Source: Planoprotostelium fungivorum (Eukaryota > Evosea > Variosea > Cavosteliida > Cavosteliaceae). Taken from it: a stretch of DNA of 64,000 bases. A program made the translations under genes and the position numbers. Position 1 is the first letter of the stretch; each line of letters opens with the position of its first letter. The notes beneath the pieces were generated by a model. That model searched no databases, was not told the DNA's origin, and was given only the letters and a program-made list of their open reading frames with translations. The DNA lies in contig MDYQ01000104.1 of NCBI GenBank assembly GCA_003024175.1, positions 1 to 64,000 on the forward strand. Direction: 5' to 3'. Positions 1-64,000 of this stretch are shown here, piece after piece.

Positions 1-323
1 ACCGTTGGAATCAGCGCATCTGTCCGAGTCAGAATGATGTATGCTGGTGTCTCTGACCCCCACTTGCCCCAGTGGTGATATCTCAAGATGCTAGTTCTCT
101 ACTACGCGCAACAATCTGGGCCTCATTCAGTTTTTCTTCTCATCCTTTCGTACAAACGCATCAATATGACAACAGCCGATGAACAGGATGCTCTATCAGC
201 TTTCAGTAACATCTCGTTTGTACGATTTTTTTACACGGGCAATTGACGAGCGACAGACACAAGGACATGTCTGGATCATCAGTTTCTCTCAGGCGGTACA
301 GCACACATAACCAAAAACACGAG
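1..323. other. 5' flank without recognisable gene
   Basis: No open frame with convincing protein character is visible here. The stretch is AT-richer than the neighbouring exons and probably holds the promoter and 5' UTR of the secreted-protein gene that follows. An in-frame ATG at 267 would add 19 residues before the signal peptide, so I prefer the downstream start. Confidence 0.4.
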
Positions 324-1145
324 ATGAAGCGCTTGATTTTCTTCTGCCTACTGGCCACCGCCTCCGCTCGCATCAAGTGCGATTATCAGATCATCGATGT
401 CACTGGAAAGACTGGACACCCCACCAAGTTCATCGTCAATACCACACAATCTGCCATAGTCAGATGTGCTGGATTGAGTCCTGCCCATCCTCAGTGCTGG
501 TCCACCTGGCAGGTAGTATGGACATCCACGTTGCAACACATGATGATATTCAGGTTTTTCCTGGAGGAGAAGTCGATCTGAGACATGATCCAGCAGATTA
601 TAGAGACATGCCATTCACAACTTCCATCCCTCTCGATGCAGAGACACAATCGTCCACCTTTTATCTCGTCGCTCGCAAGTCTCTTGGTGATTCGCGCTCC
701 ACCCTCATCGTTCTCATCTTCCGACACAGCCGAAGGACATGATGTCGATGTGTCCGCCTCCATCAATTATACCGTAGGTGTTCCCTCCAAATACGTCACT
801 GCTGAAGAGATCTCAATCGATCTCGTCAATCAGACTCAATCGCAATCCGGTTACTCGTACAACACGGCCAACTTCAAGTCCAGTGGTACTCACGCTCATC
901 AACCAACACGTATCACCGTCACCTGGATCATGCAGGGTGGCTTCGTCACTACTGATTCGGTGATTATCTTCACAACGCCTCCATCTTCTAAACGACGTCA
1001 GAAATTGATGCCTGCGGACACAGACACCATAGAGATAAAATCTCGTCCCTCATACCTCCCTCTGAGAGTTCTCTCATGGACCTGGGAAGTTGAGAATCCA
1101 GAGTTCCCAGGCACTCTTCAGCCAGTCGCCACCATCACCCTCTAA
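324..1145 (+). CDS. Secreted protein of unknown function
   Basis: Three exons (324-512, 554-686, 730-1145) joined by GT-AG introns of 41 and 43 nt give one 245-residue protein; both junctions keep the frame exactly. The chosen ATG opens with MKRLIFFCLLATASA, a clear signal peptide, followed by a beta-rich, Thr/Ser-rich body with NTT, NYT and NQT glycosylation sequons and few cysteines. There is no C-terminal membrane segment or GPI-like tail, so a soluble secreted or lumenal protein is the simplest reading. I do not recognise a family. The gene converges on the chromodomain gene, whose stop is about 140 bp away on the other strand. Confidence 0.7.
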
Positions 1146-1282
1146 ACTGCACGACCATGAGAGATAAATAGATTGGTATCGCATTTCATATGTAACATGT
1201 CAATATCTTCCGACTGACACATTCGCGCCATCATCATCCATCATCTAAAAAGACCAAATACAGATAAACGCAACCTCTATTC

Positions 1283-2451
1283 TCAGAGGTTGTCGGCGAT
1301 AGCATCTAATCTCTGCAACAAATTCCTCGCATGCTCCCTCTGTCCTCTCATGGTGAGCAGGTCTCTCTGTTGCATCTCCATCATACTTCTCTGTTCTGCT
1401 TCCTCCATCTCTCTCAGCATCGGCCATGGTGGCTCGAATTCTAAGAATAAATCGTGTGCAGACTCCATCGATGTGTCTCTGGCATCTTCTTCTTGTTGGT
1501 CTGGCTCCTGTTCTTCTGCTGGTTCCTCCTCTATATCCTCTGCTTCCTCCTCTTCTTCTGTATCGAGGTCAGATGATGATGTGGCGTCGTGCGATGGTCT
1601 CACCACTATCTGATATTCGTGTCTCTTCTGTTCTGGCCTGATGACGTCGTTAACATTGGAATTCGAGACTCTTCGCACCTTCTTTGCATTGTGATTCCGC
1701 GTGGGTTGTCTTCTCTTCGGTGTAGTTGTCTGTGTCGTATTGATGGTGGTGGCGACTGTATCGCGTAGCAGCTTATACGTCTCGATGATACTCGGATCGA
1801 TGTCGTCGGATGACACCCATGCGTCCGAAACTCTGGGATGTCCTCTCTTTCTGACCAAGTATTGTACCTGTCACAGTCAACGACATCCACATCATGTGAG
1901 TCGCACATTGGAGTCTTCGCCTGTGTGATATAAGATCGTCTCTATGGTGTCGTCCGTGTTGTGTTTAGAAGAGGCCTTTGTCTCTCTCTTCTCCGGTGGT
2001 TCTGATAGAAAGTGAATAAAAAGGAACTCCGGTTTTGACGTCGCATCACAAGCGTGACACCAAATGAGATCATGTGATGGTGAGACGGACTCACTCATGT
2101 TGGCTGCTCTGTATGTGTGAAGGCTGACACCTTGGTCCAACAGCATTATCATCTGATATGGCTTGTGTGTGTTGCTACCACAATGTACCACGAAGCCAGT
2201 CGGTGCAAAATGTTCTGTTATGAGTCAGACTACTGGAAGAATAGAGGAAGTTTTTTTGTGATGATATTCTGATAGAACTACGGTAGTGGTGCATCACGTG
2301 ACGATGAGAAAACTACAGAGAGTCTGCATTCGTTACCTCTACAGCAGTCACAGATGATGCGAGCACCATCAAAGGTCCCAGACTTTTTCCTGTAACCTGC
2401 CCTCATGCCGTCGAAAACATTTGAGTCTGCTTGTCCTGGAGCTGGTGGCAT
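1283..2451 (-). CDS. TPL-binding-type domain plus chromodomain protein
   Basis: Three exons (2451-2337, 2214-1907, 1867-1283) with introns of 122 and 39 nt give 335 residues in frame. The N-terminal third carries GTFDGARIICDCCR, then FVVHCGSNTHKPYQM and a GVSLH motif. This is the pattern of the TPL-binding (TDBD) domain found beside PHD fingers in plant co-repressor-binding proteins. Next comes a linker with a Cys pair (WCHACD). A chromodomain is created only by splicing the second and third exons: VQYLVRKRGHPRVSDAW, then SSDDIDPSIIETYK. The C-terminal half is basic, then strongly acidic (poly-Glu), ending in a coiled-coil-like segment. I infer a nuclear protein reading methylated histone tails. 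Residues after the chromodomain are low complexity. The start (MPPAPGQ) is the first in-frame ATG of the exon; an upstream exon cannot be excluded. Confidence 0.75.
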
Positions 2452-2604
2452 GTTATCTACTGTCTTATTACTCGTCTGCCTCTGTGAAGCCGTGCAGAGA
2501 GAAGATGAGAAAGGTGAGAGGCAACTGACAGTCGCGAACAAATTTTGTGTGCGTGACTCTACAACGCAGGTCTCAGAATCCCAAAAGCACGGGCTCTTTA
2601 CAGA

Positions 2605-5600
2605 ATGATGAACTCACACAAGGGCAAGTATCGATTCTCTATCGATAGAGGAGGGACATTCACGGATATTTATGCGGAGGTGAGAATGGAAGGTGCGATT
2701 GGATTGATCACACGTAAAAGCTACCTGATGGAAGTTCTCGAGTGGTGAAGTTGTTATCAGTCGATCCGTCCAACTACGATGATGCCCCTCGAGAGGGTAT
2801 CCGGAGGGTGATCGCTGAGGTGAGCCAGGATTGAAATCACATAGACGTGACGTCTGCAGTTTGAAAGAAGGGAGATTGACAAGAAAAACGTTCCCGCCGC
2901 TAATATCGAGTGGATTCGCATGGGAACGACTGTAGCCACAAATGCATTGCTCGAGAGAAAGGGTAATCATCGACGATGAAGAATGATCTCATCGTCCATT
3001 AGGTGAAGAGACTCTCTTCGTGACTACCGAAGGTTTCGGTGACGTGTTGGACATCGGCAATCAATCGAGACCATCCATCTTCGATCTCGACATCCGAAAA
3101 CCAGAAACGTTACACAGACATGTGATCGAGATCGCCGAGAGAGTCAAACTCATCAACTGCAACAATGAAGGTGATGTCATCATCGTCACATCATCTCACC
3201 ATCTCTCTCATCACTGACCTCGTCTCAGAATCAGTCTCGAAAGACAGTCGCATCGTCACAGGCATCACAGGAGAGAAGTTAGAGATACTGAAATCACCCG
3301 ACCCAGAAATAGTCCGCAGCCAATTACAACGAGTCAGAGATCTCGGCGTCAACAGCGTCTGCGTGGCCCTCGTTCACTCGTACACTTTTCCGGTAAAATT
3401 CTACGTCGACACGTCGAACTGATCACCACCCAGGATCACGAGAATTTAATCGGAAAAATCGCGCGGGAAACCGGCTTCACCCAGATCTCCCTCTCTTCCG
3501 AATTATCCCCCATGGTCAAACTCGTTCCACGCGGCCAGACTGCATCCGTAGACGCTTACCTCACCCCTCTCATCGTCAAGGTGACCAAGTCCTCCCGTCA
3601 CCCGTTCACCTCACCACCAGTACATGGACCACTTCCTCTCGGGCTTCGACGGAGATATTTCTGGCTGTGACGTGTCTTTCATGGCCAGCGACGGCGGTCT
3701 GTGTCCAACGGAACAATTCAACGGCTACAGATCCATTTTATCCGGCCCGGCCGGTGGCGTTGTCGGTTACGCTATGACGACGTACGAAGAATTGGGCAGA
3801 CGGCCCGTCATCGGTTTCGACATGGTGGGTCATCTACAACGATGTAGATGACACAAATCACAGGGAGGAACGTCGACGGATGTATCGAGGTATGACGGAC
3901 ATTTCAGCCACATTTACGACACGGAGATCGCGGGTGTCGTCATCCAAGCTCCACAGTTGGACATCAACACGGTGGCAGCAGGGGGAGGGTACGTAACCGA
4001 CACGAAATTTCGATGACATCTCGTAGATCGAGGTTGTTCTTCAGAACCGGGATGTTTGTAGTGGGTCCAGAGTCTTCTTCAGCTCACCCTGGCCCCGTCT
4101 GTTACCGCAAGGGAGGATATTTATCTATTACGGATGCAAATCTCGTTCTAGGAAGGATTTTACCGGAATATTTCCCGAAGATATTCGGAGCTTCCGAAAA
4201 GGTGGAGAACTCGTGGAGAATTCGGGTGACGTGGGCAGGAACCATTGGATGAAGAGGCATCGAGGAACAAGTTTGAGGAGATGACGGAGGAGATCAATCA
4301 GTATTACGCATCACATCACGATGGTGTGGGTTCACTCAAGAAGGTAACCATCATCCGAGCACGATCGATCATCACCATCACCATCATCTCATCATCTCAC
4401 CATCGCGATCATGATCGTAGATGATCATCACATGACGTTCTCAACTCTTCTCAGTTAAGCGTCGAAGAAGTCGCTTACGGTTTCATCAAAGTGGCCAACG
4501 AGTCCATGTGCAGACCCATCCGTTCCATCACCGAAGCGAGAGGTGAACCATGATTTGATGACGTCATCCAACGTTACCAGGCTACGAGGCCAGCAGTCAC
4601 GTTCTCGCTTGTTTCGGTGGTGCCGGAGGCCAACACGCTTGTGCATTAGCCAGGAGCTTAGGAATGAACACTGTTTTCATTCACAAATACGCCGGAATAT
4701 TGAGCGCTTACGGCCTGGGACTCGCGGACGTGGTGTACGAGGCACAGGTGACGATCTACAACGTTGTAGATGATGAACGTGGTAGGAACCCTGCGCGGTG
4801 ACGTATTCGAGTGAAACGGTTAGTGAGATGAAGGAGAAAGTGGAGGGCCTGAAGAGAAAAACGCGGGAAAAATTGACATCGAAGGGATTCAAAGACACAC
4901 ACGTCAAATCGGAAGTGTACGTGAAATTTCCGAGAATTATCTGAGATATTTCTAGGTACTTCAATTTGAGGTATGAAGGAACGGATACGGCCATGATGGT
5001 GGCTGAGCCTGAAGATGGAGATTACTCTGCCGCATTCATGAAAGCGTACAAGAGGGTGAATCTCGTCGAAATTTTAGCGTGATGACGTCACGCAGGTGTA
5101 CGGGTTCTTGCTGGAGAACCGAAAAATCATGGTGGATGACGTCAGAGTCAGAGGAATAGGGTCGACCAACAAGGTGGATTCTAAAAATAGCACAACTGCA
5201 CGGCCAGTTTCCAATGGTCCTGCGGAACCAGTCACTCACGCCCAAGTTTACTTTGAGGTGAAATTGATGAAATTTCAAATCTCTAAATTTTCCAGGAATT
5301 GGGTAGAGTCTCGTCACCGGTGTACATCCTCCAACAATTGAGCCCCGGGACCAAAATTTCGGGCCCATCGATTATCATCGATAATACGTCCACTATTGTA
5401 GTGGAGGACAACTGCGAGGCTGAGATCACAAAGGGAGGAGACATTCGCATATCTGTGGGTAAGCAGGGTCTATCCAGAGTGGGGTGAGTCCGTCCATCTA
5501 CAACCCGCCACAAAATTCTGACTTGTTGTAGAACGGAGTTGGACAGTATCCAATTGTCCGTCTTTGCCAATCGGTTCATGAGTATCGCTGAACAGATGGG

Positions 5601-7635
5601 AAGAACGTTACAGAGGACATCCATCAGTGCAAACATCAAGGAGAGACTCGACTTCTCTTGTGCTCTGTTTGGCGTGAGAAATTCTACGATATGAGAATTT
5701 CCATCGATTCTCTATGACATTTCTCATCCGTACAGTCCGACGGAGGTTTAGTCGCTAACGCCCCACACATACCAGTTCACCTCGGTGCTATGGTAACGTT
5801 CATCTACAACGTACTATTCTGAAATTCCACAGCAAGAAGCCGTTCGATGGCAGATGAAGAACCGTACAGATTGGAAAGAGGGTGTCGTCGTTCTATCAAA
5901 TCATCCGGGTGCCGGTGGTTCTCACTTGCCAGATTTCACTGTCATGACACCCGTCTATCACGGAGGAGAGGTAAGATGTCACGTGAGATGTCGTACGAGA
6001 AGGTTCTGACGGTGAGGTAGGCGGTGTTCTACGTGGCAAACAGGGGACATCACGCGGATATCGGTGGAATTTCGCCCGGTTCTATGCCACCTTTCTCTCG
6101 ATCTCTGAAGGAGGAGGGAGCTTGTACCAAGAGCTTTCAACTCGTTGTAGATGGAATATTCCAGGTAGTTTCACGTGATGAGTGAATGTTCTGAGAGTTT
6201 TTGTAGGAAGAGGGGATCACGGAGGTATTGATGGCTCCAGGCAAGATCGACATGGGACCGAATTACAGCGTGAGATATTTATTCTCCATCTACAACGCTG
6301 TAGACCGACGTGAACCAGGGACCCAAGATCTCAGGATCGCGAAATCTCCGTGACAATCTCTCCGATCTCAAAGCACAAGTGGCAGCCAATAACAAGGGCA
6401 TTCAACTATTATCCGAATTGATCCATCAGTATGGTATCGACGTGGTGCAAGCTTACATGAAGCACGGTGACATTCAAACGAAGTGAAGTGATGCTGAAGA
6501 GAATGCAGTGCAAAACAACGCGGAGGAAGCCGTGAGGGAGATGCTGGTGCAGATGTCGATCGATTTCAACTTGAAACCGTTGGACACGGTCAGTGCGTCA
6601 GATTCTATGGATGATGGTACTCCCATCTACCTTCAGATCACGATCGACAGGTGATATTTCACATCTGCAGATGGAGTCATCACCTCATCGAATCACGTGA
6701 TGTCTCATGATGACACACATCAGGGAGAAGAGAAGTGCACATTTTGACTTTAGAGGAACGGGAGAAGAAGTCCTCGGCAACATCAACTGTCCACGTGCCA
6801 TATCACTGTCCGCCATCATCTACTGCATGCGATTACTCGTCAGGAAGAACATTCCCCTCAACCAGGTGATCGATCTATAACGAGTCACTACTAACCCCGC
6901 AGGGCTGTCTGGTCCCTATTTCCGTGGAAATTCCGGAGAATTCCATCTTGTCCCCCTCCGATACCGCCGCCGTCGTGGGAGGCAACGTGTTGACCAGTCA
7001 ACGCGTGACCGACGTTATTTTGAGAGCCTTCCGGGCCTGTGGTGACTCTCAAGGCTGCATGAACAACTTCACCTTCGGTGATAACACGATGGGCTATTAC
7101 GAGACCATCGCGGGTGGAGCTGGTGCCACGAAGAAGGCAGACGGTGCCAGCGCCGTACAAGTACACATGACCAACACTCGAATCACCGGTGAGATTCATA
7201 GAGGGTACATCGATTGAATCGTGTAGATGTGGAGATTTTGGAGAGGAAGTACCCTGTGTTGTTGAGGCAGTTTTCCATTCGGAGAGGAAGTGGAGGAGAG
7301 GGAGAGCACAAGGGAGGAGATGGTGTCATTCGTGAGATCGAATTCCTGAAGAATCACTTCACAGCTGGAATCCTCTCAGAGAGGAGAGTTCACGGTGAGA
7401 TGATCCGATATTCGATCGAAATCGATTTTATTTCGATTTATTTCTCGGTTTGGACTCAAGAAGTTTAGAGCCGAAGGGATTGGATGGAGGAGAGCCAGGG
7501 CACAAGGGAAAAAATCTTCTCATCAGAAGAGATGGACACATCATCAACTTGGGAGCGAAGAACAGTGTCGCTGTGTCTATGGGAGATCGCATACGATTGC
7601 ACACACCCGGCGGTGGTGGCTGTGGTCACAAATAA
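2605..7635 (+). CDS. OPLAH: 5-oxoprolinase (ATP-hydrolysing)
   Basis: The gene hydrolyses 5-oxo-L-proline to glutamate with ATP in the cytosolic gamma-glutamyl/glutathione cycle. The N-terminus has the hydantoinase-A signature [14 protein letters not shown]. The central part has [20 protein letters not shown] and [10 protein letters not shown]. Splicing out the intron at 3825-3863 restores the conserved DMGGTSTDV. The hydantoinase-B half follows, with [34 protein letters not shown] and a Gly-rich tail [11 protein letters not shown]. Order and overall size match the single-chain eukaryotic enzyme of about 1,290 residues. At least fifteen introns of about 38-60 nt interrupt it, and several (3825-3863, 4748-4785, about 6270-6303) carry the palindrome described elsewhere. 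The last exon is followed directly by AAATAAA-like sequence, then by the convergent isocyanide synthase gene 126 bp on. I did not fix every intron boundary. Confidence 0.93.
3831..3850. repeat. Intronic palindrome, CATCTACAACGATGTAGATG
   Basis: A near-perfect 20-bp inverted repeat fills half of a 39-nt intron (3825-3863) of the 5-oxoprolinase gene. Removal of that intron restores the conserved DMGGTSTDV motif, so intron status is secure. Confidence 0.85.
4754..4771. repeat. Intronic palindrome, ATCTACAACGTTGTAGAT
   Basis: A perfect 18-bp palindrome lies inside a 38-nt intron (4748-4785) of the 5-oxoprolinase gene. The flanking exons read VVYEAQ and EPCAVTYSS in frame once it is removed. Confidence 0.85.
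5495..5531. repeat. Split-arm version of the intronic palindrome
   Basis: CATCTACAAC (5495-5504) and GTTGTAG (5525-5531) are separated by 20 nt within one intron (5484-5531). The downstream arm ends exactly on the splice acceptor TAG. Confidence 0.7.
5801..5810. repeat. Half-site of the intronic palindrome
   Basis: CATCTACAAC is followed by GTACTATTC rather than the matching arm, inside another short 5-oxoprolinase intron that ends ATTCCACAG. I read it as a decayed or half copy. Confidence 0.55.
6287..6306. repeat. Intronic palindrome overlapping an acceptor
   Basis: CATCTACAACGCTGTAGACC lies at the 3' end of a 5-oxoprolinase intron. The right arm GTAG supplies the acceptor AG before the exon that encodes the conserved [10 protein letters not shown] segment. 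Confidence 0.75.
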
Positions 7636-7761
7636 ATGATACATCTCCATTCACAATCTATTTCACAAGAGATAGATTCACAAGAGTTCCACTTGGATGT
7701 TTATCTTTCATGAGAGGTCTCAGACACAGAGCTCTTCCGTGTCGTCACCCTCCTCACGCCT

Positions 7762-8875
7762 TCATCGGCAGAGAGGTTCCTCTTCCTTCGTGCACTCGAT
7801 TCTGTAATACATCGCGCTGCTCTTTCGGTTCGACTGTCCTTTTGGGCGGAACCCCCAAGGTCTACCGTGCTTCGACACGAGCTCGTACTTGTCCAGGTCG
7901 ACTTGTTCTCTCTTCACGGCTTGGATGCCAAAAGAGTCCTCTACGATGACGCAGTGCCAGGGGGTGATGGTTCGATTTCCATTCGAGGTACCCAAGATGT
8001 CGATACCGTATTTCGGGCCGTCGTTGAGGTGAGCGTGGATGGAGAGACGAATGGCTCCAGGGAAGAGGGAGTCACCCAGAGATGAGAAGGCGGCGTTTCG
8101 GACGAGCATGGCCTTCGCAATGCGACCGCACTCTTGATCGACCAACTTGCGGCTCATCTTCTTTCCACCGTTCAGTCCGTCGAAGACGTGTCGCTGATCC
8201 TCCAAGACGAACTTTCGAAAGCCTTGGTACGTCTTTCTCTCCATTGGATCTTCTAGATTGAGGTTTGATGTGATTCCTTTGACGAGTGTGGTGCCGAGAG
8301 GTTCTCCTTCAACAGGTACCATGAAGTCTTCCAGACCGCAGAAGGTGATGTGAGTGTGACCCATCGCTTGGGACGTCTTCTTCAGTTCTCTCGTGTATGA
8401 CGCGACATCCTCGTCAGAGACGCCAAGGAGGTCTAAAGAACATCAGCACGTTGATCGATCGAGTTGACTCACCACTGAACACTCGGCCATCGCCAAAGAT
8501 GACGATCTCAGCTCCCGCTGGGTAGATGTTGTCGATCTTGCAGCAAAAATCTTCCAAGTTATTGAGAGCGATCTCTTCAGCTCGATCCGGCAGAGCACCC
8601 AACACTTTGTTGTGTGTGTTGGGTGACTTGAATGGAAAGGCTGGCAACACCATCTTGATCCTCTCTCCTCCATCGATCCATCGTTGCATCTGTGTCGCCA
8701 ATCTGGCTTTGCCAACACTTTCGAACAGATCGCCGTCAGGTCGGAGTCGAATGGTTTCGAATATCTGCAGTATGTTCTGTGTAGTGCGGCTTTCCATCGT
8801 GTGTGAACTCGTCTTCTGAATTCGAGCTCGAGAAGGAAGTCTTCGCAACTCCACCAAAGAAGGTTCCGTTGCCAT
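7762..8875 (-). CDS. Isocyanide synthase, DIT1/PvcA family
   Basis: Two exons (8875-8473, 8432-7762) with a 40-nt intron give a 357-residue protein. The family converts an amino acid such as Tyr or Trp, with ribulose-5-phosphate, to an isonitrile (PvcA, IsnA), or makes the N-formyl-tyrosine precursor of the yeast spore wall (Dit1). Signatures visible include FPFKSPNTHNKVLG near residue 85 and IFGDGRVFSDLLGVSDEDV, restored across the splice. A basic RHVFDGLNGGKKMSRKL stretch and SIHAHLNDGPKYGIDIL follow; the last matches the family's conserved C-terminal histidine segment. Length fits the family. No Fe/2-oxoglutarate oxygenase or P450 partner lies nearby, so the final metabolite cannot be predicted. 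It shares a 290-bp divergent promoter region with the amidohydrolase gene. Confidence 0.88.
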
Positions 8876-9164
8876 AGCAGCGGAACGTTCCGTAAACCCT
8901 AAAACCAGACCGGGTGATCGGATGAACTCCTCAGCGAGGAAAAAGTAGGAAGTGTAAATGTCAGCAGTCCGTCACTGGGTTTCCGTGTCGTCGTTGAAGC
9001 TCACTTAGAACTTCAGGTGTGCTTCTTGATAGTTCGAGAATCCACCAGACCTAGACTAGTCATGCATCGCTCAGTCGCTGTGTTGTGTTGACGATGATCA
9101 TGCAATATTTTATTGACGTTGAATTTCGTGATTAACATGTTTATTTTTCAATCGGACACGAACG

Positions 9165-12100
9165 ATGATTATGGAGGAGCTTCTCATCGAAGAGGGCAGT
9201 AGCCGTCGACGAGTAAAGACATGGATTTTGTACATACCCATCATCCTGCTTGCCCTCATCTTTCTATCAAATACCATAGGATCGGCCGTATCTTCGAAGA
9301 AGTTGTCTTCTATTGAGAGTTATCTCTCTGGAGTTGAAGAGGGGCATTCACTAAACGACGGTGGTTGTCCAGGTAGAGATTGGTGACGTGGATGTTGCCT
9401 TGTTGATCATTACACAGAATACACAACACAATATGATCCCTTCTACGGAGGTATGAATGGAGGATCACAATTGAACAATAATGTCGTGAGTGTTGATGTC
9501 GTCATCCAATCATCTCACACATCTCTTTCAGAGTCAATCAACGACCATTCTGAAGAATGGTACCGTTTGGGTCGGGAATGGACAGGTACATCATCTGCAT
9601 TCCCACATCCTCTCACGTGATCACACAGGTCTTTGTCAACACCGACGTCGTTATCGTCAAAGGCAAGATCTCCGCCATCACAAAGAACTGGTCCGGTTCC
9701 CAGGCTGGAGCCACCATCATCCAATTGAAGGGCGAGATCGTCACACCCGGACTGGTCGACATGCACAGCCATCTCGGTGTCTACTCGTGAGTCGATCAGA
9801 TCGATCATCGCCCACTCACATCTCACAGCTACCCCGAAGACTCGTTCGGTACACAAGATGGCAACGAGATGACCAACCCCACTTTCCCTCAGGTGAATTT
9901 CATCCATCTACAACGCTGTAGACGAACGACGTCAGATGAGAGCCTTGGACGGTCTGAACCCCAACGACCCAGCGATACCGCACATACGCTCCGGAGGCGT
10001 AACGACTTCCCTGGTACTCCCAGGTTCAGGAAATATCATGGGAGGAGAAGCCGCCATGGTCAAACTCCGTGACGGTACCATCCGAGGTGAATTGTCGACG
10101 TCGACAAGTCACGTGACCCATCCCAGAGATGCTCATCCCTGATGCTCCCAGGGCCATGAAGATGGCCTGTGGTGAGAATCCAAAGAGAGTCTACGGAAAC
10201 CGACAGCAGACACCCATGTCCAGAATGGGTGTCACTTATCTACTGAGGAATCGATTTCTAAAGGCGGCGGTGGGTGTGACGTCACGTGACGTCACTGATG
10301 GGGTAGGAACTGCGTCGAGCGCAGGACGAGTGGGACTGTCAAGCTCACGCTGCGAACGGGAAGTCAACCGGTGCGAGGCCATTCGATTTAGACTTGGAGA
10401 CACTCGTGGGAGTACTCAGGGGTCAGGTGTGAAAATCCGATGAAAAATCGAGTTCTCGTTGTGATGGGAAACCAGGTCTTACTCAACGTCCACTGTTACA
10501 AGGAAGAAGGTGAAGAAGATAGGGGGGAAATGGAGTGAAATTTTGCGTAGATTTGGAGATGATGGTGAGGACTTCGAAGGAGTTCAACTTTAAGATCGCG
10601 GCCTTTCATCACGGATTGGAGGCATGGAGAGTGCCTGACCTTCTACAACGCAACAACATCAGTGCAGCCATCTTCACCGACCACTGGGGTTTCAAAATGG
10701 TGAGACGATCACGTGACCTCCCCCTCACATGCCACAGGAAGGATACGACGGAAGTGTCCACGCGGCCAAGATATTGAACGACGGTGGAGTTAACGTGGCT
10801 TTAAAATCAGATCATCCGGTTTTATTTGCAAAGGATCTCGTTCATGAAGCAGCCAAGGCATTTCACTATGGTTTACCCGAACAGAAGGCTTTCTGTGAGA
10901 TATCATACGTCTCTATAGATGATATCTCTTACGATATATATTGGGCTCTGACATGGAATAGCGGCCGTGAGTCTGAATCCTGCGAAAGCACTGCGATTGG
11001 ACTCGCGAATCGGATCACTCGAAGTAGGAAAGGAGGCTGACGTCGTCGTGTGAGATTTCTAGGAAATTTCCTGGAATTTCTGAAGAAAATCAGATGGCCC
11101 AACCACCCTTTTGCACTGGGATCGAGGCCCAGTCACGTGTTTGTAGATGGATGGTTACTTCACACAAATCAGAATACGAAAAAAAATCTGAAATCACCCA
11201 CACCATCTACAACTCGCCTGGTTTCCACTGGGAAGACCGCCTGCACTCCAAGTCCGTATCCATCTTACGCATTGAAAACTCACCGAAATTTCAGCTTCTC
11301 GTTCTTTTTACGTCTCTGGGGTGAACGTCTACACCATGGACGCTGGTGAGTCGTGACATCACATCAAGACATCCTATCGACACGTTTCAGATCAAACAGT
11401 TTTGACGGATGCCACCATCAGCGTTGTAGATGGCAGCGTCACTTGCGTTGATAAATTATGTCCCATACCTTCAGGAGATATCGATCGCTACAATCTTCCG
11501 GTATGATATCACATGCGACATCTTCATGACATGATTCAGGGTGGTGTGGTCATCCCTGGAATCGTTTCGTTGGACGGAAGCACTGCCCAGCAGGAGGTGA
11601 ATCTCAGACTACAACGCTCCAATGACGAAAAAAGGTCGATGCCGAAACATCATCACACGACGGAAGTGTATCTACAACCGGCCAGAACATCAGGGCAGTG
11701 GACGGTATCGTTCCCACCATCTACTACCAACGCAAGGTACGTACGATATCGCGTGCGACATCTCAACGGACACAGATCAAATCGGCATTCGGTGGAGGAG
11801 TGACATCAAACATCGTCTTACCCCAGGGGAATCGTGTTCTATCGGGTGTGGGAGGTTTCATCTACACCTCGCCAGGAACCGACGAATTCTCCGTGAAATT
11901 TCCCAGAATCATCTCGGAAAATTCTTCCCTCAGTTCGTCCCTGGGAAATCGAGCCAAGTCCGGAGTCAAGAGTGTTTCTCAGCAATTCGCCGAATTACGA
12001 GCTTTCTTCCAGGTTAGCGAAATTTCCTCCAAATCTCTCACACCTCCCAGGTCGATCTCAACACAAGCCGTAACACTCCCGTGGGAAGCGTATTGTCCGG

Positions 12101-12770
12101 TGCTATCCCTCTCGTTGTCGACGTCGACCAAGCCGATCACATCTCTTCTCTCCTCCGTCTGAAGAAAGAGCTGAACATACCCCGTCTCATCATCCGTGGG
12201 GGAGCAGAGTCACACAAGTTGAAGAGTCAACTGGCTTCGGAGGGTGTCGCTGTCATCTTAGCACCGGCCAGACCGAAGCCCAACGAGTTCGAGACCTGGT
12301 GGAGTCCGTCCCTTTTATTTCGTTTTAATGTTTTTCCAGGAATTCGAGGGAAGATGCGGTGGTGGTGCTGAGAGAGGCTGGAGTGAACGTGTCCATCGCA
12401 GTGACGGACCGTGAGTGATGACGTCATCACACGTCATTGACAACGAGCAGCGGGATCCGTACGTAATTTGAGATGGGAGGCAGGGTGGGCCGTGGCCAAT
12501 GGAATGCCTTACGTGGAAGCACTGGCTTCCATCACTTCCGTTCCCGCCAAAATGTTTGGATTGAATGGAGTGGGTAGGATTCGAGTGAATGAAACGGCCA
12601 ACTTTGCTCTCTACGGAGGAGATCCACTCTCTCTGTCTTCTTCCGTTCAGGTATGACACGCGATCATCATCACTTGAACATCCATCGTTCGATCATGATC
12701 ACATCATCTGAGACACCTGCAGTTGGTCGTTGCAAACGGATACTTAGCCTGCAACCCCCAACAATTCTAA
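9165..12770 (+). CDS. Membrane-anchored tandem amidohydrolase
   Basis: An N-terminal cytosolic tail of about 20 residues (MIMEELLIEEGSSRRRVK) is followed by a single membrane anchor (WILYIPIILLALIFLSN), predicting a type II protein. The first catalytic region is imidazolonepropionase-like: KGEIVTPGLVDMHSHLGVYS holds the metal-binding HxH. It continues with RSGGVTTSLVLPGSGNIMGG and FKIAAFHHGLEAWRVP. A second, diverged copy begins around 11400 (DGSVTCVD, GGVVIPGIVSLDGST) and lacks the HxH. It runs through AFGGGVTSNIVLPQGNR to EAGWAVANGMPYVEALASIT and NFALYGGDPLSL. Two-domain proteins of this kind occur in fungi and other protists. I infer a hydrolase of unknown substrate facing the lumen or outside. 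About fifteen introns interrupt it, several with palindromes (9905, 10276, 12415). The stop lies 20 bp from the convergent surface-protein stop. Confidence 0.8.
9905..9924. repeat. Intronic palindrome, CATCTACAACGCTGTAGACG
   Basis: Imperfect palindrome within a 43-nt intron (9893-9935) of the amidohydrolase gene. The exons around it read PTFPQ and MRALDGLNP. Confidence 0.8.
10276..10295. repeat. Perfect 20-bp intronic palindrome of a second type
   Basis: GTGACGTCACGTGACGTCAC is self-complementary over all 20 bases and occupies most of a roughly 37-nt amidohydrolase intron between exons ending in NRFLKA and beginning with ELRRAQDEWD. It contains nested CRE-like TGACGTCA and E-box CACGTG cores. 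Confidence 0.8.
12415..12430. repeat. Perfect 16-bp intronic palindrome
   Basis: GTGATGACGTCATCAC begins four bases after the first base of a roughly 40-nt donor-to-acceptor intron (GTGAG...GAGCAG) in the amidohydrolase gene. Its centre is TGACGTCA-like, as in the palindrome at 10276. Confidence 0.75.
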
Positions 12771-12789
12771 CGAAATAAACAAAACTTTA

Positions 12790-15363
12790 TCACTCCAACC
12801 GATATCGATTATAAATCATCCTCCTCCTTGCCCAGATGAATAAGATGGCCACCGTGACAAACCCTACCAGACCGCCCACGACGCTAACTGGAATGATCCA
12901 CCTCAGAGGATCTGGTGGTGGATCCTTCAGCTCGATGTCCCTCCCCACCGTTCGGCTGAATGCCGCCGATCGAGATGAATGCCCGGTGACGCAGGCGCCC
13001 GTCGAGTAGAGGCGAAACGAGCCGTAAGGGAGGTAGAGGATCTGGTAGGACTCCTCGTAGGTGCTGCGCTGGAAGCCTGACGTGTAGAGGGTGCCGTTCG
13101 TGTGGTAGATGGAGTAGATGAGGTAGAAATCACCGCAGGTGCAGTTGTAACTGCCACCGTGGAGGGCGTACGAGTAGGTGCCGTCGGTGTAAGCGTGGTC
13201 GCTCTTCTGTTGGAGTTGAACGGATTCGGAAGAGAAGTGAACGGGTGGTGATTCGGTGAGGTATTCGGCAAAGAGTCCGTCGCGGTGGTAGTCCGTCGCC
13301 ACTCTGTCGTTCCCCCTTTGGTAGACGATCGATACGTACGGTACGTCGTAGGAACTACAGGATGGGTCGGAGTAGGCCGGCGTGGGGGGGAGGAGGATGC
13401 TCTCGGTCTTCAAGTCCGATTCGATGTCTCTGTAGTCTCCCGAGGAGAAGCGTAACGTGGCGGGTGTGAACCCACAGATGCTCCCCATATTCTCCACGAT
13501 CTGACGGCTCCACTGGAGTGACAGTCGGATCTTCCCATCTTCTCCACGGATCAAAGTCATGAAGCTCCCCGTGTCATTGAAATTCTGCCACAAGTTCCGT
13601 ACGCTCCCGACGACATCGGAGGGCTCCACGATGATGTTGACGGTGTGGACGACTTGTCCATCTAGATCGTAAGAGGAGACCATCAACATCTTGTATGTGC
13701 ATCTGTCTTCCCCTGGTAACTTCTGCGTGTAATAATTCCGATCGGTGATAAGTCGTAGACTGCGTGGCGAGCCGTTCTCTTCTGAAATTTTCAAGTCGGT
13801 GTGTCGTGTGGCGTAGACGGTACATCTTTCTTGCAGGTAATCATTCTTGGTTGCGTCGGTCGATAGGTGGAGGTAACCATCGGATTCGACGTAAGCCCTC
13901 CGGAAGAGGGGGATGGGAGGTACGTATTGTACGTAAAATCCGGTCGCGTTGTGAGTCGTGAGGAGGGTGACGTTGGTGTAGGGGTCGCAGTTAGAGGAAG
14001 CTCCGACGGTCCGAGGAAAATCCATGGGAATTCCGCCGTAGAGAAGAACGTAACGCTTTGCCGCCGTGGGATACGGTGAAATCTCGTAGAAAATTCGATT
14101 GACAGTGTACTTGGTGTTTTCGTCCAGTCTGGTGGCCGAGGTAGCGACACCTTCTCTCATCACGATCTCTTCGATGATCAGACGATCGATGTCGTTGACT
14201 CGTCCCGGATATTCTTCTTCATCGTCGTTGGCGAGTGACTCTACGTGTACGTAATCCATACGTACTCCCAAGATCATCCATCTACCCCTCAAGCGTAACG
14301 TACTTCCCACAGAATCCACGAGCTGAGATGCAGATTCGGAGGATCTCACATCAGCCTCCCAATGTCCTTCTCCTCGCAGAGTGCAGCCTCTGAACTGAAA
14401 GTATTGTCCGCTTGTTGATGAGTTGTTGATGGATGTTATGAAGCTGTCGTGAGTCTCCAGGCCGTTGGGGAAGTTGTTCTTCCCGCCGAAAGTAACCGTT
14501 GAACGGTTGAATGACGCCGGATTGAAATTCGGTCCGCTGAGAATGGAATCGGAGATGCTGCACGTGATGCAGTGATCGAGTGCCATGTTGGAACCGATGA
14601 TGGTGGCGTTGTGAAGAGTGAGCTTCACGTCAGAGGAGTATTGAGATACGTTGGCAAGAAGTGTGGGGATTTGAATATCCAAGTGATGTGGCTCGTCTGA
14701 ATGAAGTTGGACATCCCGTAGATTCCACGTCGCGAAGCCTTCGATGACACTGGACGATTCTGAGACGATCGTTCCGGAGAAGATGAGATCTCCCGTCCAG
14801 TGGAGGCGGTCACCCAGAATGAGAAATCCATCGAGGACGGTGGTGGGGGAATCGAAGGTAGTGGCGCCCAAGAAGGTGAGGGTCGCACCATATTGGAATG
14901 TACTAGATGAGATGTGGATGTTGGTGCCGGAGGACAGTCTGAGATTCGACGACGAAGAGACAAAAAGCTCTCCTATGATGATGGAGTTGGAGATGGTTAC
15001 ATCACTACCTTCTACGGTGAGAGTGGTGAGGTTGGTGTCTGTGGATAATCCAAAATGAGTGCTGAACACAATGAGAGACGTCGTAATATGATACATCACC
15101 AGTTCTCGATGGAAACGCGAGAGTATTCTAGTTTGAATGGGGTTGGTTGATAGATGTTCCGAAAGACAATGGGTGTGTTGGATTCAGGAACTTTCAATCG
15201 GGACGTACAATTCCAACAGCTGGCCTTTGATTTTGTCAGTGGACGATGTTGCCATTCAACGCACATCAGATGTAGTTCCCTGACAATCATTGACGTAATA
15301 ACATTGATCCTCTCCTCTGGATAATGCTAATAGAAGCAATGAGAGGGTTACCCTGGACCACAT
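12790..15363 (-). CDS. Large type I membrane surface protein
   Basis: Three exons (15363-15265, 15224-15100, 15061-12790) with introns of 40 and 38 nt give 831 residues; the last exon alone encodes 757. The N-terminus MWSRVTLSLLLLALSRG is a signal peptide. Next comes a short Cys-containing region, then about 230 residues rich in Ser/Thr/Ile/Val repeats such as DVTISNSIIIGELFVSSS, which look like a parallel beta-helix or right-handed solenoid. The membrane-proximal ectodomain has paired cysteines and many N-glycosylation sequons. One membrane segment (WIIPVSVVGGLVGFVTVAIL) precedes a very short basic tail ending RRRMIYNRYRLE. I infer a cell-surface or phagosomal protein. No enzymatic motif is seen and I do not recognise the family. 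Confidence 0.8.
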
Positions 15364-16388
15364 AGTCTTCCTTCGTGGGGTTCCTCCCTGAGGGTGTCCT
15401 CAAATCGCGTTGCACAGATTTTATTTTTGACGTATTTCCGTGACAAGCGCGCGTCCCCATCAAACACATTAAATCTCGGATCTAGATTTTGCGCAAGTAT
15501 GAATATGACAGCATTTCATCCGATCCTTCAGCCACGGCACAAGATCACGACGTAGAAAGAGGTGCAGGAAAGTTATAGAGAGTGTTAGGTTACGATGATA
15601 ATCGATCGGGAGATGACTATGACGATCCTATAGTTTTACGATATGATCTAGAGTGATAATAGATAACGAAACAAAAGATAAGAAGACTACGGGTTCTTTG
15701 TGAGGGTTGAAAGCTTTATTTAGCTATGCGTGATGAAGTCTACAACGAGCCGTAACAGAGAGTAGGGGGACGCAGAGACAGACAGAGGCAGTTGAACAGG
15801 CTAAAAGGTTTGATGATGGAGATGAATACAAAGCTGGCTTCTTCAAGACGTGGACATCGGTCAGTAATTTGGGTAATTCTGATTAGCATTCCGGGGAAAC
15901 ATGCCATTATCTTTGGTACAATTGCTCTCGTTCACCGTCATTCATCTCTATCGAAAGGCTGATCCCATTCATGGCTCAAAATACAATCGATGCTACAGCA
16001 AGGAGAGACAAAGTCATTTGCTGCAGTCAAACAAAACACGGCTGATGGTGACTTTTAGAGGCAATTGTCCACAATCGTCACAGGTTGTGATCTTGTTGGG
16101 TATCGTTTAGAAGTTTTCGATCAAAAGTTGATCAGTGATGGTCATGAAATGTCGCGTCAATATATCTTCCCCTGGACTATGGAGGGCAGCCAACACAGGG
16201 GCTCGGTTTCATCAATGAAGAAAGATGATGTTCACATCTCTTTTGTGGAGACGGTATTGGCTGTGAGGCTGTGATATCCTTGAAAAAGAATTTCGTTGCA
16301 GAATTGGAACTTGTAGTTGTAAGCGGAGAAACACCGGAACAATGCGGAGAAACTGGAAAGCATCAAAAGAAGATAACAGACGTACGAG
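15364..16388. other. Intergenic region, no gene assigned
   Basis: About 1 kb between two divergently transcribed starts. It holds an AATAAA on the minus strand near 15716 and several frames shorter than 70 codons with no recognisable motif. The longest candidates lie near 15901-16110 on the plus strand and 15735-15905 on the minus strand. A small unrecognised gene is possible. A CTACAACGAG fragment at about 15741 resembles the intronic half-site but lies outside any intron I can define. Confidence 0.35.
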
Positions 16389-17926
16389 ATGGGCAGAAGC
16401 TTTGTTGTTGGTGTCGGTATGACTAAGTTCGATAAGCCTCGAGGTCAGAGGGATTACCCAGAGATCGGTCTGGAGGCAGCCGTCAAGGCCCTCACTGACG
16501 CAGGTGAAGTATATCGCTCTTTCACCCCTGATGTGATGCACAGGTATCACGTATGACGATGTAGAGCAAGCGTACACTGCCTATGTCTACGGTGATTCCA
16601 CCTGTGGACAGCGTGTCCTGTACCAAGTGACCGACACACTCGATCTCCTCACATTCTAACACGAATAGTTGGGATTGACTCAGATTCCCATCGTGAATGT
16701 CAACAACAACTGCAGCACTGGCTCGTCCGCTTTGGCCCTGGCTCGTGCCGCCGTCGAATCTGGACAGGCAGACTGTGTCATGGCTTTGGGATTCGAGAAG
16801 ATGGCCCCGGGTTCTCTCTCTGCGGCATTCAACGATCGAGTCAACCCACTCGATCGAATCGTCACCATGCACATGGAAGGAAGAGGAGGATCCAGCTTCG
16901 GTCCCTTTGCCGCTCAGATCTTTGGAGAAGGTGCGTCCATCCATCTTTCACCATCGTATCATCACATCTCTAACACGAGAGACAGGTGCTGCTGAGTACT
17001 GCGACAAGTACGGAGCCACCGTCTCACACATCAACCGCATCGCCGCCAAGAATCACCGACACAGCGTCAACAACCCTTACGCCCAGTTCAGAGTCGACAT
17101 GACCGAACAGCAAGTGGCCTCCGCTCCTCAAGTCACTCCCAACCTCACGAGAGCCGGCTGCTGCCCCACATCCGATGGAGGTGCATGCGTCATCGTGGCC
17201 AGCGAGAAGTTTGTGAGAGAGAGGAAGTTGGAGAACCAAGCCATCGAGATCTTAGGCATGGGAATCGCCACAGACAGTCCCAGAGTATTCGAGAGGAGCC
17301 ACATCGAGCTCGCCGGTGGGTTCAAACTCGACTTTCCAAACTGAAGGATCATCAGGTGCAGACATGACCCGCACGGCGGCTCAGAGAGCGTACAAGGCCG
17401 CCAAATTGACCCCCAAGGACATCAAGGTCGTCGAACTCCACGACTGCTTCGCCGCCAACGAGCTCATCACCTATGACGCCCTCGGTCTGTGCCCCCCCGG
17501 TCAGGCCGGAAAGCTCATCGACGCCAACGACGTCACGTACGGTGGTAAATACGTCGTCAATCCATCCGGAGGTCTCCTCAGCAAGGGACATCCACTGGGA
17601 GCGACTGGCCTGGGCATGACCTTCTTCCTCGTCATGCAACTGAGAGGCTGGGCCGGTAAGATGCAGGCCGATCAGGTCAACTATGCACTCTTGCACAATC
17701 TGGGCCTGGGAGGATCGGCCGTCGTGGCTATCTTTGGTCGCCCTGACTTCTACAAGGAGGGAGGGGAAGACGGAAGGAAGAGAATGGGATACAACCACGG
17801 TGCAGAGTGCAAGGAAGGTGTCGATGAGAGTCTATTGGCTAAGGTGAGAGGGAGGTGTGAGGGGAGACTGAGAGAGGGCAGACGAAGAGCAAGAAGAACA
17901 ACGAGTGGGCGAGAGCCAAGTTGTAA
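16389..17926 (+). CDS. SCPx-type peroxisomal 3-ketoacyl-CoA thiolase
   Basis: The protein matches the thiolase half of sterol carrier protein X, which cleaves branched 3-oxoacyl-CoAs in peroxisomal beta-oxidation. It starts [14 protein letters not shown]. It has the nucleophilic cysteine in [14 protein letters not shown], the LHDCFAANE motif and [14 protein letters not shown] near the end. Introns include 17316-17355 (40 nt), which joins IELAG to ADMTRTAAQ, and a last intron at 17844-17881 (38 nt). Removing that last intron replaces an unlikely Arg-rich tail with [10 protein letters not shown], ending in a canonical -AKL peroxisomal targeting signal. No SCP2 lipid-transfer domain follows, unlike animal SCPx, so this is a free-standing thiolase. 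The gene converges on the EF-hand gene, 128 bp away. Confidence 0.9.
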
Positions 17927-18054
17927 GATAAAGTTGGATGAAGATAAGTGAATTAGATAAAGCATGAGTGAATTAGATGAATAGTATGAGTGAATGAGAT
18001 AAAGAGTATAAGTGAATCAGATGAAGAGGAGAAGAGTCGAACAGTTTGAATTTA

Positions 18055-21044
18055 TCAGAGGATCTCGCAGCAACAACAAGATTCCTTCTTACGAGGTCGT
18101 GGAGGGATGAGAGGGGAGCTCTCGCTGTGTCCAATGGCTATGCTCGTGTCGTCGTTCACCGATGAACTGAGAACCCGTCCACTCTTTGTCAACTCTTCTC
18201 TCTTCTGCGAGTGATCCAACTTCTATACTGCATCAGATGATGAGTGGACTCAACGTCTCACCATCTTGAGCATGGCCCTGTCGTCCTCCATCATCTTGTT
18301 CTCCTGCTTGAGGAGGGTGATGAGAGATAACCGCTCGATGTCTCTCCTCTTGTAGAGCTCGATGTCACTCTCGAGGGTGTGGAGGAGACTCTGCAGGTTG
18401 GTGTCCTTTGACTCTCTTCCCACTATAACGATTCAGTAAGGTTCGTGGGGTGGAGAGGCGGAAATTCAGAAGAAATTCCAGCGCCTCTCCGCCCAATGTA
18501 CGGAAGCGGGCGACCATAGGTCGTTGTCTACTTCCATACGTAAGAGGTGGAAAAGTCATCGAAATCCCACCGGGTTGTACGGGATGCGTGACGACACCGT
18601 TGGTCGGTGGTGAAGTCATCGGTGCCTTGTTCGTCTCTTGGTACTTTTGTAACTGTGAGATGTTATCGATCTACACCGTTGTAGATGGATCACCCTCTCG
18701 TTGGCGTCGTGTAATTGTTTTCTCAGGAGAGCGTGTTCGTCTTGCAGGCATTTTAGAGACACGTCCACCTTCTCCAAATTTCTCAACTTGACTTCCGTGT
18801 TGTCTAATCTCTCCTGTTCACGTGTCAGCCTCCACGGTTGATCGAGGCATTCAGGTGGTGAGAGCACCCACCTTGAGGTAAGCGTTCTCATCTTGAAGCG
18901 ACTTGGTCTGATTGCTCTCCACTCTTACGCTCGCCCTCGGATTTCCGTCTTCCATTCCTCTCATCTTGTCCTTCAGCATCTTGTTTTCTTGCTCTAAGGC
19001 GTGCATTCTCTGCTTCTATTCAGTCTTGAAGAGGAAGATGTCTCACCCCCTCTGTCATGGGTGAGATGGGTCGGATGGGTGACAGTTCTAAGTTCATGGT
19101 GGGGATGTCCATTCGCTGAATCGTCTGACCTGTTTGTCCTCAATTCTCAAATGTCATCATGATCGGTGATGATCGACATGATGATGATCGTATCATGTCG
19201 ATGATCACCACAGGGTGATCTGTTCGTTCTCCTCACCATTGCCTGCGCTAAATGAGGCACGACTGGCTCTCGGTGTTCTCAATTTGGCCAGTTGTTGTTC
19301 CAAGATCTCGATCTGGGGCTCCAGGGTCTGTATCCCTTCGAATGGATTCTTCTCTCCCTGTCTCATCTCTAATTTCGCACAGGCCGAACGCCACTCTGAA
19401 ATCTCGTGTTCGTTTCTATTCGACTTCAGAGACGAGAGAATCGATTGCGATCACTCTTCCAGGGCGGCTTGCATCTCGTTGATGATGTCCTGACGTTGTT
19501 TCAACATGTCCGTGTCCTCCACGTGTTGGGCGAGTAACTGTCTCAATTGTGTGCTGTGATCTTCTCTCGTCTTGTATTTTTCCATCAAGTCCATGTGTTC
19601 TCTCTCCAAATGGTTGTACTTCTCTCGTAACTGAAACAATTGAGTCATCACCATCATCTCTTCATCACTCTACCTCGGTTAATTGTTCGTTCGAGCGATT
19701 CTCTCCAAAGGATGTGCTTGTCCTGCGAGGTTGAGTTGAGAAGATGGATTGAATCGAAATCACTTGAAGGTGGGGGCTGTGGTATCCACGGTGGGTCTCC
19801 TCTCCGCGGTGTATCCGTGTCTAGGTGACATGGGAGGACTCTGACTCTGTGATGGTTCGTATCTCGAATCTGCGAATGCGATGTGAGACTCACCTCCGGT
19901 TCGTGGGACATCTCCTGCAGACTTCCTATGATATCTCAACTGGATGTCTCACGAGATAGACTCACGATTGAGGACATCCCTCTCTTCCATCAATTTGATG
20001 TTGACTCGATTGGCCATCGTCTCCCTTCTCTTCATCGTCAGAATCTCCTCCTTCAACGTCTCCAACTACAACGAGTCAAAACGGTCTCGTCACCACCCTC
20101 TCACCTCTTCTGACAGTTGCTTGTTCGTCTCTTTCGTTCGGTCAGCTTGGTGTAATTTTCTCTTCGCTTCCTTCAACGTCTCTTCATCGCGGCTGATTCT
20201 GTCTAATAATTCGAATTGTCTCTCGTCTCTCTCGATCAACTCGGCTTTCAGCGTTATGACAGTCTGTCGTCACCATCAGCAACGGATGACATGGTGTGAA
20301 CTAACCTTCTTCAAAGATGCAACTTCTTCTGTCAGATTGTCTACTTCTTGTGACAACTGAGATTTTCCTCAACATGGATGGTGAGGGATGGGAGCTCACC
20401 GCGTATTGCATGCCGATCAGTCTCTTGTTGGATGCGTTACGACTGGGTGTGGAGACGTAATTCGAAAATCTTTTTCTGAAGTCATCCAAAGACAGGATGA
20501 TAGAATCCTAAGAATCATCTTCAGATTCTCCCGTTTGCACGTCATGATGTATGTGTGATATGATGAATGGATGCAATGGATTGCGAATTATACGTCAAGT
20601 CCATATGGATACGCACTCTGTTGTTATCCTGTGGGAGATCTAGATCGGGTTGAGGGATGGGAGCCGGTTCAGCACTGTCCAAAAGAGGTGCCAGACCATC
20701 TACGAATTCTTGGAAATCGATGTAACCTTGGACAGTCAATCTTTCTTGCACACAGACGAAAAATGATCCTCACCTTTTCCTTGTTTGTCAAGTGAACTAA
20801 AGAGAGAGTCCAATTCCGATTCGGGCACTGGTTGTCCTCCATTCAGTCGTTCGACAGTCGCCCTCAGTTCCTGTCGATCGATCTTGCCATTTCCATCGAG
20901 ATCGCACTCCTTAAAGAGATCCTGCATCCATTTCACTTGTTCGTCGCCGAGTGCATTGCCATCCGTCTGCGATTACATATCAGAATCGAAGAGGGGAGAC
21001 AAATATATGTGCGTAATTAAACATACGATACGAAGATATACCAT
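18055..21044 (-). CDS. EF-hand, coiled-coil protein with CaaX box
   Basis: Two EF-hand loops lie at the N-terminus: DLDGNGKIDRQE and DKQGKGYIDFQE. The second is completed only across an intron. About 700 residues of heptad-rich coiled coil (Glu/Lys/Leu/Gln) follow. The last exon ends PRPRKKESCCCCEIL: a polybasic patch, a cysteine cluster and a C-E-I-L CaaX box, where the final Leu favours geranylgeranylation. I infer a calcium-responsive membrane-tethered scaffold. EF-hand plus coiled coil plus prenyl tail recalls Rab45/CRACR2A proteins, but no GTPase domain is present. The proposed first exon is just the ATG (21042-21044), spliced by a 75-nt intron to TDGNALGDEQVKWM; this is the weakest part of the model. 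The intron at 18693-18653 (41 nt) carries the palindrome, and another near 19150-19210 has a long hairpin. Confidence 0.75.
18669..18686. repeat. Intronic palindrome in a minus-strand gene
   Basis: ATCTACACCGTTGTAGAT, one mismatch from self-complementary, sits in the 41-nt intron 18693-18653 of the EF-hand/coiled-coil gene. The flanking exons read HDANER and LQKYQETNK. This shows the element is not confined to one coding strand. Confidence 0.8.
19167..19207. repeat. Long intronic hairpin
   Basis: Arms at 19167-19182 and 19192-19207 pair at 15 of 16 positions around a 9-nt loop inside an intron of the EF-hand/coiled-coil gene. The arms are built from GATGATC-like units unrelated to the CTACAAC element. 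Confidence 0.65.
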
Positions 21045-21186
21045 GCTTGGCGCTGGTGTGAGATGTTCGTTTCCTGTCTTTTTATCAAGGAAAGAAGGAA
21101 CCAACCAAAACCCGCCCGAGGCCGAAATCTATCGTTGTAGACTGGATATGTCATAAAAAATGATAATATCACATTTATTCTACTTT

Positions 21187-24100
21187 TCACTCTCCTTTCT
21201 TTGGATTCGACATAGGTACGTCAGAGAGGGCTCCATATTGATCGGAGGGAAGGGTTATCGCAGCGTACTCAATCGGTCTGTCTGGATCGTCTTCCCCTTG
21301 CACTGCCTGAACTAAACTGGTTTGGTCTAATGCCTCTCCAGAGCTGAGGTAGCTGCAGATCTCTTGGAAGGTCGGACGATCCTCCGGTGCAGTTCTCCAA
21401 CACACTGAACTATGTCATGACAAGTACATCATCGCGATCTCACCTTGGATGAGTTTGTAGATGGAGGGATCGCAATCAGAGGGTATAGGAAGTCTCTCTC
21501 CACGAGTGGAGACGTCTATGGCCCATGCCTTCCCAGGGGTCTTTCACCGATTCTCCATTAGCTGACGGAGGATCATCTTCTCACCGGTGAGGATCTCCCA
21601 ACAGACGACACCAAAAGAGAAAACGTCTGACTTGACCGAATATGCGCGCTGAGTGAGAGCTGTGAAGGTGAGGAGAGAATTAACGAGAGAACCATCCTCA
21701 CCTTCGGGTGCCATCCATTTTAGAGGACCAATTTCACTATTCGTGTTGTTGCTGTCGTTCATCTGCACTCTGGACATACCGAAATCAGATACTTTCGGCT
21801 CGTTGTGCTTTGACAATAAGATGTTCCTATTTCAACGTCAAATCTCTCCCCCATTGTTGGAATCTTATTCTCACCTGACAGCCAGATCTCTATGGATGAC
21901 CTTTTCCATGTGAAGATGGAGCATTCCCTGTGCTTTACGTCGTCAGAATCATTGTGCCTTCATCAAATGGAACACACCGATCCCTTGGATGAACTTCAAT
22001 TTTGTGTCCCAATCGACCTCTCTCCTTCTCAGAAGTTCATACAATCCTCCTCCCTCGCAGAATTCGGTCACCAGACTCAGTGGATCGGGAGGTATGGTCA
22101 TGCCTGAGAACAATGAGAATCAACAGCGAATGAGACGAGATGAGATCACCGATGAATATGACGACGTTAGGGTGAGCTCTGAGACTCTGTAGTATAGACA
22201 CTTCAGACAAGAAGGATTGAACTTGCTCTGCTGTCACGTGTTCGGCTCTGATCTGTACCACGTCATTCTACGTCATCACCACGATGTTCACCTGCTTCAC
22301 GGCCACAGAGATGTCCCTCCATTTGGACTTGAATACGATACCGAAAGAACCTTCTCCCAACATGGTGGACCCTTGCAGCTCGGAGAATTGGAGGAGACTG
22401 TGTTTCGCTCCGTCCAAGTTGAACTGACTCATGTCTAACACGACGCTGCGGTAATTGCTGAGAACCATCATTCTCCTGCGGTAGAGGAAGAGAGACAGTG
22501 CCAAGATGATGATGGCTACCATGGCAAGTATACCTATCACGATACCTGACATGTCTTAATCGTCCGTTGTTGTCGACATAGTACTCACCTACGATAGCTC
22601 CCACGGATAGAGAGTGATCACTCGATGGTGCGCTGGCGATCTGCGGTATGGGAGAGACCGTTCCGTTCATGGTGATGATGCCGTACGAAGCGTAAGCGGA
22701 GCTGTTAGCAGAGACCGCGGCTAAAAATAGATCCACCACTCTCTGTGCAGATCCCTGAGTAGATCCCCCCGGGGGTGGCTCCACGGTCATATCCACGATG
22801 ACACTTCCCTGCTTGGTATCCAGTATCTTGAATCGATCGGCTGAAGTGTCTGTCGCCTCAGCTATGTTCTTGACGAAGTTTTGAGAGTTGAAGGTGGATA
22901 GATTTCCCTCCATACGAAGTCGTAGGGATACGGAAGCGTAGTCACTCGTGTTGCAAGACGTCTGGCAGTACTGTCTGACGCTGGATGGGATGGGACATTG
23001 AAACGAATTTTTGCTGAGATCACAGAAGGTGGAAGAGCTGATGATGAGATCGTCTGCGTATTGGAGTCTGTTCTTTCTTCAGTGGATAGTGCAACCAAAT
23101 AATTCTCACTGATTGTGGGACATGATGATCTGTTTGATGGTCAGGGGAAGGAACGAGATTTGTCCTTGGAATCGATTGTGACTGATGTCAACCGTTGAGA
23201 TCAGTTTCGCACTGCGAAGATCCATCATGCTTCCCTCCAGTTCATTGTAGCTGACGTTCAGATAGACCAGTTTCAGATTCACCGTGGACGTTGGAACTTG
23301 TCCAGAGAACATATTATTACTATCTTCATCAGACATCGTTCATTTCACGTGAAACATCTCACCTGACGTCAAAGTACTGCAGAGAAGTACCAATATCGGA
23401 TAGCCAACCGAGTGAACCGACAAACAGATTGTCATGTAGATCGACCACATTCGGATCGGATAATATAGGAGGTACCTCCCCTTGCAGTAGATTGTTTGAC
23501 AGATCTATCACCGATAGAGATCTGAGGGCTCCCACTTCCTTCGGTATCGGACCGCTCAGCAAATTCCTCGTCAGATTCAAACTGGAGAGGTGCGACAGTT
23601 GTCCGAAGACTGAAGGAATCTGATGATGTCAGATCTGTCGCATCTACAGATCGAATCCTCACCGGTCCGGATAAATTGTTGTTCGACAGATCGATGCTCT
23701 GTAGCAGGGTACAATTAGCCAGGGAGGGATCGATATTCCCGCTCAAAAGATTACCGCTAGCCGAGAAGAATTGGAGAATCGGGGGGAAAGCGGTGGGAAG
23801 ATTGCCGGTGAAGTTGTTGTGGGATAAATCCAGTTGAGTCATGAGAGGATTGGTCAACACGAACCCGATGCCACCGGAGAACTGATTATAGGAGCTGTCG
23901 ACATGTCAGGAGCGTCGACGTGAACGAGTGTCACTCACATATTGAGATACGTAAGTCCCAAAAGAGAAGAGATGATGGTGGGGAGCAATCCGTTGAGGGA
24001 GTTATCTGCATCGATTGAGACGTCTCGTATGATATCCTCACTCTCACCTGAGACATCCAAATGATTGATGTACAACAATCCAGTGCTCCAATAGGCCAAA

Positions 24101-26803
24101 CCGTATCCACTGAGTTGATTGCTACGTAGATTGATGTACTACATCGATCAGTACCCACGGTCTTTTCATCTCACCTGAATATTGATGAGACCGAGTGCAT
24201 CCGGTAACGGACCAGTCAAATGATTGTACGAATGTCATCGTGAGATGAAATCTCGTGGAAATCTTCTCACTAGATCTAATGTGATCAGACTGTATGTGTT
24301 ATCGTATGCATCTTTTGGTATGTAAGAGAAGGAATTATTAGACGCAAATATCTCCAATATATAAGGAGAGTAACCAGGTGCTGCACCTGCCCTGTCGTCA
24401 GTGATGACGCCATTTAACGTCATCACCCGTGAAGAAATTGTATGCGATGCTCAAGGTCTGGAGCGATTGGATGCCCATGAGAGATTGGGGTAGATCCCCT
24501 CCCATCTGATTCGATGTCAAGATAATCGTGTTGATCTGTCCCAAATTGGCCACATCCTCCGTTAAACCGCCAGTGAAACCATTGTAAGACAGATCGAGAT
24601 TTTCCAAGACAGACATGGTCAGGATCATATCTATGTCTCCCTGCAGATAGTTCGATCCCAGATTGAGATAGATCATCTGGGTCAAGTTGGAGAAGGTGGT
24701 GGGAATCGGACCCAATAGATTGTTGTAGCTGAGATCCAGATCTGCATGGAGTGAGATGAGTGGAAGTCTCGCGCTTCTCACGAGTGAAGGTGACGATGTT
24801 TCCCAGACAATCAGGTATGACCGATTCTGCAAAGTTGATGGATATGTCAAAGTGGTACAGTTGCGGGTAATTGCACAGGAAAGAGGGGACTTCACCGGAG
24901 AAGTAATTCTGGCTGAGGTCGATGTATTGGATGTTGGGTGGAAATTCTGGAATCAATCCAGAGAAGAAATTGGTTGTCCGTAAAGACGTCAGAAAGACTC
25001 ACGAGACGTCGTTTCACTCACCACTTCAAAGTACTGCACGAGGTCATTACTTCATCGTTACGATCTATGACTTCACCTGCAAACCGGATAATTTGGTAAT
25101 ATTCGAGGAAATCTCTCCCGAGAAGGAATTCGATCCCATGACAATCTGCTGCAGCTGAGGTCCTATGTCGAAGAAAATTTCCGGGAATGTTCCCGTCAGT
25201 TGATTAGTCTTTAGACCGATGTACTGCAGCGAATTTCCCCAGAAAAGTGGTAGACTTCCAGACAGAAGGTTCCCAGAGAGATCCAAATGCTGGAGCTGCT
25301 GCAAATGAACGATGTGATGACGAATCGATACGTCACCACGTTTGATTGAGTGAGGGAAGAGAGTACGGGACCTTCAAAATTGTTGTACGACAGACTGATG
25401 TACTCTAGGGATGAGAAATCACCCAGGAAATCTGGAAGGGAACCTATGTGGCATCACGATATGTCCCACCGATCTACAACTTACCTTTCATGAGATTGTG
25501 TCCCAAATCCAGATATCGAATGGAAGAGAGATCGCTGAGAGGAAGGAGAGAGCCAGTAAGAGAACAACGAAAGGCATCTAAGGTCAGTAGTCCACTGCAA
25601 AATGTCATCAAAAATCTGGCTGGTGACGACTCACATATTAGAGGCGAGGCTGGTGAGAGAACCCCGAACGTAGGTCTGGGATATGTTCAGGTAAGTCAGA
25701 TTCTGTACAGCGGAAAACATGGGTAGACTTCCGCTCAGCCGATTGAGAGATACATCAAGGGACCTGGGTGGGTCAGTGATACGTCATCTTACGTCATCGC
25801 ATTTCCCCGACCTTAAATTGGTGAGATATTGGAGACCATCCATGAAGCCGTACAGACTGCAGTTGGACACGTGAAGTTCTTGCAAATTGCTGCAACTAAA
25901 GAATGTCGACAATGGCAGACGCAACCGATTCGAATCCAAGTAGAGCGAGGGAAGACTCTCGTTGTAGATGGGACCGAGGCTGGTGATGGAGTTGTGAGAT
26001 AGCTTGAGTGTTCTGTGGGAGATCAGGAGATGTGCTTCGAACGTCGTCATCTCACCGGAGATGAAGTAGACTGGTCAGATCGATCACCGATCCAGACAGG
26101 TGATTGAATGAGCAATCGAGCGTCTGTAGCCCAGAGAATCTGTCACATCATCAGACGTTTGGATGATGATGTTCGAACCTCAGGAGTTGAGAAGAAACGT
26201 TTCCGCTGATCGCATTAGATGACAAATTCAACGATTGCAGCGAAGAGGGAAGGAGAGCGGAGAACGAATCCATTGTCCCATTCAGCTCATTTCCAGCTGA
26301 TCGGATTCAGAAGATGGAAAAGATGCCTCATTTCTCACCCCCGTCAAAAGATGTGAGGTTGACGCTCTGGCTGAGATTCGGTATAAGCCCATAAAATTGA
26401 TTGAAAGACACATTTAGATAGGTGAGACCGAGCAGCATGGACAAGCCATCTGGCAGCCTTCCACTCAGATCATTGAGTGACACATCCAGAGAGGTCAAAT
26501 TGGAGAAATGAGACGTCCATGATCCGTCGAAAGTGCCGTTCAAATTATTGTTGGAGAGCGATAATGAAGAGATGTAGGCCCCTTGGCACGTGACGCCAAA
26601 ATACTTACACGAATCTGAGCCTTGGCTGATCCATCCGGTATTATTCTTCCATGTTGCACCTGCCCGAAGGTCAATAATGCAACGTCCATCGGATCACCTC
26701 CTGATAGGTTGAAGAGGTTTTGGAGTGCCCTGATCACTGCGGTATCCGTGCCCAGCTGACTGAGAACTAATAGAGGGAAGAAGAGGAAGAGGAGGGTTCG
26801 CAT
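21187..26803 (-). CDS. Leucine-rich repeat receptor-like kinase
   Basis: A signal peptide (MRTLLFLFFPLLVLSQ) leads a plant-like N-terminal cap (NLSGG, then ATWKNNTGW, DSCKYFGVTC, joined by a 40-nt intron). About twenty or more LRRs follow, with the plant-type LxGxxP spacing, for example NLLSGPIPKEVGALRSL. After a membrane-proximal domain comes one membrane segment (IVIGILAMVAIIILALSLFL). The kinase has GEGSFGIVFKS (P-loop), VAVKQV (catalytic Lys), HRDLAVRN, DFGMSR and PLKWMAPE, so it should be active. HRDLAVRN and RPTFQEI suggest a TKL/tyrosine-kinase-like specificity. The tail ends PMSNPKKGE. More than twenty short introns occur, mostly between LRRs. I infer a cell-surface receptor, ligand unknown. 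The architecture resembles plant RLKs, but the kinase is not the RD-type IRAK/Pelle form. Confidence 0.9.
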
Positions 26804-28044
26804 CTTCGAGCGTGGTGGTTGTGAACCTCGCCCGAACGCCTAACCGCCGTCAGTCCAGCGAGATGACGCGAGTAAGTAGCTGCCGGATAATTGTCTCAAC
26901 GGACCAGGGAGTGATACCACGAGCAAATGATCGCGGTATGTTTCAACGGAACGAAACTTTGTTCCGGTGTACGGCTGGGGTGTTCACGGAAGGGTGAGAT
27001 TGTTGATAGTTGCTTCTTTATTCTTCTTGATGTTCTTCGTGCACGGTGCGTCGCGATTCGAGGTGGAGGCTGCAAGGATGTTGGTTGATGTGAAGAAAAG
27101 ATGGTAAGTCTGAAGAGTTTCAATCGGGCGGGAAGGAAGCACACTGATGGCAGGATGGAAAATGGTTACCTAGTAGCTATATATAGATTATCGGTATCAT
27201 CTACATCGATTCACTTTGTAATTCGTCTAATAAGACGAATGCGCGCCTGGCCAAGCTGCCCTCCTCTACAGTGTTGCTCGCGTTGTCCTGTTCATTATGC
27301 CACCATCGATCATGTGTTTTGTGACCACTGACCGTCTTCGCTTTCTCTGTTGCCCGGAGACATAAGAAAGAAAGGAGAGACACATTTGAATACACCGTGA
27401 GAGACCCTCTAGACGCCAGATGGTGAGAGGCAGACGTGACAGAGCCTCAAGCGAGGAAGAATAAGGTGCAGCACAGCCGAAACGGAAACACCGGCTCACG
27501 TAATAAAGAAAAACGTGCCGAAAGACTCATCGACCTGAACGATGAAGGCACCTCTGAGAAGATGTATCGTCTGTGCCGCTGAAGAGTGGATGTGCGTTGA
27601 AGAAAGAAAGAACGAGTAAAAAGACAAGAAAGAAAAGGTGTCGGAGAGCGAGACCGATGTCAGTCTTCTGAGAAGGGTGACCCGAATTGTTTGCGGAGGA
27701 ATCATTTCAGCAGGTCCGCTGTCCTCTAGAGAGCATCGGCTGCATCGTTTTTAGACGGAGCCGATAGAAGGAAGAGGCGGATACTTTCGAGGTGAGGGAG
27801 AGGACCACGATGAACATGAGATATAGAGTGGCGGGAGGGGTGATGATGTATCTTCTGTTGGAATACAGGGACGAGATGAAAGGCACTCATAGACCGAGAG
27901 GACTTGGGTGTATCTTTTTCATGCTCGGAGATGAGATTGTTTGCCAACCCCTCCCTCCCTCTCGGATTAGAACCTTTTAGAGATAAGATTGAAGTGATTA
28001 TAACACAGATCTTGAGAGAGGTATCGATACCTTCTTTATAGACC
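26804..28044. other. Divergent promoter region, no gene assigned
   Basis: A 1.24-kb spacer between the divergent starts of the receptor kinase and the RasGAP. Open frames here are under 115 codons, lack recognisable motifs and contradict each other on the two strands. A TATATATA-like run lies near 27177-27187, next to a hairpin at 27221-27240. The middle (27300-27700) is purine-rich on the plus strand. Confidence 0.45.
27221..27240. repeat. Hairpin, 8-bp stem with 4-nt loop
   Basis: ATTCGTCTAATAAGACGAAT has two perfectly complementary 8-base arms around AATA. It lies in the receptor-kinase/RasGAP spacer, about 40 bp from a TATATATA run, so it may be a regulatory site. A terminator role is unlikely because no gene ends here. 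Confidence 0.55.
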
Positions 28045-30987
28045 ATGATGTCCCGCAACCGCGACGATACGATAAATTCATATCGTTACTCGATCTCCAC
28101 ACTCTTCCGTATTGTTCACGATCAAGACGCCGAGAAGGGAGATGCTTTGGAAGTTAGTGAGTGGAATCTCTTCTCGTATTGTATCTTAGGTTATATCATC
28201 TTCCACACCCGTCCGACCATTGTCTATCTATCCATATCAGACGTATCATAACCTTTTTACAGGAAAGAAGGAGCTCGGAGAGGTCAAAAAAGAGATTGCA
28301 TTAGGAAGTAAGAGGAACTTCAATATCGAAAAAGATGTCAGCATCTTAGACCAGAAGATCGCCCTCCTCATCAAGAATCGTATTACCCTAGAGGTAGCCA
28401 TCCCATCTCATAATCGAGACTGAATCATGCTCTCAGGAAGTCATGGCGTCTTCTGGTGACATCAACACCCTCTTACTGCAGAGAACGACGACCATCAAAG
28501 ACAAGAAAGAGAGAGAGGTGAAATGCATGCAGCCTCCCCTCCATCTGACGTTCAAAGTACTACGGTCAACTCTTCTACCTCTTGTTCAGAGAGACGAGCT
28601 ACGTCGCCACTCTGGCCAGATTGGTCAAATTGGGAGAGATCGATAACTTGCTTCAGACAGTCATGTTCACACTCTACGGAAACCAATACGATGAGCAGGA
28701 AGAACATCTCCTCCTCTCCCTCTTCCAGGTATCTCGTCCTCCCACCTTCTCATCTTTTTCTCATCATCACATCCCCGTCTGAAGCATCACAGAAAGTCTT
28801 GCAAGAGGAAATCGCAGAAGCCACGAGCATCAACACCCTCATGAGAGCCAACACCGCACTCACTCGCATGATGACCACCTACACCAGGTGATCATCGATA
28901 CTCCACCCTCCTTCCTGACGACAACGTTAGACGTGGACCCGGCCAGACTTACCTGAAGAACACGTTAACCGGATCTCTCAACAAGATCCTCAGCAATCCA
29001 GATTTATCCCTGGAAATCAATCCCGCCAAAGTGTACGAGGCGTACATCTTAGATTACGAAACGAGAACCGGTCAGACTTGTCCTCTGCCGAAGAAAGTGG
29101 ACCCAGATCAAGCCGCAGCCACACCCGAGATCAGAGCCATCGTCGACGCCAGTGAGTGAAAAAGGCGGGAAAGATGGAGCTGACGTGGGAAGGGGTCGTA
29201 CAGTTGGACCAGTTGGCTCATCAGTTCATCACGGCTCTCATCGCTTCCACTTCAACCGTGCCTTACGGAATCCGCTGGATCTGCAAACAGATCCGCGCCT
29301 TGGCCAGGGTGAATCTACAACGTTGTAGACGGCCGTCTGACGTTCTCAGGCGAAATTCCCCAAGTCAGAGAGGGAGCAGATCGTGTCTCTCATCGGAGGA
29401 TTCTATCTCCTTCGTTTCGTGAATCCCGCTGTGGTGACTCCACAGGCATTCATGATCGTAGATACGAAATTATCCGCAAATTCTCGCAGAAATCTGACCC
29501 TGGTGAGTCCATCTACAACGTTGTAGACGGCTGACGAGTCGACCAGTTGGCGAAGATCTTGCAAAATCTGGCGAACAACACTCAGATGGGAGGATTGAAG
29601 GAGGCATACATGGCTCCCCTCAACAACTTTTTGACGAAAATTCGACCAAAGTTCAACGAATTTTTGGAGGAGCTGACCAAGGTGGACGATCTGGACGACC
29701 ACTTACACGTGAGATCGATTGGGTTTTCATTCGATTGAGACGTTGTAGATGGATCGATACCTCAGAATGGCCAAAGTGGGTGACACTTCGATCCACATCA
29801 CGTTCAATGAGATGTATTCCTTACACGCTCTATTATTGGAGCACCAAGACATCCTGGTGAGTCATCTACATCGTTGTAGACGGTCGATCTGACCACGAAA
29901 AGAGCAAGAAGGGAGGAGACAACAGTCTGAAGATCATTCTGGCCGAATTGGGTCCGGCACCCGCTCAGATCGCACGTAAAGACAATTCCAACGTAGATCT
30001 CCTCCTCCTCCCACCGCGCGGAAATTCCCGAGAATGTGAGGTCTTCCCGGGAAATGTCCACGTCTGACCCCCACAGCCATCGACAATAGAGAGTCTAAGC
30101 CCCAGCAGACTTATTCTGAGACAAAGAGCCTCCTCTTCTACATCATCAAGAGCCTGCCCAGATTGGAGAACAACAACGAGATCGCAGAGATCAACGTTGT
30201 CTTGGACATGGCAGAAGCGGTGACGAACTCGTTGTAGATGGAGGACTGAAGAGACGCAGCAAGCGAATAGCACGAAAGACGGAAAGCTGATGGACCGCAT
30301 CAAGAAGGTTCGAAACAACTGCAAGCTGTTGGTTCAGTGTGGCCTCTTGTCAGAATCCGACAAGTTCAACAAGATCAGAAAGGATCTCGTGGAGGTCCGT
30401 TTTATTTCCTATTATTTCCTTTTATTCTTCGAATTGACCTGTGTAGGAAATTGTCAACTACGAAGCACAGATCAGAAAGACAACGGAGGACATCATCAAG
30501 CTGAAGAACGTCCGAAAGACGATCGATGACCACCACAAATTTTTGACGCAGCAGTACGACACGTACAAGCAGTACCTCAACAACGTGAGAGAGAACACGA
30601 CGGGACCTTCCAAGAGCACGAAATCGGCCAGCTCGAAGAGCGACAAGAAGAAGACGGCTGTGGTCAAATTTTCACATGTGAAGCTGCAGCAAGACGGTGT
30701 CATCATCGAGTCGGAGGTCCCCGAGGAGAGGTCGGTTAAGAGGATGATGAGATCGATGACTGAGATGGCACAGACGTAACAATATTTTCTTCCAGTTTCA
30801 GAGCCTGGGACAAGGAAACTTCACGGTGACGGTGCTCTACAAGAGTCGAGCCATCAGCGAGATGTCCATGGTGTTGGATGACCTCTTGGAGAAGCAACAC
30901 AACAACCACTTTGAACTGGAGATCGAGTTCATCAAGCTCAACGTCAATCTGCTCGTCTTCCTCATCAACAAGCACTTCAACTCATAA
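28045..30987 (+). CDS. IQGAP-related RasGAP protein (DGAP1/GapA type)
   Basis: The protein begins MMSRNRDDTINSYRYSIS. After a coiled-coil lead (KKELGEVKKEIALGSKR) it enters a GAP-related domain: LYGNQYDEQEEHLLLSLFQK, RRGPGQTYLKNTL, PYGIRWICKQIRALAR, and LLRFVNPAVVTPQAF with NLTLLAKILQNLANN. A RasGAP C-terminal domain follows, ending ELEIEFIKLNVNLLVFLINK. There is no CH domain and no IQ motifs, as in the Dictyostelium DGAP1/GapA proteins. Those bind active Rac and cortexillin at the cortex and act in cytokinesis. IQGAP-type domains generally lack the arginine finger, and I see none in the expected position, so binding rather than GTP hydrolysis is likely. Five consecutive introns between 29309 and 30260 carry the palindrome or a half-site. 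The gene converges on the MCRIP-like gene. Confidence 0.88.
29314..29329. repeat. Intronic palindrome, TCTACAACGTTGTAGA
   Basis: A perfect 16-bp palindrome in the 41-nt intron 29309-29349 of the RasGAP gene, between exons reading RALAR and AKFPKSE. The full 20-bp form would need two changes at its edges. Confidence 0.85.
29510..29529. repeat. Intronic palindrome, CATCTACAACGTTGTAGACG
   Basis: Central 16-18 bases are perfectly self-complementary. It starts seven bases after the first donor base in the 44-nt intron 29503-29546 of the RasGAP gene. Confidence 0.85.
29863..29882. repeat. Intronic palindrome, CATCTACATCGTTGTAGACG
   Basis: Imperfect copy in the 46-nt intron 29857-29902 of the RasGAP gene, between exons reading EHQDIL and SKKGGDN. 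It lies at the same distance from the donor as the copy at 29510. Confidence 0.8.
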
Positions 30988-31076
30988 ACTGTCTGTCTTT
31001 CTATCCATTCATTTCTCTCTTCTTTACAGGATGGTGATGTGATGGGTTTGTGTCTGAGCGATGAACTCTCGTTCAC

Positions 31077-31474
31077 TCACAGGGCTAAACCGTCTGCCTC
31101 CCACACTGCAATCGTTTAGTATCACATTTCAACGCAATCCCATTTACGATGTGAAATGTGAGAGAGGATCTCGAGTTAAACGAGAAGAAGATGTCACCGA
31201 ATGGATCCTCACCTTCCGCAATGACGCTGATGAGCTCGGGTAGTGGTACTCTCTGAGACAATTTACCATCTTTGTCTGTGGCCAATAATTCTTCATACAG
31301 GGCATCCGGATTGATATGCACCTCTTGTTTCGGTATCGTCGGGGCCATCTTCGTCTTTGTCCATTGTGAACGGATGGCCAGCCAATTCTGAAGGCCTGTC
31401 GATGAGTCACGACTGTATCTATCGTTCATATCACCTTCGTGCTTGAATTCCGTTGCCGGTGTCTTCCCCTCCAT
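31077..31474 (-). CDS. MCRIP/DUF4050-like small protein
   Basis: The start MEGKTPATEFKHEG is followed by LQNWLAIRSQWTK. Then come a DALYEELL segment and QRVPLPELISVIAEVWEADG, the conserved core of MAPK-regulated corepressor-interacting (MCRIP/FAM195, DUF4050) proteins. The last exon is tiny: a 107-nt intron (31212-31106) removes a spurious extension and gives the C-terminus VWEADGLAL. A further 39-nt intron between KHEG and LQNW is likely, but it is a multiple of three and so cannot be proved from frame. In animals these small proteins bind CtBP and the mRNA-decay factor DDX6. The role here is inferred only. The gene stops 90 bp from the RasGAP stop. Confidence 0.72.
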
Positions 31475-32097
31475 CTGATGATGTGATGATCGGCAAACAA
31501 ATCCAAATTAAATCTTTTATTTCTAAATAGGACAAAAAGAATCGGCAAAAATGTCACGACAGCTACACCTGTGTTCAGAATGGTGACACGTCAAAAGTAA
31601 CAAAGGGATCTTTAGACGAGGGGTGGACTTGAGAATGTAGCCCATGCCCCAGCTCCCATCATTCAGGCTATGGTCAGGGTCTCACAGCCTCCCCAGCCTC
31701 AAAGCTGACCCAGTTGCGTTAGAAGCGGAAGCCGGTGCTCCTATATCAATTCTCGTCGACGAGAATTTGTCGCATCCTGGGGTCCATTCATTGAACTGTG
31801 TCTGTAACCTCAGAGACATAGACCTGCGGAACTAATCGTACTGACGCCTGGGCGGCATTTCTCAGCAGCTACTGAGCATTTTCTCGTTATTCTGGCAGGG
31901 GGTCACAAAAGATCTCTTTATCATAGATCGGGCCACGCCAGAGTTGGAATTATCGGTTCGAAAGGGGCCCGGCGTCTGGCAGGCCCTCGCAAGAGAGGGT
32001 CCACAATCTGGCAGCTAGGCCGAGACCTTGTCTGCAGAGAGAATAGAGAAAAATCAGACCGAGCCAGAACGAAACGAAGCAAGCACAGACCAACAGA
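31475..32097. other. Divergent intergenic region with a long palindrome
   Basis: No recognisable coding frame. It contains a perfect 20-bp palindrome (31748-31767) and GC-rich patches around 31930-32010 with short complementary stretches (GGGCC and GGGGCCC around GGTTCGAA). These could be part of a structured RNA but do not fold into a tRNA of normal length. Confidence 0.4.
31748..31767. repeat. Perfect 20-bp intergenic palindrome
   Basis: AATTCTCGTCGACGAGAATT is fully self-complementary and lies between two divergent genes, unlike the CTACAAC palindromes, which lie in introns. A dimeric transcription-factor site is the simplest explanation. Confidence 0.7.
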
Positions 32098-32484
32098 ATG
32101 CCCCCCCCAGAGCTCATCGATTTTTCCTTGTGGCAGAGACCCACCACGAAGAGGAAGCAGATGGACAGCGAGATAGTCAAGATGCTGACTCAGATCCAAC
32201 CAGACGTGAGTGTTCAGATCACGTGAATACGAGCTGATGGAACGTAGAGAATCATTTATCTGAAGAAGAAATTGAAGAAGGGATCAAGACAACCGTACTC
32301 TGCACAATTGCAGTCACTTCCAGCAGACCACCCCATGGCTGAGTTGACTCTGAGAGAACCATTGGCTAAGCGACAGCAAACCTCTGTTGAGTCACAGCCA
32401 CCCACCATGTGCTACCAGCACTCCGCGATGAAGGCCGCAGAGAGTCAGAGCGCCAGAATATCGATACAGAATCTGCTCTGTTGA
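32098..32484 (+). CDS. Small basic protein of unknown function
   Basis: Two exons (32098-32205, 32248-32484) with a 42-nt intron give 114 residues in frame. The first exon begins MPPPELIDFSLWQRP and continues with a helix-prone segment (DSEIVKMLTQIQPD). The second starts with RIIYLKKKLKKG, a basic cluster that could be a nuclear signal or nucleic-acid contact, then becomes Gln/Ser/Pro-rich and probably disordered. The in-frame splice and the change in composition at its stop support a real gene, but I recognise no family. It converges on the zinc-finger gene 388 bp downstream. Confidence 0.55.
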
Positions 32485-32871
32485 TCACGGAGGCACAGCT
32501 GAAACCAGCACAGTTTTGAGAGAGATCTAAATACACGAGGCATCATGACGGGGTTTTTATATTCGTTTGTGTTTCTTGCCCCTGCTCGAGAAATGCGAAC
32601 GCCTTGAGTTAAGGTCACCGCGCCTTTTATGGAATATTAAATTGTCACACAAGTCTTCCCCTCGTCTCCCGGTGGGATCTTAAATGTTGTGGAACTTGAA
32701 CAGCATGAGGCAGGATGACTAAACGGCTTCGCTCCTTCGCTTATCTACAAAGACCAGAAGCATGATAAAATTTCACATTTATTCATATTCTCTTAGACTC
32801 TCACTCTAGATCGCTCGCGCGATCACATCCTCATCGATCTTTTTCATCGACAGCAAAATTCAACACAACGT
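32485..32871. other. Convergent 3' intergenic region
   Basis: AT-rich spacer between two gene ends. It has a reverse-strand AATAAA-like run near 32777-32783 (ATTTATTCATATTC on the plus strand) that would serve the minus-strand zinc-finger gene. A plus-strand frame over 32830-33010 is open, but it is the complement of that gene's last exon. Confidence 0.45.
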
Positions 32872-33896
32872 CTACGAGCTCGTTCTCATAGGTGCCAGTC
32901 TGAGCGACTCCATATTCTCTCCCTCCTTCGCAGGCCCTGCCTCCTCCATCTTCTCCTTCACCACCGCAGCGCTCGTCCTGCACGGAGTCAGCCACATCAT
33001 CATCATCATCATCATCAACTCACGCGACCGGTGAGTGAGGGACTTGTCCCGGCTGTGGTTTCAGCACGTGCTGCATGCTGCCTCCGATAGAGGCAGACAT
33101 TGGAATGGGGGAGAAGGCAGACGCTCCCGACACGGGGGAAGGACTGAGGGGGAGGGGTGAAGGTGTCATGCCGAGTCGAAGCGTAAGAGGTGATGGTGAC
33201 ATGCAGTGACTCAGGTGAGGATTCATCGATAGAGAGGAGCCCATCAAGAAGGGTGCCGGCGACATAGAGTAGGGGAGAGGTGATGGTGATGTCAATGGCA
33301 GAGGTGATGGGGCTGGAATGACGGGTGGAGGAGAAGGTGACAGAGAGGGAGAAGAGTGCGAATCGGACATGGAGTGAGATTCTGTAAGAGATGGAATCTC
33401 ATGCTTCGGAGATGTCCTGGTGATACGTCAATGTCGATGTGGAATGAGGTGATGACCCACATCAAAGGGGCTCTGGCAGTGACTATGGGTGAAGCGCCCG
33501 GACTGCTGCTACTGCTGGGCGAGTTGCTCGGTGAAGAACGATATGTGAAGGCAGAGCCAGCTGATGGCGTGTAGCCGATTGTAGGAGAGGACGTGGCAGG
33601 TGTGAAGGGTCTGAAGGAAGATGAGAAAGAGGAGATGACAAACGTACGGTGGATACCCAGAAGCTCCATTCGGTGTGGATGAGCCCGGTGAGCTTTTCCC
33701 ACTTTTCAATTTGATTCTACCTTGTCGGAGGTTCTGCTCTACAAATGATGTTAATGGAGACAATGGCCGTCTACGGGATATCACCTCTGCTCTGACACCT
33801 CTTCGAGCAATAAATACTTCTCGGTTTCCCTTGTTGCCCTCCCATATTGTTGCACTCTCTATTCCTGCATTTTCGAGTGTTCATTTTAGAATCCAT
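32872..33896 (-). CDS. Cys-cluster zinc finger, Ser/Pro-rich protein
   Basis: The N-terminus MDSKMNTRKCRNREC with SIYCSKRCQSREQN makes a compact four-cysteine cluster (C-x4-C ... C-x3-C), likely one zinc site, followed by a basic stretch (RQGRIKLKSGK). A 46-nt intron (33784-33739) joins CQSR to EQNLRQG. The remaining two thirds are a low-complexity Ser/Pro-rich region with repeated SPSPLPL-type units. The last exon, joined by a roughly 43-nt intron starting near 33024, gives TSAAVVKEKMEEAGPAKEG and ends MRTSS. The region near 33380-33470 also needs an intron that joins ARAPLM to TSPKHEIPS. A transcription regulator or signalling adaptor is plausible. The Ser/Pro repeats could be proline-directed kinase sites. 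Confidence 0.65.
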
Positions 33897-34112
33897 GTTC
33901 GGCGATTCGAGCTCTTTATGCAGCCGAATGGATACACCCAACGACCCCTGGACGACTGTTATCTTCTCGCGGCCCTCCACGGCTGTTTCCTATATCAGTC
34001 CGATTGTTCTTTCCACCATACTCACGTGCTACTTGCCACTTGTTCTCTAATGGACCATCAGGATATGCAGCTCTCGCGAGGAAGTCTAGAGGTGATGTCC
34101 TCCCCGTGGCGG

Positions 34113-34765
34113 CTACATCACATCAGAATCACGGAGGATCTGCAGCGGAAGACATTCACCTATACCCAGGAGGTCATCCACGTTTGAAAAACGGCTCATC
34201 TGATCAAGACTGCGTGTCGTTGGCGATGAATGAATGGGTTCCTTGGTATTTTTTTCATAGGGCCACGGAAACATACTTGAGGTTCGCTCCTTATCGCCCA
34301 TTTTCCTTCTCTTGTACGACCTGGCCCTCGATAGCTCCAGGGGGACGTCATCATAGGCCACTGCTTTTGCTCTCGTTCTCTCAACCCACCTCATATCCAC
34401 GACTTTTCTTTCATTTTTAGAATCTTCTTCACCGTGATAGAGGCCGTTGGCGGTGGTAACCAGCCTGGCCCGCGGGCGGTGGGCCTATGATCCTCCAACA
34501 ATTTCATTCGACTGAAAAATATGCTCCATCCATGCAATTATCTTGTCGCCCAAGGAGTGTACGTCCCTATGGACTACGAGTGTTCGAATTGTACGATATA
34601 ATATCCGCTTTCGTGGAGGATGTTCATCTCGTATCACTCTCTCTTACATCGTCGCATTTACCTGTTCTTGTGGGCCTGTACAAGGCCCAAGCGCTGTCCC
34701 AACAGGAGTTCCCTACAACAAGCGCCTGACCCTCCATCGGTTTCTCGTACCCGCGGACGATGCAT
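34113..34765 (-). CDS. Hypothetical protein, gene model tentative
   Basis: A minus-strand frame from about 34480 to 34113 reads like a real exon. It includes ERTRAKAVAYDDVPLELSRA, RSYKRRKMGDKERTSSMFPW and DDLLGIGECLPLQILRDSD, with a stop at 34113. Upstream in the same frame, behind one TAG that an intron of about 78 nt would remove, is RILYRTIRTLVVHRD. A further exon may start MHRPRVRETDGG at 34765. The model fills an otherwise long gap and leaves a 150-bp divergent promoter before the dehydrogenase gene. Overlapping plus-strand frames with hydrophobic stretches exist and I could not exclude them. No family recognised. Confidence 0.35.
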
Positions 34766-34918
34766 CAATGGAATCCATTGGGTCCAGCTCTGTGGACCAT
34801 CGTCACGTGAGAGACCTCTGTGGTTTGGCAGCAGGGAAGGATAAATGGATAAATCGAGAGTTTTTCCGGTCGACCGGGTTGCTGGGGAACATCTACAAAC
34901 TTGACCAACATCTTCAAG

Positions 34919-36217
34919 ATGAGGATGTTGAAGAACCTCATTGTAAGGATCTTTCGGTATCTGTTTGTATACTGTTCTATCGCCATCGACCTGTGGGACA
35001 TCTATGTGCATTCTATCTTGAGCATCTTCCTGTTCGTTAGACCTCTTCCCTACATTAAGACGGAGAGGTCGGCGATATTGATCACTGGTGTATCTTCTGG
35101 TATTGGAAGGTGAGATATATTCACACGACACCATGGAGTAACATTTCTACCGCAGATATCTTGCACACCAGTTTGCATATAGAGGATATACTGTATTTGG
35201 CACCGTTCGAAATGCTAAGGACGCTCAAAAGTTTGAATCAGACATATCTGATCTGAAGACCAAGGGTGGAAAAGCATACGGTGAGGAGATGTTACATCCA
35301 ATCTGATGCAACCAACAGGACACTTACACGCAGTCGTGATGGACGTCACAGATAAGGAACAGTGCAGAGCCGCCGTGAACTCCATCGAAGCGAGACTCAA
35401 GAGAGACGGTGAGAAGAACCTCACTCCATCTTCTCATCCTCCATCAGATCTCCATCTCCACGCTCTCATCAACAACGCCGGATTCTTCGCCGATGTCCCC
35501 ATCGCCCTCTCGACCGATGAGTTCAAAGAGAAGATGATGGATATCAACTTCCACGGCCCAGCCAGACTCGTTCAGCTCTTCCTCCCCCTCTTAACGAAAG
35601 TGAAGGGAAGCCGAATCGTCAACATTGGCTCAGTGGCTTCGTTTGTATCAGGTGAAGCTAATCTTATTGTCGATTGGTTCACTGAATGGATCAGGACCAC
35701 TCTTGGGAGTGTACGGAGCCTCGAAGGCAGCTCTGAGATCTTATTCGGAGGCGCTAAATATAGAGTACGCCAAGCTGGGTGTCAGCGTGTCGCACATCAA
35801 CACTGGATCCATCGACACCCGCATGATGAACCAGTGGAAGGATCGTAAACCTTTATCCCAGAGCCCGTACACAAACGTCGACGAGAACGATTCGGACACC
35901 CCGCTGTACAAGGTGAAGACTTGTTCTGAAGTTCAACTGAAGATGTCACAGGACATGCAGCAGCTGACGGATCAGGCGAGGGACATGGTGGAATACAGCA
36001 GTGGACTGCTGTACCAATCTGAACAGGCGAGTTGTAGACGAGTGGAGAGGAGGCTGAAGGTGTGTAGGTGGTTTTCTTTCCAGTGAAACATGCAGTGGAG
36101 GGCAGTTGGCCCCTCCCTCATTATTACGCCGGCTTCGACTCGAAGATATTGAGGACTCTGTGTTCCATCATGCCGGACAACTTGAGAGTGACCCTCACGG
36201 GAAGACAACACAAGTGA
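34919..36217 (+). CDS. Membrane-anchored short-chain dehydrogenase/reductase
   Basis: A hydrophobic N-terminal segment (LIVRIFRYLFVYCSIAIDLW) precedes a classical SDR fold. It has the NAD(P)-binding TGVSSGIG, the LINNAGF motif, a serine-bearing RIVNIGSVASFVSG strand and the catalytic YGASK. It also has the SHINTGSIDTRM loop typical of retinol/17-beta-hydroxysteroid dehydrogenase-like members. A 53-nt intron that carries a GTTGTAGACG half-site joins the helix ending YQSEQA to MKHAVEGSWPLPHYYAGFD in the last exon, giving a C-terminus of DNLRVTLTGRQHK. I infer an ER or lipid-droplet oxidoreductase acting on a retinoid, steroid or lipid-like substrate. Substrate and cofactor choice cannot be read with confidence. 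Confidence 0.88.
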
Positions 36218-36421
36218 TAGACATAAAAGACTGTCTGAATCATCACGTTCGTCAACGACATGCATCTGTGATCTATGCAAGCTCTATGTTTGATATGAAG
36301 AGACCATTTGACAGGATTACATCTTGTGCCCAATTCATGATGAGTGGGCGTTGTAGATGCCGTCATATTCAAGCGAGAACTCGCAGTCAATTTCCTCCGA
36401 GAAAGATCACACACGCATCAC

Positions 36422-37186
36422 ATGATGATGGAGGAAATCATGCAACAGGACGCCACAAATATGGAGACGCAAACCATACAGAGCATCGCCCCAGACAAAG
36501 CGGAATGGCAGGTATGATATGAGCATCGGGTGTGGTATTTTAAACGCTACAGTTGTCTCCTATCGTGCTTCACCAAGGCCAGTGGATAAGAACGAAACCG
36601 CAGTTGGTGGAGTCGGCAGGTAGATTAAATGGGCGGCACAATAATGCGATTTTAGAATCGACCGATAGCTCCGAGTTGACTTTGGAGAGGCCGAGAACAG
36701 CCAGATGGAGCACATCTGATATCACATGTTCTCTCCCCATCTTATCACCTCTCAACTCACCAGTGAGTCTCATCCGGAAGATCCACATCGATTCACGATC
36801 TACGTGACTGATCCATTCGACAGAGAATCATTCGCCCACCGGGATCACCTCTCCGACAGCCACCCAGTCGATTGATGCTGGGAAGATATCGAGCCATGAT
36901 AACAGACACATCGGTCAAGGCCATCTGCGCTCCACCTTCATCGACCACGAAACTGAGTGGAGGCGTAAAGAAGAAGGTGGGCTCATCTTGACCATCCACC
37001 ACTGAATGCATCACCCAGAACAAGACGTGGAAAATGGAAGAGATTGCCAATCGCCTGTGTGGGTTAACGCTGGAGGGGAAGAAGAACAAGAGCAGCTCAT
37101 TCGAAGACATGAGAAGTCTCGGCAACGAATTAAGACGAATGGCCCAGGTGGCATTTGCAGAAGACTCAGACTTGGATCTCTTGTGA
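36422..37186 (+). CDS. Protein of unknown function
   Basis: Starting at MMMEEIMQQDATNMET, four GT-AG introns of about 36-61 nt produce one continuous frame. Its segments are IQSIAPDKAEWQ, SPIVLHQGQWIRTKPQLVES, SSELTLERPRTARWSTSD, RIIRPPGSPLRQPPSRLMLG, SGGVKKKNKTWKMEEIANRL and RRMAQVAFAEDSDLDLL at the end. The intron removed between KKK and NKTW is 42 nt and shifts nothing else. The protein is basic in the middle and acidic at the end, with predicted helix in the last 60 residues. I do not recognise it. A long open frame on the opposite strand (36793-37230) is a shadow. A GCGTTGTAGATG half-site at 36345-36356 lies in the upstream spacer. Confidence 0.5.
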
Positions 37187-37577
37187 GTTTGGAAGATGCA
37201 CATGATGATGCTGATTCGACGCAAGGGCATCTCAGATGGGAATCGTGTGGGTCAACAAACCAAAACACAACCAGAGAGTTGCAAAAGAAGAAGAGATGGA
37301 TTCAGACGGAGAGTGATAGAGAGGGTTCTCTCTGTCATATGAAGACCTCAGAGCTATCCCCTGTACAGACGCATAAATGGGTTTCTACTCCATGCACATT
37401 GCATCGTGTGGACGTGATGTTGGTCTTTACGTGTGTCTGGTTGTCTTTAAGGCCGCGTCACGATTCACCCCCACTGGTTTTATTGTGCGGAAGTTTCACG
37501 GAATCTCGCATCACAAAAGGGGAAGCGGCATCTTGTGATTACCCATCTGATCTCATTCTCTATATACCACACGAGTC
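37187..37577. other. Intergenic promoter region
   Basis: No gene seen. A CTCTATATACC sequence at about 37557-37567 sits only some 12 bp before the next start codon. It may be a TATA-like element for a transcript with a very short leader, or chance AT richness. Confidence 0.35.
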
Positions 37578-38579
37578 ATGACACCGCAGCTGCTCGTCAT
37601 CTTCTTGCTCTTTCCCATAGCACTATCGAGCTGGTCCGATTGCAAGTATGTTGCACCGAATGGTGACATCTTCGATCTATCTGCTCTTCAAGCGGAGAAC
37701 GACACAAAATGGGGACCTGGTTATGTCACTGGGGAAGTTGATACATCGCAAAGGGAAGAGTGGTACTTTAGCATCTGCCGCTCGCTCAAATATATTCCAC
37801 CGGGATGTTCTAGCGATGCAACGATCTGTCGTTTGTACGGTGAAAAGGGCCATCTCAATCAATCAGAGGTCATGCTCTATAACAATGACACTATTGTACA
37901 CTTCACAAACGGTGAGAGACCTTTCATCGCTAGACATTGAATCCTCACAGCCACCGGTGATGACGCGTTCAAGTTGTCCGTAGTGCAGAGCTTTGGAGCT
38001 CCTGATGGAGGTCCAAAAACACTTCGAGTCGATTTCCACTGCAGCGGACAGGAGCTCATCGAGATCGCCAAGAGGCCCGCCGTAGACTATCTGTATACTG
38101 TCTCTTGGTTCTCTGATTCTCTATGTTCACAACCACACCGTATCAGCAAGATAGAACTCATCTACAATACTCTGGGGGCCGGTGCCATCATCGCCATCAT
38201 GTGAGCTTATGCATTCGCTTGTGAGCAAGCGTTCATTTCTCTCAGATTGGCTGTACTCATCATCTGCTTCTTCATCACTGGCATCATCGTAAACATAACG
38301 ATACTCAAGAAGAGAGGCATACACATCATACCTCTCGCCGCCTCCATCAGGGTGAAGATCATCTCATACATTCACATGACGTGCTTCATACAACATGATA
38401 TCGTCACCACTTCCTGTATCATCTCTCACCATCTCCAATCCCATCACCCTCTAATCGTCATCATCACCATCATCACATCATAGATATTCTCACACACGCT
38501 GCAGGATGTCATCTCAGCCGCCAGAAACAAGAAGAACGGAGTCGACGACACCGGCCTGACCTACGCAGAGATGGAATGA
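37578..38579 (+). CDS. MRH-domain sorting receptor, type I membrane
   Basis: Signal peptide MTPQLLVIFLLFPIALS. A cysteine-rich lumenal domain follows with the mannose-6-phosphate-receptor-homology spacing: CKYVAPNGDIFDLSALQ, REEWYFSICRSL, PPGCSSDATICRLYG, RVDFHCSG. A membrane segment (GAGAIIAIM joined to LAVLIICFFITGIIVNITIL) spans an intron. The cytosolic tail ends DTGLTYAEME, in which YAEM fits the Y-x-x-hydrophobic endosomal sorting signal. The last exon is separated by a roughly 160-nt intron of CATCATC-type low complexity, longer than most here. Size and layout resemble the cation-dependent M6P receptor and Atg27-like proteins. I infer lysosomal or autophagic cargo sorting. The stop is 28 bp from the next gene's stop. 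Confidence 0.75.
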
Positions 38580-38606
38580 TAAAACAACATCGATTTATCT
38601 CCATCC

Positions 38607-40636
38607 CTACATCTTTGACGCGGGGAGGTTTCTCAATGCCTGTCTGACTCCCAAGTCCATGAGAACTTCTTCTGATCCTCCCAAGATGGCGTCAAACTTG
38701 ACCGTTCTCGCAAAGTTCTCCACCTTCGAGCCCATTCCGGTCTGTCCTCCGTCATCAACTGATGTCCACCTCATCGTCTCTCACCTTTGTGATTCCTCTT
38801 CCTCCAAGAATCTGCACGGCTTGATCTGCGATAAAGTGGCTGGCTCGGGTGGCGCTGGCCTTCAACAGACCGATCTGACCAGCGAGGTACTTGCTCTGCT
38901 GCTTGTAGTTCATCTTTGTCATCTGGTAGGTGACGTTCTCGAGCCAAGCCTGGTGGGACTCGCAGAGTGAGATCATGGCGGCCAGCTTGTTACGGATAAC
39001 GGCCTGGCTGACGAGTGGCTTACCAAAGACCTTTTCTATTCAGTCGAGTCCTCTCTCTCTCCTCACCTTTCTCTGTACGGCCCACTTGATGCACTCTTCC
39101 ACGATGGTTCTCGCACCTCGAACGGCGGCAGTGACCATGACCCATCTCTCGTGGTTGAAGTTGCTGAGAATGACCTGCAGACCCTTGTTCTCCTCTCCCA
39201 AGAGGTTCTCCACGGGTACCTGTCATCCCATCGGTGTGACGTCATCACTCTACACTCCACCTTGACGTCCTCGAAGATGATGTAGGCGGTACCAGCGGTG
39301 GGGGAGTAAGAGGTCTTGATGGGCTTGGTCTCCACACCATCTCCTCTCTCGATGAGGAGCATGGATAGACCGGCGTCGGTTCTGACTCCAGTGGAGAAGT
39401 AGTCGGAGAAGGTTCCGTTGGTGATCCACTTCTTCGTGCCGTTGACGATGTAGAACTTTCCACACTCGGATTTGGTGGCAGTGCATCTCAATCCTACGAA
39501 GACTTAATCTTTCTTCGAAGGAAAACAATAAACGTGAGAATAAATGTGAGAATAAAAGAGGTAAAAGACGCACCGGCGACATCAGAGCCAGCGAAAGCTT
39601 CGGAGATGGCGAGGGAGATGAATTTCTTTCCAGAGAAGACTTCGTTGCAGATCTTCTCTTTCAGCTCGGGGCGGGCAAAGTTGAGTACGGGGGGTAGACC
39701 GATGACCATTCCTCCCAAGAAACCATCCTGGAAACCTCGAGTGCTCATGCGGCACAGCTCTTGGTTGATGATCAACTCGTGGAAGTAGTCAAAATCTTCT
39801 CCCTTCAATCCAGTGGGGAGAACCTGATCGATAGTTCACACGAGATAAAGGTGAATCACATATAGATGATGATGCGACATGTGTCCTCGAAGGTGAGTGA
39901 CTCACTTGGCCGTGGAGGTGCTTTCCAGGTCCAAGTCTCATGCGATGGAGGTTGATGTCGGTGATCTTCTTCATGCACTCATCGCTGATCCTCTTTCCGT
40001 CTTCCTCTCGAGCACGTGCCTCTGGAATGATCTATAGAAATGTCACTGGGCTGCAGCTGTCAAGTCTACACGCCTCCTTGTCACAGAACTCTCTGAACCA
40101 CTTCTGGAACTTGCGGTGTCCCTCGTTGTAGTACGGAGAAGAGTAAGCGGGTGTCAACCAAGTGGGTTCAGCGTAAGGTACCTAGGATCGGATCAGAAAA
40201 TGCAAGTGTGGAGGTTGGATCGATGACGGTTGAAATGAGAGGAGATTTACATCGGAGAGAGCTCCTGGGACGAAGGGTCTGACGGTTGGCTTGTGGCCCT
40301 CGATGTGTCCGATGGCGTATCTCTTGTACTTGTCTAATACTTCGTGTCTGTGGAGCTGATAAAAGACCTCGGTAGAGTCCTACATTGCGTGAGATGAGGA
40401 GAAGAAGCTGCAGGTCTTCACCTTTCCTGCGACATCCTCATCATACAGAACGACACCACCTCCGGGATGTAACTCGGCAAAGTTGGAGAGGTCATAGACA
40501 GTTCCGTCGACGATGATCCAAAGATCGTCCTTCTTGTTGTGCTGATGATGTAAATGAGTGAGAGAGGGGGAGAGGCTCCCGTGAAGGGGCTCACCTTGGC
40601 GACTTCTTCTACGGTGAAGGTGCGGAGTTCTGGCAT
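38607..40636 (-). CDS. Cytochrome b5-acyl-CoA dehydrogenase fusion
   Basis: The N-terminal 80 residues are a cytochrome b5 domain (MPELRTFTVEEVAK, then WIIVDGTVYDLSNFAELHPG and YQLHRHEV, giving the two haem-ligating histidines). A full acyl-CoA dehydrogenase follows. It has a helical N-domain with INQELCRMSTRGFQDGFLGG, the FAD-proximal SLAISEAFAGSDVAG and KWITNGTFSDYF, and the C-domain HERWVMVTAAVRGARTIVEE and QAVQILGGRGIT. Such fusions are common in fungi and some protists. The C-terminus LRNLPASKM ends in -SKM, a recognised variant PTS1, so peroxisomal location is plausible. Catalysis there would pass electrons through the b5 domain or to oxygen. About eight short introns occur. It shares a 130-bp divergent promoter with the SET gene. 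Confidence 0.87.
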
Positions 40637-40766
40637 GGTCTCTGTCTGTAGACTGGGTTTGAAAATGGAAGGGAGAGCTGGCTTTCCCTTCCGCTTACAA
40701 ATGCAACTACAACGAGTCAGTTTCTGCCGTCTTCACAAATTAGCCGATGGATGAGATCATTGAACG

Positions 40767-42040
40767 ATGGAACACATACAAAGCCAATTATCGTCGTTTC
40801 CTCTATTGATGAGAAGAACTGAACATCAGGGAAGGTTTCTCGTCTCCACCAGGGATATCAAGATCGATGAAGCTGTCTTCAGAGGACTTGCCATCGGTGT
40901 ATCGATTTCAGACACATACAAGAGACATATATGTGCCACCTGCTTCTTTCACGGAAAAGAATGGATAGATGATGGCAGTGATGTCTCTGATGAAGAGGCA
41001 GGCATCTTCGATATTGAGAAGGTGAGACGCCTCCACCGATCTTCTCTAACAGGCAAAAAAGCTTTCTGTTTCATCAGATGCACAATTACCATATCATTGC
41101 AAGGATTGCCAGCAAGTCTATTACTGTTCCATCAAATGTGCCGAAGGGAACATCTCCCAGAATGACATCACTCAACAGGTGCGATCGTACATCATTATAG
41201 CAGCTACCAACGAAGTCGACAGTCACAAGACTTCCGAGCCGTAAGAGGAGATCACTGGAAAGTCACCAGAGCGAGACCAACCACATCTCACGGCAGACAC
41301 TGTCACCTCTATCAGAGGCTCTCCCAAATTCACCTGGAGACCGAATCGGCCACCTTCACTCGTCTCTTGATCCAAATACTGTCCACAAGAGAAACCAAAC
41401 ACACATCAGATCAGCAGATGGTGATACCCACCTTTGATGATGTGATGCATCTCGTATCGACGAGAGAACATTGGAAGCAAGAAGATAAAGACACGTGGAA
41501 GAATGTGATCGATTTCATCCGGGAGAGTCACACAGATCTGCATGAGGTGATACATCGTTCAAAACAGAAGTGAATGGTGCAGGGAGAGAAAGAGGAGGAG
41601 TGGGTGGCAGATATGGTATCTAGAGTGGCATCCAACTGCTTCAGAACGTGGACTCCTGATGAGTCGAAATGTTATGGAAGAGGTGGTGACCTCATCTTCA
41701 TCAACACCTGACGATGACCAAGCTCTCTTTCCTCTGGCGAGTTACTTCAATCATTCGTGTGAACCCAACTGCTTCGTGAGCTCCTCTGCCGACGTCATCG
41801 AGATCATCACACTGCGAGATGTGAGTTGTTTAGGAATACATTGAGATGTGACACATACAGGTGAGCGAGGGAGAAGAATTAACGTTTCGTTACATCGACG
41901 TAAATCAGACGAGAGATAAGAGGAGGCAACAACTTTGGGACAGCTATCAGTTCATGTGCGCATGCAGCAGGTGTGCCTCATGAAGGAGATGACAACTTAC
42001 CTCCATCAGATGTGAGCGAGAGAAGAACGAGACCACATGA
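40767..42040 (+). CDS. SMYD-type SET/MYND lysine methyltransferase
   Basis: The protein begins MEHIQSQLSSFPLL. The split SET domain opens with QGRFLVSTRDIKIDEAVFRG. A MYND zinc finger interrupts it: ICATCFFHG, then CKDCQQVYYCSIKCAEGN across introns. The SET core ends with PLASYFNHSCEPNCFV (the NHS-C-P-N pseudoknot motif), then EGEELTFRYIDV, then the post-SET cysteines FMCACSRCEREKNETT, whose last part comes from a tiny final exon. All motifs expected for S-adenosylmethionine-dependent lysine methylation are present. Targets may be histones or non-histone proteins. Spacing to the convergent ZFYVE26-like gene is 112 bp. Confidence 0.85.
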
Positions 42041-42151
42041 AAATCGAATCCACAACATCCGAGGAGGTTAAAAGTGGAATGTCGCATGATGATGATGAGA
42101 AGAATTCCTCTGAAGACTTTATAAAACGTCTCCTGATATGCACAATTGACC

Positions 42152-45100
42152 TCATTCCGTCTGTCCGTTCTGCATGAGAGATAAGTACTGTTCCGCCAGT
42201 CTCAGCTCCGTCATGTAATTCTTCGTCTTCGCTTCGTCTCTGATGCTCACCACCTGTCGTATCCATCAGCCATCCCATCATCACGATCATCATCACGATG
42301 ATCGATGATCCCATCACCTTCTGTACATTGGCCGTCTTCACAGCGAGAAGATATGCCGATTTCAACTTTCCACACCGAATGAGAGCATCGATCCTCCCTT
42401 CCTCTGAAGTGATCGACGAGATCCAGCTCTCCGCCTCCTTGTTGTTCCCCTGCCCCAACAATTTGTCGATCACTTCGTGCACCAGCGAATCCCAATCTTC
42501 TTCGCTCTCCATCATGGGCTGTACACCTTCAGATGCGTCACCCTCTTCTCTCACCCTGGCTCTCTTGACGATCTTTCTCATGAGCTTGAGGTGATCGTTG
42601 GTGGAGGTGTGTTCGACTGCAGCGAGGATGATCTTTCGGGTGGGGAGTTTGAAGGAGACCATCACCGTGACACCCAGATCGATAAAGTCTTGCAGTAACA
42701 AGGCTTCTGCGATCTCTGCCTATCGATCAGAGGAGCCATACAATCTCTTCTTCGTAGAAATGTCTCGTTGTAGATGAAAAGAGTGTATCGTTGTAGATGA
42801 AAAGAGTGTATCGTTGTAGATGATAGAGATGTCTCGTTGTAGATGAACTCACGGCATCTCTGAGAGGAGGAACCGAATACGCTCAACTTGGAAGTCGTCT
42901 CCGTTTGTCCCAGTGCCTCGATGATGCCCTGTTGTAGATTGACCCTCTTGATGTACTTGTGAAGATCCGCCTTGGCCATCATCCCCGTTCCCTGTGTGGG
43001 CTCTACGTCACTGTCCAATTGTCTCGTGAAATAAGTCTGCTCCCTCTCAGCCCTCTTCTCCTCTCTCTTCCCACCTTGGCTCTCTCCAGGAATTGATCCT
43101 TCTGAATGAATTGATCGCTCTTGACGTAAGCTTTGATGCACGTGAGTCCTGCTCTTCCCCAATCTTTCATGGCGACTTGGAAGCTCAATAGCTCTTCCAA
43201 TCTGTCCTTACTGTTTAGACAGTTACAGCAAGCCAAGAGATAGTCCCAGCTGTGTTGCATCTCTGGATCTGTATGACGGGTGAGTCTCTTGTTGTAATCG
43301 TTGATTCACCCGCTTCGAATACGGCTTGGAGGAGTTCTGGGATGTTATTCTGCGTGATGAAATAGTGAACGATGTCGTTGGCAAACCACTGGGGTGTCAC
43401 TTGTTTTCGATTGATCGAGTAGACGCACAGCTGTCGTATGTCACCTTCACTCCTCACACTCCTCACCTCTTTGTATCTCTTCCAATGGATGAGGAACTTG
43501 TTCATCAGTGTCGGTGTTCCGTATTCCGTCAGATAATATCTTTCACTCGTCATTCGTTCATTCACCGAATGATCCTCACATGCACTCCTGAAATAGACTC
43601 TCCCTCTCTGGGCTCCACACGTCAGATGCTCCCCCCACCTTGGGAGAGGCTATCGTGGAGGCTATTTTTATCACTATCTCCCTTCTCCACTCTCTCTCAC
43701 CTCTCTGTCGGCTGACTGTGTCGGGTGATTTATTCACCACTTCCTCTCGATTCATTCTGAAGGAAGACCTCCTGTCCTTCTCTTTGCTCACCGTCGTCTC
43801 CTTCTGTACACGATCAGTCGACGTCGACGTGCGTTGTAGATGACCTCGTTCACTTGGGGTAGAAAGTCTAGGATGGACAAGATGTTCTTCAAGACGGTAT
43901 CGATCTCCTGTCGTGACGTCTTTGGTGAAGATAGAGCGTGTTTGAATTTGTCGTGGGCCTGCGAGTGATCACCGCTGCGCAGACAGTGCATGCCCCAGGC
44001 TGTCCACACGGGCTCTCTGTCCAAGCTGTATCGAGAGCACACGTAGAGTGAGATCTCATATTCTTCTCCCTGGATGAGTAGGTCTCTCAGGTACCTGCGA
44101 TCGTTGAACGTGAGAAGGAGAATTCGACTCACCTGACTTTGTTCTTGTCGGTCAGCTCCAAGAGAGAATAATTCAAGTTCAATCGAGCACCCTGCAGTCT
44201 CTTCATCAATTCGATGTCACAGAGATAAGAGTCACACAGGGATTCCTGCTCCGTTGAGTCGAGTGCACGTCATCACACGTCACATCACCCTCCCTCGATC
44301 CATGTGTTCGTTCGATGCAAAGAACAACTTGGCCTCAGATATGATGCGGTTCATCGCATTGACCAACATCACTTCTGCACTGCCGGACATCATCTTCTGT
44401 CCCTCTCTCTTCTGATTCATGTCGCCTTGTTTCTTCAGATGTCATCTCTCCATTCATCTCACCAGATATGAGATCACAGAAGTCGATGAGGTGTTGTCCC
44501 AACTTGGATGATTTTCCCAATTTGAGGATGGAGAGGGAGAGGTGTAGATTGTGATGGCCGCTGTTGAAGAAGTGACTCGATCGAATGGATTCGTCTTGTT
44601 CGATGTAACCTGATCATGGTGATTATCTCATTCGGATGTGATGTGACGTCGATGTGAATGTTCATCATCGATGTGATACCTGTCAATACGGCATCCCAAT
44701 GTCCGATGTAATCGTAATTCAACCAGAAAGTACCACCTACATCATTCATTCACTGAAGAATTCTTTCTACTCACCTGTGATGGTGGAGATGGAATCCGCA
44801 CTGACTCTCTTCTTCGATGTCTTTCGGAAACTGCATCTCTCGAACGCATCACTCATCAGACTGGAGAAAGTCAACGATGTGAACGTGAAAGTCAACGATG
44901 AGACGGTTCAATCGACGATGAAGAGACATCACTTGTCCAACTGTGGGGGTAGGTGGATGTCTTCCCGGAAATCCAGAGCCTTTCTAGCGTACTGGAGCAA
45001 CTTGGTGCTGGTGATGAGCTCTGGATACTGCCTGAGGATACATCCTGCCTCATCAATGTATTCCATCATGATGAGATTCTCCACGATGAGATCAGGAAAT

Positions 45101-46377
45101 CGGATGAGATGGTACATCTGCTCTTGTCTCTCGGGGCTGATCATGAGGAGGACTCGGATGCCTATGAAGGGATTCCCCTTGTCTCTCATCTCTGGCTCCA
45201 GCAGCTTTTCAAAGATCAACCTGGAACATGGACTCTGGCTGATGTACTGATTTAAATTCGAATTGTCTGCGTTTTATTCAGCGTGAGGGAGAGATGAGAG
45301 TTACTCACCCACTGAACTCCTCCTCCTCAGTTTGTTTGGAGTCTTCTCTTTCTTCTCTTCTCCCTTCTTCATCTTCCTCTCCAGTTGTTCTCTCCTGAGG
45401 TGAAGTATGTCACTCTCATTGGAGGGTGTGCTGCCTCCACTTCTGACGGGTGACACCGACGTCTCTTCATCATGCTGTCCATCATCATCACTCCATCATC
45501 GTGACATGTCATCGACATGAATGATCTCACGAATCGAGGTACTGTGGCAGATATAGTTCTTCCCCTCCTGTTCACTTCCTCTCTGGGTGAGTCGCTCGCA
45601 TCACTCGATACACTGCTGCTGCTGCGAGAGAACATGGAAGAGGGGTTCAACACGTGCACGGGGCTGGTGTATACGTTCGTGCCAAAGACGTATGATTGTC
45701 GGGGCTGTAGAGGATGAGAAGAGATGGAGGGTGATGGACTCACTGTGAGGGCCTCTGAGTCGTTGAATTGATCTAAGACGAGGCCGAGCACTTGTTGTTC
45801 GTTCATGGCGTCGTCTTCAGAGTCATTGGTAGTGATGGAAGAAGATAAGACCGTCGGTGGATCGGAGGAATCTGAAGAAGGCATTCCTTCCAACTGTTTT
45901 CATCGTCACTTTTATCAGCGAGTCTGTCTTCACCTGCACGTGCTCTACATCTTCGGCCTCCTTGAGGTAATCTTCCCACTGTGCGATAACTTGATCGAGA
46001 TCTTCCTCTTCTTCTTCTTCTGTTTCGCTTGGCAAGTGAATCGAATTTCTGTCTGGAGATGATTTCAAGATGGGAGTTGATTGTCCACTGCTTGAGACGG
46101 ACTGTCAAATCGTATGAGCTATCACACTCAACATATGACACATTCGTGAGATCGAGCGAACGGGGATCGATGAATGAGAATAGATAGTGACCGTGGCAAG
46201 ATGTACCTGGCTGGGAGATGAGATTTTCCTCCTACGTTGAGGAGAGGAGACCATCAACTGATCTACTAGTAATCTTCGTACATCTCCATTCACTTCCTTG
46301 CTCTGTGTGGAATGAGATTGGCAGATGTAAGCCGAGATGGTCGAAGATCTTATCACCTTTATCGCATCTCTGTTCAT
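42152..46377 (-). CDS. ZFYVE26/spastizin-like protein
   Basis: The C-terminal region carries TPR-like helices such as DYLLACCNCLNSKDRLEELL with MKDWGRAGLTCIKAYV. The conserved end is IRCGKLKSAYLLAVKTANVQ, then RDEAKTKNYMTEL, which matches the C-terminus of spastizin (ZFYVE26), a partner of spatacsin and AP-5 in lysosome reformation. The middle has WFANDIVHYFITQNNIPELL and acidic, Ser-rich low-complexity stretches (SSSSVSSDASDSPREE, ETEEEEEEDLDQVI). No FYVE finger is visible, and the protein (about 1,050 residues) is far shorter than human spastizin. The proposed start MNRDAIK at 46377 is uncertain, and two genes could be merged here. The intron near 42710-42853 holds four half-sites in tandem. 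Another, near 43842, begins GTCATCTACAACG. Confidence 0.65.
42766..42846. repeat. Four tandem half-sites, 23-bp period, in an intron
   Basis: CGTTGTAGATGA recurs at 42766, 42789, 42812 and 42835, exactly 23 bp apart. The spacers are related (GAGTGTAT or GATGTCT type). The array sits in an intron of the ZFYVE26-like gene that joins QRCQ to IAEALLLQDF. On the gene's sense strand the unit reads TCATCTACAACG, the left arm of the palindrome. Confidence 0.88.
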
Positions 46378-46513
46378 GTTAAGAGTAGGACAGAGCAACG
46401 TCGTGAGTGTGCTTGTACTTCGTACCGTAGGAGATCGGACTGCAATCGTTGCGCTGAAATACAACCCACCGAGATGTCCAAACCACCACGCTCATTTCCA
46501 CGAAAACTAACGA

Positions 46514-47403
46514 ATGAGCTGGCCCCTCTTGAAAGCTGTTGGTATAACAGCTGTGGCCGTTACTGCAGTGGGCATCCTCACTGCCACTTTCGCTTCTTCG
46601 ATTGGGGTGAGAGATCATTTTCCACCTCTCTGTGATCTCACTCGTGAGAAGGTAGTCAAAGATACGAGAGACCATCAAGTGGAGAGCACATCGCAAATCA
46701 AACGTAAGATCAAACCACCCAGTGCACCACCAGAAGGGTGAGTATAAATCACTGCGCATATGAAATAACGTTCCACAGTTTCAGATGGTTTTATCATCAG
46801 ACGTTGGGGGTGTACATGCTGACACCCACCCGTTGGAGAACAAATTCGAAAGTGTCTCCTCCCACCATCGACGTATCACCGAAGCCAACCGATGCAGAGG
46901 TGATCAATCTCCAATCATCACGTGACCGCGATTGAACATTGCAGAGCGCAAGTAACGTGCGATTCACACTGTTCAGCCTTTCGACAGATATGGATCGAGT
47001 GAGAAGTAAATTGAGAGAGAAATTAGAGGTACCACATCATTTCGAGATGACGATCTCATTCGATCGCAGACCAGTGGAATGACCATCGAGAAGGATTGGG
47101 AAGAATGCAACGAATGTATACTGTTGCCCATATACAAACAGTGCAAAATGAAGTATCATTCTCCGAGCAGTACATACCAAGCCATCACCGTGGAGAACAA
47201 CATGACGAGTGAGCCATGTCGTTGATGGAAATCATGACGAAGTTTCATCACAGGTACGTCCTATTACATGATGATAGAAGCATCGAAAGATCAATTCGAT
47301 TCGATGATGACCGAATATGGATCGCAGATCATCAAGTGAGATCGTTGTCATGTTCATCACGCTGAAAGAATTCAGATCGTTGAGGTTCGATCCATCCTTC
47401 TGA
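46514..47403 (+). CDS. Small membrane protein of unknown function
   Basis: MSWPLLKAVGITAVAVTAVG opens a hydrophobic segment of about 25 residues, suiting an inner-membrane or ER anchor. Further exons read RWFYHQTLGVYMLTPTRWRT, VRFTLFSLSTDMDRVRSKLR, EKDWEECNECILLPIYKQCK and YYMMIEASKDQFDSMMTEYG, ending IIKSLRFDPSF. Introns of 38-50 nt connect them in frame. I do not recognise a family; the CNEC pair is the only notable motif. The start is 136 bp from the divergent ZFYVE26-like start. An alternative last exon running on to about 47590 is possible but less likely. Confidence 0.5.
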
Positions 47404-47745
47404 ACTACGTGTTACATAAATTCGCTGATGTAAATGAATTCTCGCTCAATTTACTCCTTCAGGCTCCTGCGAGCCCACCTTGTCGATTGCAAAATGAATT
47501 TTGGAGGCCACATGAACTCACTGCGGGAGAGTGAGAGACCGCTGGACTTCTTATATCTCCAATGGAACATTGTATATGCTTCACAGAATAGAGAGAGAAT
47601 GGATGTCTAAGCCACAGCAGGCCGTAGAACGGCGGAAGAGCGGAGTCCAATCTTCCACTGGTTCGCTCAAAGCGGGGACCTCGGTTTACGTAAAGTAATC
47701 TTCCGAATATCCGGGCATCTCATCATTAGAAGAGACCACGAGAAG
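47404..47745. other. Intergenic region
   Basis: Spacer between two plus-strand genes. It contains an open stretch reading MNFGGHMNSLRESERPLDF at about 47494 that could be an extra exon of either neighbour, but no good splice donor leads from it into the thioesterase frame. Nothing else is recognisable. Confidence 0.35.
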
Positions 47746-48447
47746 ATGACACTGCAAGGGACGAGAGAAGAGTTGATCGCAAAGAACATAGAAGAACACT
47801 CATGGTTCAAAGAGTTGATGGATGATCCAGAAGCGATTACCTTGCAGAGAAGAGCAGACCTACCATGTGAGCTCATCGTACTGGTGGAAACGAACTGACA
47901 AGTTATATCTAGTTAAAGGCAAAGGATATGTGGTGGGAGACGATAGAATCTTCTTGGTCAAACGCCTTTATCAAGTGAGGTGTCGACAGCGCCAGATCTG
48001 ATCGTCCATCAGAAAGAACAGAAAATCATTGGACTGTGCCAATTTGGCAACAATGTCGAGGGTCCTCCAGGTGGAGTGCATGTGAGTCGCACGTCCCCTA
48101 GTCTCAATCTAACGTCTCATCAGGGTGGTTGTACCGCATCTGTCTTCGATACCTTCTTTGGATATCTCTCATTCCACGTTGCCGCCCCCAAGATCGCCGT
48201 CACCGTCAATCTGAACATCAACTACCGAAAATTCGTCCCATTGAACAGCACCAGAAAGATCATCGTAGAAGTCGATCGCATCGAGGGACGAAAGGTGAAT
48301 TGAGAACGAATTGTGACCATCATCTGATTGAGACAGATCTTCTGCAAGGGACAGATCATCGATCCCACGACGGGGACAGTTCACTCAGAAGCGACGGCCA
48401 TCTTCTTGACGATCGATCAAGTCAACATCCAACCCAGTGCACAATAG
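47746..48447 (+). CDS. Hotdog-fold acyl-CoA thioesterase (PaaI/THEM4-like)
   Basis: The protein starts MTLQGTREELIAKNIEE and shows the hotdog-thioesterase signature NVEGPPGGVHGGCTASVFDT. There the HGG histidine-glycine turn and downstream Asp/Thr form the active site. The beta-sheet core follows: AVTVNLNINYRKFVPLNSTR, IFCKGQIIDPTTGTVHSEAT, ending IQPSAQ. Introns of 38-47 nt interrupt it, one falling inside the VH-GG motif. The family hydrolyses acyl-CoA thioesters; chain preference cannot be read. There is no clear targeting sequence. The stop lies 12 bp from the convergent CCDC22 stop, so the two mRNAs almost certainly overlap at their 3' ends. Confidence 0.83.
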
Positions 48448-48459
48448 ATTTTCATTTGT

Positions 48460-50944
48460 TTACTGCGTCAACTTGGTCAGGAGACCCTGGTTCTCCACGC
48501 GAACGTCTTCCAGATCCTTTTTCAACCTCTCAAAGTTGAGAGAGGACATCCTCTCCATGGCCTGCTCTTGCTTCGATTCGAGAGCCAATATGGCGTTCCT
48601 GACGTGACCTGTCTCTTCCACCTGTGCGATGAGCTTCTTAAAGTTCTGTCTCCTTCAGTTTTTTCTCCTCTCTCTTCTCCCTTCACCTCGTTCAGATCGA
48701 CGACGCGCTTGTAAAGTTCTTTGGCCTGCGGATCTTTCTTCGCGTCCGCAAAGATGGCTTCTTCTGTGGCAGAGAAGGTTCTGTTGAGTGTGGCCGTGAC
48801 CGAGTTGATCTCCTTCTGTATCGTGCGGGTGTCTAAGAGGACCTGGAGCGTCAGAGTGGAGAGGAGGTGGATTCTCACCTTGTCGATGTCCATCTTTTGT
48901 TTCTTGACGTTCTTGACGATGTCTAGGATACGGTTCGTGTAGGTTGTACGAGTGACCTGAGACGATGTGAGGTGATGGCTGTCGTGATGATGAGCACCTG
49001 ACTGCTGATGTTGTTGTAGACTTCGATGAGCTCTCTGTACTTCTCGTCCTTTCCGTTGATCTCTTCCATCAGCTCCTTCATCATGGCACGCATCTCTCTT
49101 ATCTTTGTCAATTTGACCTTCGCCTCTTCCTATTCCCGTGTCAATTTCCCTCCCATCGACTCTGTATTACCTTGTAATTGGCTTGTTGCTCTCTCAAGTC
49201 TCTGTACTCGTCGTAGAGAGGCACTCGAATGGTTTCCCTTGTCGTTTGTTATTCACAGAAGGAATGGAATGAGATCACCATTTCTCCGCCAGAGCGAGTA
49301 GTTCACCAGAGGTAGCACCGCAGATGTCCTGGAGCTTCTTGATGTTCTTGTCTGCCTCGGGTAACAGTCCGTACGTCGTCTTCTTGATTCGGTACTCTCT
49401 CTCCAGTCCTTCTGTCATCGAATCTTCCTCGTGAATGGCCGTTTCGACCTGTCTCTCTAAATTCTGTTGTCTCCACAGATGATGATCATGAGAGTGGATG
49501 ATGATCGTGAGATGATGATCATGACAACAGATGATGAGAGACAGATGATGTATGGATGACACACCTGTCGGATGGAAGCCAAGAGTGATTTGATCGAAGC
49601 AGCCAACTGAGAGTTCTCCACTTGAACTTCCGAAAGCTGACGTCTGAGATCGTCCAATTCGTCTTCCCTCTTCTTGATCATCTCTTCTTCGGACAACTTG
49701 ACCACATCGTTCATGTTCACTTCCTCTTCGGTCGTGAACTTGTTTCGCCTGAGGAAGGCTCCCTCGCGGTTCTCTGCACGATCGTCAGTGGTGGAATCAA
49801 TGACATCACGATCGCTCACTCCTTTGAGAGCCGAAACCGTCCAGTTTTCCACTGTCCCTGAGACTGACCATCTCTTTTCTCATGATGGCCTTCATTGTCT
49901 TGTTGATGTTGTCTCCCTTCTTCTTCTTATACACCTGATCATCGTTACATTGTCATTTGTAAGATTAGAATAAAGAGAGACGCACGATGGGGTTGGCTGA
50001 GCCAGACTCGGGGCCTTTGATGTTCCATTCGTTCTCGCTCTCTGTGTTTTTATTCAATTTAAAAAATTCACGTTTGGATGTGGAAGAATAAATGAAAATA
50101 AAATGAGCCCACCGATCAATTCGGAGGAGGCTGAAAGGTTGGCCTCGAAGAGACTGGGTGCGATCTGCTTGGTGTAAGGTGCTTGCAAGCTGATCAATGG
50201 AAGGTGATCTCTGTAATAATCTTCCAGTCCCTCCACTTGTCCCAATTTCCTTCCTGTCAACATTCGATCTCATGATGTTGAAGTATTCAATCGAACCTCT
50301 CTGGGCATAAGTGATGGGATAGGCTCTGAAATGGAAAGAAACAGTCGATGCGGCGTGTTTTCTGTTGCGAGAGGCAAAATGTGGGGTCCATGCTTCTTTC
50401 AGTAACAGACCCAACTCCCTCTTGATGACATCGTCTATGGCAGTATCTCCTCCCTGCGTGACGTTTCACGTGAGATCACATGTAAGACAGTAGATCATTC
50501 ACCTTGACTTCGGTGTTCATCGCCTTTTTAGGCATGGCATCTACGAGCCACATGAGAAGTTTACGAACTTCAGAGGGGTTAGGATACAAAATCTGGTGAT
50601 AGCTGATGTCTCCCTTGTACCCATTTTGCTATCGACGGTCACACCCGTGCAGATGGAACATTGCACGTACCTTCAAGAGATTGGCAACCTCAGAAGTGAG
50701 ACCGACCTTCTGAGACATTCCGCGAGGAAGCGTGGAAGGATAATCTTCCAGATTAGGTCTCTCATCTAAACTATTTAGAAACGTGAGAGCGGTCTGATAG
50801 ACGTGTTGAGGTGCCACGTCGGTGAGACTCTGTAGGTCATCGTCTTCACCACTATCGGAAAAGATCAGGTCACTTGCAAACAGATGATACGCACATTCCC
50901 AATTCTTTCAAGTTGATCAAGATGATACGATCGACTTCCTCCAT
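48460..50944 (-). CDS. CCDC22: CCDC22 homologue, CCC complex subunit
   Basis: The N-terminus MEEVDRIILINLKELG matches the NDC80-like calponin-homology fold of CCDC22. It continues with LPRGMSQKVGLTSEVANLLK, GDISYHQILYPNPSEVRKLL, a WLVDAMPKK segment and LLLKEAWTPHF. The C-terminal half is coiled coil (LSEEEMIKKREDELDDLRRQ, KIREMRAMMKELMEEINGK, KKDPQAKELYKRVVDLNE). In other eukaryotes CCDC22 pairs with CCDC93 and COMMD proteins and works with Retriever/WASH in endosomal recycling. Introns are about 40-80 nt; one holds imperfect GATGATCATGA repeats near 49480-49560. The start codon at 50944 is the first ATG before the conserved block. Confidence 0.85.
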
Positions 50945-51152
50945 TGATGTATTGTCTTGTCTATCACTCCGCTCCCTTTTGACTTTCACCAAAACAACAT
51001 GATCATTTGGCGCATTTACAACGCATTTAACCTCATTTTATAGTGGGTTCTGATTCACCCCAGTGCGCATACTGGGCATATCAAGGATAGATTACACGAG
51101 ATTGTTTTTCTGCTGAGACATTCAATATCACGATACCAAGCATGGGTGTTTT

Positions 51153-52387
51153 TTATTTTCCAGTAAAAAATAAATGAAGATCAAGGTCTTCCAACCTCTC
51201 CATCCTCTCATGATCGTGCGGTGGTACTCCAATGTCTATCAACCAGAGATAAATTTCCCTCTTTCCGTGTGTCGCTGCTAACACAGCCCAATGGCCTGAA
51301 ATAGTTCCCAGCTTGTTCTGTTTTCGATGAGCTCATCTTCGTTTGGACACCACACCTGGCTGTAAGCATATTTGAGAATATCTAGACGATCACTGTTGAT
51401 CATCAATGGAACATCCACCGGACGACCTCCATCAATCTCCATCTTTGCAATCTAAACATGTCATCAACACATGATCATCCCTCCACCACGATCACTCACG
51501 GACATGTGGCTCCATTCTAAAGAAGCCGGGAAGGCGCCTTTTTCTCTGCACCACAGATAGCACTCCACTCTTCCCAGTCTGGATGCATCCTCACACACCG
51601 ATTGAGGCATGTAGTGATGTATGCTCGAGGCCCACTCCATCAGGTCAACGTGTCCTTTTAGCACCGCAAAGTGATAGACCGCTATCGCTACTTGCTCTAT
51701 GCGCACGTGATCCTCTACGATCCAATCCAATATGTGTTGCTGTCTGTATTTTATGGCGTAGCCGATGATCTCCCATGTTCTTTCCCTTGACCAAGAACTC
51801 CGGGGCGGTGGTGTGTACTGTCCTGCGGGAATCTCGGGCATGATCCAGACTCCATCTAGCGTTTCGAATCCAGCCAGCCACTTGATGATGTCCAAGTGAC
51901 CTCCTGCTGCTGCTCCTGCCATGACCCTTGAACATTGAGTTCTATCTCTGAACCATCTACCCAAGCCTGGTTTGAATTGTCCACCGCGTTGGATGGCCCA
52001 CTTCAAGATGTCCAAGTGGCGAAATCTGGCGGCTTCAATGGCTATACACAACCAAAACCGATGGCCTCGGTGTGCGTGTACCATCCTTTCAGTAACTTCA
52101 CAGAGGTGCTGAACGATGGATAGTTGACCTCTCGCAGCTGCTGCCCGAACCTCTTGAGCTTTTCTAGAGGGTCCTCTGATGTTGGACGTCCACCAATCGA
52201 TTAATTCTACAGACTCAGTGGGGAACGTCAAACGATGGGTGCTGACAATCTTGGGATGGGTGCTGTTGATGGCGTCGCGCAGCATAGAGCAAGAGAAAGC
52301 GACAGGTAGCAGTTGTCCACCTCCAAAGAAGCCTAGGATGTGTTTGATGACGTCTATGGGGATAATAGCTATCATATCTTCCTCCAT
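51153..52387 (-). CDS. F-box/ankyrin-like repeat protein
   Basis: MEEDMIAIIPIDVIKHILGF resembles a divergent F-box. It is followed by repeats of the protist type of ankyrin-like unit: AAAARGQLSIVQHLCE, IEAARFRHLDILKWAIQRGG, GAAAGGHLDIIKWLAGF, AVLKGHVDLMEWASS, ASRLGRVECYLWCREKGAFP. Two introns near the end restore the frame. The first joins HMS to IAKMEIDGGRPVDV. A 53-nt one joins SQVWC to HWAVLAATHGKREIYLWLID, giving a last repeat and a C-terminus of LHLFFTGK. I infer a substrate adaptor for an SCF-type ubiquitin ligase, or a scaffold. An in-frame ATG upstream is not evident. Confidence 0.7.
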
Positions 52388-52630
52388 CCTTGCACCTCAA
52401 AGTCTGATTTCCTTGTGACGATTCTTTTGTTCACCGAATTATACTTTCCGCTGACCGAACCAACACAAATCTCAGAAGTATCTTCCTTTCTAGAAAACTG
52501 CCAAACGATTGAGAGGTTCGTGTGGTTTTGCTGCATGGACAACATCGCATGTTCGAAGATTGAAATTCAATTGTAGCCGGACGGAAAATTAGGGCTGATC
52601 CTCTCGCGATCACAGATCCGCCCAGGAGCG

Positions 52631-54080
52631 ATGCAGCTCCAATTGCCAATTCAATACCCATTCACATGGAATAACACCTCGAACCATACGAGGTGGTCCC
52701 CTTACTCTTCTTTTTTTCCCAAGCCTGTTAATAATGATGTCGGCCAACAGCCAAAATCGCAGACAGCGAGCACACAAACCCACATTCAATCACACAAGAG
52801 TCAAGCGGTGAGACTTATAGATTCGATAGAGATGTGATTGTGATGATATCATCTCAGGCGATACGATACGGTCCACTCCTGGGTGGAGCGAAAGAGAGAA
52901 CGCTGGGCAATCAAATATCAGCTTACATCTCTTTATCTAAGCCCAGATTGAGTGCCTTGGTCTTAGTTTCCACCGGAATCGGTTATCTCATGACCCCCGG
53001 CCCTGTAGACGGGGTCAAATTTACTTCTTGTTGTGTGGGAACTGGATTAGCCATCACAGCTGCCAACACATACAATCAGTTCATCGAGATCCCAAGAGGT
53101 GAAATCCAACACGAACATCTATCCACGAATCGACTCACGTACAAAAGATGCAAAGATGAGCCGAACCACCGATCGAGTGTTACCCAGCAGTCAGATCACC
53201 CCCAACGAGGCTCTCGTCTTCGCCGCTCTCTGCACCGTGGGAGGCACAACCCTCCTCGCCTCTCGTGTCAACTTCTCGGCCGCAGCTCTGGCTCTCGTCA
53301 ACATCGGCCTCTACGGTGCCATCTACACACCTCTCAAAGTCATCCACCCCATCAACACCTGGGTCGGTTCAGTGGTGGGCGCCATACCTCTATTGATCGG
53401 TTGGGTCGGTGCCACCGGTGAGTCTACGTCCATCATGGATGATTCTGAGAGGACAAAAGGGGAGATGAGCAGTGGAGGATGGGCTCTCTTTGCCCTGCAG
53501 TACATCTGGCAGATTCCACACTTTCTGGCCCTGTCGTGGAATCTGAGAACGGATTACGAGAAAGGAGGTGTGATGATGATGACGATGGATGGGAGTGAAG
53601 AGAGAAAGGATACAAGATGTTGTCCAATGTCGATCCAAAGTCGGTGGCTCCCCAGTGTCTGTACTGGAGTCTGCTCATGCTGCCCGTTGGTCCCCTCTGC
53701 AGTTGGGCTGGTGAGTCTCCTTTGTCTATCCATCTCTCATCATCACGTCTCTTCGTCTCAACATCATCTCATGATGAGAGAATGACGCTCCTCAGGATTC
53801 ATCGATCGTGGTTTCGCCTTCGACTCTACCCTCTTGAACGGAACGATGGTCTACTACGCTTGGAAATATTACAAGGAGGAGGGAAATGAGAATAACAACG
53901 CCAGGGCGTTGTTCAAATGCACCATCTTCCACCTCCTCGCTCTATATGGTCTCATGGGCCTTCACAAGGTGAATCGTCTTCTGTTGTCTCTTCTCATCCT
54001 TGCAGGCCCTCGTCCGTGAGCCTGTCATCCGTGTGGTGAAGAATCTATTCTCTCCGATTTTCGGTAAATGGGTGGAATAA
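52631..54080 (+). CDS. COX10: Protohaem IX farnesyltransferase
   Basis: The enzyme transfers a farnesyl group to haem B to form haem O for cytochrome c oxidase, in the mitochondrial inner membrane. Conserved features: AYISLSKPRLSALVLVSTGI, AANTYNQFIEI, DAKMSRTTDRVLPSSQITP (the Asp-rich substrate site and RT..R..P motif), PLKVIHPINTWVGSVVGAIP, and QIPHFLALSWNLRTDYEKGG. The end is LVREPVIRVVKN and IFGKWVE. Seven to nine membrane helices are evident. The N-terminal 60 residues (MQLQLPIQYPFTWNN) are polar and only weakly resemble a targeting peptide; an upstream start or exon is possible. Introns of 38-60 nt occur, including one between QFIEI and DAKM. Confidence 0.9.
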
Positions 54081-54269
54081 ATGTGCTCGTGATGATCCAG
54101 TGTCGATCCATCTTCTCATGGTGTCCCAGATTTCTTCGGGCATTGAATGCACCTGCGATCTGTCTGTTACTTCAAACGCACCCCTTCAGACGACCAGAGT
54201 TCAACGATCACAGAGTCACATGAATCATTTCACAAACAGTGTGTCAGATGTCAGAATTTCGAGGAATGT

Positions 54270-54327
54270 TCAAGTTGAAATACTCGGAATTCTCAAGTTG
54301 AAATACTCGGAATTCTCAAGTTGAAAG
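54270..54327. repeat. Tandem 23-bp repeat just upstream of the PARP start
   Basis: Two and a half copies of a 23-bp unit beginning TCAAGTTGAAATACTCGG and ending AATTC (54270-54292, 54293-54315, partial to 54327) end 36 bp before the PARP start codon. The two full copies are identical, so the duplication is recent. It may be promoter or 5' UTR sequence. Confidence 0.8.
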
Positions 54328-54362
54328 TCGTTGTTTCTTCTGTGGAGTAACAATCGACAAAC

Positions 54363-57300
54363 ATGCCGAAGAGGAAGGTGGAAATCAAAAGCGACGAGGT
54401 AGATGGAGCCAAGAAAGTCAAGTTGGAGCCATCCTCGATGAAAGTCACAGAGCTTCGTGAAGAATTGAAGCGATTAGGACATGATTCCAAGGTGGGAACA
54501 TCCGATAATGAACCCTGACTGATCGCACGGGATTAGGCATTGAAGACCAAGGCACAGTTAGTCGCAGCTCTGGAGAAACTTGTTGCATCGGATGCGGAAC
54601 CTATACCTGAAGAACCAGAAGAACCATCACCAAAGGTAGTCGAATTGACCACCTTCAGAATCGACGAAAACAAGACTCTCTCTTATTGTGCTCGATATGA
54701 GTCCACTGGGGATCAAGATGAGGAGGTGACGGACGTCCGATGGATGTCATTCTCACACAAATAGGTCGAGGAAGAGTGGCTGGAACCGTCTGTCCACTTG
54801 AATCTTCCACTCGTAATGGTCAGAGAGTTTGACAAAAAGATGCGAAAAGAAACCCTGGAGCAGATGAGATCAGCCACCCAATCGAGGTATTGTGAAACTC
54901 CATCAGTGGTGAAAGTCATGCTGTTCAGGGTCATCCCAGAATACACCGAAAAGTGTTGCGAGAATTGCATGCTGAAGGGATTGGACAATGCATTCCATCG
55001 AAGGGATCTGACTGGCTACAAGCTCATCCGAGACCACTTCGTAGACCATGATAGCAAGATCAGGGTATCGACTCACATCCAGCAGAACCACGTCTGGCAG
55101 ACCACCAGCCCGAAAGATGAAGAGTGGTTCAATTATCTCTCCCCGGAAGTCACCTCGATTCACAGCCTGACCTTCTCTTCTCTCCTCAGTCTCTCCGCTT
55201 TCCAGTTCATCATGGCAGAGTGATGCATTTACATCTCTTTTCCAAAATTGATTCCAAGCCCAGTTTGAAGACGGATGTGGACCGTCTGTGGAATTTCGTG
55301 GCCCTGTTGATGGAGAACGGAGACGCCGAATCACTGAAGAAGGTTCTACCCATACTCTACCAGGCAGAAGCTCCACTGAGGGAGATACCTCCACCCATCA
55401 TCGAGCCAGGAAGGAGGAGAAAGAGCAAGAGATATGTACCACCTCCCTTCCTTACCGAATTACATATCTTGGCTCTCACAGCTGAGAACGTTGCAGATCT
55501 AGAAGGAAAATTAACACCGGAGGTGATGTGATGATGATCATCATCATCATTCTGTAGGGAGAAACTCATTCGAACAGGCTGTAGAGAAGAGAACGAAACA
55601 GAATCACATTCCCCTCCATTTCTCAGCTCTCAACAACAATCCCGACATCGCACGAGCACTGATGAGAATGAACCCTAAGTGAGTCGATTCCATGGTGATG
55701 TGAGGCTGAAGAGATGCAGCACCGCAATCTTATGTGATCAATCCGGTCGTACTGCTTTGTATTATTCCATTCGAACGACAGGAAAAGGAGAGGCCGTGAA
55801 GGGTAACGTCATGCTGCCGTCTGAGGTGAAGAGGAAGAGGGCAGAGAAGGCGGAGAAGGAGAGAGAAGAGACGAGGAGACAGGCAGAGGAGAAGAGACAA
55901 GAGGAAGCGAAGAAGAAAGAAGCGGAGAGACCGAAGGAAACGAAGAGCACTCGATCGAGGAAAATATTGGAAGAAGAGATGGAGGTGAATCAGATCTGTT
56001 CGTAACACGAAGGAGAATGACGTGAGATAGATGGAGGAGAAGACAGAAGAACCGAAGAAGGAAGAGGAAGTGAGAAGCAGAGAGGAGATAGAGGCCAACA
56101 GACAGATCGAAGCCGCGAAAAAGCTTCCCACGGAAGATCTCGTGTACATCTTAGAGACATTTGGGTTGAACCACAAGAAGGGAACGAAACAAGAGATGTT
56201 GGAGAGAATGCGTCCCGTCTTAGCTTCTGGTCAACACATCGTCTCTTATGATTCTCTCTCATTGGGTGAGCTATTCTCTCTCCTCTCTTCATCTTTCTCT
56301 TATTTCTCTCTTCTCTTCTTATTTCTCTCTTCTCACTCTTATCAGATGAGTACGAACCAGATTACATATTTCCACCCAATACATCCCCCGTCATGTTGGC
56401 TCTCCTCTTCCCCAATGGAATGGATTCACTCGATCTACACCCCTACTTTATGACCCTTCACTCGTCCGATAATCTGATCACGAGGGCAGCTCAAGTTGGA
56501 AACATCCCCAACTACGAAGCTCTCTGTCTGTACAGTGAACAATCGATCGTAAAAGGTCTCGATTCTGCCAATTTGGTGAGATCATTCCACACATCCAACA
56601 TGATCGGACTCATCAACATGTAGGACGTCTTCCAATGGATCGTGGAGAGGAAATTCTTCCAAGTGTTGAAGAATGGCAATCTCTCGCGTAGATTGGGTCT
56701 CTCCATCAACAAAGATGACGTCGAATTCCAGAAACTGTTCACCTTATCCAAGTACCACGCACTGACGGACGATCTAGTCCAACAGTGCATTGCATCACCC
56801 ATCGGTCACATGGCCCTCAAGGACATCATCACTGTTCCTGGAATATCCGTCAAGATATCCAGAACTCAATCTCACTCCCCCATCCACCAGGTGATTCCAC
56901 TCGATGATAGAAGAATTCTCAAGGAGATCTCACAGGCGGTATCTGTGGGAAACATTCTTGCATCCGAACTGTTGATCTCCAATGGAGCAGATGTGAACGA
57001 CGTGGATGTGAACGACTACCCCGTCATTTTGAGGGCCGTAGCCTCTCTACACTTCCCCTTGGCTGAGAAATTGATGAAAGCCGGTGCCAGACTGAAATCC
57101 TTGGAGGAGAAGGAAGAGGAAGAGAAGGAAGAACAAGTCGTGGACATCGATTTCTTAAAGTCCATCTCTCGTCCCATCTTCCAAGGCATGGTGAGTGACT
57201 CTTTAGAGAAGAAGGAATTGAAGTGTACGAGGTGTTTGTCATATCTGGAACCTTCAGGATGGAGATGTCCTCCCTGGCTCGGTTGGTGATTCAATACGGA

Positions 57301-60300
57301 GCTGAAGTGAGCAAGACACCCACCGGAAGGGTGACTCATCTGTTGGCGGGAGATCGAGGTATGACTGAATACGGATCCATCACGGGCCCTGGCTCTAAGA
57401 AGTGGAAGGACACGATGGTGAGAATGATTCTCTTTCATACCATTGCGAGATAACCTGAAGAATATTTCAGGCATTACGTCCGGTGGTGGTGAGAGAGGAT
57501 TGGATCAATCGCCAGATCAAGAAGAACAAGCAAGATCGAATCATCTACCTCGGTGAGGGACAAGAGGCGGTAGCTCATTCTGCACTGTACAAGCTGCTCG
57601 CACAGAGTCACTTTCACAACAACAAGCACCTCTTCACTGTCGTTCGATTCCTCTTCGATCACGATGCTCCATTGGAGGAAGATGCATTCGATTATTTCGT
57701 CCAACATTCTGATGATGGAGAGACTCTTCGAATGATCTTAGACTATGACAGAGAGAAGAACGGGTCGAAGGTGAGACCATCTTGGATACATATATCGTGA
57801 CGTGAAATCCAGTTGATGAATCGAAGAGTGCGTGGCAATACGGTCTTGATGAGATACATCGTTCAGAACAAAACGCGATCGGCACAAGTGGCGATGGATT
57901 TCACCAAGGATCTCAACGATCATCAAGATCCCATACCCCATGAAGAGTCTCTCTCCATTCTCCACCTCATGGTTCAATCCAACAACCTCACTCTCCTCAC
58001 GACAGCCATCAAGATGTGAGTCACCTCTCCGATATCACGAGAGAAATGGATCTTATCGTCCTCTTTATTCATATCAAAATAGGGGAGCCGATCCCAACAT
58101 CAAAACGTTACAAAAGAAGACACCCCTCATCGTTCATTGCGTCAGACAACAGCGCTCAGAGTGTTACTTGTACCTGGCTAGGTGAGGGAGAACGAGAGAA
58201 GAAGACTCACATCGATAGTTTGCCTCAAGTAGACGTCAACGCAAAAGACCAAGAGGGACACACCGTGTTGACCCTCATGGCCTCTCTGAACAACATTACA
58301 CTCCCACAGGATCTATCTCAGCACATTCTAGATCGAAAGAAATTGAAGCAGATGTCTTCCGATCAGGTGACGATCACACGAACATCTCTATGGATGAGCT
58401 GACACCGATCAGATGACAGAGGACACGGTGACGGAGTTCGATCTGACAGTTCGATACACAGGAGAGAATCTGATGAATCTACTGTGCAGGAAATCTGAGG
58501 GAGTATCAGACATCAACTGGGTCCTTCAGTTCCCAGAGATGATAGACGATCTCACTCACCCCGTCTGTCTCGCTCTGGAATGCCATGTGATATCTCATCC
58601 GTCAATTCCTCATTATCATCTCATAACACATGAGGCATATCACATCCATCATGCAAGAGATGAGAGAGTGGACTCACACAGAGATGTAGAAATGGTGGCT
58701 CGCTGTGTTTCTCATCGAAAAGGGAGCGGACATCAACAAGAGGGGAGCCAACGGTCACACTCCCCTCTACACCGCTTTAGTGAGGAGAGCCAACATCTCC
58801 TACTGGTTCCTCAGACATCCCAAACTCGATCACTCGAGTGAGAAGCCTTTCTAGTACATTCTTCTCATCCACACAGGGGCTCTGTCTGACGTCACTGAGA
58901 GGGGAGATGCATTCCAGATCCAAAGCATCTTGGATAAACTCTCCGATCTGACGATGAAGGAGAGGGCGGACGCCGTGAGAAATCTGACGCTGAACAATAC
59001 CACCGTGGATCATCCTAGCCGAGATGCCTTCGTCACTCAGTTCATCGGAGATGACTTCACCACCATCTTCTCGGATATCTTTTGTGCTTCGGTCAGTCCT
59101 TCTCCTCTTTCACCTCTGACATTTCCACCAGAACCACTCCCAGGCTGTGAGAATCATCGAAGGCAAATATTGGAAGACGAAGATATTGGAGTCACCGGAG
59201 CTTCTCACCGTGGAGAATGCAGAACACAAGACTACATTGCATTACCTTTTGAGCCACATGAGCCCAACAGAGGTCTTGAAGCTTGAATCCCTATTGAAGC
59301 AACACCCCCACGTGAGATCTCATTCACCTCTCACTGGAAATTCAATTGACGACGTGAAAGGTATTATCTCACGTGGATAGTTTGGGTAAGACCATCTTCC
59401 ACCATTTTGCAGAATCGAGAACCGATCTTCAGTCTCTCCTGAACATCTCCTCTGAATCCATCTCCACACGAGACAAGAGAGGAATGACACCACTTCATTA
59501 CCTCCTTGACAGTGACAACTTCTCCACCATCCGTCTGTCCCAGATCCTCATCTCTCACGGTGCGGACCCAACGGTGAAGAACGAAGAGGGTCGCACTCCC
59601 ATCGACTTGGCCTCCAATCTCCCTCCCCTCCTGGCTCAGAGGGTCTTCTCCATCATGTCCACCACAAGTGATACCAAGTGGAAGGAGAGTGTGAGGGAAG
59701 GACTGGAGAGGGTAGAGAAACAGTGGAAGGAGAGAGCGGACAAGAGTGAAGAGAAGAGAAGGGAGAAGATAGACAAGATGAAGAAGGAAGCGGAGGAGAT
59801 CAACGAAAAGTACAAGATGGAGAAGAATCAGATGAAGAGGGCGGGCTCCTTGGGTAGACTCACGGACAACAAGAGCGTGGCGAGAGAATTAGACATTCCG
59901 TTCATCGCACCGGTGAGAGGGAAGAAGAGAAGAGATGGACTCACCAGTGTAGATTGATGGAGCGTGGAAGATTCTGGTGGAAGATGAACAGATATGGGAC
60001 ACCACTCTGTCTCTCACCGATGTCAATGCTTACATCCACGGTACGAACAAGTACGCTCTCATGCAACTGTTGGAATGCAAAGAGCAACCCAAGAGAAACA
60101 AGAAGGGTGAGTGGACTCATCATCGGAGAAGAAATGAACGATACAGGGATCTTCATTCCTTATCTGGGAGAGCCCTTCATGATCTTGAGAGAGTCAGGAC
60201 ACGTGGGTGGATCACCGAAACCGAAGAACGAGAGGATGTACTACTCCACCTTGGAAGAGGCCAAGGCAGAATTCACAAAGTACTTCCACCAATTGACCAA

Positions 60301-61672
60301 ACAAGATTGGCCCTACAAGAGGGGACTGAAGAAGAACAACGGATACGCCGTAGTGGAGAAGATCTACGACATCAAGGTGACACCAGAGATGGAGGAAGAA
60401 GAGAAGAAGTCCAGTCGATTGGAAGAGAGAGTCAGAGATCTGATGGGATGCATCGCCTCCATGCCGATGATCCGTAAGGCCATGAAGAGGGCAGGTGTCG
60501 ATTGGTCCACCCTCCCCGCTGGAAGAGTCAACAGTTCCACCATCCAAGAGGCCTTCGAGATCCTAAAGAAGATCGAAGACGATCAGATCACCCTCGAAGA
60601 GTTGACCGAGCAAGGACACAACTGGCAGAGCAAGGTGAGTTTCACACCATTGAAGGAGGCTGACGGGTGCAGGAAATGAAGGATGCAAACGAGAGGATCG
60701 CCCAGCTATCGAACGACTTCTTCATGTTGATTCCACACAATCTGTCCGAAGTGTCACAGAGGAGTATTTCCAGTGAAGGCCAATTGGAAGAGAAGACGAA
60801 ACTGTTGGAACGTCTCAGAGACATCGGAACGGCCGTCGATCTCATCTCCTCTCCTCCCGGTTTCAGTCAGGGTGATCTCTTCGATCCTCTACAACGTTGT
60901 AGATCGACTCACCTCCCCCAGGTGTCCCTCGATTGGATGCCATATCGTACGGATTGAACACCCGAATCACAGCCTTAGAAGCGACAGACAGAAGGTTCAC
61001 CATGCTCACCGAATGGGCGAGGCGGACGCAGGGTGGCCTTCGGATGAAGAATGTCTTTGCGGTATCAAGGAACGAAGAGATGAGCCGATTCGAACCTTGG
61101 AGACAACAGAGGATCAGGGACACAGGTACCACCACACCCAACAACCTCTTGTTGTTCCACGGTACAAAGGTCTCGAACATGTTGGGTGAGAATCAAATCC
61201 AACTGTTCCCTTCTCATCGTGGCTACAGGTATATTGAGACACGGACTGCGTATCGCACCATTGAATGCTCCCCGAACTGGACTGGCCTTTGGTAAGGGAG
61301 TCTACTTCTCTGATGCTTTCGCAAAGAGCCGTGGTTACAGTGATGGGAACTACATGTTCGTCTGTGAGGTGCGTAGTTGAGAGCGTGATCGTAGTGATGA
61401 TGATGTATGGCTCACCTCGATAGGTGGCCGTAGGTAAACCCAAAGAGCTGCACTCTGGATTGTACATGGAAAAGCCAGAGGAAGGCTTCGATTCGACCAA
61501 GGGTGTGGGAAGGCAACAGCCAGAGTCAGAGTCCATCGCCATCCAGAACAATGGTGTCGGTATTCCCTCTGGTACAATCGAAACGGTTCAAGGTCCGTGG
61601 CTAGGATACAATGAGTTTATCGTCTACGATGAATCGAGAGTCAAGATCAAGTACATCATCCAATGGGTGTAG
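54363..61672 (+). CDS. SAP-ankyrin-BRCT-WGR poly(ADP-ribose) polymerase
   Basis: The order of parts is as follows. A basic nuclear signal (MPKRKVEIK). A SAP DNA-binding helix pair ([18 protein letters not shown], then [12 protein letters not shown]). A Cys-containing region of unknown fold. Ankyrin-type repeats with an acidic/basic coiled stretch (about 55800-56100). A BRCT-like segment ([17 protein letters not shown]). More ankyrin repeats ([20 protein letters not shown]). A WGR domain ([17 protein letters not shown] at its end). The helical regulatory domain. The catalytic domain retains the H-Y-E triad: [27 protein letters not shown] and [18 protein letters not shown]. Roughly 1,900 residues and more than thirty short introns; one (60872-60921) carries the palindrome. 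I infer a DNA-damage-responsive nuclear PARP, with ankyrins suggesting tankyrase-like partner binding. Confidence 0.87.
60888..60903. repeat. Intronic palindrome, TCTACAACGTTGTAGA
   Basis: A perfect 16-bp palindrome in the 50-nt intron 60872-60921 of the PARP gene, between exons reading PPGFSQG and [10 protein letters not shown]. It is the copy farthest from those in the 5-oxoprolinase gene, about 57 kb away. Confidence 0.85.
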
Positions 61673-61754
61673 ATGAGTGATAGAGGATAAAACAACTTTC
61701 GTCCAGTGGAGTTCTTTGGATCGATGTAGATATGGTACATTGTATTTGTAAAAT

Positions 61755-63330
61755 TCAAGCAATCGTGAGGTGATCCCTGAGGGTGTTGAACAAGACAGGT
61801 GAATTCAATATGTCTCTGTGCTCCTGATCTTCAAATTCGTGGATTGTCACCCCTTCAGGGTCTTGTTCCTTCCACATTCTACGCCAATTAGAGTCTCCAT
61901 GGTTCACAAGACTCACGCAGGGAGAACTGCCATCGAATAATAAGGCACTGTCTTGTCTCCACTAAAGAAGAGTGAGAGACGATATCACATACGATGTCAC
62001 CTGGCTTTGACGATCTTTCCATCAATTTTGAATCTCTGTTTCGTTTGTGACGTTTCATAGAGTACACCCCGTTCTAATTTGACATCTGAGTCGATAGAGA
62101 ACGCCTTTGTGTGGTGATTGCGTTGAAAGAGGTAAGACATTTCCGTATCGAGGTTTTTACCTGCAACATCAGATTCTACGCGGGTGAATTGCCCACCATA
62201 GATGCACACCAACTTGACAGGGGGCTTCTCCATGCATGCCAACCCTTCAACTTCTTCCTCCTAATGACATCAGAGGGCAGATTTGAGGTGTATCACCTTT
62301 TCTGTGGCTACATTCTCTCCCCAAAAGTTGGGATCCGTCTTCTCAAAGACATCCCAAGTGTCAGGGCACTCAGCAGTCATCAAATCCTATCCTCCTGTGA
62401 GTGAGATGTCATGATATCATGTTCAGTCACCTTGAGAGATGAGAATGCGTAGTATCGGCTGTGGAAATCTCCTGGAGTTCTGAAATCGCTGAGTGAACCT
62501 AATAGGTATACCATACACACTTGATGTTCTTCCTATTCAATTCTAATGAGTTCCACTGATATGCCAAGTGAGTGACCGGAGATAGATCCGTTCTCAGAGG
62601 TAAGAGCCAGGGAACTGTGCGTGTCATCCATCATCTTTATCCCGTCCTCACGTGATCCCATCCCTCGACACATTCTCAGAGCCCTCGCGGGATGCAGCCC
62701 TAAATTATCCATCTCGAAACTGACTCCTGATAACTAGACGGATCACAGGATGTTGAGAAGAGCGGCTCACCATGCCTCGAATGGACATACAATTACCCAT
62801 CCAAGGAGCGGAGACGGAAAAGAAGGAGTCGATGTGAGCGTCGATCCATTCCTGCCCCCTCTGTCGTTTCAACCACTGTAAGAAGTAGTGGACCAATTTA
62901 TTCCCTGGTCGTGTGAATGGCCAGTTGTACAAGTCGATCGAGGCTCACCCATCGAATGCGCCACGAGAACGACCCGCCGCCCGTTGTTCCTCTGCTTCAA
63001 GGCCTCGATCAGATGCATCATTTTAGTCAATTTGGCATCTCGGGTCTCCAATTTGCTGGGAGGAATTCTCCAGTCGTACTACCCTCATCAGAATCAAGTC
63101 AATCGGGTTTCTCACCCTCTAACTCGTCGAGCGAATTCCTCACTTGATTCTGCGCGACCTTTCCCAGGCTGATCCACAGCTCCTCACAATTGTGAGTCCA
63201 TTCAGGCAAAGGACTGTGGTGGATCTCAAGAGCCGTAGAAGCTAGTCCTGGGACCAACATGACCCGACGTAACTGATCGGTGAGGAGTTCTTCAACATCA
63301 TCGCAGACGCCTTACCTGACGCATTCTCAT
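61755..63330 (-). CDS. LCAT/PDAT-like acyltransferase or phospholipase
   Basis: The proposed start MRMRQ is joined by a 42-nt intron to LRRVMLVPGLASTALEIHHS, the oxyanion-side motif of the lecithin:cholesterol acyltransferase family. The nucleophile elbow is VVLVAHSMG (Ser in A-H-S-M-G). Next come HYFLQWLKRQRGQEWIDAHI and SFFSVSAPWMGN. The Asp/His part is SGDKTVPYYSMAVLPA, spliced to MWKEQDPEGVTIHEFEDQEH, with the catalytic His probably in EHRDIL. No signal peptide precedes the domain, unlike secreted LCAT or anchored PDAT, which resembles plant LCAT4/PLA-type enzymes. It may transfer or hydrolyse acyl chains of phospholipids. The stop is 83 bp from the PARP stop. Confidence 0.8.
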
Positions 63331-63449
63331 CTCCTTCTCACCGTGAGTGTGCCAGCAAACGGAAACTCCTTCGGTCAATACTTCGAAATATCTTGGACTC
63401 GAGAGGCGAGGTACGATTTTTTTCCTCTTGAGGTCGGGGACACGCGTTC

Positions 63450-64000
63450 ATGTTAGTGGGTGGACGTACAGCAGGTAACCTCACTGTATCGACGATGCTC
63501 CTCTATTCAGGCACGACGTGGAGAGAATCACCACTGCCAGGCAATGTGACTGCTGGCTTCTCGGTCTGCGCCAATGACACCCACGGTTTCATCTCGCAAG
63601 GTTCAGAACTATTTACACACGACGCTGCCGCATCCAGTTGGTCATCTCAGAGGACTCCTCGTTACCGAGTGGATGGGGCGTGCGCAGTCAATAGTGGACA
63701 GATCATAATTGCGGGAGGCCGAGATGAAGCAGAGGAAATGATCCTCACAGCAAACGTTTATGACGTATCAACTTCCACTTGGTCAGATTTTCCGACAACA
63801 GCCAAGTCAAGACCCTCGATTGGAGTATTATCTTCAGACGAAATCGCCATCATGGGGGGATCTCCACTCGGCTCTATCGATCAATTATTCCTGTTCAACA
63901 AATCGAAGGGCTGGACGAACGAGTCGAATCTCACCGGGACCTTCCCCAGTGGCCACGTAATTACATGCAAGCACACAAGACACCCTTTTTGCCTTCAACG
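63450..64000 (+). CDS. Kelch-repeat protein, 5' part, runs off the window
   Basis: One frame stays open from 63432 to the window end without a stop. It shows kelch blades with the di-glycine motif: FMLVGGRTAG, VNSGQIIIAGGRDEAEE, SSDEIAIMGGSPLG, each followed by a Y/L-F-x-W strand (VYDVSTSTWSDFP, LFLFNKSKGWTNE). Repeated N-glycosylation sequons (NLT, NVT, NES, NDT) suggest an extracellular or lumenal protein. The ATG at 63450 is the first in frame after a stop at 63429, but an upstream exon carrying a signal peptide is likely. It starts about 120 bp from the divergent acyltransferase gene. The 3' part and function are outside the view. Confidence 0.65.
   Translation, partial: MLVGGRTAGNLTVSTMLLYSGTTWRESPLPGNVTAGFSVCANDTHGFISQGSELFTHDAAASSWSSQRTPRYRVDGACAVNSGQIIIAGGRDEAEEMILTANVYDVSTSTWSDFPTTAKSRPSIGVLSSDEIAIMGGSPLGSIDQLFLFNKSKGWTNESNLTGTFPSGHVITCKHTRHPFCLQ

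What the first reader, a model, noticed from the sequence alone, without database searches (positions are those of the whole stretch)
3831..60903. Recurrent palindrome CATCTACAACGTTGTAGATG inside tiny introns of unrelated genes
Seen directly: full or near-full copies at 3831, 4754, 6287, 9905, 18669, 29314, 29510, 29863 and 60888, plus half-sites at 5801, 11608, 20063, 25472, 29740, 30223, 36009, 42766-42846 and 43830. Nearly all lie in introns that frame and conserved protein motifs prove. They occur in 5-oxoprolinase, an amidohydrolase, a coiled-coil protein, a RasGAP, a dehydrogenase and a PARP, on both strands. The element fills up to half of a 38-50 nt intron and usually begins a few bases after the donor. 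Explanations include an RNA hairpin that shortens the donor-branchpoint distance, a sequence dispersed with new introns (introner-like), or a DNA-binding site tolerated only in introns.
Basis: partly seen in the sequence, partly recalled or inferred. Interest (0 to 1): 0.87.

Follow-up and report, generated by a model that had tools for sequence, protein, structure and literature searches.

The report
Conserved palindrome inside tiny introns
In a stretch of DNA from an unidentified eukaryote, one exact 16-letter palindrome sits nine times inside very short predicted introns of unrelated genes and nowhere else in the stretch, which looks like a protein-binding site kept only within introns.

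Summary
Nine dyads with core TCTACA-NCGN-TGTAGA match all 14 fixed positions; none has one mismatch, one has two. All nine lie in introns predicted by a gene finder that does not score intron content, in five gene models. Shuffles give none. Introns are 16% of the window; 17 kb of nongenic DNA holds no full dyad.

The favoured reading changes. Dyad introns are no longer than others, so a hairpin that shortens the donor-branchpoint distance is unlikely. The 156 other introns of 34-60 nt show no excess folding. Intron palindromes are in excess mainly at zero spacer; two words, TCACGTGA and TGACGTCA, make up about a third of that excess. The arms never vary. Nine further introns hold half-sites, in both orientations. 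The rest of the dyad introns is not significantly alike.

Best explanation (0.40): a site for a dimeric DNA-binding protein within gene bodies. Absence from nongenic DNA is the main objection. An RNA stem-loop or a propagated intron remain open. The organism is unidentified and no relative was found, so function is inference.

The parts
3831..3850 (+). dyad copy, centre ACGA, in predicted intron 3825-3863 of the 5-oxoprolinase gene
4753..4772 (+). dyad copy, centre ACGT, in predicted intron 4748-4785 of the 5-oxoprolinase gene
6287..6306 (+). dyad copy, centre ACGC, in predicted intron 6270-6318 of the 5-oxoprolinase gene
9905..9924 (+). dyad copy, centre ACGC, in predicted intron 9893-9935 of an amidohydrolase gene
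18668..18687 (-). dyad copy, centre ACGG in the sense of the gene, in predicted intron 18653-18693 of an EF-hand/coiled-coil gene
29312..29331 (+). dyad copy, centre ACGT, in predicted intron 29309-29349 of an IQGAP-like RasGAP gene
29510..29529 (+). dyad copy, centre ACGT, in predicted intron 29503-29546 of the RasGAP gene
29863..29882 (+). dyad copy, centre TCGT, in predicted intron 29857-29902 of the RasGAP gene
60886..60905 (+). dyad copy, centre ACGT, in predicted intron 60872-60921 of a PARP1-like gene
5484..5531 (+). predicted intron with a left half-site (CTACAAC) near the donor and a right half-site (GTTGTAG) forming the acceptor
5793..5832 (+). predicted intron with one sense half-site CATCTACAACG
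11597..11685 (+). predicted 89-nt intron with sense half-sites at 11609 and 11671
20066..20104 (-). predicted intron ending in an antisense half-site CGTTGTAG at the acceptor
25444..25484 (-). predicted intron with an antisense half-site near the donor
29709..29748 (+). predicted intron ending in an antisense half-site CGTTGTAG at the acceptor
30220..30259 (+). predicted intron with an antisense half-site
42750..42852 (-). predicted 103-nt intron with four sense half-sites CATCTACAACGA in tandem, 23-bp period
43804..43844 (-). predicted intron with one sense half-site CATCTACAACG
2782..7635 (+). host gene model: 5-oxoprolinase (hydantoinase A and B domains), 26 predicted introns
28045..30987 (+). 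host gene model: IQGAP-like RasGAP, 14 predicted introns
54363..61672 (+). host gene model: PARP1-like polymerase, 26 predicted introns

Best explanation
The palindrome is a sequence-specific dyad, TCTACA-NCGN-TGTAGA, which can be read as two inverted half-sites TCTACAACG sharing a central CG. It most likely is the binding site of a dimeric DNA-binding protein that acts within gene bodies; introns hold it because coding sequence cannot easily carry it. Shown in this window: the dyad, its invariance, its restriction to predicted introns, half-sites in both orientations, and an excess of other zero-spacer palindromes in introns. Inferred: the protein, the DNA (not RNA) level, and any effect on transcription or chromatin.
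For: Nine copies match at all 14 fixed positions, none with 1 mismatch, one (in an exon) with 2; within the core only the two N positions vary, in 5 of 9 copies. No stem-preserving substitution is seen in the arms. In the 194 introns without the dyad, palindromes with zero spacer are in excess (arm >=4: 69 against 38.0, sd 6.1) while inverted repeats with 3-6 nt spacers are not; nongenic DNA shows the zero-spacer excess too for arms >=5 (13 against 6.5), exons do not. TCACGTGA (9 against 0.85) and TGACGTCA (6 against 0.93) lead the intron list; 8-mers are too short for a stable hairpin. Without these two and the dyad, no complementarity is left around 64 intronic ACGT. Nine of 203 introns hold half-sites without a full dyad: five sense, five antisense, one counted in both. 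A tandem half-site array has a 23-bp period.
Against: No full dyad in 17,133 nongenic bases; equal density there would give this with P 1.4e-4. Dyads are not near gene starts: relative positions 0.21-0.89. The two words explain only part of the palindrome excess: without them 65 remain against 41.4. Under an order-3 Markov model their expectations rise to 2.35 and 2.01. Mirror repeats, a control symmetry, are also above shuffles (introns 45 against 34.0, sd 5.1; nongenic 85 against 62.2, sd 6.1). In intron sense the right half varies more (9 against 2 changes at the N and adjacent positions, p 0.065), a hint of strand polarity. Counted by copies, half-sites in introns are 9 sense to 5 antisense. 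No binding protein is known.
Confidence: 0.4

Rival explanations
1. RNA stem-loop: the intron folds into a stem of at least 6 bp with an NCGN tetraloop that is recognised in the pre-mRNA, as a splicing or intron-retention signal.
For: The core hairpin is in the predicted minimum-energy fold of 8 of 9 introns; the two variable core positions would lie in the loop; pairing goes beyond the core in some copies, 10 bp in 3825 and 7 bp in 4748 and 18653; full dyads occur in predicted introns only; weak sense polarity.
Against: Only 2 of 9 introns have z below -2, and 29309 folds otherwise. Dyad introns are not longer than others. The 156 other introns of 34-60 nt fold no better than shuffles (mean z -0.02). 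The arms show no compensatory change. Half-sites without a partner arm exist, several antisense. At the pair just outside the core, 5 of 9 copies have an A-C mismatch.
Confidence: 0.25
2. Introner-like spread: the dyad is the conserved heart of an intron that copied itself into new sites, as described for symmetrical introns of Hypoxylaceae; half-sites are decayed copies.
For: Restriction to introns; the 20-mer fills 40-53% of each host intron; 8 of 9 are in phase 0 against 105 of 203 (p 0.025); the three copies in the RasGAP gene share the letters CGG after the core; some clustering by gene (dyads p 0.077; dyads and half-sites together p 0.023).
Against: Outside the core, dyad introns are only borderline more alike than random introns (mean score 6.42 against 5.57, P 0.083; best pair P 0.45). 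No excess of direct repeats across splice junctions. Copies are perfect or absent, without a tail of decay other than half-sites.
Confidence: 0.22
3. Chance, or an artefact of calling introns.
For: Introns come from my own gene finder, trained on this window only, without RNA evidence; the longer calls are doubtful.
Against: 0 in 100 shuffles; 9 of 9 in introns in four settings and 8 of 9 in the fifth; protein alignments continue over four of the removed introns without a gap.
Confidence: 0.02

Closest known systems
Symmetrical cropped sister introns and stwintrons of Hypoxylaceae (PMC8469720; listing and 12 passages seen)
   Same: Canonical introns with internal symmetry around a short palindrome, at unrelated gene positions, no flanking short tandem duplications
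   Different: There the introns are related over their length (for example 93 nt) with terminal inverted repeats of about 45-55 nt; here only a 16-nt core is shared and flanks are not significantly alike
Introner elements of Amoebophrya (PMC7789003; listing and 12 passages seen)
   Same: Inverted repeats of 8-20 nt in repeated introns, predicted hairpins
   Different: There the repeats pair the two ends of the intron, with 3-5 nt direct repeats over the exon/intron borders; here the dyad is internal and direct repeats are not in excess
Intron-mediated enhancement (PMC7419008, 10 passages seen; an Arabidopsis intron motif paper, PMC6760150, seen only as an entry of its reference list)
   Same: Sequence carried in introns that could influence expression of the host gene
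   Different: The Chlamydomonas study reports no distinct motif; here one exact dyad recurs, and not near gene starts
Noncoding motifs of Theileria parva (PMC2612703; 12 passages seen)
   Same: One short motif spread over introns and intergenic DNA of a compact protist genome
   Different: All three motifs there are commonest upstream of genes; this dyad is absent from the nongenic DNA of the window
E-box/G-box CACGTG and CRE TGACGTCA, sites of dimeric bHLH and bZIP proteins (labels recalled, from no call)
   Same: Zero-spacer dyads, also enriched in these introns
   Different: Different and shorter sequence; TCACGTGA also occurs in nongenic DNA (3 copies) and exons (1), the dyad does not

Membership tests
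Introner / introner-like element | Intron copies alike over most of their length | tested here: inconclusive
   flank similarity 6.42 against 5.57, P 0.083
Introner / introner-like element | Direct repeats (target-site duplication) at the junctions; absent in the Hypoxylaceae case | tested here: not met
   longest shared word over the two junctions: mean 3.56 nt against 3.96 in other introns, p 0.35
Introner / introner-like element | Recent gain, seen as absence from orthologous sites | not testable with these tools
   no genome held and no related locus found
Intron hairpin that shortens the donor-branchpoint distance | Linear donor-branchpoint distance longer than usual by about the size of the hairpin | tested here: not met
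   31.8 nt against 28.1 (p 0.19); intron length 43.4 against 42.3 (p 0.30); branch points of 9893 and 18653 scored weakly
Intron hairpin that shortens the donor-branchpoint distance | Compensatory changes in the stem | tested here: inconclusive
   core arms are invariant in 9 of 9 and so say nothing on pairing; the next pair is A-C in 5 of 9
Binding site of a dimeric DNA-binding protein | Exact dyad, with half-sites in either orientation | tested here: met
   nine dyads; introns with half-sites only: five sense, five antisense, one counted in both
Binding site of a dimeric DNA-binding protein | Occurs in regulatory DNA outside introns too | tested here: inconclusive
   0 full dyads in nongenic DNA; 6 half-sites CTACAACG against 0.25 expected, at least one (11422) in probable coding sequence
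Binding site of a dimeric DNA-binding protein | A protein binds it | not testable with these tools
   no binding data
Intron-mediated enhancement motif | Concentrated in introns near the gene start (feature recalled) | tested here: not met
   nine dyads at relative positions 0.21 to 0.89

The most novel reading that the evidence does not exclude
Tiny introns of this protist serve as carriers of a strictly conserved dyad that marks gene bodies genome-wide: a dimeric protein reads the intron DNA (or its RNA hairpin) along the gene, so that minimal introns are kept partly for the site they carry.
Probability: 0.25. Interest if true: 0.82.

Novelty: new variant of a known kind. Interest (0 to 1): 0.57.

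Why it matters
Introns near the lower size limit are usually thought to have room for little more than splice signals (general view, recalled). A 16-nt dyad without a single arm change in nine introns of five genes would mean that such introns carry a second, strongly selected code. It would give a concrete case for asking whether introns are retained for cis-acting sites, or whether symmetry helps introns to spread.

Tried and rejected
General intron hairpins: rejected, since introns other than the nine fold no better than shuffles and inverted repeats with 3-6 nt spacers are not in excess; an excess at spacers of 7-14 nt for arms of 6 or more (27 against 13.9) is left unexplained. A general ACGU-tetraloop rule looked strong at first (arm >=4 around ACGT: 10 against 0.27) but vanished when the dyad, TCACGTGA and TGACGTCA were removed. 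That these two words carry most of the palindrome excess was also considered and does not hold: they make up about 13 of 37. Four exon copies of CTACAACG are read as ordinary codons in the gene models and were not counted as sites. A first gene-finder setting called 540 introns and was discarded. Exact matches to TCTACAACGTTGTAGA in viral contigs (13 loci) carry one dyad each and were judged chance, without a count of the collection's bases. A longer query with a donor found nothing. Two protein searches for relatives found none (CCDC22 in viral contigs; RasGAP in genome contigs). A search for the letters of the dyad in papers gave three hits, all on human or mitochondrial topics by title. Topical searches (some lists were capped) showed no report of this dyad by title or start of abstract. 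The minus-strand lines are faulty (lower-case letters reversed, not complemented) and were not used.

Full report
Observation. The window holds nine near copies of CATCTACAACGTTGTAGATG (0 in 100 dinucleotide shuffles). With the core written TCTACA-NCGN-TGTAGA, nine places match all 14 fixed positions, none has one mismatch, one has two (in an exon) and five have three (2.0 expected). CTACA-N(0-14)-TGTAG occurs nowhere else in the window. Within the core only the two N positions vary (5 of 18 letters differ from the consensus); the letters outside the core vary more.

Introns. No genome or annotation was available, so I wrote a gene finder with a 3-periodic coding model, splice-site matrices and a length model; intron content is not scored. 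It gave 24 genes and 203 introns, most of 36-46 nt, with GTGAG-like donors and mostly CAG acceptors, and a branch-point matrix close to CTGA(C/T). All nine dyads lie in introns of 38-50 nt: three in a 5-oxoprolinase, three in an IQGAP-like RasGAP, one each in an amidohydrolase, an EF-hand/coiled-coil protein and a PARP1-like protein. With intron penalties of -4.5, -6, -8 and -10 the count is 9, 9, 9 and 8 of 9, and 9 of 9 with a higher gene penalty. The RasGAP alignment to IQGAP2 has no gap at the junctions of introns 29309 and 29503 and one a few residues from that of 29857. The hydantoinase alignment has no gap at the junctions of 3825 and 4748; that of 6270 lies beside a 17-residue gap, so it is not supported in this way; the end of that alignment was cut in the output. 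The PARP1 alignment has a one-residue gap near the junction of 60872. For 9893 and 18653 no alignment over the junction was made.

Distribution. Intron bases are 10,213, exon 36,654 and nongenic 17,133. Nine of nine in introns has probability 6.7e-8 by base share, or 1.4e-4 against nongenic DNA alone. These figures treat copies as independent, although three sit in one gene and three in another. CTACAACG on either strand: introns 23 (13 within the dyads, 10 outside), exons 4, nongenic 6, against 0.07, 0.57 and 0.25 in shuffles. The four exon copies read as ordinary codons in the gene models; at least one nongenic copy (11422) is probably an unpredicted exon. Introns with half-sites only (TCTACAAC or CTACAACG, 8 nt of exon allowed on each side) number nine: five hold sense and five antisense half-sites, with 5484 counted in both; by copies it is 9 sense to 5 antisense, four of the sense copies being one tandem array. 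All six nongenic half-sites lie upstream of the nearest predicted start, five within 500 bp, but 9,861 of 17,133 nongenic bases are within 500 bp upstream of a start, so this shows little.

Is it RNA structure? Of 203 introns, 165 are 34-60 nt long. The 156 without the dyad have a mean folding z of -0.02 against shuffles. In the nine, the core stem is in the best fold of eight, with two z-scores below -2. Dyad introns have the usual length and donor-branchpoint distance, so there is no sign that a stem takes up 20 nt. Branch points in 9893 and 18653 scored weakly and are uncertain.

Is it a DNA dyad? Introns hold more exact palindromes than shuffles: of 8 bp 80 against 43.7, of 10 bp 34 against 12.3, of 12 bp 15 against 3.5; exons do not; nongenic DNA little (65 against 64.5; 18 against 14.9; 9 against 4.2). 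With the nine introns removed (194 left) the excess is at zero spacer for arms of 4 and 5 or more (69 against 38.0; 28 against 11.2); for arms of 6 or more there is also an excess at spacers of 7-8 (10 against 3.5). In sampled nongenic pieces zero-spacer repeats with arms of 5 or more are in excess too (13 against 6.5). TCACGTGA and TGACGTCA together make up about 13 of the 37 excess 8-mers; without them 65 remain against 41.4, and without the ten commonest words 37 against 30.4. Around ACGT no complementarity is left after removing the dyad and these two words; around GATC one flanking position is above expectation (37 of 94, z 2.9). Six of nine TCACGTGA introns and four of five TGACGTCA introns belong to the three gene models between 2782 and 12770. 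Exact zero-spacer dyads are what sites of dimeric DNA-binding proteins look like; that CACGTG and TGACGTCA are such sites is recalled knowledge. The wider palindrome excess is not explained.

Is it a spreading intron? Flanks of the nine introns score 6.42 against 5.57 in random sets (P 0.083) and the best pair is not unusual. Junction repeats are not longer than in other introns. The phase-0 excess (8 of 9, p 0.025) and gene clustering (p 0.077 for dyads, 0.023 for all introns with a dyad or half-site) are suggestive. P values are not corrected for the number of tests. The Hypoxylaceae case (PMC8469720, passages) shows that symmetrical introns can multiply without duplications, so this rival stays open.

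Judgement. The recurrence is far beyond chance, restricted to predicted introns in this window, and under constraint on its letters. I favour a dimeric DNA-binding protein acting in gene bodies at 0.40; the lack of full dyads in nongenic DNA is the main objection. An RNA stem-loop (0.25) and a propagated intron (0.22) remain. The species is unknown; gene content (for example a leucine-rich-repeat kinase) gives me the impression of an amoeboid protist, which is not a result.

Noticed in passing
introns of gene models 2782-7635, 9578-11053, 11531-12770: TCACGTGA and TGACGTCA are enriched in introns, mostly in these three gene models (6 of 9 and 4 of 5 introns).
   Followed up: partly
42750-42852: A predicted 103-nt intron made largely of four tandem half-sites with a 23-bp period.
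   Followed up: partly
5484-5531: An intron with the left half-site near the donor and the right half-site as its acceptor, so that pairing of the two would enclose the branch point.
   Followed up: no
9578-12770: Two neighbouring gene models, each with a match to the C-terminal part of amidohydrolase profiles; perhaps one gene with unpredicted exons between them.
   Followed up: partly
38607-40636: Cytochrome b5 domain fused to an acyl-CoA dehydrogenase.
   Followed up: no
21187-26050: Long leucine-rich-repeat protein with a C-terminal kinase domain, 23 predicted introns.
   Followed up: no
48460-50553: CCDC22-like coiled-coil protein, a possible marker for placing the organism.
   Followed up: partly
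introns, window-wide: Excess of inverted repeats with arms of 6 or more and spacers of 7-14 nt in introns without the dyad (27 against 13.9), and of zero-spacer palindromes other than the named words.
   Followed up: no
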